A stretch of 64,000 bases of DNA from Pseudomonas putida (GTDB taxonomy: Bacteria > Pseudomonadota > Gammaproteobacteria > Pseudomonadales > Pseudomonadaceae). Shown in pieces: positions 1 through 64,000 of the stretch. Within the stretch, counting starts at the first letter, position 1; every line of letters starts with the position of its first letter. A model generated the notes under the pieces. The model had not been told where the DNA came from. It saw nothing but the letters and a program-made list of their open reading frames with translations, and ran no database searches. Both the position numbers and the translations under genes were made by a program. The stretch is taken from NCBI RefSeq assembly GCF_026625125.1, contig NZ_CP113097.1:1-64000 (forward strand). The letters are read 5' to 3'.

Positions 1-1536
1 GTGTCAGTGGAACTTTGGCAGCAGTGCGTGGAGCTTCTGCGCGATGAACTGCCTGCCCAGCAATTCAACACCTGGATCCGTCCGCTACAGGTCGAAGCCG
101 AAGGCGACGAGTTGCGCGTGTATGCGCCTAACCGTTTCGTTCTCGATTGGGTGAATGAAAAGTACCTCGGCCGTCTGCTCGAACTGTTGGGTGAAAACGG
201 TAGCGGCATCGCGCCTGCCCTTTCCTTATTAATAGGCAGCCGTCGCAGCTCCGCACCGCGGGCCGCGCCTAACGCCCCGGTCAGCGCTGCAGTGGCTGCA
301 TCCCTTGCGCAGACCCACGCGCAACCAGCAGCCGCGCCAGTCATGGCTGTTGCTGACCCGGTCTCGGTGCCTTCGGCGGAGCCTGCGCAGGCCTCGGATA
401 TGGCTGAGGCGCCGTCGCGAGACAGCTATGATTCGATGGCCGACAGCGCTCCGGCACCTGTCGCACCAGGTCGTACCGAACAGCGCAACGTTCAGGTGGA
501 GGGTGCGCTCAAGCACACCAGCTATCTGAACCGTACGTTCACCTTCGAAACCTTTGTAGAGGGTAAGTCCAACCAATTGGCCCGGGCCGCCGCCTGGCAG
601 GTTGCCGACAACCCGAAGCATGGCTACAACCCACTGTTCCTTTACGGTGGTGTGGGCTTGGGTAAAACCCACTTGATGCATGCTGTGGGTAACCACCTGC
701 TGAAAAAGAACCCGAATGCCAAGGTGGTGTACCTGCATTCCGAGCGCTTCGTCGCGGACATGGTCAAGGCCTTGCAGCTCAACGCGATCAACGAATTCAA
801 GCGCTTCTACCGTTCGGTCGATGCGTTGCTGATCGACGATATCCAGTTCTTTGCCCGTAAGGAGCGTTCTCAGGAAGAGTTTTTCCACACCTTCAACGCC
901 TTGCTGGAGGGTGGTCAGCAGGTGATTCTCACCAGCGACCGCTATCCGAAGGAAATCGAAGGTCTGGAGGAGCGGTTGAAGTCGCGTTTCGGCTGGGGCC
1001 TCACAGTGGCTGTCGAGCCGCCGGAGCTCGAGACCCGCGTGGCGATCCTGATGAAAAAGGCCGACCAGGCCAAAGTCGAGCTGCCGCACGATGCCGCGTT
1101 CTTCATCGCTCAGCGTATTCGCTCCAACGTGCGTGAGCTTGAGGGGGCACTGAAGCGTGTCATCGCTCACTCGCACTTCATGGGCCGCGACATCACCATC
1201 GAGCTGATTCGCGAGTCGCTGAAGGACCTGCTGGCGCTGCAAGACAAACTGGTGAGTGTGGATAACATTCAGCGCACCGTGGCCGAGTACTACAAGATCA
1301 AGATCTCCGATCTGTTGTCCAAGCGCCGTTCGCGCTCGGTAGCGCGCCCGCGTCAGGTGGCCATGGCGTTGTCCAAAGAGCTGACCAACCACAGTCTGCC
1401 AGAGATCGGCGACATGTTTGGCGGTCGTGACCACACCACGGTGCTGCACGCTTGCCGCAAGATCAACGAACTCAAGGAATCCGACGCGGACATCCGCGAG
1501 GACTACAAGAACCTCCTGCGCACGCTCACCACCTGA
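1..1536 (+). CDS. dnaA: Chromosomal replication initiator DnaA
   Basis: Cytoplasmic AAA+ ATPase that binds DnaA boxes and opens the origin. The 511-residue product has the usual four-part layout: an N-terminal interaction domain, a long Ala/Pro-rich linker (about 80-165), an AAA+ core with Walker [10 protein letters not shown] (about 216-224) and Walker B LLIDDIQF, and a C-terminal DNA-binding domain with the signature [15 protein letters not shown]. The GTG at base 1 gives the canonical MSVELW start. It heads the dnaA-dnaN-recF-gyrB cluster. Its promoter and any upstream origin sequence lie outside the window. Confidence 0.99.
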
Positions 1537-1576
1537 TGGCCGCCAGCGCAGCTAATTGAAGGCAAGGGACTAGACC

Positions 1577-2680
1577 ATGCATTTCACCATTCAACGCGAA
1601 GCCCTGTTGAAACCCCTGCAACTGGTCGCCGGTGTCGTCGAGCGCCGTCAGACCTTGCCGGTCCTGTCCAACGTACTGCTGGTCGTGCAAGGCCAGCAAC
1701 TGTCGTTGACGGGTACCGATCTGGAAGTCGAACTGGTAGGCCGCGTACAACTGGAAGAGCCGGCTGAGCCAGGCGAAATCACTGTCCCGGCGCGCAAGCT
1801 GATGGACATCTGCAAAAGCCTGCCGAACGACGTGCTGATCGATATCAAGGTCGATGAACAGAAGTTGTTGGTCAAGGCCGGCCGTAGCCGTTTCACCCTG
1901 TCGACCCTGCCTGCCAACGACTTCCCCACCGTGGAAGAAGGCCCAGGTTCGCTGACCTGCAACCTTGAACAGAGCAAACTGCGTCGCTTGATCGAGCGCA
2001 CCAGCTTTGCCATGGCTCAGCAGGATGTACGTTACTACCTCAACGGTATGCTGCTTGAAGTGTCGCGCAATACCCTGCGTGCCGTGTCTACCGATGGCCA
2101 CCGCCTTGCACTGTGCTCCATGAGCGCAGCCATCGAGCAGGATGAGCGGCATCAGGTCATCGTGCCACGTAAAGGTATCCTCGAACTGGCGCGCCTGCTC
2201 ACCGACCCCGAAGGCATGGTCAGCATTGTCCTGGGCCAGCACCACATCCGTGCGAACACAGGCGAGTTCACCTTCACTTCCAAGCTGGTCGATGGCAAGT
2301 TCCCGGACTATGAGCGTGTACTGCCCAAGGGCGGTGACAAGCTGGTCATTGGCGATCGTCAGGCCTTGCGCGAAGCGTTCAGCCGTACGGCGATTCTTTC
2401 CAACGAGAAGTACCGTGGTATTCGTCTGCAGTTGGCAGCCGGCCAGTTGAAAATCCAGGCGAACAACCCGGAACAGGAAGAGGCGGAAGAAGAGATCAGC
2501 GTCGACTATGACGGTGCATCGCTGGAGATCGGCTTCAACGTCAGTTACCTGCTGGACGTCTTGGGTGTGATGACAACCGAACAGGTTCGCCTGATTCTCT
2601 CCGATTCCAATAGCAGTGCTCTGCTGCAAGAAGCAGGCAATGACGACTCGTCTTATGTTGTCATGCCAATGCGCCTGTAA
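1577..2680 (+). CDS. dnaN: DNA polymerase III beta sliding clamp
   Basis: Ring-shaped processivity clamp for DNA polymerase III and a docking platform for other replication and repair proteins. The product is 367 residues, normal for the family, with three clamp folds and the conserved C-terminal VVMPMRL. It starts 40 bases after dnaA and is followed by recF 15 bases later, so it is part of the origin-proximal operon. Confidence 0.99.
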   Translation: MHFTIQREALLKPLQLVAGVVERRQTLPVLSNVLLVVQGQQLSLTGTDLEVELVGRVQLEEPAEPGEITVPARKLMDICKSLPNDVLIDIKVDEQKLLVKAGRSRFTLSTLPANDFPTVEEGPGSLTCNLEQSKLRRLIERTSFAMAQQDVRYYLNGMLLEVSRNTLRAVSTDGHRLALCSMSAAIEQDERHQVIVPRKGILELARLLTDPEGMVSIVLGQHHIRANTGEFTFTSKLVDGKFPDYERVLPKGGDKLVIGDRQALREAFSRTAILSNEKYRGIRLQLAAGQLKIQANNPEQEEAEEEISVDYDGASLEIGFNVSYLLDVLGVMTTEQVRLILSDSNSSALLQEAGNDDSSYVVMPMRL

Positions 2681-2695
2681 CCTGTAGCAGGCCAG

Positions 2696-6224
<3,529 letters not shown>

Positions 6225-6229
6225 TCAGG
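6225..6229. repeat. Target-site duplication TCAGG, left copy
   Basis: The five bases between the gyrB stop codon and the transposon end are repeated exactly at 57179-57183 beyond the other end. A 5-bp duplication is what Tn7-family transposition leaves. Confidence 0.9.
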
Positions 6230-6277
6230 TGTAGGTTCACAGAAAAGCTGCACGCTTTCACAAATAGATGACCGGCC
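6230..6277. other. gyrB-proximal transposon end with TnsB-like repeats
   Basis: The terminal TGTAGGTTCACA is followed by two related segments, TTCACAGAAAAGCTG (from 6236) and TTTCACAAATAGATGACC (from 6256). These resemble the TTCACAAAATAGGTGAT segment at the other end. Repeated 20-22-bp segments in both ends are the expected layout for TnsB binding. Confidence 0.75.
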
Positions 6278-6310
6278 GGGCTTCAACCATGGCCCCTGTC
6301 GGTCACCATC

Positions 6311-6336
6311 AAGCCCGCCTTCGCGGGCTTTTTTTT
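6311..6336 (+). terminator. Intrinsic terminator just inside the transposon end
   Basis: An 8-bp stem AAGCCCGC / GCGGGCTT with a CTTC loop is followed by a run of T. It lies about 80 bp inside the element and would stop gyrB transcription before it enters the tns genes. Confidence 0.85.
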
Positions 6337-7060
6337 GCCTGGAATTCCTGCCGGGGCGCCCTACTCCGCTCATTGGAAAATGATGCAGATGGGGGGATTT
6401 GAGGAAGTGATTTGATGGGGCGCTGGAAGTGCTGAGAGGGTCGGCGGGCGGATCTGAGCAGCAGAGAGATTGAGAGGACTTTAAAACTAATATTTGAACA
6501 CCTTAATAGTTAATTAAGCGTACGTGTTAAGTATTAATTTGAACAATTTAGTATGGAAATGGAATTTGGTGGAAGTTGCCATTTTGGATTTTTTGTAGAT
6601 TTCGAAGGGATGTTGGAATAAGATCTATGACCAACTTTTCCGCTTTGCACTGAAGATTTTCAGCCAAATCAGCTGTTTGAAGCGAGAGCTTCAGACCTGA
6701 TCCAAATTGCTCCAGCGATCACGAAGTGGCCGTTTAGAAATAAAGAGAGCAAGCCGATTGCTTTAGATTCTGATCAGTCATGAGAGTCATGACCAATGAG
6801 AGAAAAGGAGACCTGAAAATGTAGAAAAACGCGATCAATCCCGAGAGGACTGACCGCGCTTAGCGAAGCAGACTTGCGTCCTCAGAACCCGCAATGTCTG
6901 CTTTTTCGAAGCGACTGTCAATCCTCTCCCATTTTTTCGACCTTAGCGAGGTTACTCGACGGCACAGTGTTGCCTGTCGAAAGGCCTCACTTCGCCCGCC
7001 CTGCGCCTTGATTTTTTGGCGCAGCGTCGGCGCTCGTTTCGAGATTTTCGGAGGTGTTTC
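6337..7060. other. AT-rich non-coding stretch before tnsA
   Basis: No convincing gene is seen in about 720 bp. The stretch 6480-6600 is clearly richer in A+T than its surroundings. A well-formed ribosome-binding site AAAAGGAG at 6803-6810 precedes an ATG at 6819 that is followed directly by TAG, so only a start-stop unit is present. This may be leader or promoter DNA for tnsA or a relic. Confidence 0.5.
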
Positions 7061-7699
7061 ATGACAGTACGAAAGGTGGTCACGCGGCGGTCCAACCATT
7101 ACCGCGGCTACTTCCCATCGCTCAAAAATAAAAAGCCTGTGCCCTGGGAGTCCCAGCTCGAAGGCGCTCTTTTTCGGCTTCTTGAGCTGTCTCCTGCGGT
7201 CATCGGCTACGTCCCGCAGCCCAGTGAGGAACGTGTTCCATCGCTCCAGGGCTACTTCAAATATTACCCAGACGTACAGGTTTTCCTCGCGGATGGGCGC
7301 GAGTGGTGGTTTGAAGTGAAGCCTCACGACCGACTGAAGATTGCCAGCGTCAGGCAGCGACTGGATGCCGCTGAGCGCTACTTCAACGCCACTGCCCGTA
7401 ACTTTTCGGTGATCACTGAAAAGTTAATTGAAGCTGAACCCCTGGCTACCAATCTTAGAAGGCTGATGTATCACCGGCGCGGTCCAGAGCTTTCGCATCA
7501 GGCGTTGGAGGAGGTAATGGCGACCTTCAACGAATGGCCGCCTATGACCGTTGCAGATCTGCTCTACGTGGTTGGTGAGGGGAAAGCCTGGCGCTTGTTA
7601 GGCCTTGGGGTGGTGGGCATTGACCTTGATAGGTCAATTGACACTGACTCCCCGGTCTTCCTGCAAGGGGGGCACCGTCATGCAAACCTTTTCCCTTAG
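7061..7699 (+). CDS. tnsA: TnsA-like transposon endonuclease
   Basis: Heteromeric transposase subunit of the Tn7 family. TnsA cuts the 5' ends of the element so that, with TnsB, transposition is cut-and-paste. The product is 212 residues with a PD-(D/E)XK-type core: E30 and E34 in WESQLE, D71 in YYPDVQ and EVK at 85-87. The ATG at 7061 is chosen over an upstream in-frame start because TTCGGAGGTG lies just before it. It overlaps tnsB by 20 bases, which suggests translational coupling. The gene is transcribed away from the nearby transposon end. Confidence 0.9.
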   Translation: MTVRKVVTRRSNHYRGYFPSLKNKKPVPWESQLEGALFRLLELSPAVIGYVPQPSEERVPSLQGYFKYYPDVQVFLADGREWWFEVKPHDRLKIASVRQRLDAAERYFNATARNFSVITEKLIEAEPLATNLRRLMYHRRGPELSHQALEEVMATFNEWPPMTVADLLYVVGEGKAWRLLGLGVVGIDLDRSIDTDSPVFLQGGHRHANLFP

Positions 7700-9638
7700 G
7701 GTGAAATTGGTCGTCATCGTTCGTGGCGTACTGATGGTGCTTGAGAAGAGGCTTATTGACCGGAAGCTGCTCTTTTTCGATGAGCTTGGTGAGCCCACGA
7801 AGCTATCCGAGAAGGAGTTCTATGAGGCCTACGAGAAGCGCGAGATCGAGATCTCCGCTGATCAGCCATACCTTGGGAGGGTTCCGTATGTGCGGAACGT
7901 CCCTCCAGATATTTCATGCTTCCCCAAAAAACATGGAGATGAGGCATTGCGTCGACGCAAGTATCTGGACGACCTAACTAAGCGCGGTAAATACAAGCTA
8001 CCGGGTGACGAAGACATGATCAAGAAGCTTAGAGATATCGCCAAAAAGATTGGGGATGCGTGCGCACCCTCGGTTTCCACTATTCGACGTTGGGCAGCCA
8101 AATACATTGGCCAGAACGTAGTAAAGCTTATCCCTCAGCATGCCAAAAAGGGTCGGGCTGCCGCGATACAGGGAGAGCTCGAAGTTATTCTTGAAGGGGT
8201 GATTAATAAAACCTACCTGCAGGATACGATTCCAGCGGTCAGCGTGGTCGTTTCAGAATTCGAGGATCAGATAAAAGAGAGGAACAAAAGTCGTTTGCCT
8301 TCGGATCAGCTCAAGATCCCAAGCGGAATGACTGTCCGAAGGTACATCGCCAAGCTGGATCCGTACCTTGTGGATAAGGAGAGGCTCGGAAAACACGCAG
8401 CAGACAAGAAGCACCGTGTTGCGGCGGGTGTCCTACGTGTCCATGAGATTTTGGAACGTTGGGAAATTGATCACACCTTGTTGGACGTCCAGCTTGTGGA
8501 TGAAACCTCGGGGCTGTGCATTGGGCGCCCCTATCTGACGATCGTCCTCGACCGCTTCTCTCGAATGGTGATGGGATATTTGCTCCACCTGTCGGCGCCA
8601 AATACGGAAACCGTGCTTCGTGTGATCGAACGCTCAATCCGTCCAAAAGCCGAATTGCTGAAGCGCTTTCCGAAAGTGAGAAATGAATGGTGGGCACGTG
8701 GGCTGCCGGCTCGAATAGTCCCAGACAACGCAGCGGAATTTCACGCGGGCGATCTCATCATGGGATTCAACGAGTTGGGTATCGAGATCATGTATCCCGC
8801 TTCAAGGGCCCCTCAAAGGAAAGGTGCCGTCGAACGCTTTTTCAGCACACAGAACCTGGGGCTTATCCACAACCTCCCGGGTACCACCTTCTCGAATATC
8901 CAGCAGCGTGGCGATTACGACTCGGAGAAGAATGCATGTTTCACGCTCCCTCAATTGGAGGCGGTGGTAGTGAAATGGATCGTCGATGGTTACCACCAGA
9001 CTCCTCATCGGGGGCTGGACAACAGAACACCGGCTCAAGTCTGGGGGACTAGCGAGGCGAACCATGTCATCAGCCTTCCCGTCGACCTGGACTCGTTGGA
9101 GTGCATTCTGGCCAAGCGGGCCTCGGTGAAGGTTCACCATTACGGCATCGAGGTTGCCAAAGTGGGCTACCACTCTACGGAACTTGCTGAGCTCCGTATG
9201 CGTTTGGCAGACGGAGAAAAGGTAAACGTCCGCTATCGAGACGAAGCCGGGCACGTTTGGGTTCACGACCGCTTCAGAAACTTGTTCTTCAAAGTGCCCG
9301 CCAAAGATGAGCGAATGGCCGGTAAGAGCAGGGAGGTGTGGAAGGCTGCCGAGAAAGCGCTGCGAGAAAAATATAATGAGCAGCCTAGCTTCGAGGCTAC
9401 GCACAGGTGCTACCAGGAAATTATGGAAGATGCAGACGAGGCCCGCCGTTCGCAGACGCTCAGAAAACGACGCGCAGCTGCCATAGCGAAAATCGACAAG
9501 GAGGGTCGAGTGACCGAAAGCACGCCTCCACCCAAGGTACTCGCTGAAGTGGAATGGACCGGTGACTCTATTCCTAACATTCCGCCAGCAGCCTTCAAGG
9601 TCTCGGTTCGTCGCCCTGCTGGGAGTTCTAAGCCATGA
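7680..9638 (+). CDS. tnsB: TnsB-like DDE transposase
   Basis: Retroviral-integrase-fold (rve/Mu-type) transposase that binds the ends, cuts the 3' strands and joins them to target DNA. The product is 652 residues. The catalytic triad is readable as D264 (WEIDHT), D349 (VPDNAAEF) and E385 (KGAVERFF), with the D-x35-E spacing typical of the family. An N-terminal helix-turn-helix region and a C-terminal tail that would contact TnsA/TnsC are expected from the family. The ATG at 7680 follows AAGGGGGG and overlaps the end of tnsA. The stop overlaps the start of tnsC (ATGA). Confidence 0.93.
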   Translation: MQTFSLRVKLVVIVRGVLMVLEKRLIDRKLLFFDELGEPTKLSEKEFYEAYEKREIEISADQPYLGRVPYVRNVPPDISCFPKKHGDEALRRRKYLDDLTKRGKYKLPGDEDMIKKLRDIAKKIGDACAPSVSTIRRWAAKYIGQNVVKLIPQHAKKGRAAAIQGELEVILEGVINKTYLQDTIPAVSVVVSEFEDQIKERNKSRLPSDQLKIPSGMTVRRYIAKLDPYLVDKERLGKHAADKKHRVAAGVLRVHEILERWEIDHTLLDVQLVDETSGLCIGRPYLTIVLDRFSRMVMGYLLHLSAPNTETVLRVIERSIRPKAELLKRFPKVRNEWWARGLPARIVPDNAAEFHAGDLIMGFNELGIEIMYPASRAPQRKGAVERFFSTQNLGLIHNLPGTTFSNIQQRGDYDSEKNACFTLPQLEAVVVKWIVDGYHQTPHRGLDNRTPAQVWGTSEANHVISLPVDLDSLECILAKRASVKVHHYGIEVAKVGYHSTELAELRMRLADGEKVNVRYRDEAGHVWVHDRFRNLFFKVPAKDERMAGKSREVWKAAEKALREKYNEQPSFEATHRCYQEIMEDADEARRSQTLRKRRAAAIAKIDKEGRVTESTPPPKVLAEVEWTGDSIPNIPPAAFKVSVRRPAGSSKP

Positions 9639-10594
9639 ACGCCATCAATCTGTACGAATGCTACGAGCATGGTGAATACAGCTTTACGCTCCGCGATCGT
9701 TTTATTCACAGCCCTCAAGTCGAGCGAGCGTTGACGCGACTAGGCGATATCCACGGCGATAGTCGGCGTACCAGAGCAAGTAAAGGGTTGCTGATCCAAG
9801 GTCCAAGCGGAGTGGGCAAGAGCACATTGGTCAAGGAGTACATTCGGTCATTGGAGGAATTGGAGAGCCATGACCCACAGAAGCGGACAGTTCTGTTCGT
9901 CGAGATGCCTTCGTCTCCAACCAAAAAGAACCTGGCAGCAGCCATTTTGGCAGAGCTGAAGGATCCCTTCGCAGAGGCACGAGGACATTCGGCAGAGGTT
10001 AAATTTGCGCGAGTAGTCCTGCTGCTGAAGAACCTTGGCGTGGAGATGTTGGTCCTCGATGAGGCGCAGCACCTGGTCGATTATCGTCGTAATGGTGCGT
10101 ATGAGGCAGCAGACTGGATCAAGAGTCTGATGAATGAAACCAGTATCGCGTTTGTTCTGATTGGGCTGAAGCGCACCGAAAATCTCCTGCTAGCAAACGA
10201 GCAACTGCGACGCAGGTTTTCGGCCACGGTGGCATACGATCGCTTCACCTTCTCCGCTAATACGTCTCTTCATTTCGTGATGTTGTTGCAGGCAATCGAG
10301 GGCGAACTGCCTGTTCAAACCATCAGTTTTGTAGAGCCAGCGATGATTAAACGCTTCTACCTGGCTTCCTATGGATTGATCGACTACCTCATCAAGATTG
10401 TGGACAGGGCTGTTTGGCTGGTTCAAGTCCAGGACCTTGTCGGGATTGAACTTCCTGTGCTGGCCCAGGCTTTTGAAGACGAGGTTTGGAGCTACGCCAC
10501 CGAGGATCGAAACCCCTTCAGTGCGAGCTTCAATTTCCAGCCTCTGTTCGGGAAGCGGGAGCCGTTTGAGACGTTCGAAGAGAGCAGTACCTGA
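9635..10594 (+). CDS. tnsC: TnsC-like AAA+ transposition regulator
   Basis: ATP-dependent regulator that links the target selector (TniQ/TnsD) to the TnsAB transposase. The product is 319 residues with Walker A GPSGVGKST (56-64) and Walker B MLVLDEAQH (about 138-146). It is shorter than TnsC of Tn7 itself and closer in size to TniB-type proteins. Its start overlaps the tnsB stop by 4 bases, so tnsABC are translationally coupled. Confidence 0.92.
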   Translation: MNAINLYECYEHGEYSFTLRDRFIHSPQVERALTRLGDIHGDSRRTRASKGLLIQGPSGVGKSTLVKEYIRSLEELESHDPQKRTVLFVEMPSSPTKKNLAAAILAELKDPFAEARGHSAEVKFARVVLLLKNLGVEMLVLDEAQHLVDYRRNGAYEAADWIKSLMNETSIAFVLIGLKRTENLLLANEQLRRRFSATVAYDRFTFSANTSLHFVMLLQAIEGELPVQTISFVEPAMIKRFYLASYGLIDYLIKIVDRAVWLVQVQDLVGIELPVLAQAFEDEVWSYATEDRNPFSASFNFQPLFGKREPFETFEESST

Positions 10595-10603
10595 CGGCCA
10601 AGG

Positions 10604-10623
10604 GCCGGGCTTATCGGCCCGGC
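10604..10623 (+). other. GC-rich hairpin between tnsC and tniQ
   Basis: A 7-bp stem GCCGGGC / GCCCGGC with a six-base loop lies just after tnsC. It has no adjacent T-run, so it is not a standard terminator. It could reduce expression of tniQ relative to tnsABC or protect the upstream message. Confidence 0.5.
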
Positions 10624-10669
10624 TCTACTCCCCTGATTTTTATGTCTTCGATTTCATGGATGTGTAGGA

Positions 10670-12586
10670 ATGTTTGGTCTTTTAATCAACCCACGACCAC
10701 ACCAAGACGAAAGTCTTTTGGGGTACCTGCAGCGCCTGGCGAAAGCCAACGGATTACCCAGAAAGGAACTGCTCACCGCCTTTGCACGAGCCGACGAGAC
10801 CGATGTTGCGGACTGGCTGCAGATGATGGAAGGACCACTGAGCTGGCCTGCGGTATCTGCTGAGTTTCGTGATCCAAGGCCCAAGGGGGTCAAGTTATGG
10901 ACGACTCATCACGCTCGTTACTGTCCGATCTGTTTGGGCGAAGCCGGTTATTGGAGAGAAAGCTGGGGCTTGACCCTGGTTACGACGTGTTCTGTCCACG
11001 GCACTGAACTCCACGGGCGGTGCCCCAACTGTCTGAAGGAAACCGATCCAAGCGCAATGAGTGCGAATAGTTGCCAAGCGTGTGGCACCTCATTGAGTGG
11101 GACCAATTTTGAGATCGCGCCGGCGAGTGATACGGCCGCCTGGCTCACCTCTGGCTTTGAAGATAGGTTTTACGCCGACTCGTTGCCAGCTGACGCGGGA
11201 TTGGCGGCCCTCACCTACGAACAGTTTCACGAGTTGTCATCGCGTCTCGCTGTCAGAAGTTTGCCTACGGAAAGAACCCAGCCGCTGAAGGTTGCTGATT
11301 CGGGTTCGCTAGAGATATCGCGGCTTATGGCAAACGCGGCGGGCGTGGTTCTCATGAACTGGCCTCTCGCATTCAGAGAACTGCTGAGTGGCCTCAAGGC
11401 AGTCCATTCCGATAACGAACATTGGACGCTCAGCAGATCGTTCGGCCCGATATACCACGACATCCACCGTGATCTGGATGACTCTTGTTTTGACTTTCTT
11501 CGTCGAGAGTTCGAATCATTTCTGCAGCATGCGTGGGAAGCACCGTTAGCGAAGCGAAATCGCAATTTGAGTGAGGAGACGATTGAGAGACATCGTTGGG
11601 TGTCGTTCGATTCTGCTGCTGAAGCTTGTGGTCTCGGGGTATCAGTCATAAAACGCCTTCATCAGGAGGGACAAATCGCCTATCGGGAGAAGGTCCATGA
11701 AGATCGAGTCTTTACGGTCGTGGACCTGGATCATTTGAAGGCAATCTCGCAGCATCTCCAGGGCGTGGCTGATATGAAAGAAACCTCGACTTTGCTAAGC
11801 CTCTGTCGCAATCGGGTTAGGCAGCTGCTAGCTGGTGGTACCCTCCAGTTCTTTGGTGGAGAACCGCGCCCAGGCGAAAGGTGGCTGATTGACTGCCGCT
11901 CGATCAACGAATTGATTGATGAGAAGCTGCCTACCAGCTCTGACCAGAGCCTGGTGTCGATCAACTACTTGGCCAAGCATTCTCTGCCCAAGGGGGGTGG
12001 GTTGGTCGAGTTGGTTCAGGCAATACGTGCAGGTGAACTTCGCGCTTACGGCCCAGCTGAGAATGGCTCGGTTGCGGTAGGGGCGTGGTTACTCAAGCCG
12101 CAAGATTTTGCAGCGTGGCAACAAGCCCGAGCTGAGAACAAGAGTCCGGTCTTTCCCGGCCTGTCGGTAGTCAAGGCTGCTGCGCTGTTAGGCGTCAAAG
12201 AACAATGCGCATACGCGTTCGTTCGACTGGGTCTGCTATGGAGCACTGCTGTCGAACGAGGCCGGCGTACGCAATTGATGGTTAAGCCTCAAGCCATCGA
12301 CAGATTCAGGCGTGGCTATATCTTGGGACCGGAGATTGCGGTGTATTTGGGGAAGTCGACCAGGGAGGCGTTCAAGCACCTTTGGGAGGCCAGGTTTCGC
12401 CCCGTTGCGGGGCCATCCATTCCAAACGCGGCTTGCCGGCAGTACGTTTGGGTAAGAAGCAAAAAGCTGATCGATTACCTCGCAAGTGAAGCCGCCCAGA
12501 TCGACGATCCTGAAGCCATCACGTTTTTATCCACACCGATCGCTCAGCCTCGTGATTGCCGATTCAGGCATGTGGGATCAAGATAG
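10670..12586 (+). CDS. TniQ/TnsD-like target-site selector
   Basis: Sequence-specific DNA-binding protein that recruits TnsC to the attachment site. The product is 638 residues. The N-terminal TniQ zinc-binding region is clear: CPICLGEAGYWRESW (85 onward), TCSVHGTEL, GRCPNCL, then CQACG near 135-139. The long C-terminal part contains two or more helix-turn-helix-like segments (around 315-345 and 495-525), as expected for a TnsD rather than a short TniQ. It is the only TniQ protein seen here, so it probably recognises the 3' end of gyrB (inference from where the element sits). It is separated from tnsC by 75 bases with a hairpin. Confidence 0.88.
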   Translation: MFGLLINPRPHQDESLLGYLQRLAKANGLPRKELLTAFARADETDVADWLQMMEGPLSWPAVSAEFRDPRPKGVKLWTTHHARYCPICLGEAGYWRESWGLTLVTTCSVHGTELHGRCPNCLKETDPSAMSANSCQACGTSLSGTNFEIAPASDTAAWLTSGFEDRFYADSLPADAGLAALTYEQFHELSSRLAVRSLPTERTQPLKVADSGSLEISRLMANAAGVVLMNWPLAFRELLSGLKAVHSDNEHWTLSRSFGPIYHDIHRDLDDSCFDFLRREFESFLQHAWEAPLAKRNRNLSEETIERHRWVSFDSAAEACGLGVSVIKRLHQEGQIAYREKVHEDRVFTVVDLDHLKAISQHLQGVADMKETSTLLSLCRNRVRQLLAGGTLQFFGGEPRPGERWLIDCRSINELIDEKLPTSSDQSLVSINYLAKHSLPKGGGLVELVQAIRAGELRAYGPAENGSVAVGAWLLKPQDFAAWQQARAENKSPVFPGLSVVKAAALLGVKEQCAYAFVRLGLLWSTAVERGRRTQLMVKPQAIDRFRRGYILGPEIAVYLGKSTREAFKHLWEARFRPVAGPSIPNAACRQYVWVRSKKLIDYLASEAAQIDDPEAITFLSTPIAQPRDCRFRHVGSR

Positions 12587-12642
12587 TTAGCACGCTTTCT
12601 TTCTTGATTGCTAAAATCATCGAACCCATTTTGGAGAATCTT

Positions 12643-13002
12643 ATGTCCCGTCTCGCTGAATTCCGCCTGCTCGAACAACAGCTCGCAGCCCAACTGGCGG
12701 AGCTGGAAGCGCTGAAAAATGACTCTGCCCTGAAGCAGGAAATGGAATTTGAAACGAAGCTGCGCAGTTTGCTCAACGAGTATGGCTACGGCCTGCGCCA
12801 AGTGGTGCTGATCCTCGATCCGCAAGCGGTGGCTTCCACTGATATGGCCCCAAAAACCTCTCGGAAACCACGCGAAGTGAAGGTCTACAAGAATCCACAC
12901 AGCGGAGAGGTTGTTGAGACCAAGGGTGGTAATCAGCGTACGCTTAAGGCCTGGAAAAACGAGTATGGCGCTGAGGTAGTCGAGTCTTGGCTCGCCAATT
13001 GA
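12643..13002 (+). CDS. MvaT-family H-NS-like silencer (TurC-type)
   Basis: Pseudomonas counterpart of H-NS: a small nucleoid protein that binds AT-rich DNA and silences acquired genes. The product is 119 residues. An N-terminal coiled coil (about 1-55, starting MSRLAEFRLLEQQLAAQL) is followed by a linker and a C-terminal DNA-binding domain (KPREVKVYKNPHSGEVVET, then GNQRTLKAWKNEYG). The ATG at 12643 follows TTGGAG. It lies just after tniQ, where it could moderate cargo or tns expression. The resemblance to TurC, the P. putida paralogue encoded near gyrB, is from memory of that genome. Confidence 0.88.
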   Translation: MSRLAEFRLLEQQLAAQLAELEALKNDSALKQEMEFETKLRSLLNEYGYGLRQVVLILDPQAVASTDMAPKTSRKPREVKVYKNPHSGEVVETKGGNQRTLKAWKNEYGAEVVESWLAN

Positions 13003-13550
13003 TTGCACTGCAGGCGGCTTCTGGCACGAGATGAATCGTGGTGCGCCCCGAATGCAAATTCCCATTCTGGGGCGTGACGAAATTTTCTGCGGGTGGTGGT
13101 GACACACAGTTTATGCGCATTAAATAGAGGTCCACTTCAAAAAATGGACTCTCCAAAATGCGGAATGCTCTCGTCTCAATCTCAGTGAACACCATCGCAA
13201 GCCTCCTGACTGCGCTTGTGCTTCACTGGATCACCCCTCCTCTTTCCGACCTCTCCATTCAGCCAATCACGGCCTCAAACTCTGGATCCAAGAGCTCTTC
13301 GTGCTCTTCGTAGATGAGAAATCTGGACCAGACAGCACGTTTCTGAACCACCCCATCAGAGCAAGCGTTCCCCTGGATTGAGCTATCTGGTGACGATTCG
13401 TTGAGTTTCTTCTCACTGCTAGGAAGAGCTCTGATTAAAAATTCGTGCTTCCTCAGAGGCTTAGCGATGGTGTCTGTAGAGGCTTTTCTGGAATGACGAG
13501 TAAGCTCCTGATGGAGGCGTTTTCTGCACTCCATTCCTCACGGGGACCGC
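13003..13550. other. Non-coding stretch downstream of the silencer gene
   Basis: About 550 bp with no gene I can support. A 91-codon reading frame on the minus strand (13259-13534) lacks a properly spaced ribosome-binding site and any recognisable family. Confidence 0.4.
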
Positions 13551-13603
13551 TTGTCAAATCGAAAGGCCCTGCTATACAGTTCTTGTCAAAGGATTTGTCA
13601 AAT
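13551..13603 (+). promoter_or_regulatory. Promoter with three TTGTCAAA repeats
   Basis: TTGTCA (13551-13556), a 16-bp gap and TATACA (13573-13578) form a good sigma-70-type promoter about 70 bp before the TIGR04255-family gene. The octamer TTGTCAAA occurs at 13551, 13583 and 13595. One copy overlaps the -35 element and two lie near the expected transcription start. This could be an operator for the HTH protein encoded in the same operon (inference). Confidence 0.55.
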
Positions 13604-13648
13604 GATGTAGAATCCGGTCCCTCGTTGGGGAGCGGTGGAGGAGTTAAC

Positions 13649-14491
13649 ATGTCAGAACGCGAAGGGGTCTTAGCAAGGGCGCCGCTTATCTATGCGTTGA
13701 GCGTAATCAGATTTGCCCCGATTCTTAAGCTGCCAAAGCTGATCCCAGACATTCAGCACACGATCCGTCAGAGCCTCCCGGGCTTCTTCCAGATGGTCAA
13801 GGGCGTGCCGCCTGGAGTGATGCACAGCGGAGAACCGAATTCTTGGGCGTTCCTTAATCGGGATGCTGACTACGCGTGCGTGCTGGCCATGGATCACATG
13901 ATCCTGCAAAGCACAAATTATCTTCATTTTGATAACCACTTAGCGCTTTTCCGTGAGTGCATTGAGGCGCTGGTAGGGCAAGCAGGTGCATTGGATATCA
14001 CCGCTATCGGGATGCGGTACGTCGATAAAATTGAACCAGCTGAAGGTGAGACCCTAGCCGACTACCTTCCGGAAGCCATGCTCCCACTTAAATGCGATGA
14101 GCTAGCGGCGCATGGGAAAGTCCCCAAGGAGCAGCTTGGAATCTCTACTACCACCTACCATCTAGATCCGGAGTATCTGCACATCAGATGCTGGCGGCAG
14201 ACTGGTATGTGGATACCGGAAGATTTGGTCGAGCCGGCCATGGTTTTCGAAATTGCTAAGCAATCGAGGAATTCATCCAAGCATGGTGCTCCTCTGCAAG
14301 GTGCATTTGTGCCTGTTAGCGAAAATGGTGCTCTTCTCGATACGGATGCGCATTGGCCGCTGCAGTTAGCCGAACGACTGGGAACCGAGGAGATCTGCAC
14401 GAGACTCGACGGTTTGCATAAGACTGCTAACTTTGCTTTTAGGACAGTCGCGAAAGATCATGCCTTTGAGGTTTGGGGGAAGGCGAAATGA
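13649..14491 (+). CDS. TIGR04255-family protein of unknown function
   Basis: The 280-residue protein beginning MSEREGVLARAPLIYALSVI has the look of the sporadically distributed TIGR04255 family: an N-terminal PL-x-Y-x-L-x-x-I-R-F segment, a central Y-x-D-K-I (about 132-136) and conserved C-terminal HKTANFAFRT. No enzymatic motif is apparent. The ATG follows GTGGAGGAG. Its stop overlaps the next start (ATGA), so it is the first gene of a tightly coupled three-gene operon. The family name is recognition by eye; the function is not known to me. Confidence 0.7.
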   Translation: MSEREGVLARAPLIYALSVIRFAPILKLPKLIPDIQHTIRQSLPGFFQMVKGVPPGVMHSGEPNSWAFLNRDADYACVLAMDHMILQSTNYLHFDNHLALFRECIEALVGQAGALDITAIGMRYVDKIEPAEGETLADYLPEAMLPLKCDELAAHGKVPKEQLGISTTTYHLDPEYLHIRCWRQTGMWIPEDLVEPAMVFEIAKQSRNSSKHGAPLQGAFVPVSENGALLDTDAHWPLQLAERLGTEEICTRLDGLHKTANFAFRTVAKDHAFEVWGKAK

Positions 14492-15171
14492 CTACAGCAA
14501 TGAATGGGCAATGGATTGATCCTACCGGGGCTGCTGTAAGCAGATCTTCTACTTGGGAAAACCCTGAAATTGCTCCGCGTGTAGGTAGCACGACAGCAAA
14601 CCCTGTATTGGCGATTGCTTTCACAGCGATGCTGGCCGTTTCGGTAGTAGTCGCTCCTGGGACTGCCTCCCTGCCCTATCCACAACTTATCGGCTCAGCA
14701 GGCATGAGCTTTCATGGCGTGCATGCTGGTGCCTGGACCGAGGTGGACACCAGCCAGGATGCCAATGTTACCGAAGACGTAGCGCCGGCCTTAATCGAGG
14801 AGCTTAGGAGCGACTTCAAGTTGTCAGATAGCTCCATCGCGCAGATCTTCAACGTGTCTCGTCAGACCGTGTACAATTGGCGGACTGGAAAAACCGCCAC
14901 TGGTTTTCCCGAGAGGCTTGCGGCTTTAACTGAGGCGTTGCGCCAAGTTAACGCCGAAGAAGCGCAGTATCTGCATCGGGTGCTTTTCTATCCAACCGCC
15001 GATGGCCGCCTGATTCAGGATGCGCTTTCGGATGAAGCGTGGAATCGAAATGGCGCTAAAGGTGTGTACGGAATGGTTGCGGAGTTGGCTGGCAAGGCGC
15101 AGCAGCTACGTGATAGGGACCTCAAAACCATCGCCAGGTTAGAAAAATCGGGCGGTTCGAATTTGGTTTGA
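14488..15171 (+). CDS. Helix-turn-helix protein with a hydrophobic segment
   Basis: A 227-residue protein with a probable membrane-spanning or hydrophobic segment near 38-60 (NPVLAIAFTAMLAVSVVVA) and a central helix-turn-helix around 108-130 (LSDSSIAQIFNVSRQTVYNW). The C-terminal part is helical. A DNA-binding domain behind a hydrophobic segment is unusual and might mean a membrane-tethered regulator. It overlaps the TIGR04255 gene by 4 bases and is followed almost at once by the third gene. It may regulate the operon through the upstream TTGTCAAA repeats (inference). Confidence 0.65.
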   Translation: MTTAMNGQWIDPTGAAVSRSSTWENPEIAPRVGSTTANPVLAIAFTAMLAVSVVVAPGTASLPYPQLIGSAGMSFHGVHAGAWTEVDTSQDANVTEDVAPALIEELRSDFKLSDSSIAQIFNVSRQTVYNWRTGKTATGFPERLAALTEALRQVNAEEAQYLHRVLFYPTADGRLIQDALSDEAWNRNGAKGVYGMVAELAGKAQQLRDRDLKTIARLEKSGGSNLV

Positions 15172-15173
15172 TT

Positions 15174-16043
15174 ATGGCTGATACACCTGAGCAAGAGATC
15201 GTAAGTGCCATTAGCGCTGCTGGTTGGCTGCAAGGAGATACCGTCTCAGGTGACGCCTTGATTGAACACATATCCGAGGAGGTCCTGAAAGGCCAATTCG
15301 AGGGGGTGGCTCCAGCTTATTGGATGTTGGCCTCCCATTCCTGCACGGTGCATGCACGCAACCTTTGTGATGCGCCGTGGATAGAGTGGATTGCCGTTAA
15401 GGTAAAGAAAAAGGCCTTCGATAAGCAGCTGCACGCCCTCAATCCACGTACGCTGCACCTGCAGCACGCGGAAAAGCAGGTTATGGAGCTCAAGATTCAC
15501 AAGCGTGTGTGGACCAAGAGAGCCGTGCTTCCGACGCTCCACCGAAATCCGGTAATCACGCTGAGCGAAGAAAACGGTCAGTATTTCTCATACTGGATGT
15601 CCCACCATTACAACCGTATTGCGATGCCGGACGAGTTGGTCAACCGCCTGAAGGCAGACCAAGGTGACGACGGCATGAAGGGCATCGCCGTGCTTGTCGA
15701 CGATTTCCTCCATCAGAACAACCAATTTTTCGCTAGTGCTTGGGTTTCCTTCAACCCCAAGGGCGAGATTCGCGACCCGGCTGAGCCCTACGAGGTGGTG
15801 TTCCGGTTTTTGACCAAACGAGAGCACGCCAGGCGCGCAAATGAGCTGCACGACCAGCTGAATGAAGTGCTCGGGGTGGCCAGAAATCTCAACGATGGGC
15901 TGTACTTCGGTGGAGCAGACGTCACGGTGCTACAAGACTTTACCATGCTCGATGCGGAAGACTTCGTGCGGTACAACCTTCACGACTGGCTCAGTGTTGG
16001 GGATACCGATGAAGATGAAGAAGGTGCCGATGATGCTGACTGA
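15174..16043 (+). CDS. Protein of unknown function, third gene of the trio
   Basis: A 289-residue soluble protein starting MADTPEQEIVSAISAAGWLQ and ending in an acidic tail (DTDEDEEGADDAD). It contains WMLASHSCTVHARNL near 45-60, a segment with clustered Cys and His, but I do not recognise a family. The ATG at 15174 sits 2 bases after the upstream stop; a TTG at 15168 would give an overlapping start. The tight spacing shows it is co-translated with the TIGR04255 and HTH proteins and probably acts with them. Confidence 0.65.
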   Translation: MADTPEQEIVSAISAAGWLQGDTVSGDALIEHISEEVLKGQFEGVAPAYWMLASHSCTVHARNLCDAPWIEWIAVKVKKKAFDKQLHALNPRTLHLQHAEKQVMELKIHKRVWTKRAVLPTLHRNPVITLSEENGQYFSYWMSHHYNRIAMPDELVNRLKADQGDDGMKGIAVLVDDFLHQNNQFFASAWVSFNPKGEIRDPAEPYEVVFRFLTKREHARRANELHDQLNEVLGVARNLNDGLYFGGADVTVLQDFTMLDAEDFVRYNLHDWLSVGDTDEDEEGADDAD

Positions 16044-16353
16044 GCTGCTATCGGCCTCCCCTTTAGGATCTGGGTTTGACCTTAGCTGACCGGCTGCTCT
16101 ACAAACCAATTGATTTTCTCCGGAGCCGGTGTCACTGTCGCTCCAAGAATAGCCCCCACGCCTCGGGCAGGTCCCAGACCTGTACTGCGCATCAGGGGGT
16201 TAGTTGTTTCTAGGGCCCGCCCAGGTCGATCAGGCATGCTTTGGGCTGGCCTCAAACCAGTGGGTGACCACCAAAAGGGTCAGTTAGGCCTACTGCTGCC
16301 TATCCTCGCTCGTTACCATCCAGAAACCCTCTATTGATACGGTTTCAGCAAAG
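16044..16353. other. Gap with no recognised feature
   Basis: About 310 bp between two genes of unknown function. I see no terminator with a T-run, no clear promoter and no RNA gene. Confidence 0.4.
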
Positions 16354-17277
16354 ATGGATGTCTATAAGCTCCGCATCGAAGACACAGAAAGCAAGATCAT
16401 CGACAAGGAAGGTTTCGAGGCCGAGACCTTCCGCAGAGATCCGTGGTACCAGCCTGGAAGTGCGGGCAAGCTAGCTCAGTTTGCTGTATGCCCGGCATGC
16501 GACAACCCTGTCCAGCTGGTTGGGCTGTATGAGCTACCGCCTAACGTGAAGAACCCATTCGGGAAACATGCTACTAAGAGCATTCGCGGCATCGCTCCAT
16601 TTGATAGTGAGGCCCGTAACGATTGCCCGTACTTCAAGCCTCGCCAGCATAAGAAAACAGAACGAAAAACCAGGTTTGACGGCGTCCCGCGGAAGATTCT
16701 CAAGCTATTGATCGAACAGTTCGATCGCGTGGTTTACATCCTGGAGAAAGAGACCCAACTGGTCCTTTCCGAGAACGCGTTGAGAGGCATGCTGCAGCGT
16801 TACAAGGGAGAGCGTGGCTACCTCTATACCGGCGCGACGCTTCGCAATGTGCCATGGATCTTTGCTTACATGTCGGACGCCACCCGCCTGTTTGGCCAGA
16901 AGGTCAGTGGAAATGCTGAGCTGGTGAAAGCTATTGCCGCTGAGGTGCCGGGGGCGGAAATCAGCAGCACTGGTCGGCTGGAATCGAAGAAGGTGCCTGG
17001 TTCGAAGGCGGCATATTTTGATCTCAAAATGAGTTTCATCCGCCATCGAATCGTCAAAGACAGTGAAGCGTCTGGCTTGGTTGAAAGCATGGAGTTTGTA
17101 GTGTCACAGCCTCGCGGAGGTGAGCTTGAGCACATTCACAAGGAAGTCATCAAATTCGATTCGGCTTGGTTCGAATCTCTTATCCGGATGCCGGTTGATC
17201 ATCCTTATCGCAGAATGGATAGAGTGAAGATGGCCCGGGAGGAACTGGGCGATCTGCTGGAGCTGACTCAGGCCTGA
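16354..17277 (+). CDS. Protein of unknown function
   Basis: A 307-residue soluble protein. It has CPACD at about 48-52 and DCPYFKP near 89-95, which could be parts of a zinc site, and otherwise no motif that I recognise. The ribosome-binding site before the ATG is weak, so the start is only moderately sure. It stands alone between the TIGR04255 operon and a large palindrome. Base composition and codon use look typical of a real Pseudomonas gene. Confidence 0.6.
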   Translation: MDVYKLRIEDTESKIIDKEGFEAETFRRDPWYQPGSAGKLAQFAVCPACDNPVQLVGLYELPPNVKNPFGKHATKSIRGIAPFDSEARNDCPYFKPRQHKKTERKTRFDGVPRKILKLLIEQFDRVVYILEKETQLVLSENALRGMLQRYKGERGYLYTGATLRNVPWIFAYMSDATRLFGQKVSGNAELVKAIAAEVPGAEISSTGRLESKKVPGSKAAYFDLKMSFIRHRIVKDSEASGLVESMEFVVSQPRGGELEHIHKEVIKFDSAWFESLIRMPVDHPYRRMDRVKMAREELGDLLELTQA

Positions 17278-17288
17278 GGAGGCCTGCT

Positions 17289-17346
17289 GTAAACCACTTT
17301 TTTTCACTGTAAACCACAGTGGTTTACAGTGAAAAAAGTGGTTTAC
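17289..17346. repeat. Near-perfect 58-bp palindrome
   Basis: The arms of about 29 bp are exact reverse complements except for one base in a homopolymer (seven T on the left, six A on the right). GTAAACCAC occurs twice in the left arm and its complement twice in the right. It begins 11 bases after the stop of the preceding gene. It could be a strong bidirectional transcription stop, a cruciform or a mobile-element relic. Confidence 0.8.
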
Positions 17347-17497
17347 AACGTAGCTATGACACGCGCCCTGGCCACTCCCCAGGCCAGCGCGCTCCTCATT
17401 GGTTCGTTCAGCCGGACGTCGAACACCTGTGCTGCTCGGGGCCTTGCCACGCCGCGGTGTCCTATAATTCATCTTCAGCTGAATGGAGCAAAATGTT

Positions 17498-17707
17498 GTG
17501 AAGCGCACATTCATTGGAATGGTCGAGGCTGGTGAGCCACTGATGAGGCAAGCGCTTGAAGCTATCCGACAGGCCCACGAAGCGGAGGCTGCTGGATTGC
17601 CAGACCTTGAGGTACAGCGTCTTCACCTATTGGCAGATTCGCTCTATCAGGCGGTCATTGATTTTCAGCTCCTCAAAGCAGGTAAACCACCGTCGACTAT
17701 CCAGTGA
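17498..17707 (+). CDS. Small protein, paralogue of the next gene
   Basis: A product of about 69 residues, starting at GTG 17498 behind GGAG at 17485-17488; an ATG at 17483 would add five residues. It is predicted all-helical and hydrophilic. The pattern A-x-R-Q-A-H-E-A-x-A-A-G ... E-V-Q-R-L ... A-D-S ... A-V-x-x-x-Q-L is shared with the protein encoded at 17722-17928, so the two arose by tandem duplication. A TATAAT-like hexamer lies at about 17463-17468. The function is unknown. Confidence 0.55.
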   Translation: MKRTFIGMVEAGEPLMRQALEAIRQAHEAEAAGLPDLEVQRLHLLADSLYQAVIDFQLLKAGKPPSTIQ

Positions 17708-17721
17708 GGACCTGCCGCTAC

Positions 17722-17928
17722 ATGACGAAAAAGATACCAGCTCTTCTCCCCGACCACCCCATGTATACCGACGCAGTGGATGCGATGAAGCAATACCACG
17801 AGGCGCAGGCTTCTGGCTCATCTGCCGAAGAGGTTGAGCGCCTGCGTCAAATCGCAGAATCACAATTTCGGGCTGTCAGCGAGTATCAGCTCAACGCTCT
17901 GGGATATCAGTCTCGTCGTCCGCACTGA
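17722..17928 (+). CDS. Small protein, tandem paralogue
   Basis: A 68-residue helical protein (MTKKIPALLPDHP...) whose core KQYHEAQASGSSAEEVERLR followed by A-E-S-x-F-x-A-V-S-E-Y-Q-L matches the pattern of the gene just upstream. The ATG at 17722 follows GAGGA at 17706-17710. An earlier GTG is possible but would lack this site. The function is unknown. Confidence 0.6.
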   Translation: MTKKIPALLPDHPMYTDAVDAMKQYHEAQASGSSAEEVERLRQIAESQFRAVSEYQLNALGYQSRRPH

Positions 17929-18040
17929 AGGGATAACCGATCCGGAGGTAGCTTCAGAATCCATCAAGCCAAGCGGAAGACTCACGACTGGGTCCGATTG
18001 ATCAGCGAGACAGTCGGGAAGGTTTGCACACAGCCCAAAC

Positions 18041-18070
18041 AAAAAAGCAGCTCCCGAGAGCTGCTTTTTT
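18041..18070 (-). terminator. Symmetric intrinsic terminator
   Basis: An AAAAAA tract, stem AGCAGCTC / GAGCTGCT and a TTTTTT tract can work in both directions. It ends the minus-strand small gene whose stop is at 18072 and would also block transcription coming from 17928. Confidence 0.85.
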
Positions 18071-18071
18071 C

Positions 18072-18200
18072 TTACTCGCCCTTTTTGTGCTTGTGGGGTT
18101 TCAGGTCCGGATGGTCCTTCTGCTTTTCAGGGGTGACTCGCTGCCTTTTGTCCGGAGTGCCATCTTCATTGGTGCGCTTTGGGCCTGGCTTGATGCTCAT
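18072..18200 (-). CDS. Small basic, hydrophilic protein (42 residues)
   Basis: Reading the minus strand from ATG at 18200 gives a 42-residue protein beginning MSIKPGPKRTNEDG and ending KHKKGE, rich in Lys, Pro and His. AAGGAAG lies seven bases before the ATG and an intrinsic terminator follows the stop directly, which together argue for a real gene. The function is unknown. Confidence 0.6.
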   Translation of the reverse strand: MSIKPGPKRTNEDGTPDKRQRVTPEKQKDHPDLKPHKHKKGE

Positions 18201-18322
18201 GCAAAACTTCCTTTTCCGCTTGGGTTGTTGAATGCAGCTATGTAATTAGTCCAGCTTCTCTCAGCTGTCAAAGCAGGCTGGTGCAGAACCGCCTGGCCGA
18301 TGATCCGGTCCACATCGAACAT

Positions 18323-19601
18323 TCAGAGGCCAGAATAAAAGCCTCCGGCCAAGGGCTTGCAAGGGGCTGTAAAATCCAGCGCTGAGCGATACGAAGACGT
18401 CTGGACGTTCATCATGCCGAGCACGGTGTGGAACAGGTTGTCGTGGCTCAGCGATGACGTGGTTTGAGCTTTCAAACAACCCACGTTGACCTTTTCACTC
18501 TTCGCGAGCGAGTCAGACATCCAAAGTACCAACGGCACCTTTGTTTGCTCGTCAGGAGCCATCGCGTAAGGCAGCCCATGCAGATAGAGCCCACCCTCCC
18601 CCAGCGATTCGCCGTGGTCCGAAACGTACATCAGCGCAGTGTCGAACTTGGTGTTGGCCGCCAAGATATCGATGAGATTTGCAGTCACATAATCGGTATA
18701 GAGGATTGAGTTGTCGTAGGCATTGACCACCTCCTCCTGCTTACATTTGTCGAGCTCGTTGGTCTCGCACACCGGTGCGAATTTCTTGAATTGCGAGGGG
18801 TAGCGCTTGTAGTAGGCCGGGCCGTGACTGCCTTTGTAGTGGAGCACCAGGACAGCATCGCCTTCCTGGCGCTTGATGAAGTCTTGCATCTCCGTGAGCA
18901 GCACCCCGTCCTTACACTCCTCGCTGGTGCACAGTTGGGAATCCGCGTGAGAGGCAGCCTTGTGGTTGGGAACCCTGTCGCAGACCCCTTTGCACCCCGA
19001 GTTGTTGTCAGTCCACATGACACTGATGCCAGCGCGTTGAAGCACGTCGAGCAGCCCTTCTCGGCTCTTGGCCAAGCCATCTTTGTACTGGGCCTTACCC
19101 ACGTCCAGGAACATGCATGGCAGCGAGACCGCGGTAGCGGTGCCGCAGGAGCTCACGTTCGTGAAGCTAATGACATTTCGCTTTTCTAGTTCCGGATTCG
19201 TTTCACGGGAGTAGCCGTTGAGGGAGAAGTTGGCGGAGCGAGCGGTCTCTCCTACTGCCAGTACCAGCAGCCTGGGTTTACGAGCCGCACCCTGTCGATT
19301 AACTACCGCATCAGTACCAATGGCCGTCAGCGTTTTAGGTGAGGCCAGCTGACGCTTCAGGCACCCATGCGAATACTATGACTGGGAGGCTGGCCGCTAG
19401 CAGCCAGTTCACTTCATCGGTTTTGAATACCAGCTTCCAGAGCACGTTCCGGAGCTCTGCGTTCGCGAATAGCAGCAACCAAAAAGTCACCAGGCCGATT
19501 AGCAAATTAGTACTGATGCCTTTCTGCCGCGCATTGCGAATAGCAAAGATCCATTTGCTTAACAGGGTGTGAACAATGGATTTGGAAGGTGTCATTATCA
19601 A
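18323..19601 (-). pseudogene. Broken lipid A phosphoethanolamine transferase (EptA-like)
   Basis: The intact family protein adds phosphoethanolamine to lipid A at the inner membrane and has about 540 residues: five membrane helices, then a periplasmic sulfatase-fold domain. Here the N-terminus (from 19601) keeps only the first part of the membrane region, ending FAWVPEASAGLT and a stop at 19335. The catalytic domain continues in another frame from about 19340: GETARSANFSLNGYSRETN, SCGTATAVSLPCMF with the nucleophile Thr, and YVSDHGESLGE. Roughly 120 codons of membrane domain have been deleted at the junction near 19350 and the frame is shifted. A separately started catalytic domain would lack its membrane anchor. 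Confidence 0.85.
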
Positions 19602-19826
19602 ACTCTGGAAGCTGCTTATCCATGGCGGTAGCTATGGAGTTAGCGGGAGCTACAAGGCAAGCCGTCGACAGATGCTAAGCGATTGCGCAATGTGCGGAGC
19701 GCCAGAGGCCTTAGGCCCCTAGGCGTTGGAGACGCTTAGTATGTGTGAGGCATAGGGATAAAAAGAGAAATGAATCTCGCTGAGCGCATTATTTCCGGGA
19801 CCTGATAACGACACGATGACCTCGGG

Positions 19827-19842
19827 ATTACAATGCTGACAG
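19827..19842. promoter_or_regulatory. Metal-regulator box (ATTACA-N4-TGACAG)
   Basis: ATTACAATGCTGACAG fits the 16-bp pattern found before other metal genes in this window, with a degenerate right half. It lies between the divergent eptA relic and the zinc-ribbon gene. Confidence 0.45.
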
Positions 19843-20085
19843 AAATCCAATAACAGCTGTTTTGATTGTCATTGATCACGCTATGATCAAAATTAGGGGG
19901 ATACCACCCACTAAAAGCAATACGCCGCTCAGCTAGATAAATTTAATTTCACAAACAAAACGGTTTCGTTTTGTCGTAGGCTAATTTTGAACTTCCAATT
20001 AAACTTACAAGTCTTTTTCGCGAGCAGAACATTATTTTCAACTTTTGCTCGTTAATATGTCACCCATCAATGAGGGGCGAATACC

Positions 20086-20424
20086 ATGAGCTTTTTCAAA
20101 AACATCCTGGGCGAGCACCATGGCCGTGGAAACCACGGTGGAGGCAAGCACCACAGCGGGGGACATGGGGCCGAGCAGTATGATCGCCATGGCCGGCAGC
20201 AGGGCTGCGACGGCGGTAATCAGGTGTATGACGGCGGGCGCCCTGCCACTCCTGCCCCCATCAAAGATCTGCAGGGCTGCAGGCAGTGCCGGACGGCCAA
20301 CGATCCGTCAGCACGCTTTTGTCTAAACTGCGGAACACCGCTATCGAGTGGTTGCACCGCCTGCGGCTCGCTGCTGAGTGCAGGGGCAAGATTTTGCAGT
20401 CAGTGTGGCCAAGCGACGCTCTAA
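20086..20424 (+). CDS. Gly/His-rich zinc-ribbon protein
   Basis: A 112-residue cytoplasmic protein in two parts. The N-terminus is rich in Gly and His (HHGRGNHGGGKHHSGGHG). The C-terminus has zinc-ribbon halves CRQC, FCLNCG, CTACG and FCSQCG. Such proteins bind zinc or another divalent metal. The position directly before czcD, 54 bases away, suggests metal buffering or a chaperone role. GAGGGG precedes the ATG. Confidence 0.7.
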   Translation: MSFFKNILGEHHGRGNHGGGKHHSGGHGAEQYDRHGRQQGCDGGNQVYDGGRPATPAPIKDLQGCRQCRTANDPSARFCLNCGTPLSSGCTACGSLLSAGARFCSQCGQATL

Positions 20425-20478
20425 GGCTAGGTAGACAGGAAGGCCAACGAGACCACAACCCTGCGCAAGGAGAAATAC

Positions 20479-21384
20479 GTGGGTTCAAATCATGACCATG
20501 GCAGCGCCGCAGTACGCGAGGGGCATCAGAAGAAGCTAATCATGGCGCTCGCCTTGACTGGCAGCTTCATGATTGCAGAAGTGATCGGTGCGTGGATTAC
20601 CGGCAGCCTGGCGCTGCTGTCGGACGCATCTCACATGTTTACAGATACTGCCGCCTTGGCGATCTCACTGATTGCACTTCAGATAGCCAAGCGGCCGGCG
20701 GATCAAAAAAGAACCTTCGGCTATGCGCGTCTGGAGATTCTGGCTTCGACGTTCAACGCCGTGCTGCTCTTTCTCGTGGCAATGTACATCTTGTACGAGG
20801 CCTACCAGCGCTTCTTCATGCCGGCGGAGATCGCTACGGGAGCGATGATGTGGATCGCAATCGCCGGCCTGATCATCAACCTAATCTCGATGCGCCTTCT
20901 GGCATCAGCGAGCAACGAAAGCCTCAACGTCAAAGGAGCCTACCTCGAAGTTTGGAGCGACATGCTCGGCTCGCTAGGCGTAATCATCGCGGCGCTCATC
21001 ATCCGCTTCACCGGCTGGACCTGGGTCGACACGATTGTCGCTGTGGCAATCGGCCTTTGGGTACTTCCGCGGACGTGGCAACTGCTTCGCGAAAGCCTGG
21101 GAATCCTCATGGAGGGTGTGCCGAGGGGGCTCGACGTTACGGCAATCGAGGCCACGATCCTCGGGGTAGATGGCGTCACGGACGTACATGACTTGCACGT
21201 CTGGGCCGTCAGCAGTGGCAGCAACGTGATGACGTCGCACGTAGTAATACGGGATTCTGCAGATGGGGATGCTGTGCTGGCGGCCGTCGTGGAAGCTGTC
21301 AGCGATGCATTCGAAATCCATCACTGCACCATCCAGATCGAGCGGGCAGCTTTCCACGAGAGCGTTCCCTCGCCTTCGCACTGA
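20479..21384 (+). CDS. czcD: Cation diffusion facilitator CzcD
   Basis: Inner-membrane Zn2+/Co2+/Cd2+ : H+ antiporter that moves metal from the cytoplasm to the periplasm. The product is 301 residues with six predicted membrane helices, the metal-site motif SDASHMFTD in helix II (about 47-55) and a cytoplasmic C-terminal domain with HDLHVWAV. The GTG at 20479 follows AAGGAG. It supplies periplasmic metal to the CzcCBA pump encoded further along and is part of the same resistance set. Confidence 0.93.
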   Translation: MGSNHDHGSAAVREGHQKKLIMALALTGSFMIAEVIGAWITGSLALLSDASHMFTDTAALAISLIALQIAKRPADQKRTFGYARLEILASTFNAVLLFLVAMYILYEAYQRFFMPAEIATGAMMWIAIAGLIINLISMRLLASASNESLNVKGAYLEVWSDMLGSLGVIIAALIIRFTGWTWVDTIVAVAIGLWVLPRTWQLLRESLGILMEGVPRGLDVTAIEATILGVDGVTDVHDLHVWAVSSGSNVMTSHVVIRDSADGDAVLAAVVEAVSDAFEIHHCTIQIERAAFHESVPSPSH

Positions 21385-21541
21385 TCGATCGGTAACACCA
21401 TGCAAACACATCACCTTCCTGGCTGAGGGTGATGCTGCAATAGAAATGCGGTGAGGGATGGCGTAAACGGCAGGAGCGCTTCGAGAGGGGTTGGTGAATG
21501 GCTTCGCCTGCCCCCGTCCACAACCTCCAGAAGGCTCAGCG

Positions 21542-21892
21542 ATGGCTTGGATCATCACGAAGTACCTACTCACTGCCGGTATAGTGATTCTCGTATCAGA
21601 GCTGGCGAAACGCAGTGACAAGCTGGGCGGCCTGGTCGCCGCCCTACCCTTGGTCACGGTGTTGACGCTGGTCTGGCTCTACTTGGAGAACCAGAGCATG
21701 GAGAAGATCGCCAACCATGCCTGGTACACGTTCTGGTACGTGCTTCCGACCCTGCCGATGTTTATCGCTTTTCCGTTGCTGCTACCTAAGCTCGGCTTTT
21801 GGCCGACACTGATCTGCAGCATCCTCATCACAATGGCCAGCTTCGGGGGCTTCGTGATACTGCTGCGCCGGTTCGGCATTGAGCTTCTGTGA
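21542..21892 (+). CDS. DUF3147-type membrane protein
   Basis: A 116-residue, almost entirely hydrophobic protein with four predicted membrane helices. The early E-L-A-K-R-S-x-K-L-G-G-L-V-A-A-L-P segment is typical of DUF3147 proteins. The function is unknown. It follows czcD by about 160 bp, as is common in Pseudomonas metal islands. The ATG at 21542 is preceded by AGAAGG. Confidence 0.7.
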   Translation: MAWIITKYLLTAGIVILVSELAKRSDKLGGLVAALPLVTVLTLVWLYLENQSMEKIANHAWYTFWYVLPTLPMFIAFPLLLPKLGFWPTLICSILITMASFGGFVILLRRFGIELL

Positions 21893-21924
21893 TCCGGTGG
21901 CCGTAGGGATCATCTTGATGAGTC

Positions 21925-22251
21925 TTAACGGCTATTAACGCACTCGCCCTTCACTAGGTAGCGAACCATGTGCAGTTCGCCTTTCGAGTCTTCGTAGGTC
22001 ATCATGCTTCTTACATCCCCGCAGTACCGCACGCTGGGTGATACATACACCAACTTACCAACGTCCAGGTCCATGCCGTAGGCGTAGTCTTCTAGTTGAG
22101 GCATGGGCTTTTTTACGCGTTGAGCATAATCCGCAGTAGCCTCTCTAGCAGAACGCTCGATGCGTTGATTAATCTCCATACCGCTTTGGGCATTGGCTGT
22201 TAGTGATGTAAAGAGCATAAACACGGCGATCGCTGATACTGTAGTGTTCAT
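21925..22251 (-). CDS. DUF2790-family small periplasmic protein
   Basis: A 108-residue protein with a signal peptide (MNTTVSAIAVFMLFTSLTANA) and the family signature PMPQLEDYAYGMDLDVGKLV, a conserved pair of Cys, and TYEDSKGELHMVRYLVKGEC. Such genes are commonly found beside copper/zinc-responsive regulators in Pseudomonas; the function is unknown. The ATG at 22251 is preferred over an upstream frame because AAGGGAC lies before it. An intrinsic terminator sits immediately before its ribosome-binding site. Two related genes lie at 43022 and 43895. Confidence 0.8.
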   Translation of the reverse strand: MNTTVSAIAVFMLFTSLTANAQSGMEINQRIERSAREATADYAQRVKKPMPQLEDYAYGMDLDVGKLVYVSPSVRYCGDVRSMMTYEDSKGELHMVRYLVKGECVNSR

Positions 22252-22266
22252 AAGAAGTCCCTTAAT

Positions 22267-22290
22267 AAAAAAGCGCCCGTAGGGGGCGCT
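22267..22290 (-). terminator. Terminator in the leader of the DUF2790 gene
   Basis: On the minus strand AGCGCCC-CCTAC-GGGCGCT is followed by six T and, after a few bases, by the ribosome-binding site and ATG at 22251. No minus-strand gene lies upstream that would need it, so it may act as an attenuator for this gene. Confidence 0.65.
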
Positions 22291-22299
22291 AAAATTCAC

Positions 22300-22939
22300 C
22301 TACCAAAGGAGCGTATGGTTTACAGGTGAATGCACTGGCGCGAACAACTGCTCGATGCTCTTGCCAAGCTGCTTTGAAATGAGACAATTTCCAAAGCAGC
22401 GATGCCTCTTCCGCTGCCCTTAAACTAGCAAAGGAGGCTAACACCAAGATGATCGCGCAATTACAATTTGGACATGTAATAGATTGTAAGATAAATATTC
22501 GAGAGAATATCGAGCCGCCACGTGAACTAATTTGCAGAAAGGCGCTGCAGTTTACGGCCGTGCATGGGGACTGCCTGCGTGGCGCCCTCGATCCAAGGCC
22601 ATTACCAGTCCTTGCAAGCTAGCGACCGAAATGCTGCCTGTCCTGGCCGATTCCACCTATCAGGCGAAGCTGTCGTACTCCGTCGCAGGCCCCAGAATCC
22701 GCTAAGCTAAGAGATGGAGCCTGCATGACTGTCAGAAATCTTGCGGCTACATTACAAATTTGTAGGATTTCGCCGCGGCCAGCTTCTTCGCGTTAAGATT
22801 CAAGCGTCCTCAGGTGACCCGGCGTATGGACAGAGGTAGCGACTACCACATGCCATACCCCCAGCCAAACTTTCCAACAGCCTGCAACCATAATCTTGGC
22901 GGATTAGGCCAACTCCTTCCTCATACCTTGAGATAAGTT
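22300..22939. promoter_or_regulatory. Divergent regulatory region before czcRS
   Basis: A 640-bp region between the DUF2790 gene and czcR. It holds a clear 16-bp metal box, ATTACAAATTTGTAGG (22751-22766), about 175 bp before czcR. A cluster of half-sites (ATTACA at 22460, TGTAAT at 22475, TTGTAAG at 22484) lies nearer the DUF2790 gene. No coding sequence is evident. Confidence 0.6.
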
Positions 22940-23614
22940 ATGCGCGTTCTAGTTGTGGAAGACGAAATTAAAACTGCCGAATATCTTCAGCAGGGCCTAT
23001 CCGAAAGCGGGTATGTTGTAGATATCGTGCACAACGGTGTAGATGCCCTGCACTTGTTCAACACTAATGTCTATTCGTTGGTCCTGCTGGACGTGAACCT
23101 CCCAGGTATCGACGGCTGGGACCTGCTGGAAACCATCCGTAAAACCAGCCGGGTCCGTATCATCATGCTGACCGCCCGCGGACGCATCAATGACAAGCTC
23201 AAGGGCTTGGACGGCGGCGCGGATGACTACCTTGTGAAACCATTCGAATTTCCTGAACTGCTTGCTCGCATCCGTTCGCTACAGCGCCGTGGTGATGAGT
23301 TAGTCGAGAAGAGCTCACTGAAAATTGCCGACCTGGAACTCGACTCCGTCCGCCATCGCGTTTTCCGCAGTGGCACACGCATCGATCTCACCACCAAGGA
23401 GTTTGCGCTCCTGCACCTGCTTATGAGCCGAACGGGCGAAGCGCTGACTCGCTCTCAGATCATCTCGTTGGTCTGGGATATGAATTTCGACTGCGACACC
23501 AATGTCATCGATGTCGCCATCCGGCGCCTGCGCTCTAAGATCGATGACCCGTTTGAAACCAAGCTCATTCACACGCTCCGTGGCGTTGGGTACGTTTTTG
23601 AGGAACGCGCATGA
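22940..23614 (+). CDS. czcR: Response regulator CzcR
   Basis: OmpR-type DNA-binding response regulator for Zn/Cd/Co resistance. The product is 224 residues with a receiver domain (acidic pocket E7-D8-E9, phospho-acceptor D51, [10 protein letters not shown]) and a winged-helix domain (WDMNFDCDTNVIDVAIRRLR). It overlaps czcS by 4 bases. It probably binds the ATTACA-N4-TGTAAT boxes in this island, including the one upstream of itself. It closely resembles the orphan regulator at 52691. Confidence 0.92.
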   Translation: MRVLVVEDEIKTAEYLQQGLSESGYVVDIVHNGVDALHLFNTNVYSLVLLDVNLPGIDGWDLLETIRKTSRVRIIMLTARGRINDKLKGLDGGADDYLVKPFEFPELLARIRSLQRRGDELVEKSSLKIADLELDSVRHRVFRSGTRIDLTTKEFALLHLLMSRTGEALTRSQIISLVWDMNFDCDTNVIDVAIRRLRSKIDDPFETKLIHTLRGVGYVFEERA

Positions 23615-25029
23615 GGCCATTCAGCCTGGCTGCAAAGCTGGGATTAAAAGTTGGATTGATGAGCGCAGCGCTGCTGCTGATGTTCGCTACCTTCGGTTAC
23701 ATGATGGTTGGGCAAGCACTGGATAGAAATGCTCGCATCGATCTCGGCGTCAAAATGGAGGCAATGGCGCACAGCCTTTCCGAAATTACTGATATTGCCG
23801 ATGTCAGTTCAGATTCGCACAAGCTGGTGGATTTGGTCACAGGCCAGAACAACCTCTACGTAAGCATCTACAGGTCCGCAGAGAGTGAAGATCCTTTACT
23901 CACCATCGGTTCCAAACAGATCAATCGAGAGGTTCATAGGTTCCAAGCTGCGGCGCAGACCACGGAATACGAGTGGAGCGACTATAATGGACGGCCCCTG
24001 CTCAGTGCTTCTCAGGCCATGACTCTGGGCGATGGTACGGAGGTCGGCGTCTACATGACTGCTGATCAGTCATCCAATGAAGCACTACTCGATGCTTTGC
24101 TAACCTGGGGGCTGATGATGTCCCCTGTCATCCTCGCGTTGATCCTGGCCATTGGCTGGTGGACTGTGCGCAGAGGCCTGCTGCCTCTGACCAAATTCCT
24201 CAAGGTAGCGTCAAAGATCTCAACCGAGAGCCTCGACCATCGCCTTCCAACTGATGGGATGCCAGCAGAACTCAAGAAGCTCGCCGACGGTATCAACATC
24301 ATGCTGGCTCGCCTGGATGATGGGGTTCAGCAGCTTTCGCAGTTCTCTGACGATCTCGCTCATGAACTTCGAGCACCGCTTTCCAACCTTATGGGTAAGG
24401 CTCAGGTAGCCTTGACCAGAGAACGATCACTTTCCGAATACCGGGAGGTTCTGGAGTCGTGCACAGAAGAGCTGGACCGCATGAGCCGCATGGTTTCGGA
24501 CATGCTGTTCTTGGCCCAGGTCAGTCATCCAGCATCAATGGTGGAGTTCGAACCCGTCTCCTTGGTCGACGAGGTTCAGCGAGTGTGCGATCTCTTCAGC
24601 ATTTCGGCAGAAGAAGGCGAGATCCAGCTGCAGATCTCTGGCAGTGATGACGTGGTGCGCGGGAACCGCCTGATGGTTCAACGTGCCGTCTCGAATTTGG
24701 TCTCGAACGCGATCCGTTACTGCCCTCGTGGCCGCACGGTCTACGTGAAGGTGCAGCATAGTGCGAGCGGTACGACGTTGAGTGTCGGCAACCCCGGCCG
24801 CGGTATCGCCAAGGAACACCACGCGCACTTGTTTGAGCGGTTCTACCGTGTGGACAAGAGCCGAGCACGGAGCGAAGGCGGTACCGGTCTTGGCTTGGCC
24901 ATTGTGCAGTCGATCATGAGTCTGCACCAGGGATCGGCGAGCGTGGAGGTGACCGAAGAAAACTTCACCTGGTTCCACCTTCACTTTCCGGAAGCCCAGC
25001 AAATGCAGCCGGCAATGACCGCCGCTTAA
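23611..25029 (+). CDS. czcS: Metal-sensing histidine kinase CzcS
   Basis: Inner-membrane sensor kinase of 472 residues: membrane helices near 12-32 and 165-185, a periplasmic sensor domain between them, a HAMP linker, the HisKA box FSDDLAHELRAPLSNL and an HATPase domain (NAIRYCPRGR, GRGIAKEH, GGTGLGLAI). It phosphorylates CzcR. The start overlaps czcR. An intrinsic terminator follows at 25047. Confidence 0.92.
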   Translation: MRPFSLAAKLGLKVGLMSAALLLMFATFGYMMVGQALDRNARIDLGVKMEAMAHSLSEITDIADVSSDSHKLVDLVTGQNNLYVSIYRSAESEDPLLTIGSKQINREVHRFQAAAQTTEYEWSDYNGRPLLSASQAMTLGDGTEVGVYMTADQSSNEALLDALLTWGLMMSPVILALILAIGWWTVRRGLLPLTKFLKVASKISTESLDHRLPTDGMPAELKKLADGINIMLARLDDGVQQLSQFSDDLAHELRAPLSNLMGKAQVALTRERSLSEYREVLESCTEELDRMSRMVSDMLFLAQVSHPASMVEFEPVSLVDEVQRVCDLFSISAEEGEIQLQISGSDDVVRGNRLMVQRAVSNLVSNAIRYCPRGRTVYVKVQHSASGTTLSVGNPGRGIAKEHHAHLFERFYRVDKSRARSEGGTGLGLAIVQSIMSLHQGSASVEVTEENFTWFHLHFPEAQQMQPAMTAA

Positions 25030-25046
25030 ATTGCGCAGACACGATT

Positions 25047-25072
25047 AGGCCCGTCAATCGACGGGCCTTTTG
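25047..25072 (+). terminator. Terminator after czcRS
   Basis: A 9-bp stem AGGCCCGTC / GACGGGCCT with an AATC loop is followed by a short T-run. It closes the czcRS operon. Confidence 0.85.
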
Positions 25073-25086
25073 TTTGCCTCAATGCA

Positions 25087-25674
25087 TCAGTGCCGAAGGA
25101 CCACAGGGTCCATGGGCGACCGCAGAATCACCGACTTAATAATCTTCTGTTCGTCAGGATTGGCGTTTTTCCACAGGTGTGAGAAGTACTGAGCATTCAC
25201 TTTCTCTTGAGCACTTACGCTGCCGGCGGCATCGATCAGGCGCATGGTCGAGTAGACACAGATCAGCGCCAGAATGAAGAACGCCGTGGCGACCACCATC
25301 ACATAACGCTTGGCCAGCACCGGTGCCCGCTTGAGCTCCTGGATAGAGGCGTCCGCCGCCTTTGTCGCTGCTGTAAGCTCCGAGATCAGTGGCTGGATGG
25401 CGGTGTCGACTCCGCGGCATGCAGCTGAATACGCTGATGCAGCGGCGCGCAAGGCAACCTCCTCCGCGTTCGACCAAGCCTTCTCCGCCTTTCGCACCTC
25501 CTCCTGAATCTGCCGGCCGACAGCGTCCACCTGCTCCACCAGTTCGTTCGACCTCTCCAGAACAGCGCTGGAGGTGCGCGTCTGCGAGGTCAGCTCATCG
25601 AGCTGGACAGTGAGTTTTTCAGTGCAGCGGCGAAAGTCACCGATAGCAACTGCCCAGGGCTCTATGTCATTCAT
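25087..25674 (-). CDS. Coiled-coil membrane protein of unknown function
   Basis: A 195-residue protein with a long N-terminal helical region (about 10-120, rich in Ala, Glu and Gln), one membrane helix near 129-150 (YVMVVATAFFILALICVYS) and a short tail. The arrangement suggests an inner-membrane-anchored coiled coil. It converges on czcS. A degenerate metal box (25724-25739) lies about 50 bp upstream of its start. I do not recognise a family. Confidence 0.6.
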   Translation of the reverse strand: MNDIEPWAVAIGDFRRCTEKLTVQLDELTSQTRTSSAVLERSNELVEQVDAVGRQIQEEVRKAEKAWSNAEEVALRAAASAYSAACRGVDTAIQPLISELTAATKAADASIQELKRAPVLAKRYVMVVATAFFILALICVYSTMRLIDAAGSVSAQEKVNAQYFSHLWKNANPDEQKIIKSVILRSPMDPVVLRH

Positions 25675-25723
25675 GGCTATCTCCTAGGGCGGCCAACAAC
25701 GCCGCGCTGAATTAACGCGCTAG

Positions 25724-25739
25724 ATATCAAAATTGTAAT
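25724..25739. promoter_or_regulatory. Metal-regulator box (degenerate)
   Basis: ATATCAAAATTGTAAT keeps the TGTAAT half and the 4-bp gap. It lies just upstream of the minus-strand gene starting at 25674. Confidence 0.45.
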
Positions 25740-25831
25740 TTAAGAGAAAATTCGAAGTCGCCCTCGACAGTGCCGAGATAGACATGATCCTTCCAGATTT
25801 GAAGATTTAACGCATCCTATCTGCAGCCTAA

Positions 25832-25847
25832 ATTACGGAATTGTAAT
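25832..25847. promoter_or_regulatory. Metal-regulator box before a PtrA-like gene
   Basis: ATTACGGAATTGTAAT matches ATTACA-N4-TGTAAT at 11 of 12 defined bases, about 95 bp before the gene at 25941. Confidence 0.65.
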
Positions 25848-25940
25848 TATTGACTCACCTTGTCGTTAGCTTCGTGTTCCTAAACTACAAACCAACAAAG
25901 GCCGCTAATCAGGTAGGCCTAGTATGAACCGAGGTTCACA

Positions 25941-26162
25941 ATGAAATTTGTCAAATCTATCGCTATTGGCAGCCTGCTGCTGGGTCTCATGGGTACCGCT
26001 TACGCTGAAGGCGGCTTCGAGCGAGCGAAACAGTTCAACGAGAACTTCCGAACCGAACAGGCTCGCCTATGGAGCGATGACGCTTCGGACCAGAACAAAC
26101 AACAAGTCGCTCAAGAGCAAAAGAAAGAAAGCAAGGATGGTAGGGAACAAGCCGACAATTAA
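25941..26162 (+). CDS. PtrA-like small periplasmic protein
   Basis: A 73-residue protein: signal peptide MKFVKSIAIGSLLLGLMGTAYA, then the EGGFER start of the mature part shared with PtrA-type proteins, followed by a Gln/Lys/Asp-rich hydrophilic tail. PtrA of P. aeruginosa is a small copper-induced periplasmic protein that lies next to copRS. A metal box lies about 95 bp upstream and a terminator follows at 26204, so this is a single-gene transcription unit. Confidence 0.7.
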   Translation: MKFVKSIAIGSLLLGLMGTAYAEGGFERAKQFNENFRTEQARLWSDDASDQNKQQVAQEQKKESKDGREQADN

Positions 26163-26203
26163 TCGGCGGTTAAATAGGACTTCAAATGACAAAAGTAATT
26201 GAC

Positions 26204-26233
26204 AAAAAAGCCAGGGTAAAACCTGGCTTTTTT
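26204..26233 (+). terminator. Terminator after the PtrA-like gene
   Basis: AAAAAAGCCAGG, a GTAAAA loop and CCTGGCTTTTTT form a strong symmetric intrinsic terminator. Confidence 0.9.
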
Positions 26234-26299
26234 GTGCTTGGAATTTAGCCTTCGTTCTCGCGTGGCGTTTCCGCATTGCTTTCTCCGGTCAGACCCAGT

Positions 26300-26897
26300 G
26301 AGCGGCAAACTCGGCCACCATCACGTGGGCCAGCAGGCCTGCGGTTGGAATACCTTTGTCGATGACCTGGGCCGGAACAGGCGCCTGAATCAGGGTTTCG
26401 CACTGACGGCAGGCCCATTTACCACGTACATGCTGCTCGACGGTAAACACGCCCGGCGTGTAATCCAGCTACTCGCTAACGTCTTCGCCGATGCGTTGAA
26501 GTTGGCAGCCTCAAGCGCACTGAGTGTTTTCCGGTTCGTGACGGATCACCGTGCGTGGAAACTGCGGCGGCAATGGTGCACGTTTCGGCGATTGCCGTGG
26601 CTCGACCTGTGACGAAGCTGGGAGGAGCTGTTTCAGCTCTGCTTCGATAGCTTCAAGATCTGTGTCGAGCAGATCATCCAGCAAGCTGCCTTGTGCTTGG
26701 CTGATCTGCTCGCTGCGCTTGGCAAATTTGTGGCGCTTGAGCAGGGCGATCTCGAACTTGAACTGTTCGATGAGAATTTCATCATTTTGGATCTTCCTGC
26801 TCATCGCCTCGACTTGGGACTGCAACTGCGACGCCTGTGCCGCCAAGGCACGAAGCTGTTCCGGGGTCATATGGTCGAGGTTGGGCGAGGAAGTCAT
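26300..26897 (-). pseudogene. IS66 TnpC (transposase) N-terminal fragment
   Basis: Begins MTSSPNLDHMTPEQLRALAA, typical of IS66 TnpC, with the coiled-coil/LLKRHKFAKRSEQ region and the start of the zinc-finger domain. A TGA at 26511 interrupts it after ENTQCA and a second stop follows. The frame continues with YTPGVFTVEQHVRGKWACRQ before similarity ends. The catalytic DDE domain is absent. Confidence 0.8.
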
Positions 26898-27245
26898 GCC
26901 GCTGATTGTGCCAGAGCAGGCCCGAAACGACGACGAGCAGACCCGCTGCCACGGCAGGCCCAGCACCAACGCCTGGAGTTGCTCGCTGTCGAGTTCGACC
27001 TCACAGCCATGGCGAATGCCGGGCCAGTGAAACTTCCCTTGATTCAGGCGCCGCGCGGCAAGCCAGACGCCCACGCCATCATGCACCAGCACTTTCATCC
27101 GGTTAGCGCGGCGAATGGCGAACAGATAAGCGCAATGCGGCTTCGCCGCACCGAACACCGCGATCACTCGGGCCAATGCCGTTTCGGTTCCGGCGCGCAT
27201 GTCCATCGGCTCGGTGGACAGCCAGATCGCATCGATGCGGATCAT
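26898..27245 (-). pseudogene. IS66 TnpB, fused by stop loss
   Basis: Starts MIRIDAIWLSTEPMDMRAG and contains the family core (CAYLFAIRRANRMKVLVHDG, GVWLAARRLNQGKF, LVLGLPWQR). The normal C-terminus and stop are altered, so the frame reads on into tnpC. IS66 needs TnpB, but its role is not well defined. Confidence 0.8.
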
Positions 27246-27366
27246 TGGGCCACAGCCCGGATAAATTGCGCGCAGCCCTCGGGATCCGAGGCTGGCCATT
27301 TCAATGTGATTACTTGCCCGGCCATGGGCAACTCGATGACCACTGACGCTTCGGCTGGCCGTTTAC
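27242..27366 (-). pseudogene. IS66 TnpA C-terminal fragment
   Basis: About 40 codons ending in KWPASDPEGCAQFIRAVAQ and TGA (27242-27244), which overlaps the tnpB start in the manner normal for IS66. The 5' part of the gene is missing. Confidence 0.65.
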
Positions 27367-27723
27367 GTTCCAGTGCAGGAACCGGCAATCCTTGTGCTTA
27401 TCAAGCCACTGGAAAAAGCCTTTCAGCATCGACTTTTCGAATTTATTGAGCTCTGCTTGCATGCTAGAGAGCTGTTTACTGAGCTCTGCTTCTTTATGGA
27501 TGGACCATGACTTGGTCTGGCCGGTTTTTAGGTTTCGTGTGGCGATGGATGTCACACGTTTCGACTCCCCGGTATCGTTCTGATAAAACGATTCGCAGGA
27601 GTAGTGGATTACGTAAACTCGGTTCGCGTCGAGGTAGAGGTCTTCGATTAAAGCTCTGCTCCTCTTGCGATCCTTTACCCGATCTAGCTCTGCTCCCACA
27701 CCTTTCCCCTCAACCCAGTGCAA
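27310..27723 (-). pseudogene. Hypothetical gene truncated by IS66
   Basis: About 119 native codons (HWVEGKGVGAELDRVKDRKR ... YVIHYSCESFYQ ... QWLDKHKDCRFLHWN) run into IS66 DNA at about 27367, after which 18 foreign codons lead to a stop at 27310. The remaining part looks like the N-terminus of a conserved bacterial protein of unknown function. The start is uncertain: the frame is open upstream to about 27770, with only TTG codons such as the one at 27723. Confidence 0.65.
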
Positions 27724-28205
27724 TGTAGGCGAGCTAGCGATTCTGCCCTCAAATGTAGGTGCCCGCTAGATTCACCTCTAGCTCTGTCTATGACTCTGGC
27801 GAAGGGTACACCGCCTGGGGACAATCGGCCTGCTATGTCTTGGCGGACTGCCCTACCAATTGGCGGGGCCTACAACGGCCGCTTTTTAAGGTCGATGGAA
27901 AGCAGGACCATACGCTCCTGCCGAAGCTAGCTGGCAGGCGTCAGCCAAGAGGCGTATCCTACAACTGCTTGCTCCGAGACTTGTTGGCCTACAGCCTCCC
28001 CTTGGAGACATCTGATAGCCCGCCGCCGAGGCGGGCTTCTTGCTACCAGATCCGTAGGCAGCGGTGGCTAGGTGCCCAAGCTAGGCTCCGCCAGAGCGCA
28101 TACTCAACATCAGCGATCTACCCGTCTCCCTAGTCCGACGGTTATCGACGTATCCAAGTCCTTTATCAGGCGCATGGAAAGCCGGCGAAGACTGGGCTAG
28201 ATGCG
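27724..28205. other. Gap with no supported gene
   Basis: About 480 bp. An open frame at 27759-28133 (+) has no recognisable product or ribosome-binding site. A GC-rich hairpin GCCCGCC-GCCGA-GGCGGGC lies near 28020-28038 without a long T-run. Confidence 0.4.
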
Positions 28206-28532
28206 CTACGCAGCCATTGCTTCGCAGGATTCTGCGCAGGCCATACAGGCCTGTGCGCAATGCTGACAGTGGTCTGCCTTATGCTGACCGCACTCCTCCC
28301 CGCAGGCCCGGCAAATTTTGGCGCATAGGGCACATAGCTCTCTGGCAAGCATGCTTTCTCGTGCCATCAAGGTAGCCGCAAGCTTGCACATATCTGCGCA
28401 ATCCCTGTCCAGCTTGATGCAGTCAGCCATCATTTTTACATCCTGTTCTTGAAGGCAGGCTGTCGCACAGCCTTCACAGGCCAGCGCACAGCGCAGGCAT
28501 TCCGAGATGCATTCTTCAAAGCGACTGTTCAT
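28206..28532 (-). CDS. DUF326 four-helix-bundle copper-storage-type protein
   Basis: A 108-residue protein with Cys repeated along its helices (CISECLRCALACEGCATAC, then CADMC, CALCAKICRACGEEC, CQHCAQACMACAESC). This is the pattern of Csp-type four-helix bundles that store many Cu(I) ions. No signal peptide is seen, so it is probably cytosolic. The ATG at 28532 is chosen because GGAG lies eight bases before it. A good metal box lies about 90 bp upstream, so it is probably copper-induced independently of cusCBA. Confidence 0.88.
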   Translation of the reverse strand: MNSRFEECISECLRCALACEGCATACLQEQDVKMMADCIKLDRDCADMCKLAATLMARESMLARELCALCAKICRACGEECGQHKADHCQHCAQACMACAESCEAMAA

Positions 28533-28622
28533 GGTCATATCTCCGGTATCGGGTCGATGTGATGCCAGTAAACCGTTTCAAAACGGTATGTAGCGTTCGA
28601 CCTGACGGGGTCCTGAAGATTG

Positions 28623-28638
28623 ATTACATTTCTGTAAG
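28623..28638. promoter_or_regulatory. Metal-regulator box before the DUF326 gene
   Basis: ATTACATTTCTGTAAG matches ATTACA-N4-TGTAAT at 11 of 12 defined bases, about 90 bp before the minus-strand start at 28532. Confidence 0.7.
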
Positions 28639-28692
28639 CTTGTCCGAAGCATCTCGGTGTGAAGGCCTGCCGGATCATTTAAGGCTGGAAAA

Positions 28693-29046
28693 TCACTGCT
28701 TCTGAATGCTCACGATTTTCGCGACGCTTCCCTCCATACGGAATGCAAATTCCACCTTGTCTCCTACGTTCAAGCCGTTCAGCCGTGCAGGTTCCGCTTG
28801 GAAACCCATGGTCATCGCCGGCCATTTGAGCTCTGCTACTGGGCCGTGGGCCAAGGTGATTTTTCCGCTTTGCGGATCCAGCGCCTTAATTGTCCCTTCA
28901 GCATGCGCAGTGGATGCCGCCTGGGTGCCTTGGCCACCCTCGGCGGAAGCTGGCATGTTCTTCATGTCCATACCATCCATGTCCTGGGCATGCACACTGG
29001 CGGCGAAAACTGTGACCAGGCCTGCGATGACGAATAGCTTTTTCAT
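28693..29046 (-). CDS. cusF: Periplasmic Cu(I)/Ag(I) chaperone CusF
   Basis: A 117-residue protein with signal peptide [20 protein letters not shown], a short Met/Asp segment ([10 protein letters not shown]) and the CusF OB-fold. The copper ligands are readable as H67, W75, M78 and M80 in [14 protein letters not shown]. It passes Cu(I) to CusB. Its start overlaps the cusA stop, so it is the last gene of the cusCBAF operon. Confidence 0.92.
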
Positions 29047-32000
29047 TGGATTACTCCTGAAAAGTGAGGGGTTGTTACAGCGAGTTCGCGGCGACGGACC
29101 AGCCAGTACGCCGCAGGTATTACAAACAGGGAGAGCAATGGAGCGGTCAGCATCCCGCCCACCATGGGCACCGCGATGCGACTCATGACCTCGCTGCCGG
29201 TACCGCTGCTCCAGAGGATGGGCAGCAGGCCTGCAACGATGACCGCCACAGTCATTGCCTTGGGTCTGATGCGCTGCACCGCGCCCTCACGGATTGCATC
29301 GAGCAGCGCTGCGCGTGTGGTTTCGCATTCGGCCTGACGCTCAGCCCAAGCGTTATTCAGGTAAATGAGCATGATCACCCCGAACTCCGCCGCTACGCCG
29401 GCCAGGGCAATGAAACCTACGCCTGTGGCCACCGACAGGTTGTAGCCCAGCAGATACAGCAGCCAAACGCCTCCGGTTAGGGCAAAAGGTAAGGTGCCCA
29501 TGATGAGCATTGCTTCACCGAAGCGCCCAAATGTCAGGTAAAGCAGCACGAAGATAATGGCCAAGGTGGCCGGCACCACCCAGGCCAGGCGGGCGTTCGC
29601 CCGCTCCAGGTATTCGAACTGACCGGAGTAGCTCAAGCTCATGCCCGGATCGAGCTTTACCTCGCTGTCGATAGATTGACGTAGGTCTGCGACAACAGAC
29701 GATAGGTCTCGGCCGCGCACATCGATGTACACCCAACCTGAGGGGCGAGCATTCTCGCTCTTGAGCATTGGCGGGCCATCGGCAATACGTATGCGGGCCA
29801 CGGTGCCGAGCGTGAGCTGGCCGCCCTGCGAGGTGTAGATCGGAAGCTGACGCAACGCCTCCACGGAATCACGCCATTCGCGTGGATAGCGCACGCTGAT
29901 GGGATAACGAGCTAACCCTTCAACCGTTTCCCCAATGGTTTCGCCACCTATTGCACCGGCAACAATAGCCTGAACGTCGGTGATGTTCAGGCCATAACGG
30001 GCAGCGGCATGGCGGTCGATGTCCAGATCTATGTAGCGGCCGCCAGTCAAACGCTCTGCCAGGGCCGAAGTCACTCCAGGCACCTTTTTCGCTGCCCGCT
30101 CCACAGCAAGGGTAGCCCGGTCTATCTGGTTCAGATCGCTGCCGGCAACCTTGACGCCGATTGGACTCTTGATGCCGGTGGCCAGCATGTCAATCCGGTT
30201 GCGGATAGGCGGAATCCAGATGTTGGTGAGCCCGGGCACACGCACGATACGGTCAAGCTCTTCGATGAGCTTCTCCGTGGTCATACCGGTACGCCATTCA
30301 CTCTTGGGCTTGAGCCGCACGGTGGTCTCGAACATCTCCAGAGGTGCAGGGTCGGTGGCCGACTCGGCGCGGCCGGCCTTACCAAAAACACTGGCTACCT
30401 CGGGGACGGTACGAATCAAGCGATCCGTTCGCTGCAACAGCTCTGAAGCTTTCTGCGCCGAGAGCCCAGGCAAGGCTGAAGGCATGTAGAGCAGATCACC
30501 TTCATCAAGGGGGGGAAGAAACTCGCCGCCGAGATGGTTCAAGGGCCACAGACTGCTGAGCAGGATAAGCGCTGCTCCAGCGAGGGTCACCAGAGGCCGG
30601 CGCAGGACGACCTCCAATGCCGGACGGTATAGCCGGATGAGCACCCTGTTGAGCGGGTTGCGCTGTTCCGCTGGCAGTGGCCCTCTGATCCAGTACCCCA
30701 TCAGCACCGGTATCAGGGTCACCGATAACGCAGCCGCCGCTGCCATTGCGTATGTCTTGGTAAAGGCCAGGGGGGCAAAGAGGCGGCCCTCTTGGGCTTG
30801 CAGTGTGAACACCGGGATGAACGAGAGCGTGATGATCATGAGGCTGAAGAACAGCGCAGGACCAACCTCCACGGCTGCCTCCGTCATAACCTTCCAATGC
30901 GCTTCGCCCCGCAAAAGTTGACTAGGGTGCCGGGAATTCCAGGCCTCAACTCGTTTGTGGGCGTTCTCGATCATGACCACGGCAGCGTCCACCATTGCAC
31001 CGATGGCTATAGCGATTCCGCCAAGGGACATGATGTTGGCGTTGATGCCCTGATGACGCATGACGATCAGCGCAATCAGAATTCCCACGGGCAGCGACAC
31101 GATGGCAACCAGCGACGAGCGCAGGTGCCAGAGAAACGCTGCGCATACCAACGCCACTACCACAAACTCCTCGACAAGTTTGTGACTGAGATTCTCCACA
31201 GCACGGTCGATCAGCTGGCTGCGGTCGTAGACGGTGACAAGCTCCACCCCGGTAGGTAGGCCTTTCTTCAAGGTTTCGAGCTTGGCCTTAACGTGCGCGA
31301 TGGCCTCACGAGCATTCTTGCCGCTGCGCAGGATAACCACTCCACCTACGGCCTCACCGAGGCCGTCCAGCTCGCCTATGCCTCTGCGGGCTTCCGGACC
31401 TATCTGCACCGTAGCGACATCGCCTAACTTCACCGGCACGCCCTTGGCAGCCAGTCGCAGTGGGATCGCTCTGAAATCGTCCAACGATGTTAAGTAGCCC
31501 GCCGCACGAACCATGAATTCTGCTTCGCCTTGCTCCAGCACACCGCCACCGGTCTCCTGGTTGGCCTTGCCTATAGCCTCCACCACTTCAGCTTGGGTGA
31601 TACCGAGGCTGGCCATGCGAAGCGGATCGAGGACGACTTGGTACTGCTTGATCATACCGCCGATGGTGGCCACCTCAGCGACATCCGGCAGGGTCTTGAG
31701 CTCATAGCGCAGGAACCAGTCCTGCAGGCTGCGCAGTTGCGACAGGTCATGGCCGCCATTGCGATCAACCAGCGCATACTGATAAATCCAGCCCACTCCG
31801 GTGGCGTCCGGTCCCAATACCGGCTTGGCTGCCGCAGGTAATCGCGATTGCGCCTGGCTCAGATACTCAAGAACCCGAGAGCGCGCCCAATACAGATCGG
31901 TGCCATCCTCGAACAGCACGTAGACGAAGCTGTCACCGAATGCGGAGAAGCCACGTACTGTTTTGGCTCCCGGAACCGAAAGCATGGTGGTGGTCAGCGG

Positions 32001-32201
32001 ATAGGTCACCTGATTCTCAACGATCTGAGGTGCCTGTCCTGGGTAGGACGTGCGGATGATCACCTGTACATCCGACAGGTCGGGCAAGGCGTCGATTGGC
32101 AGGCTCCTCACCGAGACGAATCCCCATGCCACCAGAAACAGCGTGGCGAGAAGCACCAGCACGCGGTTGCCTACCGACCAGCGAATCAGTTTGGCAATCA
32201 T
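29043..32201 (-). CDS. cusA: Cu/Ag RND efflux pump CusA
   Basis: Inner-membrane proton-driven RND transporter of 1052 residues that takes Cu(I)/Ag(I) from the periplasm or cytoplasm into the CusBC channel. The Met-type metal site of the copper subfamily is visible ([35 protein letters not shown]), rather than the CzcA pattern. The proton-relay helix carries [19 protein letters not shown]. Overlaps of 4 bases with cusB and cusF show a single transcript. Confidence 0.94.
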
Positions 32202-33658
32202 GGTTGGCCCTCCAACACTTTGATCTGCTCAACCACCATGCCCTCGTCTCGTTCGCGTATGCCAAAGCGAATCTGCGCACCGACCTTGAGGCCATCAAGG
32301 AGCGACTGATCAGCCACCGGAAAGGTCATGGTCATCCCAGGCATGCCCAGGGTGAGGAAGGGACCATGGGCAACGGTGAGCTGGGCTCCGTCTATCTGCA
32401 CGATACGGCCGTTCGCTTCATGGAGGGCGGGCCCCGCTTTGGGCTGAGCATCCTGCGCCGTCGCCGCTTCGATGCCTTTCAAATTAGCTTCGGAGTCCAG
32501 CAGGAATTGCCCGGATGCGACGATGCGCTGACCTGCCTGAAGGCCCTGCAACACCGCAACTTGCCCCTTGCTCTCCTGACCCAACACGACTTCCACCGGT
32601 CGGAAGCGACCATCGTCTTCAGCCAGCATCACCAGATCCCGCTTGCCGGTGCGTATGACCGCCTCGGCAGGCACCAAGAGACTCTCCTCGGCGGACACGC
32701 TGGGATGGAGAGCCACCTGTGCGGTCATTCCAGGACGAAGCCGTCCATCCGGGTTGGGCAACTCGATACGCAGGCGCAAAGTACGGCTTTGCAAGTCGGC
32801 ATCGGCCAACAGCGCAGTCAGCTTGCCCGGTACGGGATCACCTGGAAACGCTGGCAATTGCGCCTGTACAGGCTGGCCTTCGTGGAGACCTTGAGCCTGG
32901 GCTTCTGGCACGGCGGCTTCCAGCCAGACGTTGGCCACTCCGTTGATCCTTGCCAAGGTAGCCCCCGGCGTCAGCGTCATGCCGGGTCGTAGATCGAGAA
33001 CCTGGATTACACCGGCAGTAGGCGCAGAAAGTGTGACCGAGAGCTGCACCTTCCCAGTACTCGCGACCCGGTTGATCAGGTCGACCGGCATGCCGGAGAG
33101 CACGAGCCGCTGTCGCGCCGCCGCCGTCAGCTGAGCGTCGCCGGAATGTCGCAACGCCAGATATTCTTCCTGCAAACCAGCCCACTCCGGGGTCAGCACA
33201 TCGGCTAGAGGAGCCCCTTTGACAACTATGTCCCCCGTCGCTCGGCCATATGCGCGTTCGACGTAACCGCCAGTACGGGCCTGCAATACGCTGAAGTCGC
33301 GTTCGTCGAACGCCAGAACGCCGCTCACGCTCAGGGATCGTTCAAGCCGGCCAGCCGTCACCGTTGCCAATCGAATCCCGAGATTTTGCTGGAGCCCAGC
33401 CGAGACCTGAACCGCGAGCTGCCCCTTGTCATTCGCGTCGTCTGAATACTTGGGCACGAGCGGCATATCCATGAATGGCGATTTACCGGGTGCCGGGAAA
33501 TGCTGCTGGGGATACATCGGGTCGTACCAGTACAGCGCTTTTTGCTCACCATCTGGCTGAGATGGGGTAACCGTGCCACGTCCACCCAGCCAGAAGCCCG
33601 CACCTATCCCAATAGCAAGGGCAGCAGCCACAACCAAACCAATCGACCTACCCCTCAT
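32198..33658 (-). CDS. cusB: Membrane-fusion protein CusB with fused CusF-like domain
   Basis: A 486-residue periplasmic adaptor joining CusA to CusC. An N-terminal membrane anchor is followed by the heavy-metal-binding segment [13 protein letters not shown] ... MDMPLVPKY, then the barrel-sandwich and beta-barrel domains. The C-terminal ~75 residues repeat the CusF fold ([18 protein letters not shown]), so a second copper chaperone domain is built in. The start overlaps the cusC stop. Confidence 0.93.
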
Positions 33659-34905
33659 GCCTGCACCTCTCCATATACGAAATGCAGACGCGCTGCTGTT
33701 GCCGCCAACTGTCCTTGCAGGTCCACATCCTGTAACAGCGCTTCCACGCGTTGCCGACGTGCCGACAGCACTTCACTTAACGACGACTTACCGGCGCGGT
33801 AGTCCGCAAGAGCGAGGCGTACCCGGTCCTCGGCCAGAGGTAGAAGCGTTTCGCGACTGCGCCGCACCGCCCGTTGCAAGCGTTGGTACTCGGCAAGGTC
33901 TGTTTCTAGCTGGGCTTGATGCTCGCGCAGGGCAGCGTCCTGCTCGTCCTCCAACTGGCGAACTTGTGCGCGTCGTGCCGCAATCATCGGGTCTTGCCGT
34001 GAGCCAGTGAACAACGGCAACTGGAAGCTAACTTGCAGGCTGACCATGTTGCTGAAGTCCGGGCCACGACGCTGATAATCCACCCCCCAAGACCAATCTG
34101 ACTTCTTTTCTGCCTGGGCCTGGTGTACCTGGGCTTGCGCCTCGCGTGTCATGGCGTTGTAGGTATTGAGCTCCGGATGGGCATGAACGGAGTGCAGGTA
34201 TTCAGCTGCGTCTACTGGCCAGACAGGGAAAGTCGGCGCGCCTACTTCGGCGTCCTGCCCAATCCAGCGCTTCAGCGCGGATCGCGCTTGAGCTGCCTGA
34301 CTCAACAAAACATCTTTCTGCTCGTCCAGCTGTGCCAATTCCTGTTTGGGAGCCAGCGTATCGGCCGTTGAGCCTGCGCCTCCGGCCAGGCGCGCCCGCA
34401 CCGTAGATGCCAGCAGCTGGTTTTCTTTGTAGAAAGCGTCGAAGTGTTCAAGTTTTCGCTGCACGGTGTACGCCGTAACCCAAGCCTGTGCGGTTGCCGC
34501 CCGAATCTTCAGGCGCTCGAAGACTGCCTCGGCATCGGCTCGCTCGACCGTGGCCTGAGCTGTCTCTACACGAGCTTTGCGTTTTTCCCGATTCGGTACG
34601 TCTTGGGACAGGCCAACCACCTGCATGGTCATGAAGTCTCTGTTCATGCTCCAGCGATCAGCGCCTTCAATCGGCAGGTTTTGTACCCCAAGATTGAGGC
34701 GCGGATCGGGTAGTTCGCCCGCTGGGATGACCGAGCTGCGAGCAGCTGATGCCTGCTCCAGGCGGGCCTGTAGAGAGGGAGCGTTGCGTTCAGCCAATTG
34801 CAGCGCCTCATCCAGCGACAGCGTTACAGCCTGTGCCGAGACAGCCGGCAGCAGTATGAAAAGGACGGCCGTGGTGATCCGTCCCTGAAAACGTTGGGGA
34901 GTCAT
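33655..34905 (-). CDS. cusC: Outer-membrane efflux channel CusC
   Basis: TolC-type outer-membrane channel of about 416 residues with a signal peptide (ITTAVLFILLPAVSAQA) and two OEP repeats. The ATG at 34905 follows GAGGA with good spacing; an upstream frame to 34947 lacks this. It completes the tripartite CusCBA pump. Confidence 0.9.
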   Translation of the reverse strand: MTPQRFQGRITTAVLFILLPAVSAQAVTLSLDEALQLAERNAPSLQARLEQASAARSSVIPAGELPDPRLNLGVQNLPIEGADRWSMNRDFMTMQVVGLSQDVPNREKRKARVETAQATVERADAEAVFERLKIRAATAQAWVTAYTVQRKLEHFDAFYKENQLLASTVRARLAGGAGSTADTLAPKQELAQLDEQKDVLLSQAAQARSALKRWIGQDAEVGAPTFPVWPVDAAEYLHSVHAHPELNTYNAMTREAQAQVHQAQAEKKSDWSWGVDYQRRGPDFSNMVSLQVSFQLPLFTGSRQDPMIAARRAQVRQLEDEQDAALREHQAQLETDLAEYQRLQRAVRRSRETLLPLAEDRVRLALADYRAGKSSLSEVLSARRQRVEALLQDVDLQGQLAATAARLHFVYGEVQA

Positions 34906-34991
34906 GAAAATGATTCCTCGAAAGATCAGCGCCCAGGCGCGTGCCATCGCCCCGCTTCTAAGCAGAACGATGGTGTGAAATTAAGAGGGAG

Positions 34992-35339
34992 TCAGACGCG
35001 GGGAGGACGCCATGGATCGGGGGGAGAACCTGTCGCTATGCCTACAGCGTAGGTATCGGCAGGCCGTGGCTTTGCATAGGTCAGTCCAGGCGTCAGGAAG
35101 CTGAGCTGCACTGTGCTGGCAGTCCTGCACTCCTGACCCACCTTGCAGGATTTGGCATGGTCACCAGTCTTGCCCGGGTCTTGGTCCTGGCAGCAGTCAT
35201 GGTCCATGCCCGCCATCATTTCCATGCCCATGGTCTGCATTGGGCAAGGTTCAGTCGCCGAATCGATGCCCGCCATCCCGTTAAGCGGAAGCGCCACGAT
35301 AATCATCAGGATGGTGAGCAGTCGAATGAACCGATTCAT
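34992..35339 (-). CDS. Met/His/Cys-rich small periplasmic protein
   Basis: A 115-residue protein: signal peptide (MNRFIRLLTILMIIVALPLNGMA), then CPMQTMGMEMMAGMDHDCCQ, a likely copper-binding segment, and a Pro-rich tail. It lies 36 bp after copS and 86 bp before cusC on the same strand, so it probably belongs to a copRS-orf-cusCBAF transcript. The family is not named; a metal-binding role is inferred from composition and place. Confidence 0.65.
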   Translation of the reverse strand: MNRFIRLLTILMIIVALPLNGMAGIDSATEPCPMQTMGMEMMAGMDHDCCQDQDPGKTGDHAKSCKVGQECRTASTVQLSFLTPGLTYAKPRPADTYAVGIATGSPPDPWRPPRV

Positions 35340-35375
35340 GATGGGCGAGTATAGGTTACCGGGATGAATTCAGCA

Positions 35376-36782
35376 TTAAGGGGTTGGGGCTGCACCAACC
35401 AACCGCTTGGAGGCAGGAAGGCTGATGAAGAAGGTTGTGACACCCTCCTCTGAAGTACACCAAATTCGTCCGCTGTGAGTCTCAATAATGGAACGTGTGA
35501 TCGACAGCCCCAGGCCCGCATTACTTGGACCACCTTCGCGTCTGGCTGGATCGGCCCGATAGAACCGGTCGAAGATCTTGCCAATGTGCTGAGGATCGAT
35601 GGTTACTCCGCTGTTACGTACGGATAGCGTCACGGTTTCACGTGTTTGCTCGATCTGCACTGCTATCTCATTGCCTTCCGGGGTGTAGCGCAACGCGTTA
35701 GATAATAGGTTGGAAAGGGCTCGGTCAATCATCAGGCGATCACCACGAACCTTGCCACGACCTTGGAGGGTCAGCTGAATGCCCCGGTCCTCAGCCAGAA
35801 ACTGGTAGTACTCGAACAGCTTGGATACGAGTTCGGAGAGGTCCACATCGATCTGCTCGGGCACGATCAGACCATTATCCGCCTTGGCTAGGAAAAGCAT
35901 GTCGTCGATCATGCGCGACATGCGCTTGAGGTCTTCCAGGTTCGAATAGAGGTTTTCCTCATAGGCATCCAGGTCACGCTTCTTGGTGAGCACCACTTCG
36001 GTATGAGTCAGCAGGTTGCTGACCGGCGTTCTCAACTCGTGAGCGATATCGGCAGAGAAGTTGGACAACCGAACGAATGTATCCTCCAACCGTCCCAGCA
36101 TCCCGTTGAAAGACAGGATGAGTTCCTGAAGCTCAAGCGGTACGGGCTCCAGTGGAATGCGCTCGCGGAGAGATTTTGCCGACATCCCGGTGGCCACTTT
36201 GGTGATTTGCCTGACAGGCCGGAGTCCGCTTTTGGCCACGACCCAGCCCAAGCCTGCGCTCACAATCGCGCTGATCACCAAGCCGATGCCGAACCACCAT
36301 TGCAGGGTGACAAAGAAATGCGCGTGAGTGGTGACATCGAGCATCAGCACGGCCGTTACCGGTTCCGGCTCGCCCGCGATAGTCAACTGGGCGGTGATAC
36401 CGCGGAAGTTCTGCGCTTCATCCTGCCATTCCCAAACCGCACCCTGGCGCGCCTGCTCGAACCGCTGAGGGATTTGGGAGGCTTTGGAGTCTGAAAAAAG
36501 GACCGTGCCGTCAGCCTTGGTGATTTTCGCCGAAAGATCCTGATGTGCGCCGAGCAATGCCCGCAGTTGCTGCTCCTGATCGTCGAGCTCGCCTCGCGCT
36601 GCTGAAATGGAAAGGATATGACGCGTTGACTCCAGCTTTTCGGCAAGCGCCTGCTCATCCAGCATCCGGAAATGGTGCTGGCTGAGCCCGTAGAAAGCCA
36701 CGCCGGCAACGACCAAGACAGCAGTCACCGCGAACATGAACATTAGTGTCAGTCGCTTGACGAGGGATGATTGCGGGCGCAT
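35376..36782 (-). CDS. copS: Copper-sensing histidine kinase CopS/CusS-type
   Basis: A 468-residue inner-membrane kinase with two membrane helices (about 14-33 and 165-185), a periplasmic sensor region, HAMP, the HisKA box FSADIAHELRTPVSNL and an HATPase domain (NALRYTPEGNE, GLGLSITRSI). It phosphorylates CopR. The ATG at 36782 shares one base with the copR stop; a GTG at 36785 is also possible. Confidence 0.92.
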   Translation of the reverse strand: MRPQSSLVKRLTLMFMFAVTAVLVVAGVAFYGLSQHHFRMLDEQALAEKLESTRHILSISAARGELDDQEQQLRALLGAHQDLSAKITKADGTVLFSDSKASQIPQRFEQARQGAVWEWQDEAQNFRGITAQLTIAGEPEPVTAVLMLDVTTHAHFFVTLQWWFGIGLVISAIVSAGLGWVVAKSGLRPVRQITKVATGMSAKSLRERIPLEPVPLELQELILSFNGMLGRLEDTFVRLSNFSADIAHELRTPVSNLLTHTEVVLTKKRDLDAYEENLYSNLEDLKRMSRMIDDMLFLAKADNGLIVPEQIDVDLSELVSKLFEYYQFLAEDRGIQLTLQGRGKVRGDRLMIDRALSNLLSNALRYTPEGNEIAVQIEQTRETVTLSVRNSGVTIDPQHIGKIFDRFYRADPARREGGPSNAGLGLSITRSIIETHSGRIWCTSEEGVTTFFISLPASKRLVGAAPTP

Positions 36783-37459
36783 CACTCGGGCACATCCATC
36801 ATGTAGCCCATGCCTCGGGCGGTGTGGATGAGCTTTGGCGCGAAGTCGTCATCAATCTTGGCCCGCAGTCGGCGAATCGCGACCTCGATCACGTTGGTGT
36901 CACTGTCGAAGTTCATGTCCCAGACCTGAGAAGCGATCAGCGACTTGGGGAGCACCTCGCCGCGTCGGCGCATGAGCAGCTCCAACAGGGAAAACTCCTT
37001 GGCAGTAAGGTCGATACGCTTACCGTTTCGCGTAGCCCGGCGCTTGAGCAGGTCCACTTCAAGGTCTGCCATTTTCATGGTGGTTTGAGCAGAACCACCG
37101 TTGCCTCTGCGCAGCAACGTGCGAACCCGAGCCAGCAGCTCCGAGAATGCAAAGGGCTTCACTAGGTAATCATCAGCGCCCAGCTCCAAACCTTTCACGC
37201 GATCGTCTACGCCATCACGGGCCGTCAAGAAAAGGACCGGCACATCCTTACCCGCTGCGCGTATCTTGCGCAGAACCTCCCAGCCATCGAGCCCCGGCAT
37301 CATCACATCGAGAATCAGCAAGTCATAGGCTTCGCTCTGCGCGTGTTGCAGGGCATCAGTGCCTGTCATCACCCGGTCAACGGTGAAGCCAGCTTCTGTC
37401 AGGCCTTGCTGGAGGTAGACACCGGTTTTCGGCTCATCTTCGGCTACGAGTAATTTCAT
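36782..37459 (-). CDS. copR: Copper response regulator CopR
   Basis: An OmpR-type regulator of 225 residues: receiver domain (VAEDEPK, phospho-acceptor D51 in [20 protein letters not shown]) and winged helix ([20 protein letters not shown]). It is divergent from a PtrA-like gene, the same neighbourhood as in other Pseudomonas. It probably binds the boxes at 37521-37558, 37837-37852 and 28623-28638. Confidence 0.93.
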
Positions 37460-37520
37460 CTGCTCTCATCCACGCGGGGTGCATCTCCAGTTTGCAGGAA
37501 AAAAGACGCCCAACCAGAAG

Positions 37521-37558
37521 CTGACGGAAAAGTAATGTCGAGATCAGTTTTCTGACAG
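37521..37558. promoter_or_regulatory. Two degenerate metal boxes between copR and the ptrA-like gene
   Basis: CTGACGGAAAAGTAAT (37521-37536) and ATCAGTTTTCTGACAG (37543-37558) keep the two-half-site layout with a 4-bp gap. They lie in the divergent promoter region of copRS and the PtrA-like gene. Confidence 0.5.
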
Positions 37559-37623
37559 CACCGCGAGGCTAACTTGACCACGTACCTGACGCCATGAGGC
37601 GCAGAACCATTGAGGATCTCCAG

Positions 37624-37830
37624 ATGAACATGGTCAAAGCAATTGTGTTGGTCGTTACCTTCGGCACGGCAGGCATTGCCCTGGCAGAGGGCGGCGCGGA
37701 CCGGACCTTTGCGCGGATGGAAGCGGCTCGCCAAAGTTCCATGCAGGGCTACCAGGTTGCGCAGGAGAAGAGAGAGCAGGCGCCAGTCGCCGCCCAGTCC
37801 AGCAAGCACGCGGGCCACGAAAGCTGCTGA
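37624..37830 (+). CDS. PtrA-like copper-responsive periplasmic protein
   Basis: A 68-residue protein: signal peptide MNMVKAIVLVVTFGTAGIALA, then EGGADRTFARMEAARQSS, the PtrA-type mature N-terminus, and a C-terminal His/Cys tail (KHAGHESC). It lies divergent from copR. In P. aeruginosa ptrA occupies the same place and is copper-induced. It may buffer periplasmic copper; the exact role is not established here. Confidence 0.75.
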   Translation: MNMVKAIVLVVTFGTAGIALAEGGADRTFARMEAARQSSMQGYQVAQEKREQAPVAAQSSKHAGHESC

Positions 37831-37836
37831 TCCGAG

Positions 37837-37852
37837 CTTACAGAAATGTAAT
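37837..37852. promoter_or_regulatory. Metal-regulator (cop) box before copA
   Basis: CTTACAGAAATGTAAT matches the island pattern at 11 of 12 defined bases, with a 4-bp gap, about 160 bp before copA and just after the PtrA-like gene. Confidence 0.7.
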
Positions 37853-38011
37853 CACCCCGGAATCTGAACTATGGCAGTTTCAGACTACGGCCTCTCATCA
37901 GCCTCGCGCAGTGGCGAAAGTCTACGAGACTGGTGAGAGCACCAATGAACCCAAGGGCTGCGCCATCGAGCAGCCTGGATATCAGCGATCTACCTGACTG
38001 GACGCAACGGC

Positions 38012-39925
38012 ATGCAAAGCAAAACCACGAGACGATCTTTCGTCAAAGGCCTGGCCGCTACCGGACTTCTGGGTGGGCTCGGCATGTGGCGCGCGCCGGT
38101 CTGGGCCGTGACCAGCCCTGGCCAACCGAACGTGCTCAGCGGCACGGACTTCGATCTGTATATCGGTGAACTGCCCGTCAACATCACGGGTGCAGCTCGT
38201 ACGGCCATGGCCATCAACGGCTCCGTGCCAGGGCCAATCCTGCGATGGCGCGAAGGCGACACCGTGACGCTGCGCGTACGCAACCGGCTGAAACAGGACA
38301 CCTCCATTCACTGGCACGGCATCATCCTGCCCGCCAACATGGACGGTGTGCCGGGCTTGAGCTTCCACGGCATCGCTCCCGATGGCATGTACGAATACAA
38401 GTTCAAGGTCCACCAGAACGGCACTTACTGGTATCACAGTCACTCAGGCTTCCAAGAACAGTCCGGGGTCTATGGGGCTTTGGTGATCGATGCCAAAGAT
38501 CCGGAGCCGTTTGTATATGACCGTGATTACGTCGTCATGCTCAGCGATTGGACGGATGAAGACCCGGCGCAGGTGCTCTCCAAACTCAAGAAGCAATCTG
38601 ACTACTACAACTTCCACAAGCGCACAATTGGCGACTTCGTTGACGATGTGAGCGAGAAAGGCTGGTCGGCCGCTGTAGCGGATCGGAAGATGTGGGCTGA
38701 AATGAAGATGAGCCCCACCGACCTCGCTGATGTGAGCGGGTATACCTACACCTACCTCATGAACGGCCAGGCTCCGAACGGCAACTGGACGGGAATCTTC
38801 AAGCCCGGCGAGAAAATCCGCCTGCGCTTTATCAACGGCTCGGCCATGACCTATTTCGATGTCCGGATTCCTGGGCTCAAGATGACGGTTGTGGCTGCCG
38901 ACGGCCAGTACGTCAAACCCGTATCGGTCGATGAGTTCCGGATCGCCGTTGCGGAAACCTACGATGTCATCGTCGAACCTGAAAACGAGCAGGCCTATAC
39001 GATCTTCGCGCAGTCCATGGACCGTACCGGGTACTCCCGAGGCACCCTGGCAGTTCGTGAAGGCTTGCAAGCGCCCGTGCCGGAGGTAGATCCGCGCCCG
39101 ATCATCGCCATGAGCGACATGGGCATGGACCACGGCAGCATGGGCGGAATGGATCACGGCAGCATGGCTGGCATGGACCAAGGCAACATGGCCGGCATGG
39201 ACCACAGCAAGATGGCTGGGATGGACCACGGCAGCATGGCCGGCATGGACCACAGCAAGATGGCTGGAATGGACCATGGCAGCATGGCCGGCATGGACCA
39301 CAGCAAGATGGCTGGGATGGACCACGGCAATATGGCCGGCATGGATCACAGCAAGATGGCTGGGATGGGTCATGAGGGCATGGCCGGCATGAGCGGGGCA
39401 ATGCAGAGCCATCCGGCTTCCGAGACCAACAACCCGTTGGTCGATATGCAGACCATGTCGCCGACCCCGAAGCTGAACGATCCGGGAATTGGCCTGCGCA
39501 ACAACGGGCGCCGAGTGCTGACCTACGCCGATTTGCGGAGCACCTTCATCGATCCCGATGGTCGAGAGCCTGGACGCACAATCGAACTGCACCTTACCGG
39601 CCACATGGAGAAGTTCGCGTGGTCGTTCGACGGTATCAAATTCTCCGACGCTGAACCGCTGCGGTTGAAATATGGCGAGCGTCTTCGCATCACCTTGGTC
39701 AACGACACCATGATGACTCACCCCATCCACCTCCACGGTATGTGGAGTGATCTGGAGGACGAGAATGGCAACTTCATGGTTCGCAAGCACACCATCGACA
39801 TGCCACCTGGCTCAAAACGAAGCTATCGCGTCACCGCAGACGCCTTGGGACGTTGGGCCTATCACTGTCACCTACTGTTCCACATGGAAATGGGCATGTT
39901 CCGAGAAGTCCGTGTGGACGAATGA
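38012..39925 (+). CDS. copA: Periplasmic multicopper oxidase CopA
   Basis: A 637-residue Tat-exported copper oxidase (twin-arginine TRRSFVKGL at 6-14) that oxidises or binds periplasmic Cu(I). All copper-site motifs are present: HWHG near 100, HSHSG near 141, HPIHLHG near 569, and [12 protein letters not shown] near 618-629. A Met/His-rich insertion of eleven 8-residue repeats (about 372-459) is typical of PcoA/CopA and binds extra copper. It is the first gene of copA-orf-copB-cytochrome-DUF411. Confidence 0.95.
39125..39388 (+). repeat. Eleven 24-bp repeats coding MDHxxMAG in copA
   Basis: Consecutive 24-bp units code for [32 protein letters not shown] and so on, ending MGHEGMAG. Alternating GS and SK units give a 48-bp higher-order repeat. 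The length is likely to vary between strains by slippage. Confidence 0.9.
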
Positions 39926-39939
39926 ACCGGAGATCTGAG

Positions 39940-40263
39940 ATGAGCAAACCAATGAAACGAAGCGCCTTTTTCCTTTCTGCTGCGATGGTAGGCATGCTGG
40001 CTGTTTATGCCCCGTCGTCGTGGTCCAGCGACAACCATGATCAGCACTCACAGAAATCCACCGAGGCAGGCAAAGCCAAAGGCTCGCAGGACAAGCAGGG
40101 CCAGGGGATGAACCATGAAGGCATGGACCATGGTTCCATGGAAGGTATGGACCACGGCTCGATGAAGGGAATGGACCATGGCTCGATGGAAGGCATGGAC
40201 CACGACAAAATGATGAAATCGCATGGCAGCGACAAAGCTAAGGCAGGGAAAGATGGCCAATAG
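39940..40263 (+). CDS. Met/His-rich periplasmic copper-binding protein
   Basis: A 107-residue protein: signal peptide ([25 protein letters not shown]) followed by a hydrophilic domain with repeated [16 protein letters not shown] units. It overlaps the copB start by 11 bases. It resembles a detached copy of the CopA/CopB Met-rich segment and probably binds copper in the periplasm. Confidence 0.7.
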
Positions 40264-41353
40264 CCTCGGGCGGCCTTCGCTGCTGGCCCTGACTGTTTCA
40301 ATCGGCATGCTGGGCGTAACGCCCAGCTTCGCCGCTGAAGAAATGGATCACTCGGGCATGGATCATTCGAAAATGGGGCACGGTTCCATGCAAATGGATG
40401 CTGCTCCGTCCGAATCGATGCCGGCGATGGATCACAGCAAGATGGGGGTTAGCAAACATCAGAAACAGACTGCCCCTGTTGATCACAGCCAGATGGGGCA
40501 TGCTCAAAGCCAGAGCAAATCCAGCCCGGTGGACCATAGCAAGATGGACCATGGAACCATGAAGGGCATGGATCACGGTTCGATGAAGGGCATGGACCAT
40601 TCCCAGATGAATCATGGTTCAGCGACTTCTCCAACCACAACTAGCCGCACGCCGATTCCAGTGCTCACTGATGCCGACCGTGAGGCAGCCTTTCCGCCTT
40701 TGGGTGGCCACCAGGTGCACGACAGCGGAATCAACAGTTTCTTCCTGTTGGACCAGCTCGAATACCAGGACGCCGATGAGGGCAGCACCCTGGCCTGGGA
40801 CGCTTCAGGCTGGGTAGGCGGTGACATTAATCGACTCTGGGTTCGTTCGGAAGGCGAGCGCACCAATGGGGTAACCGAAGACGCCGAGCTGCAATTGCTT
40901 TACGGCCGCTCGGTCAGTCCATGGTGGGATGTGGTCGCCGGGGTCCGTCAGGATTTCAAACCGGAATCCCCACAGACCTGGGCAGCCTTTGGTATTCAGG
41001 GCATGGCCTTGTATGACTTCGAGGCCGAAGCCACGGCGTTCATAGGCGAGAACGGCCAGACTGCTGCGCGTCTTGAGGGCGAATACGACATCCTGCTGAC
41101 CAATCGCTTGATTTTGCAGCCCACGGCCGAGGCGAACTTCTATGGCAAGAACGATCCTGAGCGCGGTGTTGGCTCGGGTCTGGCCAATACCGAAGTCGGC
41201 CTGCGTCTACGGTATGAAATTGTCCGCCAGTTTGCTCCATACATAGGCGTTACCTGGAGCCGCTCCTACGGCAACACCGCTGACTTCATCCGAGACGAGG
41301 GTGGAGATGTTAATGAGGCACGCTTCGTTGCCGGTATCAGGATGTGGTTCTGA
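40253..41353 (+). CDS. copB: Outer-membrane copper resistance protein CopB
   Basis: A 366-residue outer-membrane protein. A signal peptide is followed by a Met/His-rich periplasmic segment ([16 protein letters not shown] and more, to about residue 120), then the CopB/PcoB beta-barrel ([20 protein letters not shown] to the terminal ...FVAGIRMWF with a C-terminal aromatic residue). It works with CopA in sequestering or exporting periplasmic copper. Confidence 0.93.
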
Positions 41354-41363
41354 GAATTTCAAC

Positions 41364-42146
41364 ATGAAAAGAACAATTACAACGCTGCTCGTGGCCGGTA
41401 CTTTCGGAAGTGCTGCTGTATTGGGCACGGCGTATTTCGGCTTGGTGAATGTCGGCGCCGATGATCCTCACTTTCCGGCTGTCCATTCGTTTCTCGCCAT
41501 GGCTCGCGACCGGTCGATTGAGGTTCGAGCGCGAGACATTGAAGTGCCTGACCTAAAGAATGCCGCGTTGATCAAGGCAGGAGCAGGCAACTACAACGCC
41601 ATGTGCATTGGGTGCCACCTCGCCCCAGGCGTTGGGCAGACTGAACTAAGCCAAGCGCTATACCCGTCGCCACCTGACCTCACCAAGGTCGGTGTCGGAG
41701 GCGATCCGGCCGCCGCATTCTGGACGATCAAACACGGTATCAAAGCCACCGGCATGCCCGCTTGGGGCAAGAGCATGGGTGATGAGTACATCTGGGGAAT
41801 CGTCGCGTTCCTGAACCAACTGCCCCAAATCAATCCTGAGCAGTACAAGGCTCTAGTGGCCACGAGCGGTGGCCACAAGCACGGCGGCGGTGAAAGCGAT
41901 ATGCACAACCATGAGGGCCAGCACGGCGTAAGCAGTCGTGCCGAGCATGGTGATCACGACGAAGCGGCAGACGACGATCATGCCCAGGCAGCTCACGACC
42001 ACGGAACTGCACCCGCAGGCTCCGCCCAAGCGGCAGATCATCACGGTGACCACAATGCGGCCGAGGCCCATTCGGATCCCCACCCGGCATCGTCGCCTAA
42101 GACGCATGTTCACAAAGACGGTAAGGAGCACACTCATGCCAACTAA
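41364..42146 (+). CDS. c-type cytochrome with His-rich tail
   Basis: A 260-residue protein with an N-terminal membrane anchor or signal and one heme motif CIGCH (near 75-79), with a Met ligand probably in GIKATGMPAWG. The last ~85 residues are very rich in His and Asp (GDHDEAADDDHAQAAHDHG) and look like a metal-binding extension. It follows copB by 10 bases and overlaps the DUF411 gene by 11. It may take electrons from Cu(I) oxidation (inference). Confidence 0.8.
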   Translation: MKRTITTLLVAGTFGSAAVLGTAYFGLVNVGADDPHFPAVHSFLAMARDRSIEVRARDIEVPDLKNAALIKAGAGNYNAMCIGCHLAPGVGQTELSQALYPSPPDLTKVGVGGDPAAAFWTIKHGIKATGMPAWGKSMGDEYIWGIVAFLNQLPQINPEQYKALVATSGGHKHGGGESDMHNHEGQHGVSSRAEHGDHDEAADDDHAQAAHDHGTAPAGSAQAADHHGDHNAAEAHSDPHPASSPKTHVHKDGKEHTHAN

Positions 42147-42591
42147 CCGGGTCTTCGTTCGGCTAGCTGCTATCGCTGGGCTTCTGGTGACCTCGGCGGC
42201 CTACGCTGCCGAGCCATTGTCCATCAACGTTCACCGAGACGCGAACTGCGGTTGCTGCAAGAAGTGGATCGCGCACCTGGAAGCTAATGGTTTCAAAGTG
42301 ATCGACCATGTTGAGACGGACATGAGCGCAGTGAAACAGAAGGTGGGCGTAGCGCCACGGTTAGCGTCCTGCCACACAGCAGTGATCGACGGAAAGTTTG
42401 TCGAAGGTCACGTGCCAGCTGAGCAGATTCGAGAGCTCAGGGGGCGGAACGATCTGGCCGGGATCGCCGTACCAGGAATGCCAGCTGGATCCCCAGGCAT
42501 GGAGGTTGATGGCGTAAGCCATACCTACCAAGTCATTGGTTTAACCAAAAGCGGCGAGGACCAAGTAGTCGCCAACTATCCGGCCAAATAA
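42136..42591 (+). CDS. DUF411 metal-binding protein (CopG-type)
   Basis: A 151-residue periplasmic protein: signal peptide (LAAIAGLLVTSAAYA), then the DUF411 thioredoxin-like fold with DANCGCCKKWIAHLE, a conserved CHTAVIDG and GHVPAEQI. Proteins of this family are copper-induced and bind metal through the CxCC-like cysteines. It is the last gene of the cop operon. Confidence 0.85.
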   Translation: MPTNRVFVRLAAIAGLLVTSAAYAAEPLSINVHRDANCGCCKKWIAHLEANGFKVIDHVETDMSAVKQKVGVAPRLASCHTAVIDGKFVEGHVPAEQIRELRGRNDLAGIAVPGMPAGSPGMEVDGVSHTYQVIGLTKSGEDQVVANYPAK

Positions 42592-42605
42592 CACATCGAC
42601 CAGAA

Positions 42606-42631
42606 GGACGGCAGTAGGCTGACTGCCGTCC
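42606..42631 (+). other. Hairpin after the cop operon
   Basis: A perfect 10-bp stem GGACGGCAGT / ACTGCCGTCC with a six-base loop lies 15 bp after the last cop gene. No T-run follows, so termination would be weak. It may protect the message end. Confidence 0.55.
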
Positions 42632-42696
42632 CATGTGCTCCGGCTAGAAAGCTTCATCTGCTCAACACGACGATACAGTGGGCCTGTAAAAGATAG

Positions 42697-42884
42697 CTAA
42701 TCAGATTCACGGCGCTCGCGTACTGGTTTGAGTACGATATCGCCGTTGATGAGCTCCATGGAGAGTATGTAGCCCGTCGTAAGCCCGAGCTCGCGCAGAA
42801 TATTGTCGGGTAATTCCACAATCACATCGCCGGAGCCGTCGCCGGGATCAGGCACTTTACCGTGGTGCGCACTGATTCAGTCAT
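42697..42884 (-). pseudogene. Frameshifted AbrB/MazE-like antitoxin
   Basis: GGAGAGCCTA and ATG at 42882-42884 begin MTESVRTTVK. A one-base shift is then needed to enter the well-conserved SpoVT/AbrB-like part, VPDPGDGSGDVIVELPDNIL and GYILSMELINGDIVLKPVRE, ending at TAG (42697-42699). The distance from start to stop is not a multiple of three. No toxin gene is next to it. It is probably dead, unless a GTG within the second frame is used. Confidence 0.7.
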
Positions 42885-43021
42885 TAGGCTCTCCTGTCTG
42901 AGCTACCAATCCTCATCGTACTCCACGAGTCATGTAAGCCGGTCACCAGGCGATCAATCGCCGGAATTGACGCTTCAACCCGGCTTTTTATCAGCGTAAG
43001 TCCTGTCCGCTCGCTCAGTGC

Positions 43022-43354
43022 TCAGTTCTGGCCCCGGCAACCGACTCCAGCGGTCCGGTATTCAAGGATTTTCACGTCTCCGTTGGAATCCTCGTAGTTC
43101 ATCTGTGCCGGCATCACGTCACAGCTCGCCGTGGTCGATGTCATGCTGATTACCCTCGCCACGTCGGGCCGCATCCCGTAGCGATAATGGATCACCTCCG
43201 GTGGCTTCTTACCATTGGCGGCTGCATAAGCTCGCATAGCTTGCTCATTGGCCTGAATCATTTTCCCGTATAGACGGTCGGATCCTCCTTCGGCGAGTGC
43301 GGCTGAGGAGGCCACTATGGCCAGGATGGCGGTGATACTTTTGATGACTTTCAT
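43022..43354 (-). CDS. DUF2790 protein with PtrA-like N-terminus
   Basis: A 110-residue periplasmic protein: signal peptide (MKVIKSITAILAIVASSAALA), then EGGSDRLYGKM as in PtrA-like proteins, then the DUF2790 core (KKPPEVIHYRYGMRPDVARV, MNYEDSNGDVKILEYRTAGVGC). It thus joins the features of two small metal-responsive families. The ATG at 43354 follows GGAG. A metal box lies about 67 bp upstream. Confidence 0.8.
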   Translation of the reverse strand: MKVIKSITAILAIVASSAALAEGGSDRLYGKMIQANEQAMRAYAAANGKKPPEVIHYRYGMRPDVARVISMTSTTASCDVMPAQMNYEDSNGDVKILEYRTAGVGCRGQN

Positions 43355-43420
43355 TTCAATCACTCCACTAGACGTGACTGAAGATTAAGGTTTGGTCGCT
43401 GTCAATTGAGTGATACGGGG

Positions 43421-43436
43421 ATTACAAGGTTGTAAG
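43421..43436. promoter_or_regulatory. Metal-regulator box before a DUF2790 gene
   Basis: ATTACAAGGTTGTAAG matches the pattern at 11 of 12 defined bases, about 67 bp before the minus-strand start at 43354. Confidence 0.7.
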
Positions 43437-43832
43437 TCCCGCTTGCAGAAGAAGGTAGCGTTGCGGCTTCACCGCATACCCGTTCCCCCTCAGGCAAACT
43501 ATTGGTAGACACCCAAGAGTAGACGCTCAAGATAGTCCACTACTAGGCTGAACCCGAGCGACGTGTCGAGCATCTCGAATGGAACAAAACCCATCAAATG
43601 ACCGCACGGCCGACAAAGCCACTGCTCCGCGAGCATCTGAGAGCCTAATACCTTCGATGCTATCTCCGGTCCTTTCGCATATTGGAACGCCACCGCGCTC
43701 TGCTGGGCATCCAGGCGATGGGCCTGAACGGGTTGGCTCAGAGCCGTCTCTGTTGGTTGGCTGAGATCTATTGCACGGTTTGCCCGGGCCCAGGCGCAAA
43801 AATTTCGAACCTATGGAGGCAACGGGCGTAAT
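43437..43832. other. Gap with no supported gene
   Basis: About 400 bp. A minus-strand frame is open from about 43820 to 43499 (containing FQYAKGPEIASKVLGSQM and CRPCGHLMGF). It has no ATG with a ribosome-binding site and I recognise no family. It could be the remains of a gene. Confidence 0.4.
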
Positions 43833-43860
43833 AAAAAATGCCAGGCACTGCCTGGCATTT
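43833..43860 (-). terminator. Terminator after the second DUF2790 gene
   Basis: On the minus strand AATGCCAGGCA / TGCCTGGCATT with a one-base loop is followed by a T-run. It ends the gene whose stop is at 43895. Confidence 0.85.
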
Positions 43861-43894
43861 ACGAAATCTCTAATTGTACTGTTCAAATCATTTA

Positions 43895-44218
43895 CTACTT
43901 GTTGTTGATGCATTGCGAATACATCGAGTAACGAACAGTCTTCAGCGTGCCCTGGGAGTCCTCGAAGGTCATCAACCGTGGGTAGACCTGGCAGGTACGG
44001 GGGTCCTGCGACTGACGTACGAACTTAGCAACGTCGATCTTCATGCCATATTTGTAATCCTGAATCTCTGGCATTGGCTTGCCATTTTTCTCCGCGTACT
44101 TGGCCACTGCGGTCTGGTGTTCCTTGGTGTATTGCAGCTGCTTGCTCTCGGAGAAAGTGTTGGCCTGCGAAGCCACCGAGAAAACAACAAGTGCAGCAGC
44201 GATAATTAGCTTTTTCAT
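43895..44218 (-). CDS. DUF2790-family small periplasmic protein
   Basis: A 107-residue protein: signal peptide (MKKLIIAAALVVFSVASQA) and the DUF2790 core (KPMPEIQDYKYGMKIDVAKF, CQVYPRLMTFEDSQGTLKTV, a terminal Cys). Closest in pattern to the gene at 21925. A box CTTACAATTTTGAAAG lies about 75 bp upstream and a terminator follows, so it is a single-gene unit. The function is unknown. Confidence 0.82.
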   Translation of the reverse strand: MKKLIIAAALVVFSVASQANTFSESKQLQYTKEHQTAVAKYAEKNGKPMPEIQDYKYGMKIDVAKFVRQSQDPRTCQVYPRLMTFEDSQGTLKTVRYSMYSQCINNK

Positions 44219-44291
44219 AAAACCCTCTAAATTTCAAAACTTCTCGGGCATAACCTTAGCAATGCATAGGCATCACCGGCATGACGAGAAA

Positions 44292-44307
44292 CTTACAATT
44301 TTGAAAG
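44292..44307. promoter_or_regulatory. Metal-regulator box (degenerate)
   Basis: CTTACAATTTTGAAAG keeps one half-site and the 4-bp gap, about 75 bp before the DUF2790 start at 44218. Confidence 0.45.
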
Positions 44308-44330
44308 GTAAGTGCATCTACTTCACTTTA

Positions 44331-44667
44331 ATCGAGTAGGAGGCGGGTTCACGCCCGCCGTCCTCTCACACCACCGTGCGTACGCTTCCGTACACGGCGG
44401 TTCAGGTTATGCGACTAAGCCGGTTGATCGTATCCAGTATCGAGACAAGCCCAAGGCGTCCCATAGTTTCTTCGGCAGCGCCTGATTCATATGTGGTGCA
44501 CCCGAGTTCCACCATGGCCGCCTTCCATTGGAGGTCGATTTACAGGCACGCTCTGCACCCAGCCCCAGCCGTATCAGGTTGCGAGCCCTCGTCGAAGGCT
44601 GCTTCCATTGTCGCCAGATGACACAGCGCAGTTTGTGCCTGAGCCACGTGTTGTGGGCTTCTCTTTA
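44331..44667 (-). mobile_element. 3' fragment of a group II intron with maturase end
   Basis: The minus strand ends with the typical domain V/VI structure: GTGTACGGAAGCGTACGCAC, then GGTGGTGTGAGAGGACGG, the GGCGGGCGTGAACCCGCC hairpin with the branch-point region, and CCTACTCGAT as the 3' end (44331). Upstream of it is the last ~88 codons of an intron-encoded maturase (WLRHKLRCVIWRQWKQP ... MNQALPKKLWDALG), stop at 44402. Everything 5' of about 44667 is missing. The break lies 10 bp from the czcA stop. Confidence 0.8.
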
Positions 44668-44677
44668 GCGGAGGCTG

Positions 44678-47845
<3,168 letters not shown>

Positions 47846-47863
47846 TCATCCTGTCAGTTCGCA

Positions 47864-49114
47864 TCAGTGACCGTGTTCGGCAGAAGCTTTGCCGAGCTCG
47901 GACTTGAGTGTGAAGCTGCCACTGGTTGCTACCTGGGCGCCGGCTTCAATACCGTCGATGATTTCCACGTACCCACTGTCGCGGCGACCCAGTTTTACCG
48001 GGCGGGTGTCAAAGCCATCTGGGGTGCGTACGAATACCGAAGGTTTGTCTTCAACGGTCTGCACTGCGTGCTCGGGGACCGCTACGGCAACTCGATCGGT
48101 CTGGGAAGTGACCGCAATGTTCACGAACAGGCCTGGACGCCAGGCGCCGTTGGGGTTGGTCAAGGTGACGCGGACAGTAGCTGCACGGTTTTGCTCGCCC
48201 AGCAGGCTGCCGACATAACCCACCTTCCCTTCGACCTCGACGTTCATGTCAGGCGAAGAGACTTTCACCGCACGACCAGTCGTGACCTTGCCCAGATCTG
48301 TAGGCGGGACGGCGAAGGTTGCCCAAACCTGGTTCAGGTCGGAAAGGATGAAGGCGTTGGTCGCCTCGCTTACGACTTCGCCAACGGTCAGATGTTTCTC
48401 CACTACCACGGCGTCGAAGGGAGCTCGAAGCTCGTATCGATTACCGCCAACGGAGTTAACCGAGGCACCGATAGCGCCGACCTTCTGCTTGGCGTTGGCC
48501 AAGGAGATCTCCGCTTCTTGCAACGCTTGGCGTGCTTGGAGGTAGTCTTGCTCTGCAGAGATTTTGTCCTGCCACAGCTCTTTCTCACGCTGGAAGGTCA
48601 CACGCGCCAGTTCGACGCGACGCTGTGCGGCCTGTTGTTCGCTGCGCAGGTCAGAGATCTGCTGGCTGGCGATTACAGCGAGGACCTGACCCTTTTTGAC
48701 CGTCTCACCCAGGTCGGCCTGGACAGCTTCAACAACGCCAGGAACACGAGGAACCACGTGGGCAGTACGGTCTTCATCGAAGCGAATTTCGCCCGGGAAG
48801 CTCACGACTGTACCCAAGTCACGCGGCGCTGCAGCTTCCAGGGCAACGCCGGCTGCCTTGATCTGTTCATCGCTGAGCGTCAGTTTGCCCTCTTCTTCAC
48901 CGCCCTCTTCGCTGTGGCCTTCTTCGCCATGGCCCTCATCACCTTCCTCTTGGGCGGCAGATGAGGCTTTCTTTTCGTCGCCATGGCCATCGTTAGCGCC
49001 ATGTTCGGCGGTACTGGCGGCCTGCTGTCCGGAACTATTGTTCCAGGCAAGGCTGCCAAATCCGAGGGCTGCCACAGCGGCTACCGCGAGGGCGATCTTG
49101 CGTTTGTTATCCAT
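47864..49114 (-). CDS. czcB: Membrane-fusion protein CzcB
   Basis: A 416-residue periplasmic adaptor of the CzcCBA pump. It has an N-terminal signal/anchor (RKIALAVAAVAALGFGSLAW), then an acidic His-rich segment (EEGDEGHGEEGHSEEGGEEE) that can bind Zn2+, followed by barrel-sandwich and coiled-coil hairpin domains. The ATG at 49114 follows CAGGAG. Confidence 0.93.
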   Translation of the reverse strand: MDNKRKIALAVAAVAALGFGSLAWNNSSGQQAASTAEHGANDGHGDEKKASSAAQEEGDEGHGEEGHSEEGGEEEGKLTLSDEQIKAAGVALEAAAPRDLGTVVSFPGEIRFDEDRTAHVVPRVPGVVEAVQADLGETVKKGQVLAVIASQQISDLRSEQQAAQRRVELARVTFQREKELWQDKISAEQDYLQARQALQEAEISLANAKQKVGAIGASVNSVGGNRYELRAPFDAVVVEKHLTVGEVVSEATNAFILSDLNQVWATFAVPPTDLGKVTTGRAVKVSSPDMNVEVEGKVGYVGSLLGEQNRAATVRVTLTNPNGAWRPGLFVNIAVTSQTDRVAVAVPEHAVQTVEDKPSVFVRTPDGFDTRPVKLGRRDSGYVEIIDGIEAGAQVATSGSFTLKSELGKASAEHGH

Positions 49115-49182
49115 TGCTACTCCTGCTGATCGTAGGCACCGGCTTGTTCAAGGCTGGGTGCCGAAGAAAATGTTTGGCCCGC

Positions 49183-50454
49183 TCAGCGAGCGCCGGCAGT
49201 TGAGCCGACTTCGCCATAAACCCTTTCCACCTGCGCACGCGCATTGGTCGCCGCTGCCAACGATTCGAGGTATTGGCCACGAGCGACGATCAAGGTGCGC
49301 TGGGCATCCAGCACTTCGATGAAGCCGAATTTGCCCATCTCGAAGCCGCGGGTTGCGGTCTCTACGGCTTGTTGGGCTGACGGCAGAATGGTCTTGTCGT
49401 AGGACTCGACCTCCTGCATTGCGGTGGACCACTGGTTCAACGCGGTTTGGGTTTCGGTGCGCAGGCGCAGCTCCACAGCATTGCGCTGGTCTCGGGCCTG
49501 ATCGGCACGTCGAGAAGCGGAAAGAATGTTGCCTTGGTTACGATCGAACAGCGGCAGAGGCATAGACAGGCCCACAGTGTTGACCCGCTCGCGCACAGAG
49601 CGGTCGTACTGGCTGCCTACGCTGACAGTAAGATTCGGGATACGCTGAGCTTTCTCTGAACCGAGCGAGGCATCGCTCTTGTCGATCTGCACCACGGCCT
49701 GGCGCATTTCTGCGGTCTGATCGAGCTTTGCCAGCAGCTCTTCAGTCTGCGGTGGCAGCCCCGGGGAGAGGGTTGGCGATTCGAGTTGATCAAATACCGT
49801 GACTGAGCTCCCGGTAATTTGCGCGAGCTGCTGGTAAGCGGTCGCCTTTTCCGTTTCGGCACGTCGAACTTGAAGCTTGGCTTCGGCCAGTTGCACCTGG
49901 GCGCGGGTGGCCTCTACTGGGGACGATTTACCTGCGCGAACACGGCCATCGACGATGCGGAGACCGCGCTCAGTCAGTTCGAGAGATTGCTTGGCCAGAT
50001 CAAGGCCTGTCTGGGCCCGCAACGCGGCGTAGAAGGCTTGCACGACGTCTGCACGCAGTCCGTTCACGCGACGGTCTAACTCCAGCTGTGCGGCGGTCTG
50101 CCCGAATGTGGCGACGTCAACCCGAGCCCCCCGCTTACCGCCCAGCTCAAGGGTTTGGCTGAGCGAAACAGTTGTCTGGCTGGTGTTACGACGGGTGTCT
50201 TCCACGTCGTACGAGATTGTGGGGTTGGGGATAAGTCCGGCCTGCTTGCGAGCGCCGTCAGCGATCCCAATCTCTTGCCTGGCTGCAGCTAGATCAGGGT
50301 TGGCATCCATGGCCGTCGAAAGCGCCTGGGGCAAGCTGATGCTTTGGGCAAGGGCTGCAGGTGCCATCAATCCAGAGATGACTGCACAGAGTGCAGCGAT
50401 CTTCCAGGGCGAGACGGAGGTCTTGGATAAGACATTGCGGTTATACCGGGGCAC
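49183..50454 (-). CDS. czcC: Outer-membrane efflux channel CzcC
   Basis: TolC-type channel of 423 residues with a signal peptide (WKIAALCAVISGLMAPAALA) and two OEP repeats. The GTG at 50454 is preferred because GAGGA lies eight bases before it; an open frame to 50541 adds an unlikely N-terminus. A metal box (50579-50594) lies 125 bp upstream. First gene of the czcCBA operon, divergent from oprD. Confidence 0.9.
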   Translation of the reverse strand: MPRYNRNVLSKTSVSPWKIAALCAVISGLMAPAALAQSISLPQALSTAMDANPDLAAARQEIGIADGARKQAGLIPNPTISYDVEDTRRNTSQTTVSLSQTLELGGKRGARVDVATFGQTAAQLELDRRVNGLRADVVQAFYAALRAQTGLDLAKQSLELTERGLRIVDGRVRAGKSSPVEATRAQVQLAEAKLQVRRAETEKATAYQQLAQITGSSVTVFDQLESPTLSPGLPPQTEELLAKLDQTAEMRQAVVQIDKSDASLGSEKAQRIPNLTVSVGSQYDRSVRERVNTVGLSMPLPLFDRNQGNILSASRRADQARDQRNAVELRLRTETQTALNQWSTAMQEVESYDKTILPSAQQAVETATRGFEMGKFGFIEVLDAQRTLIVARGQYLESLAAATNARAQVERVYGEVGSTAGAR

Positions 50455-50578
50455 TTTGATGGTCCTCGTGCACAAACTTCGATAAAGCTTGGCGAGAACG
50501 CCGAAACAGCTGCCAAGCCCCACTTGATTAGGTGATGGCACTCTAATGAGCGGTAGCTATCAGAGGGGTGGCTGGAAA

Positions 50579-50594
50579 ATTACAATTTCGTAAT
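50579..50594. promoter_or_regulatory. Metal-regulator box before czcCBA
   Basis: ATTACAATTTCGTAAT matches ATTACA-N4-TGTAAT at 11 of 12 defined bases, 125 bp before czcC. Confidence 0.7.
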
Positions 50595-50704
50595 AAATCC
50601 CTGTAATGCCCGTAAATACTGCGATTCCCAACCCGGCTCTATGATTTCGTTACAAGCAACGGAGATGGCAACCACGCGGTGCGAAGGCGCCAAATAACGG
50701 GCAG

Positions 50705-50720
50705 ATGACGAAATTGTAAT
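50705..50720. promoter_or_regulatory. Metal-regulator box before oprD
   Basis: ATGACGAAATTGTAAT keeps a perfect right half and the 4-bp gap, 139 bp before the porin gene and on the opposite side of the divergent region from the czcC box. Confidence 0.55.
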
Positions 50721-50858
50721 TTTCCTATCACCCTCCCGTTATCTTCGGCCTGCAAATATGAGCTCGCGCTACGCTAGGCGCGCCGCCGGGTCAGAACAAT
50801 TAACGACACCCGCGCAGGTAAACATAATAAAAACTGCCGTGAATCAAAGGAGCATCGG

Positions 50859-52202
50859 ATGAAAATCAAAGTACCACTGTATTTGGCGGCAGTTTCTGCG
50901 CTGTCTGGAAGCTATGCTATTTCGGCACAAGCTGAAGACAAGCCAGAGGGCTTCATTGAAGGCAGCAGCCTTACAGTGCTGAACCGTAACTTCTATTTCA
51001 ATCGTGATAACCGCGACAGCACTGCCCCTACTTACAACAGTGGCAAAGGCAATACCAATGGCTACTCCGAAGCCTGGGCGCACGCAATCATCAGCAAATT
51101 CAACTCTGGGTTTACCCAGGGTACAGTGGGCTTTGGCGTTGATGCCTTCGCCATGATCGGCCTTAAGCTCGACACCGGTGATGGGCGCAACGGCGGCCGT
51201 AGCTCCTTCGACGTGCTGCCTGTTGATAACAAGGGCGAAGCTCGCGACGAATACACCAAGGTCGGCGGCGCAGCCAAAGTTCGCTTGTTCGATACCATCG
51301 TGAAAGTGGGTGATGTCTTCCCATCGACCCCGGTCGTTGCATCGGGTGACTCGCGACTGTTGCCGGAAAGCTTTCGCGGCGTGACCGTTGAGAACACCAG
51401 CATCCAAGGCCTCACCCTGCAGGGTGGTCGTCTGCATGCGATGAGCCAACCGGTCTCTAGCAACCTTAACGACAACTTCGTGACCTTCTACGGCGGCCCA
51501 GTCAACTCGCCATGGATCGGCTACGGTGGCGGTGATTACTCGATCAACGACAACTGGACCGTGAGTGCCTATGCAAGCCAGTTGAAAGACGTCTGGAACC
51601 AGTACTACGCCGGTACCAGCTTCGCCTACCCCTTGAACGACGATCTGGCGCTGATCGGCGGCTTCAATTACTACAAAGCCGTGGATGAAGGTAAGCGACG
51701 CCTGGGCGAATTTGACAACAACATCTGGAGTGCCAAGGTCGGCGTACGTTACGGTGCTCACACCCTGGCCCTCTCGCATCAGCGCAACAACGGCGACGAC
51801 GACTTCGACTACCTGCGTCAGTCGGACTCGATCTTCGTCGACAACTCCATCCAATACAGCGACTTCAACTCGCCGAAAGAGCGTTCATGGATGCTGCGCT
51901 ACGACCTGAACTTCACCAGCTACGGCATTCCAGGCCTGACGTTCATGACCCGCTACGCCAGAGGCTCGGGCGCGGATTACTCGAACGCTAACCAGTTCTA
52001 CATGCGCACTGACGACAACGGCAACCCGCTCGACAATCAGAAGCGCTGGGAGCGTGACGTCGAAGTCAAATACGTTGTCCAAACCGGCCCGGCAAAAGAT
52101 CTGTCCTTCCGGTTGCGCCAGGCAACCACGCGTGCCACTGCTTTCGAATCGGATTTGGATGAAACTCGTGTAATCATCGAGTACCCGCTTTCGATTCTTT
52201 AA
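50859..52202 (+). CDS. OprD-family outer-membrane porin
   Basis: A 447-residue porin with a signal peptide (KVPLYLAAVSALSGSYAISAQA) and the OprD family layout (GFIEGSSLTVLNRNFYFNRD, KERSWMLRYDLNFTSYGIPG, a C-terminal beta-strand). Members take up basic amino acids, small peptides or aromatic compounds; the substrate cannot be read here. It is divergent from czcCBA with its own metal box. In P. aeruginosa metal regulators repress oprD, so a link to metal control is plausible. The terminator lies at 52308. Confidence 0.9.
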   Translation: MKIKVPLYLAAVSALSGSYAISAQAEDKPEGFIEGSSLTVLNRNFYFNRDNRDSTAPTYNSGKGNTNGYSEAWAHAIISKFNSGFTQGTVGFGVDAFAMIGLKLDTGDGRNGGRSSFDVLPVDNKGEARDEYTKVGGAAKVRLFDTIVKVGDVFPSTPVVASGDSRLLPESFRGVTVENTSIQGLTLQGGRLHAMSQPVSSNLNDNFVTFYGGPVNSPWIGYGGGDYSINDNWTVSAYASQLKDVWNQYYAGTSFAYPLNDDLALIGGFNYYKAVDEGKRRLGEFDNNIWSAKVGVRYGAHTLALSHQRNNGDDDFDYLRQSDSIFVDNSIQYSDFNSPKERSWMLRYDLNFTSYGIPGLTFMTRYARGSGADYSNANQFYMRTDDNGNPLDNQKRWERDVEVKYVVQTGPAKDLSFRLRQATTRATAFESDLDETRVIIEYPLSIL

Positions 52203-52307
52203 TTCGCTAACGGACCAGTTATTCATTAGCTGATCCTGTTAGTAAAACGAGCATTACGAATTCACCTTGAGTGGCTTAAGTGCTCCTTTGGTAAAAGGTG
52301 GATATTT

Positions 52308-52332
52308 GGCGCCCTTTGGGCGCCTTTTTTTT
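52308..52332 (+). terminator. Terminator after oprD
   Basis: GGCGCCC-TTT-GGGCGCC followed by eight T, about 105 bp after the porin stop. Confidence 0.9.
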
Positions 52333-52334
52333 GC

Positions 52335-52484
52335 CTAAAATTCAAGTAAGCGTTCGATTGTACGCATCGCATGCCGGTGAAGTTCATGGCTACACCAATG
52401 ACCAGTCTCCTCGATGTGAGCAACCTCGCCGTCATCTGAGCGGAACGAAGCCAGTACAAAGAAGAAAATAACCCAATACTTCAT
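52335..52484 (-). CDS. Small exported or membrane peptide (49 residues)
   Basis: The minus strand from ATG at 52484 reads MKYWVIFFFVLASFRSDDGE and ends HELHRHAMRTIERLLEF. A hydrophobic N-terminus is followed by a charged, His-rich remainder (WCSHELHRHAMR). AGGTG precedes the ATG by ten bases. It lies between oprD and the orphan czcR. The function is unknown. Confidence 0.55.
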   Translation of the reverse strand: MKYWVIFFFVLASFRSDDGEVAHIEETGHWCSHELHRHAMRTIERLLEF

Positions 52485-52578
52485 AAGGTCAAGTCACCTG
52501 CTGGAGAGAGGGTCCGCAACTGTCAAACCCAAACCGCGACAAGATATACCGCCAGACTATCAACTGTATTACCTAAAA

Positions 52579-52594
52579 ATTACAAATCCGTCAT
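52579..52594. promoter_or_regulatory. Metal-regulator box before the orphan czcR
   Basis: ATTACAAATCCGTCAT has a perfect left half and a degenerate right half, about 97 bp before the gene at 52691. It may give autoregulation or control by the other CzcR. Confidence 0.5.
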
Positions 52595-52690
52595 TTGAGC
52601 CCCGGCACGCTCATTTTGATTTACCATCCCTTTCAATAATGCCGGCGCGCGTGCGCGGTTAATTGCTCAGTGATATCGAGACAAAATCCC

Positions 52691-53365
52691 ATGCGAATTC
52701 TGGTAATTGAGGATGAAGTAAAAACTGCGGAGTATGTGCGTCAAGGTCTGACGGAGTGTGGCTATGTCGTAGATTGCGTCCACACCGGATCAGATGGATT
52801 ATTCTTGGCCAAGCAGCACGAATACGAGCTGATTATTCTCGATATAAACCTCCCAGAGATGGATGGTTGGCAGGTTCTTGAGTTGTTGCGCCGTAAAAAT
52901 TGCCCTTCCCGCATCATGATGCTGACGGCGAGAAGCCGGCTGGCGGATAAGGTCCGGGGGCTAGAGAACGGCGCAGATGACTACCTGATCAAGCCATTTG
53001 AGTTCCCTGAGCTGTTGGCCCGGGTTCGCGCCTTGATGCGCAGGTCGGATCACCCCGCATCCGTAGAGGTCATTCGCGTCGCTGACCTGGAGCTTGATCA
53101 GAGCCGGCACAGGGCGTTCAGGGACGGTCAGCGAATTGATTTGACCACAAAAGAATTCGCGTTATTGCACTACTTGATGCGTAACACCGGGGTGGTACTG
53201 AGCCGTACGCAGATTATTTCTCAGGTTTGGGATATGAATTTTGACTGCGACACGAACGTTGTAGAAGTGTCGATTCGAAGACTCAGAGCCAAGATAGATG
53301 ACCCATTCGAGACCAAGCTGATACATACGCTTCGGGGCGTAGGGTATGTGCTTGAAAAGCGATAA
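52691..53365 (+). CDS. Orphan CzcR-type response regulator
   Basis: A 224-residue OmpR-type regulator with receiver (VIEDEVK, D51 in LIILDINLPEMDG, DDYLIKPFEF) and winged-helix domains (WDMNFDCDTNVVEVSIRRLR). It is strikingly similar to the CzcR at 22940, including the identical stretch DDPFETKLIHTLRGVGYV. No kinase gene follows, so it must be phosphorylated by another kinase such as CzcS or act unphosphorylated. The ATG at 52691 gives the usual MRIL start. Confidence 0.88.
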   Translation: MRILVIEDEVKTAEYVRQGLTECGYVVDCVHTGSDGLFLAKQHEYELIILDINLPEMDGWQVLELLRRKNCPSRIMMLTARSRLADKVRGLENGADDYLIKPFEFPELLARVRALMRRSDHPASVEVIRVADLELDQSRHRAFRDGQRIDLTTKEFALLHYLMRNTGVVLSRTQIISQVWDMNFDCDTNVVEVSIRRLRAKIDDPFETKLIHTLRGVGYVLEKR

Positions 53366-53483
53366 TTGCCAAGCTCTCTAGGTACCGAAAATTGGCTGTA
53401 CACTCCCGTCGCTTGCGAGCTTGAGGTTTCTGTTTACGATCCGCGGCGCTGATTCCTCACCCAACAAATGAGGTAGGCTGTAC

Positions 53484-53807
53484 ATGAGGTATAGCATTGA
53501 TTATCAGCAGGTTTCGCAAGGTCAATCGCATGCCAGGATTGATGCCTGTCCAGCTGACATTATCTTCAACAGCGACCATGGCTTAGCACTTATTCCGTGC
53601 GTCGGCGATGTTATCAACCTTCCCTCTACGGCGGTCAAAGAAGGGGTTTGTGGCATCGTCAGATCAAGGATTTTCAATTATCTAGGAGGTCCTGAAGATC
53701 TGTACTGCCACGTCAACATTCTCGTTGAAGAAGCTGACATCAATTTCGGAAATCTCATCTCGGAATACATGCGCAATCAGGCACGCGCACGCTCGCCTTC
53801 TTCATAA
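53484..53807 (+). CDS. Protein of unknown function
   Basis: A 107-residue soluble protein (MRYSIDYQQVSQGQSHARID...). A predicted beta-rich middle (GLALIPCVGDVINLP, GIVRSRIFNYLG) might be a small barrel. I recognise no family. AATGAGGTAGG lies before the ATG. It stands alone between the orphan czcR and a convergent membrane-protein gene. Confidence 0.55.
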   Translation: MRYSIDYQQVSQGQSHARIDACPADIIFNSDHGLALIPCVGDVINLPSTAVKEGVCGIVRSRIFNYLGGPEDLYCHVNILVEEADINFGNLISEYMRNQARARSPSS

Positions 53808-53893
53808 AGTCGAAGGCGGGCCTGGCCATTAATGGTTATTTATGACTGAGGATTCAACAGAGCGGGCGTCTACTGAGCACCAGAGGTGGATAG

Positions 53894-54436
53894 TCACAGC
53901 CTAGTGGCTGAACGAGGTACTGCTGGTGTGCGCAGAGCTGGACTCATTGTTTTTTGAATGGCGCATTGCAGTATAAAGAAGTACATAATCCCTGAGGCAA
54001 ATACGATAGCAGACAGAGAAACCATTTCTAAATCTAAGACCCCAGAAATCATATACTGCTTAATCGTGATAGATCCCAGGATGATTCCGGTGCAGTACAT
54101 GACACCCGTGAATTGGTTTCCCATAAAACTCAGTATGCCGCTGAAGGCATTGTTTGCGCTGAGTAGCACTGCCTTTAAAATGGTCCATCCGAGAAGTGGT
54201 AAAAATGCCTTAATCATGAAGGCAAATAGCATCGACGATGCAAATAGCTTTATCGGCGTTTCTGCCCACGGCTTGATGGTACCGTCTATTTCAACGCCGG
54301 TATACAAGATGACATTCAGAACAATTGCCATGACGGTGCATATGCCGAGGCGTATCATTTCCCGCTTAAGAGGGGCCATCATTATCACTGCGTGAATCTT
54401 GCGTCCGATGAATCGATTTAGTCCTTGGGTCGACAT
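53894..54436 (-). CDS. Multi-pass membrane protein of unknown function
   Basis: A 180-residue protein with about four predicted membrane helices (near 30-48, 62-90, 105-125, 137-158). It ends in a basic tail. No transporter signature is visible. The gene is lower in G+C than its metal-resistance neighbours, which suggests a different origin. Confidence 0.55.
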   Translation of the reverse strand: MSTQGLNRFIGRKIHAVIMMAPLKREMIRLGICTVMAIVLNVILYTGVEIDGTIKPWAETPIKLFASSMLFAFMIKAFLPLLGWTILKAVLLSANNAFSGILSFMGNQFTGVMYCTGIILGSITIKQYMISGVLDLEMVSLSAIVFASGIMYFFILQCAIQKTMSPALRTPAVPRSATRL

Positions 54437-54624
54437 TTCTCTTCCTATGCTCTCGGGGATGACGCTATTTTAACGTTGTAAGAATGTCATGCTTTTACCC
54501 GATGAGAGGTGACGCTTCAACAGTTCTGAATTGCGCAGGGGGTCTCATGTCTTTCCCAGGTCGGATATCTTGCTGAAAAATCCTCATCTATCTGCGGGGC
54601 AAAGATGCGGCCACCCCGCCGCCG

Positions 54625-56091
54625 TCAGAGCTCTGGAGGACTGGTTGCTGTCAGCAACTCATCGAGTGACGGAACCTTAGCGTTTGCACTGAGGACGAGT
54701 GTCCTGGATCGGAGTATGGATACTTCATAGAAGGATTCGCACTCGACTCGTCCATTCACTTCTCTCCAGTGGGTGACTTCTGGTATCAGTTCGTTAGGCA
54801 CCGGATGTAATGCCATAGGATTATGGAAGACCTCCACTTCAGCAGACCACGGCTCGTAGCCATACTGCGGCCAGAGCTGACCGTAATCGCTGGACGCTAC
54901 ATCCAACAAAAATGGGATACCTCGTGATGCACCTGGAGAACGGTCGAAAAACTCACCAAACCGCAAGTATCGGTACCCGTCTAGATGAGCTCCACCTGAA
55001 ATCGGCACTCGGCTGAGCTTTGAGACTGTGCAGGCATTGGTGAAAATGACCGCTGAAAGATGGGCATTTTCCCTTAGCGTAAATAGGCCGTTGGGGCGCC
55101 CTGATAGCAGAGATGTCTCTTCCTCCACAGTTATCAGCTGCATTCCACGATGCGCAGATGAGTGAACTGAAAAGCCATAGAGATAGCTGATGAGCGACTC
55201 CCTGCTCCACAGCATTGAACTGGGCGCATGGAAATCGGCTAAGGCCAGAATGAGCGGCTTACCCTCCACGTGCGGTAGGGATTCGTAACGCTTGTCCAAT
55301 TTGTTTTGGATGGTCCTCGCAAACCTTTCTGCAGCCGCTCCAAAGAAGCGCTCATGTCGGTCAGCTGGTGGGGGGACCGGCGAGGCGCCAAAATGCTCAT
55401 ACCGCTCTTCCGGGTTGGCTGTCACTGCTTCAACCCAGGCCTCACCTCCCAGCCTATTCTCGATATGAAAATCGGGTGATTCTTTAGGCTGGGTGACAAA
55501 GAGTCCCTGCTCACGAAAAATCGCTAATAGGTGGGCCTCCCAAAGGCGGGTGTGAAAATTCTCAGTCTGGCAATCGGGAACCCAATTTCTGTCTGGGGAT
55601 GGCAGTGCGAGATACAGTTGATTGAGCGCCCACGCCCCAATACGGCGGCTTGGATCAAATAGTGATTTGAACACCACGCTTGGTGTGCGCTTACCCATTC
55701 TGCTTAGAGGAGCACGTCGTCGTTCGCCTGAGGGGAGTGGAAGCGGATGGGCTTGGGTACTGAGAAAATGGCTGATTGAGGCGCGGGCTTCGGACTCGCC
55801 AGTGGTGCACTCACTATGACTGAGGAGCACCCACACGCTATCGACACGACGCCGCAAGGTGACAATTCCGAAACTGCCGGAATGGATATTTCGGGTTAGA
55901 GCGGCACAAGAAATTCCGTCCTCACTAAGCCATGCCCCTACTGGCGGGCTGTCCCCAAACCCCAACCCTCGTGGAAGCGACAAAGCGATTAGATCGAACA
56001 TCGGCGCAGCAATTTCTTTCATTCGCTGATCTCGGCAGCCGTCAAAATGCATTCCATCAATGCCTCGGAGCGTGCCCGCCGGCGATGGCAT
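54625..56091 (-). CDS. Large protein with possible PD-(D/E)XK nuclease core
   Basis: A product of up to 488 residues. The central segment RLWEAHLLAIFREQGLFVTQ, PDFHIENRLGGEAWVEAVTA has the layout of a restriction-like nuclease fold: an early Glu, then P-D-F, then W-V-E-A, but with Val-Glu-Ala in place of the usual (D/E)-x-K, so activity is doubtful. The rest is unfamiliar. The start is uncertain: ATG at 56091 lacks a good ribosome-binding site, while ATG at 56052 or 56022 would also fit. It follows the gene at 56104 by 12 bases on the same strand. Confidence 0.55.
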   Translation of the reverse strand: MPSPAGTLRGIDGMHFDGCRDQRMKEIAAPMFDLIALSLPRGLGFGDSPPVGAWLSEDGISCAALTRNIHSGSFGIVTLRRRVDSVWVLLSHSECTTGESEARASISHFLSTQAHPLPLPSGERRRAPLSRMGKRTPSVVFKSLFDPSRRIGAWALNQLYLALPSPDRNWVPDCQTENFHTRLWEAHLLAIFREQGLFVTQPKESPDFHIENRLGGEAWVEAVTANPEERYEHFGASPVPPPADRHERFFGAAAERFARTIQNKLDKRYESLPHVEGKPLILALADFHAPSSMLWSRESLISYLYGFSVHSSAHRGMQLITVEEETSLLSGRPNGLFTLRENAHLSAVIFTNACTVSKLSRVPISGGAHLDGYRYLRFGEFFDRSPGASRGIPFLLDVASSDYGQLWPQYGYEPWSAEVEVFHNPMALHPVPNELIPEVTHWREVNGRVECESFYEVSILRSRTLVLSANAKVPSLDELLTATSPPEL

Positions 56092-56103
56092 CGGTGGAGG
56101 TAC

Positions 56104-56553
56104 CTATTGAAGAAGGGGGCCTTGTTCCACCAGGACATCTCGGTTGGTGAAGATGGTCTCAATGGTTGCAGCCTCGGCAGCCACATGAGTCTTTCGCGTG
56201 ATCTCTTCAAGGGCCAGTTCGAGCCGGTAGTCTTGGAAATACTCGTACAGCTTTTCAGAGCTCTCGGATATCTCCTCCCCACCATTCTTTGCGAACAAGA
56301 TGTGGATGATCGCTGCGAGTGGAAGGGAGATGTCGAGATCCTTCTCTTCTGCATCTGACTCCGAGTTCAAACCGTCGAAATACCTCTCCAGATGATTCTG
56401 GAGCTCCTCAAGCCAGAACTGAGATAGGTTGCTAGGTAGGGAGCTTTCAGGCCCGGCCAGAAGGACTTCATCTCTGAATCGGGCCAGCAGATTGGGGGTT
56501 GCCATGGAGGACCTCACGATTAGATTTGAGAGCAACTGGTCAGCATAGTCCAC
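56104..56553 (-). CDS. Small helical protein paired with the putative nuclease
   Basis: A 149-residue, acidic, mainly helical protein with no family that I recognise. GAGGTGG precedes the ATG at 56553. It is upstream of and almost touching the gene at 54625-56091, so the two are probably co-transcribed and may form a functional pair. They are the last genes before the transposon end. Confidence 0.55.
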   Translation of the reverse strand: MDYADQLLSNLIVRSSMATPNLLARFRDEVLLAGPESSLPSNLSQFWLEELQNHLERYFDGLNSESDAEEKDLDISLPLAAIIHILFAKNGGEEISESSEKLYEYFQDYRLELALEEITRKTHVAAEAATIETIFTNRDVLVEQGPLLQ

Positions 56554-57042
56554 CTCAAGATGACCACCTCCTTGACGCCCATCCTGGTGCTCCTGAGCCT
56601 CAGACGAGTGAATCGCCCCGAAAACTGTAGATAGATGCCGTTAGCTACCTTTCTTCAAGGACAGCTTTGGATCGATAGCGGCCTTCGTGGAGGTTGGTGT
56701 CTACGGGGCCGGTTTAGTCATTCTGAATCTCCGGTTTCACCTCCGTGAGGCCGGCCATCGTCATGCATCAGATCTTGATTGACACGCGTGCCGCCTTGGA
56801 TAGCCTTGCAATTGAGGGCTGCAACTGCGCATTTGTCGGGCCTGGGTACCAGCATGAGCCCCCCCGCAATTCTGGCAGCAGAGGAAGCTGGTTCCTCTGA
56901 AGTAGTGACGACGGGCATTGCCAGTCGGATTCTGAACCCAAGGTCGCCAGACTGGGAGCTAAAGGATCGCTGCGACTACTCCTCATCCCTTACCGAAAAG
57001 TCACGCGTCGGTCGTAAAGGGAGAACACACTGGCCCTTTCCA
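56554..57042. other. Non-coding DNA near the distal transposon end
   Basis: Several short overlapping frames exist (for example 56718-56918 minus and 56779-57072 plus). None has a ribosome-binding site plus a recognisable product, so I annotate no gene here. Confidence 0.4.
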
Positions 57043-57178
57043 GGCCAATCAACTTTTGTGATTGGTGAGTAGGGCTTTCTCGGCTTTTCTGTGAAAAGCA
57101 CCCCTTCATTTCACAAAAAAAATGGCCAAGCTTCCAATTTCACGGGGTCTGGCCTATCACCTATTTTGTGAACCTACA
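57043..57178. other. Distal transposon end with TnsB-like repeats
   Basis: Reading inward from 57178 on the minus strand: TGTAGGTTCACAAAATAGG (site to 57151), TTTTCACAGAAAAGCCG (57073-57097) and ATCACAAAAGTTGATTGGCC (57043-57062). Two further TTTCAC...GGCC copies on the plus strand lie at 57109-57127 and about 57138-57154. The dense array, longer than at the gyrB end, is the asymmetry seen in Tn7-family ends. Confidence 0.75.
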
Positions 57179-57183
57179 TCAGG
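57179..57183. repeat. Target-site duplication TCAGG, right copy
   Basis: Exact repeat of 6225-6229 directly beyond the terminal ACA of the element. Confidence 0.9.
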
Positions 57184-57229
57184 TGTCGATGGGCACATTA
57201 AGTGTCGCAAGTGGGCGAGTTACTGTCGC
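57184..57229. other. Possible end of a second transposon
   Basis: Starts TGTCG immediately after TCAGG. ATTAAGTGTCGC (57197-57208) and AGTTACTGTCGC (57218-57229) are related 12-mers 21 bp apart, the spacing of transposase-binding repeats in TnsB/TniA-type ends. The other end is not in the window, so this remains inference. The alternative is native DNA downstream of gyrB. Confidence 0.5.
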
Positions 57230-57238
57230 TTTCTAGGG

Positions 57239-57267
57239 AAAACCCCGGCCTTAGTGTCGGGGTTTTT
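57239..57267 (+). terminator. Intrinsic terminator beyond the transposon
   Basis: AAAACCCCG ... CGGGGTTTTT with a ten-base loop. It could be the original gyrB terminator or belong to the second element. Confidence 0.8.
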
Positions 57268-57382
57268 CTTTGTGGCGTAGCCTAGTCATAGCGATACACA
57301 CCAGGCTCCAAGCCCTAGTGTGGGTTTTATGGGTGATGTGATGGAACATCGTTGCGGCTTCATCGAAACAAACCGCATCCTT

Positions 57383-57422
57383 GCTTGGCTGCTTGGCTGC
57401 TTGGCTGCTTGGCTGCTTGGCT
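57383..57422. repeat. Five tandem copies of GCTTGGCT
   Basis: Five perfect head-to-tail 8-bp units lie in the non-coding DNA upstream of jetA (57268-57654 otherwise shows no gene). Probably a slippage-prone simple repeat. Confidence 0.85.
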
Positions 57423-57654
57423 GCTGTAGGTGGGAAAGTTAATTTCCACTTCGGTCAAAGTTAAGCGGGAGAGCGCCCGGTTGATTGGTTGCGTACCGAA
57501 GTCGAGACACGCATGGTGCTAGATCTAATTGGGCGCATCAGCCATGCTGTGATTATCTGAGCAAGCGAACCCTGATTTCCTGTCATGGTACGCATAGTGG
57601 GATTGGATCGTCTGCGCCAGCACCCAATCTGGCTTGAAGCACAAGGAGGTGTCG

Positions 57655-59109
57655 ATGAGCTTACACGAGCAGCAGGCGCGGTTCAGGCGGTTGCTCGCGG
57701 AGCACCAAGCGTGGCGTTTACTGCATGCAGAGAATGCGCCCATCGTTCTTGCGTTCATCAGTGATCTTTTTGCTCAAGACAGCGAGGTCCCATTCGGGAA
57801 AGCACGGGCTGCGTTGGAGGCTGAGCTGCCCCTCTGGCAGGAGGCTTACGGCCTGCACGACAACTCGGGAACCTATCTGCGCCAATGGATCCAGGCGGGC
57901 TGGCTGCGTGAGCTTGATGACAAGCTCGCCCGAACCGATGCCTTCGAGCTGGCACTACGCTTTGTCCAGAGCCTGGATCAGCGAGACAGTAACGCCACGG
58001 CCTCGCACCTGCGCATTGTGCAAGACGCCGTACGAGATTTGGCTGTCGCCCTGAGCCCAAACCCGGAAGAGCGAATCACTCTGCTCACTGCCCGCCGGCA
58101 GGAACTCGATCTGGAAATTGAGCGTTTGCAGATGGGCGAGGTGCCAGAGCTGAGCGCGCCGGAACAGCGTGAGCGCATCCGGGGACTGTATCACCTGACG
58201 TCAGTGCTCACGGGCGACTTTCGTCGGCTGGAGGACGAAATTCGCCAACTCGATCAGCGCATGCGTATCCGCATGATCGAGTCGGAGTCTGGGCGCGGTG
58301 AAGTGGTGAAGGCGTTGATAGAGCATGAAGGTGAACTGCTCCAGACCGATGCCGGGCAGGCCTTCGACGGCTTCTATCAGTTGCTCTGTGATCAGAATCG
58401 AATCACTGAATTCCGTGAGCAAATCCGTTCGATCTTGGCACGCCCGGCATCCCAGTATCTGAAATCAGACGAACTTCGTTACCTATCCCATCTGGTCCGC
58501 GAGTTGGGCAAGGAAAGTGAGCGGGTATTCCAGGTCCGGCGCCGGACCGAGGAGAGCCTGCGGGCTTTTGTGGAAAGCGGCGTTCAGCAAGAGCGCCGTG
58601 CGGTCGAACGACTGCTTCGCCAACTGGAGCGGCTGGCGGTGAATTTCAAGGAACAGGAGCTGAGCCTGCGCGAGCCGGTGGCTGTGGATCTCCCCACGGG
58701 CAGTCTGCGTGTGCGTTCTCCGTCCAGTATTCACCTACGACTACCTGAAGAGCGCCTAGATACCCGGCAGGTGGCCGCAAATACCAATAGTCACGTTGCC
58801 AGTCTCGGCATGCTGGATCACCTCAACACGGTCAAGGTGCTGGAAGTGGCCCAGGATGTGAAGCAGTTGCTCACTGAGCACGGCCCGATGACGGTGGCGA
58901 GCATCGTCAGTCACCGCCCTATCACCGGAGGGTTGGAAGAGCTGGTGGCGCACGTGCGGATCGCCAAAGCAGTCAGCGCTGTAGTGTTGGAACACCCAGA
59001 AAGTCTGGTGGTAGTGGATCGGACCGGCAATGGGATTCGGGCCAACATTCCCTCTTTGCTTATGTCCGCCGAGCAGTTTCCAACGGATTTGGAGGAACTC
59101 GCCTTATGA
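57655..59109 (+). CDS. jetA: Wadjet subunit JetA (DUF3375, kleisin-like)
   Basis: A 484-residue MukF-like kleisin subunit of the Wadjet SMC complex, which recognises and cuts circular plasmid DNA. Largely helical, with long coiled-coil segments (about 140-280) and a C-terminal winged-helix region. A strong AAGGAGG precedes the ATG at 57655; an upstream in-frame start at 57634 lacks this. The stop overlaps jetB (ATGA). The order A-B-C-D and DUF3375-type JetA fit type I Wadjet. Confidence 0.88.
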   Translation: MSLHEQQARFRRLLAEHQAWRLLHAENAPIVLAFISDLFAQDSEVPFGKARAALEAELPLWQEAYGLHDNSGTYLRQWIQAGWLRELDDKLARTDAFELALRFVQSLDQRDSNATASHLRIVQDAVRDLAVALSPNPEERITLLTARRQELDLEIERLQMGEVPELSAPEQRERIRGLYHLTSVLTGDFRRLEDEIRQLDQRMRIRMIESESGRGEVVKALIEHEGELLQTDAGQAFDGFYQLLCDQNRITEFREQIRSILARPASQYLKSDELRYLSHLVRELGKESERVFQVRRRTEESLRAFVESGVQQERRAVERLLRQLERLAVNFKEQELSLREPVAVDLPTGSLRVRSPSSIHLRLPEERLDTRQVAANTNSHVASLGMLDHLNTVKVLEVAQDVKQLLTEHGPMTVASIVSHRPITGGLEELVAHVRIAKAVSAVVLEHPESLVVVDRTGNGIRANIPSLLMSAEQFPTDLEELAL

Positions 59110-59861
59110 ACGAGGAAGAGCAGCATTCCCAACAGGCCCCTGCCCTGTTTGACCAGTATCGAACGATTCGCCCTGAAACGCCGTCAGTCAGCGGTGAGGT
59201 GAAGACGTTTGAGGATGCCCCGGTTGAGCCGCCCGTCGTTGGGGGGGCTGAAGTCGGCATGCCACTAGAAGCCCGGCGCGCCCTGGTGCTGTTACTCCGC
59301 CAAGGGGTGGTGATGGCCGATAGCAAACGTCTGGCGTTCGAAGCGCTGTGCCGGCACGAGGGCCTTATTGCAGAGCACTTGGGCAACATGTTCATGCGCA
59401 TGTTGCTGGACATGAAGGCCGGCATTGCCATCCTGCTCCAGCAGGAGGTGGCAGAGCAGGACGAGGAGGCTGACGAAGCGTCACGCCTAATCAACAAACG
59501 CACGCTCAGCCTCTATGACACGCTGCTGTTGCTGGTGCTGCGCAAGTACTACCAGGAGCGAGAAACAGCGGGCGAACAGAAGATCATCATCGATATCGAG
59601 CGGATCGAAGCATTGATGACACCCTTTTTGCCGCTGACCTACAGCTCCCGTTCCGAGCGGAGGACACTCAACGGATCGCTCGCCTTGTTGAAAGATAAGC
59701 GTCTCATCACTGCGGTTCGTGGGGATGACGAGCGGTTTGAGATCACCTCGGTGATCCGCTATGTCGTCAATGCCGATTTTCTTGAACGTCTATTGAAAGA
59801 GTACGAACGCCTAGCTGGTGATGCGGGCGTCAAAACGGGCGAAGAGGTGCAGGATGCTTGA
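59106..59861 (+). CDS. jetB: Wadjet subunit JetB (DUF4194, MukE-like)
   Basis: A 251-residue MukE-like winged-helix (KITE) subunit that binds the kleisin JetA. The DUF4194-type core runs from about 75 to 240 (LYDTLLLLVLRKYYQERE, RTLNGSLALLKDKRLI, FEITSVIRYVVNADFL). It overlaps jetA by 4 bases and jetC by 8 bases. Confidence 0.88.
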   Translation: MNEEEQHSQQAPALFDQYRTIRPETPSVSGEVKTFEDAPVEPPVVGGAEVGMPLEARRALVLLLRQGVVMADSKRLAFEALCRHEGLIAEHLGNMFMRMLLDMKAGIAILLQQEVAEQDEEADEASRLINKRTLSLYDTLLLLVLRKYYQERETAGEQKIIIDIERIEALMTPFLPLTYSSRSERRTLNGSLALLKDKRLITAVRGDDERFEITSVIRYVVNADFLERLLKEYERLAGDAGVKTGEEVQDA

Positions 59862-62800
59862 GGCAAGCGAGGTAAGTCTGAGTGAGTTGTTCAGCACTGG
59901 TCAGATCCGTCTAGCCGAGCTGTCGGTATACAACTGGGGCTCCTTCCATGGCCTGCATTCCGCGAAGATAGACCCCGAGGGAACCCTCATTACCGGTGAC
60001 AACGGTGCCGGTAAGTCGACACTCATTGATGGGTTGATGGCGCTGTTGCTGCCCTCCAGCAAGGCGTCGTTCAACATCGCGGCTGCTCAAGGGGACCGTA
60101 CGGATCGCACCTTGATGTCCTATGTGCGAGGAAACTATGGCAAGGCCCATGATGGCAACGAGACGGCTACCCTGCTGAAACGCTCAGGGGCGACCGCAAC
60201 GGGGCTTCGGGCGCTGTACCAAGCGGACGATGGTTCGAAGGTCACCTTGGCGGCCCTGTTCTGGATTACCCAGGCCAGCAACTCGCTCAACGACCTCAAA
60301 CGCCTTTTTGTGGTGGGTAAGCGCGATGTGCGCTTGGATGAGCTGTTGCATCTCTTCGGTGAGGGCAATGCCCGTGTGCTGAAGCAACACCTCAAAGAGG
60401 ACCCGCTGGTCGAGGCATTCGATTCGTTTACCGAGTATCAAGAGACCTATGTGCGGCTCCTGCGCATGGAGAACCGTAACGCTCCTGCCCTGCTCTCCCG
60501 GGCGCTGGGTTTGAAGAAGATTGATGACCTCACCAGCTTGATTCGAGATCTGGTCCTAGAGCCCAGTCAGGTCAAGGAGCATGCCCGGCTTGCGGTCAGT
60601 GAATTCGATGACTTGGTCAGCGTCCATGGCGAACTCGATGATGCTCGGCGCCAGCGGGATGCTCTGATTGAGTTGCCAGAGACCAGCCAAGCGCTGAATC
60701 AGGCCAGGGAGGAGATGCGGCGGATCTTAGCTGAGCTAGCCGGCCTGCCGGTCTACTTTGGCGAACAGTGTTCTCGACTGTGGGGGCTGCGCCTGAAGCA
60801 ATACGAGGCGGAACTGTTTCAGTTGGCAGAGGAGATGACCCGCCTTGGCACTTTGGAGGAGCAAGCGACGGGGCGGGTACAGGCACTGTTCCATGCCTAC
60901 CAGTCGCAAGGTGGTGAGCGACTGGAGGGACTGCGGAAAGACCTGAAAGCGGCGACGCAGGTGCATGACGACAGCGTGCGCGATGCGCGCCGGTATCAGA
61001 TGGACGCACGAGTCCTTGGTTTGCCCGACACGCTGTCGCTCGACGTGTTCAAGCAAAACCAGGTGACAGCGCAAACGGAGTTGGCGGATATGCCGGCATT
61101 ACGTCAGGCGCGCCAGGATCAGTTCGCCTCGTCGGCAGCGAACCTGTCCCGTGAGCAAACGCAGCTCAAGGAACTGGCAGGCGAGATCGAAGACATGGAG
61201 TCGCGACCTGACTCCAACATTGAACCTTCCTATCAGAAGCTTCGCGACCAACTGGTAGAGAGCTTGTCGCTTGATCCTGCGGAGGTTGTTTTCGTTGGCG
61301 AGTTGATCGCTGTCCTGGAGGCGCATCGACCTTGGCAAGGCGCTATTGAACGGGCGCTGGGAGGGCTTCGCACCACGCTGCTGGTGCCTGATGAGCGATA
61401 TCGCTTGGTGACCAAGTGGCTGAACACTCGCCACACGGGGCTCCATGTCAGGGTGCAGGTTGTTCGGCTGAACCAGCAGCCGCAGGTTGCTGAGTTTCTG
61501 CCAGATGGCTTTCTAAAAATGCTGGATTGGAAGCCGCACCCCTATCGTGATTGGCTGAAAAAGCACCTCTCGCGTTTCGACCTGCACTGTGTGGCATCGA
61601 CCGAAATATTGGACCAGACCGACTTCTCGATGACCATCCAGGGCCTGGTGCATCTGGATAAAGGGCGATTTGAGAAGAAGGACCAGCAGCGCATTGATAA
61701 CCCGCGTTTCTGGTGTTTGGGATTCAGTAACAAGGGGCGTCTAGCGGCGTTAAGGAAGGATCGTGTCGAGTTGGAGGCAGAGGTCAAAAAGTTGGCCCAG
61801 CTGACAGCGGATGCGCGCACGGCCATGGACGACCTCGACAAGCACACACGCGTGTGGGAGCGCATCGCCCAGCTCACGTGGGCGGCAATTGATGTCCAGT
61901 CAGCTCAAGATCGGATGCAGTCGCTGAAGACGGATCTAGGGGCGCTTGAGCAGCCTGATAGCGAGCTGGGGGTGGCAAAGGCACGGTGGGAGCAGGCTGG
62001 AGCTGAACTTAAAGAGATCCAAGAGCAGAAGGGTGCTGTCAGCAAAAGGATTGGTGGGCTGGATAGCAATGTGACTCAGGCGAACCAGCAGCTGGACCAA
62101 GCTTTCGAGCAGGCTAAGGCTGGGTTGACGAATGAAGTACGTGAGTTGCTCATCCTACGTGTTGGGCAGCTACATCTTGAGGACTTGGATGGTGTTGCAG
62201 AGCTTGAAGGTCGCCATCGTTCAGAGGCGGAAGACGCGCGAAAGCGAACCCAAACCCGTGAGGTTAGGGCTTCTACTAAAGCGAGCGGAATTGTCTCCGA
62301 TTTCAAGGCGAAATGGCCGCTCATCGCCAATGATTGGCTCGCAGGCGTCGATGGTCTGGAGGAGTATCTCGATCACCTGACCCACTTGGTACAGGAGGGC
62401 TTACCAGACCTGGTGGAGCGTTTCCGAGAGCGCTTGAACCGCAACGCAACCCAGTCACTGGCGCGAATCAGTCAAACGATTCAGGCCGAACGTGAGGACA
62501 TCCAGGATCGAATCGAAACGATCAACGATGTCCTGAAGCGCACAGAGTTTAGGCAGGGAACCTACCTTCGTCTGGGAAGCCGGGCAGAACTCTTCGAACA
62601 CGTGAAAGCGTTCAATGGCCAGTTAATGCGCGTGCTGGCACGAGCCGGAAGTGACGATCATGAGGCTCGCTTTGTTGAGCTGAAGGAGTTGATCGAGAAA
62701 CTGGAGAAGGCCACCAATCCTGCGACCTCGGGCAACCTAGAGAGCCTGCGATTGTTGGACTCGCGCTACCAGCTGTCCTTCTACGCCGAGGAGGTTGAGA

Positions 62801-63240
62801 AAGGCAGCAAAAAGGTACGCGATGTGCTGGAGTCTTCCAGCGGAAAATCAGGCGGGGAAAAGGAGTCGTTTGCCGGCACCATCGTAGCCGCAAGCTTGGC
62901 TTACGTACTGACGCCCGATGGCAGCGACCGTCCGCTCTACTGCACCGTGTTCCTGGATGAGGCCTTCTCCAATACCGCCGAGGCGGTGAGTCGTCGGGTG
63001 CTCAAGGTCTTCCGAGAACTGAAGATCCACGTGAATCTGATTACTCCATACAAGAACCTCAACCTTGCACGTGAATCGGCGCGCTCGCTGTTGATCGCGG
63101 AGCGTGACCAGGACAAGCATGAGAGTCGGCTCTGCGAGGTCACCTGGGAGGAAATTGACGAGCAGCTGGCGCGTCATGAACAGCAGGGTCTGCAAAAGGT
63201 GGCCAGTTCACTGGGGATCGAAGTGGAGCCAGCTCTGTGA
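59854..63240 (+). CDS. jetC: Wadjet SMC ATPase JetC (MukB-like)
   Basis: A 1128-residue SMC-type ATPase, the loop-extruding motor of Wadjet. Walker A TGDNGAGKST lies at 48-57, followed by long coiled coils with a hinge region in the middle, then the ABC signature SGKSGGEKESF (about 993-1003) and Walker B CTVFLDEAFSN (about 1029-1039). The ATG at 59854 follows GAAGAGG and overlaps jetB. The stop overlaps the jetD start. Confidence 0.93.
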   Translation: MLEASEVSLSELFSTGQIRLAELSVYNWGSFHGLHSAKIDPEGTLITGDNGAGKSTLIDGLMALLLPSSKASFNIAAAQGDRTDRTLMSYVRGNYGKAHDGNETATLLKRSGATATGLRALYQADDGSKVTLAALFWITQASNSLNDLKRLFVVGKRDVRLDELLHLFGEGNARVLKQHLKEDPLVEAFDSFTEYQETYVRLLRMENRNAPALLSRALGLKKIDDLTSLIRDLVLEPSQVKEHARLAVSEFDDLVSVHGELDDARRQRDALIELPETSQALNQAREEMRRILAELAGLPVYFGEQCSRLWGLRLKQYEAELFQLAEEMTRLGTLEEQATGRVQALFHAYQSQGGERLEGLRKDLKAATQVHDDSVRDARRYQMDARVLGLPDTLSLDVFKQNQVTAQTELADMPALRQARQDQFASSAANLSREQTQLKELAGEIEDMESRPDSNIEPSYQKLRDQLVESLSLDPAEVVFVGELIAVLEAHRPWQGAIERALGGLRTTLLVPDERYRLVTKWLNTRHTGLHVRVQVVRLNQQPQVAEFLPDGFLKMLDWKPHPYRDWLKKHLSRFDLHCVASTEILDQTDFSMTIQGLVHLDKGRFEKKDQQRIDNPRFWCLGFSNKGRLAALRKDRVELEAEVKKLAQLTADARTAMDDLDKHTRVWERIAQLTWAAIDVQSAQDRMQSLKTDLGALEQPDSELGVAKARWEQAGAELKEIQEQKGAVSKRIGGLDSNVTQANQQLDQAFEQAKAGLTNEVRELLILRVGQLHLEDLDGVAELEGRHRSEAEDARKRTQTREVRASTKASGIVSDFKAKWPLIANDWLAGVDGLEEYLDHLTHLVQEGLPDLVERFRERLNRNATQSLARISQTIQAEREDIQDRIETINDVLKRTEFRQGTYLRLGSRAELFEHVKAFNGQLMRVLARAGSDDHEARFVELKELIEKLEKATNPATSGNLESLRLLDSRYQLSFYAEEVEKGSKKVRDVLESSSGKSGGEKESFAGTIVAASLAYVLTPDGSDRPLYCTVFLDEAFSNTAEAVSRRVLKVFRELKIHVNLITPYKNLNLARESARSLLIAERDQDKHESRLCEVTWEEIDEQLARHEQQGLQKVASSLGIEVEPAL

Positions 63241-64000
63241 GGGATTGGGGACGACTTCCAGATGACGTTGTTGAGGAGCTGCGCCGACTGGAGTGGGAAC
63301 ATACAGGCCGGCTGCGGGAGCGGCTCTTAGGGGCGCGACCTTTCCCAATTCCTTGCTTGCTGAAGCCGCCAACCGGTAGCCAGGCGCTTGAGGATCTTGA
63401 CCATTTCCATGGCTATATCGCGGCCTGGCGGAAATGGCCGTGGCCGCATCAAGTTGCATGGGTGACGAAGCGATTTCGGCAACTGGGTGAGTGCGAAGTC
63501 CCGGTCAGGTTGGAGATCGAATCAACGCAAGCCCTCATCGCTGCGCTGGGGGCTGAGGCTGTTGAACGAAGCAGGGGCTGGGCGGAGCGAATGGAGCCGT
63601 TGCTCTCGTTGGATAAGGCTCTGTTCACTACCCTCATCAAGCAGCTTGGAGAGCTGGAGAAGCTCTCCATGACGGACATCCATTTGCTGGCCTGCCTGCT
63701 GCCACAACTCCAGCGTGGAATGGGCCAGCGTCGATACTTGCGGGCCCTGCCACTCCAGAAGGTGGATACCAAGTTCGTGGAGCTGAACCAGAGCCTAATT
63801 GCCGCTCTGTTGGATACGATGCTCGACCAGGAGGTTTCCGCTCATGGCGGGTTAGAGGCTTGGCTAGGCTGCCGCGCCACGCCATCCAACTGGCTTCACG
63901 TGAAACCACTTTGCCCTGACGTGAAAGGTCGCCTTGCTGGGCTTGATCTCGTTCGGCTGTCCTTTGAGCAACTGATGACCCATCCGTTGCCTGCTCAGAA
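63237..64000 (+). CDS. jetD: Wadjet nuclease subunit JetD, N-terminal part
   Basis: The frame starts at GTG 63237, overlapping the jetC stop, and runs open to the window end (254 codons). The sequence RDWGRLPDDVVEELRRLEWE and the later KVDTKFVELNQSLIAALLD, GLEAWLG are typical of the DUF3322 N-terminal arm of JetD. The TOPRIM-like (DUF2220) catalytic domain that cuts DNA would follow beyond 64000. No ATG start is available with equal support. Confidence 0.85.
   Translation, partial: MRDWGRLPDDVVEELRRLEWEHTGRLRERLLGARPFPIPCLLKPPTGSQALEDLDHFHGYIAAWRKWPWPHQVAWVTKRFRQLGECEVPVRLEIESTQALIAALGAEAVERSRGWAERMEPLLSLDKALFTTLIKQLGELEKLSMTDIHLLACLLPQLQRGMGQRRYLRALPLQKVDTKFVELNQSLIAALLDTMLDQEVSAHGGLEAWLGCRATPSNWLHVKPLCPDVKGRLAGLDLVRLSFEQLMTHPLPAQ

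Follow-up and report, generated by a model that had tools for sequence, protein, structure and literature searches.

At the start of this Pseudomonas putida contig a large set of czc, cus and cop metal-resistance genes lies downstream of gyrB. This raises the question whether these genes form a single mobile element and what directed it to this place. We analysed a stretch of 64 kb, in the following called the window, whose features are collected in Table 1.

Table 1. Features of the window, numbered from its first letter
Feature	Position	Strand	Basis
gyrB, 3' end being the inferred attachment site	3804..6224	+	ORF; junction distances
Target duplication copy 1 (TCAGG)	6225..6229	.	sequence
Element A, complete Tn7-like transposon, 50,949 bp	6230..57178	.	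ends, duplication, relatives with other duplications
Two TnsB-site-like repeats, gyrB-proximal end of A	6236..6267	+	motif TTCACARAWAR
Intrinsic-terminator-like hairpin, proximal end of A	6311..6330	+	hairpin searches
tnsA	7016..7699	+	PF08722, E 1.5e-6
tnsB, DDE transposase	7605..9638	+	integrase-core and Mu-transpos_C models, below curated cut-offs; solved relatives
tnsC / TniB ATPase	9635..10594	+	PF05621, E 4e-35; VchTnsC, E 4e-23
tniQ, 638 aa, putative target selector of TnsD size	10670..12586	+	PF06527, PF12728; C-terminal winged-helix domains in model
mvaT/mvaU-type xenogeneic silencer, after tniQ	12643..13002	+	NF041859, E 2e-51
Three-gene cassette, first gene a TIGR04255 protein	13445..16043	+	cargo
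czcD-type exporter and two-component pair	20479..25029	+	cargo
cusF, cusABC-type and two-component genes	28693..37818	-	cargo
copAB, cytochrome c and DUF411 genes	38012..42591	+	cargo
czcABC-type RND efflux	44678..50541	-	cargo
PD-T7-1-like phage defence gene	54625..56091	-	cargo; PADLOC PDLC04073, E 3.5e-62
Three TnsB-site-like repeats, distal end of A	57085..57172	.	motif TTCACARAWAR
Target duplication copy 2 (TCAGG), common to A and B	57179..57183	.	sequence
Element B, part within the window (genome end 68412, then TCAGG copy 3)	57184..64000	.	ends TGTCGATGGGCACAT
Terminator-like hairpin, proximal end of B	57245..57260	+	hairpin search of ends; missed by separate terminator scanner
gyrB-3'-end-like segment inside B	57323..57378	+	35/51 bases as in gyrB; none of 3,000 random pieces above 32
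Short tandem repeat, 8-bp unit	57383..57424	+	sequence
C-type left end TGTAGGTGGG inside B	57425..57470	+	no partner right end found
Wadjet jetABC (jetD next, partly outside the window)	57634..63240	+	PADLOC, Pfam

The sequence-only reading had proposed complete ends and a 5-bp TCAGG duplication for a transposon of about 50.9 kb, and its coordinates turned out to be exact. The element, termed A, reads TCAGG, TGTAGGTTCACA...TGTGAACCTACA, TCAGG. The terminal 12-mer (6230-6241) and its exact inverse (57167-57178) each occur once in the window. They form its sole 12-bp inverted-repeat pair that is more than 1 kb apart and has matching 5-bp flanks; 20 windows shuffled in 2-base blocks contained on average 0.05 such pairs, with one pair in one shuffle. 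As in Tn7-like elements, the ends have the form TGT...ACA and hold several repeats that are predicted to be TnsB sites. The motif TTCACARAWAR (at most one mismatch), which we chose from the ends of A itself, is found twice in the first and three times in the last 200 bp, while the interior contains 0.012 copies per 200 bp. Since the gyrB stop ends at 6224, A is inserted 5 bp after it. Relatives of A in other genomes possess identical ends, different 5-bp duplications and different cargo.

Next to gyrB, A carries the genes for TnsA, TnsB, TnsC (TniB) and TniQ together, the set typical of Tn7-like transposons. The true start of tnsB is probably near 7680, and its product matches the solved relatives PseTnsAB and Tn6677 TnsB with E values of 4e-46 to 4e-42. 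There is a single long TniQ, which in the predicted model (mean pLDDT of 56.7, with fair confidence beginning only at about residue 310) appears to carry C-terminal winged-helix domains. A fold search with the whole model gave no match at E 0.001 or better, and no Tn7 TnsD chain was among the fold matches listed, which excludes nothing. Several other species possess an identical TniQ (100%); A-type elements there measure 27-64 kb, with changed cargo.

That a tyrosine integrase placed the island, or that it came as a conjugative element, the TGT/ACA ends being incidental, could be suspected from the edge gene called integrase in the available part of Wu et al. 2010 (PMC3056050). The edge genes of A encode TnsA, TnsB, TniB and TniQ, and no tyrosine integrase family was found among its 39 scanned ORFs (the Pfam scan covered 40 of the window's 147 ORFs of at least 90 aa). 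Given this gene content and the matching 5-bp duplications of 15 tabulated elements (see below), we rejected such an origin, whose probability appears negligible. That the whole czc/cus/cop island is one element, as the earlier reading had claimed, is upheld: it is cargo of a TnsABC-TniQ transposon that passed the proposed comparison of junctions.

Among the other cargo, the mvaT/mvaU-type gene was present in 15 distinct records with a TniQ at least 88% alike, separated from tniQ by an IS in the case of pVIM; no MvaT relatives in viral contigs were among five pattern hits. A TnsE-like core role was considered for the three-gene cassette and dropped: of 15 distinct records whose TniQ is nearly identical, only 5 contain the first gene of the cassette, and among 199 genomes it was found in 7, three of these being own or strong matches.

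In genomes lacking A the sequence-only reading had expected a clean site consisting of the gyrB stop, TCAGG and chromosomal flank. Genomes without A indeed join gyrB exactly to base 57184 (over 244/246 bases of the joined flanks, identity is 89% for G128 and 88% for G105), and in the same-species genome G215 (P. putida HAI-2) A ends exactly at 57178, followed by TCAGG. The sequence from 57184 onward, however, is not chromosome. It is a second Tn7-like element, B (57184-68412, 11,229 bp), which has its own ends and runs beyond the window, so that the site thought to be clean is itself occupied. TCAGG is consequently found three times: before A, between A and B, and after B, where the true chromosomal flank begins at 68413 with a gyrB terminator. 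A wholly empty site was not found in this very species. B carries a type I Wadjet system (JetA, JetB, JetC and JetD, according to PADLOC and Pfam) and no tns genes. In the present genome no close relative of the B-type TnsB was found, the best match being the TnsB of A at 27%, followed by two weaker partial matches.

The exact abutment of A and B with a common TCAGG would also fit one compound island that arrived as a unit, with B as the far end of the cargo. Each of the two has its own ends and hairpin, though, and each is found alone: in G215 the TCAGG after A is followed by TTGTTCTC without B, while B without A is seen in other species, with a B-type element at gyrB in G128, G105 and G099. 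We rejected the compound island on these grounds as highly improbable.

Two separate elements at one site suggest a shared target. Among 398 sampled Pseudomonas genomes, a count by eye gave element-type ends at gyrB in 69 (83 pattern hits: 69 occupied, 11 empty, 3 unclear); the pattern is incomplete, as it missed the A-type end at gyrB of G004. The 3' end of gyrB appears to serve no fewer than three families of ends (A, B and C) as attachment site. Of 42 unique proximal junctions, among them L152, which we read as an empty site, 40 have the terminus 4-7 bp after the stop and the remaining two 12-13 bp after it. We tabulated 15 elements at gyrB (seven A, five B and three C, both of this genome included), all of which have perfect 5-bp duplications, comprising nine sequences; the ends of the 12 A and B elements were located by the end motif, the right ends of the three C elements by requiring the duplication. 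Left out were G004, G012 (a B-type right end 7.6 kb on, mismatched to the left duplication) and G277 (with a matching outer right end, ATTCC), as well as G395, G237, G276 and G201, whose C- or A-type starts have no convincing partner within the retrieved sequence. Further arrays consist of B then C in G128, A then an A-like element in P. ceruminis and, judged by eye, A then a decayed A-like end in G119.

A-type ends also occur in an elaA-like gene of P. laurentiana and on conjugative plasmids, where one copy is flanked by the duplication TGTCG, such that gyrB is not the sole target. Two copies of A are without a duplication, namely the first one on p716811-VIM and that of NBRC 111124, in which the flank on the right begins some 170 bp further inward.

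Instead of TniQ, the host context could attract elements to gyrB, e.g. through a terminator region that lies exposed close to the origin, as three TniQ lineages that are only 15-31% identical to each other use a common site. Against this, distance and orientation to the gyrB stop are fixed despite differing duplicated sequences, and a single long TniQ (617-668 aa) is encoded by the elements examined. We therefore regard host context as an unlikely cause and targeting by TniQ as the preferred reading.

Most gyrB-proximal ends contain a terminator-like hairpin 60-110 bp in. Within 200 bp such hairpins were found at 13 of 15 proximal ends, at none of 15 distal ends read inward and at one of 15 read outward, compared to 4% of 3,000 random interior pieces. 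A separate terminator scanner detected one site at the proximal end of A (0.8 in shuffles) and missed both the proximal end of B and the chromosomal hairpin that follows B.

From these sequence comparisons we consider it very probable that A is a self-contained Tn7-like transposon that is guided by TniQ to the gyrB 3' end, replaces the terminator and stacks over an earlier B. TnsB would bind the repeats in both ends, and TnsA and TnsB would excise the element. TnsC would connect it to TniQ, whose C-terminal winged-helix array may bind the gyrB 3' end. Insertion would then occur 4-7 bp after the stop codon in a single orientation with a 5-bp duplication; the fixed position after the stop is itself observed at 40 of the 42 junctions. 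gyrB would stay intact, with a replacement terminator supplied by the proximal end of the element. A newcomer would land beside gyrB and displace older elements outward, giving rise to arrays. Here, B presumably came first and A later, which would leave TCAGG three times, and A may be active at present.

B contains a segment that resembles the gyrB 3' end. A C-type end lies inside 10 of 16 B ends seen, in several of them beside such a look-alike, and the Wadjet cargo of B starts right after the C-type end. Possibly, though doubtfully, B-type elements keep the copy by selection, such that C-type gyrB-seekers dock inside B and become cargo, and Wadjet arrived in this way. A Tn7-like transposon would then be a landing pad that collects its competitors. 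In support, the look-alike lies shortly before the C-type end and is better conserved than any other stretch when G277 is compared with three other B ends (79-88% vs 37-42% in the spacer). We find it rather more probable that the look-alike is a small reading frame or the fossil of an old gyrB-element junction: it is readable as a short frame, strong likeness is restricted to 4 of 10 B ends scored, and none of 13 B stretches yielded a C right end (those of G105 and G082 are truncated by contig ends, and those of G192, G093, G255, G064 and G012 may extend beyond the element). A common Pseudomonas repeat was rejected, with the 26-base core in 3 of 10 genomes, once each; a looser form was present once each in 6 of 199 genomes, all six at B-type ends.

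A metal island of vague limits close to the origin is now a transposon with exact ends, and cargo such as metal resistance, Wadjet and PD-T7-1 can be delimited quickly in many Pseudomonas genomes. Insertion tools may profit from TniQ proteins whose target is defined. The locus also provides a testable case of transposons that stack, bring replacement terminators and possibly trap one another.

Among described islands, 'region 1' of P. putida W619 (7447-75941) resembles A in its location near the origin, its cop, cus and czc genes and an 'integrase' at the edge (PMC3056050). The available part of that account proceeds gene by gene and gives no ends or duplication, in line with the earlier remark that metal islands at this locus are usually listed in this manner; the word 'gyrB' is absent from the text of Wu et al. 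2010. We infer that region 1 is an A-type element. In P. putida HB3267 a Tn7-like transposon (B479_00025-00140) is described whose cargo, unlike that of A, serves amino-acid and betaine transport, with no target site stated in the part available (PMC4731212). Its low locus tags suggest the same place as A.

The nearest solved TnsB and TnsC come from type I-F3 CRISPR-associated transposons (Tn6677, Tn7016), whose TniQ is also nearest, though weakly: the sole solved relative by sequence of the 638-aa A protein is a short stretch of type I-F3 TniQ. In contrast to the latter, the TniQ of A is long and, according to the model, has C-terminal domains of DNA-binding type. No Cas genes were found among the 39 scanned ORFs of A, and Rfam at gathering scores returned only one group II intron match.

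Canonical Tn7 shares with A the proteins TnsA, TnsB, TnsC and a TniQ protein, that of A being putatively of TnsD type, as well as the 5-bp duplication. It inserts in a single orientation, with tnsA beside the target gene, just after an essential gene (glmS), as does A. Unlike in Tn7, no TnsE family was detected among the scanned ORFs of A, and whereas Tn7 inserts behind glmS (attTn7), A-type elements lie behind gyrB, 4-7 bp after the stop. A and B are Tn7-like in kind; no report of the gyrB 3' end as target was found in the open literature searched. The data indicate that it serves several divergent Tn7-like families as attachment site, as glmS does for Tn7.

The window is the opening 64 kb of a single-contig chromosome of Pseudomonas type, 5.86 Mb long. 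The gyrB stop codon lies at 6224 and is followed by TCAGG and, from 6230, by TGTAGGTTCACA, whose exact inverse finishes at 57178 with a second TCAGG directly behind it. This bears out the sequence-only reading of 6225–57183 as one complete Tn7-like transposon (element A) with a 5-bp target duplication. The termini form the sole pair of 12-bp inverted repeats in the window that are more than 1 kb apart and have matching 5-bp flanks; 20 shuffled windows contained a mean of 0.05 such pairs. A short end motif, which we picked from the ends themselves, has two copies in the first 200 bp of A and three in its last 200 bp, the interior being nearly devoid of it.

The sequence beyond A, previously regarded as ordinary flank, turned out to be a second Tn7-like transposon (element B) beginning with TGTCGATGGGCACATTAAGTGTCGC. 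At its far end stands TGCCCATCGACA, the 12 opening bases inverted, and behind this come a third TCAGG and then a hairpin-plus-T sequence that we take for the original gyrB terminator. B encodes Wadjet JetABCD, a small DUF1232 protein, an HTH protein, a TOTE-type primase-helicase and a 101-aa protein; none of its genes is a tns gene. For the TnsB of the B-type element in genome G128 the best counterpart in the own genome was A's TnsB (27%); two partial matches, at 1.34 and 1.95 Mb, were weaker. B is therefore probably immobile alone. Other TnsB-type transposases may exist elsewhere in the genome, where two such frames were noted (table).

In HAI-2, a strain of the same species, A borders directly on TCAGG-TTGTTCTC, which stands after B in the own genome. 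If newcomers always land beside gyrB, B arrived first and A second; in that case HAI-2 would either have gained A separately or have lost B.

Coordinates and target duplications of elements and features (NZ_CP113097.1 unless another genome or record is named)
Feature	Position	Length	Duplication	Remark
Element A	6230–57178	50,949 bp	TCAGG	
Hairpin of A	6311–6330			terminator-like
MvaT/MvaU-type silencer gene	12643–13002			behind tniQ of A
Three-gene cassette	13445–16043			TIGR04255 protein and two unknowns
IS66 frame	26511–27299			TnpB and transposase start in a single frame
Group II intron piece (RF00029)	44331–44402, minus strand			
PD-T7-1 match	54625–56091			adjoins distal end of A; PADLOC, E 3.5e-62
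Element B	57184–68412	11,229 bp	TCAGG	
gyrB-like stretch	57323–57378			in B
TnsB-type frame	1339730–1340956	656 aa		outside window; 26% to Tn7-type TnsB
TnsB-type frame	1947676–1948317	687 aa		outside window; 31% to Tn7-type TnsB
A relative, G045		43,110 bp	ATTGG	both ends, one contig
A relative, G072		64,047 bp	TCCGG	both ends, one contig
A relative, P. lactis		26.9 kb	AGGTA	both ends, one contig
A relative, P. parakoreensis			GGCGT	ends on separate contigs
A relatives, HAI-2, G077, P. ceruminis			TCAGG	ends on separate contigs
B-type, G128		36,325 bp	TCCAG	directly at gyrB; tns genes
B-type, G099		25,957 bp	TCAGG	directly at gyrB; tns genes
B-type, G126		24,057 bp	AGGCC	directly at gyrB; tns genes
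B-type, G087		26,084 bp	CCAGC	directly at gyrB; tns genes
p716811-VIM, second A-type element	187347–214466		TGTCG	near a traN gene
TIGR04255 cassette in that element	NZ_MN310372.1, 204848–207240			by annotation

Across Pseudomonas the gyrB 3' end looks like an attachment site common to at least three element families. The third end type, C (TGTAGGTGGGCAAAGTTA), has both ends at gyrB in G325, G037 and G058, where the right ends were located by demanding the duplication. TniQ identity between the families is 15–22% (A–B), 16–20% (A–C) and 26–31% (B–C). A pattern made of the gyrB end plus a terminus matched 83 of 398 genomes, the reversed control pattern none; judged by eye from the sequence behind the match, 69 genomes had an element-type end, 11 were empty and 3 unclear. 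Among 42 unique proximal junctions the terminus lay 4–7 bp past the gyrB stop in 40, counting L152, which was read as an empty site, and 12–13 bp past it in two. A set of 15 elements at gyrB was compared in detail; each has a perfect 5-bp duplication, and the duplications comprise nine distinct sequences. Outside this set stand G004, G012, G277, G395, G237, G276 and G201, for which no sound right end was obtained or the right end did not fit; in G012 a right end of B type lies 7.6 kb further on, with a mismatched duplication. The stretch fetched for G277 holds two B-type right ends (44808 and 50392), of which the outer one alone fits the left duplication ATTCC, a hint of a nested or merged element. 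Arrays also occur: B then C in G128, with C two bases past the duplication, A then a further A-type end in P. ceruminis, and A then, by eye, a decayed A-type end in G119. Empty or outer sites, in locus L070 (genome G163) and the G119 flank, look like decayed A-type ends, so that some gyrB terminators may be what is left of former elements.

Insertion of the elements separates gyrB from its terminator. By our own detector, 13 of 15 elements carry a terminator-like hairpin in the 200 bp next to the proximal end, read from gyrB, as do 4% of 3,000 random interior pieces; at the distal end there were 0/15 read inward and 1/15 outward. Counting L152, 39 of the 42 proximal junctions have the hairpin. 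Behind the distal duplication a hairpin follows within 150 bp in all 15 cases, being part of the next element or a relic end for the own-genome A, G119 and G128. A second terminator scanner detected the A hairpin, where shuffles give 0.8, and detected neither B's hairpin nor the one after B. It is the hairpin position common to the families, and no single match, that argues for replacement terminators.

Some 140–195 bp inside, B itself contains a stretch that resembles the 3' end of gyrB: 35 of 51 bases agree and the reading frame is the same, whereas the maximum among 3,000 random pieces was 32. In 1.05 Mb from 16 elements, both strands counted, scores of at least 33 occurred only in B of the own genome (G000), G128 and G277 (element end placed by us at 44,000 of the fetched stretch), on the sense strand. 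G105 likewise scored 35; G082 and G064 (27–28, same register), G087 and G192 (26) and G099 and G126 (26–27) were within chance. About 240–400 bp into B a C-type left end is present in 10 of the 16 B ends seen, preceded by a short tandem repeat where the sequence was read and by an exact AACCGCAT core in nine of the ten (variant in G136). Both left end and core are missing in G099, G126, G076, G093, G255 and G012. The C right terminus CCACCTACA did not occur in 13 B stretches (all but G136, G076 and G075), of which G105 and G082 are short and five may overrun the element. When G277 is compared with three other B ends, the gyrB-like stretch is 79–88% alike, the terminus 75–76%, the terminator 61–70% and the spacer 37–42%. 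The look-alike would be accounted for if C-type elements dock there, but also if it is a small gene or a junction captured long ago.

TniQ of A has matches, many of them distant, in 29 of 199 Pseudomonas genomes, and is full-length and 100% identical in four, own included. When species genomes were scanned, 13 loci emerged, P. parakoreensis, P. lactis, P. laurentiana and P. ceruminis among them. The tnsABC-tniQ core is constant among these relatives and the cargo varies. The duplication is absent at the A copy of Pseudomonas sp. NBRC 111124 (L115) and the first copy of p716811-VIM; in L115 the sequence joined to the distal end starts about 170 bp deeper in the normal flank, which we read as a deletion beside the element. 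Among records whose TniQ is at least 88% alike, 15 distinct ones have the silencer gene behind tniQ (three more rows duplicate these, and two HAI-2 rows stop short of the gene). It is also present on two plasmids with different cargo, on one of which an IS is inserted ahead of it, and is missing in the six relatives at 27–54%. It looks like a core gene of this A subgroup, perhaps quieting the element and its cargo. Given the PD-T7-1 match, A carries defence besides metal genes. The three-gene cassette is cargo of A, the group II intron piece also lies within A, and the IS66 frame is probably a remnant.

Wu et al. 2010 (PMC3056050) describe the metal island gene by gene. A Tn7-like copper element from P. 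syringae is reportedly the subject of Aprile et al. 2021. The open papers searched showed no account of attachment at gyrB, though an earlier mention is possible; the word gyrB is absent from the main texts of Faure et al. 2023 (PMC10293859) and Benler et al. 2021 (PMC8649781). In P. laurentiana (L080) A lies away from gyrB inside an elaA-like acetyltransferase gene, the frame being our reading; this copy and those of p716811-VIM show that A-type elements are not confined to gyrB but reach plasmids and other sites too. Tn7 enters such sites by its second pathway; no gene of a comparable pathway was identified here.
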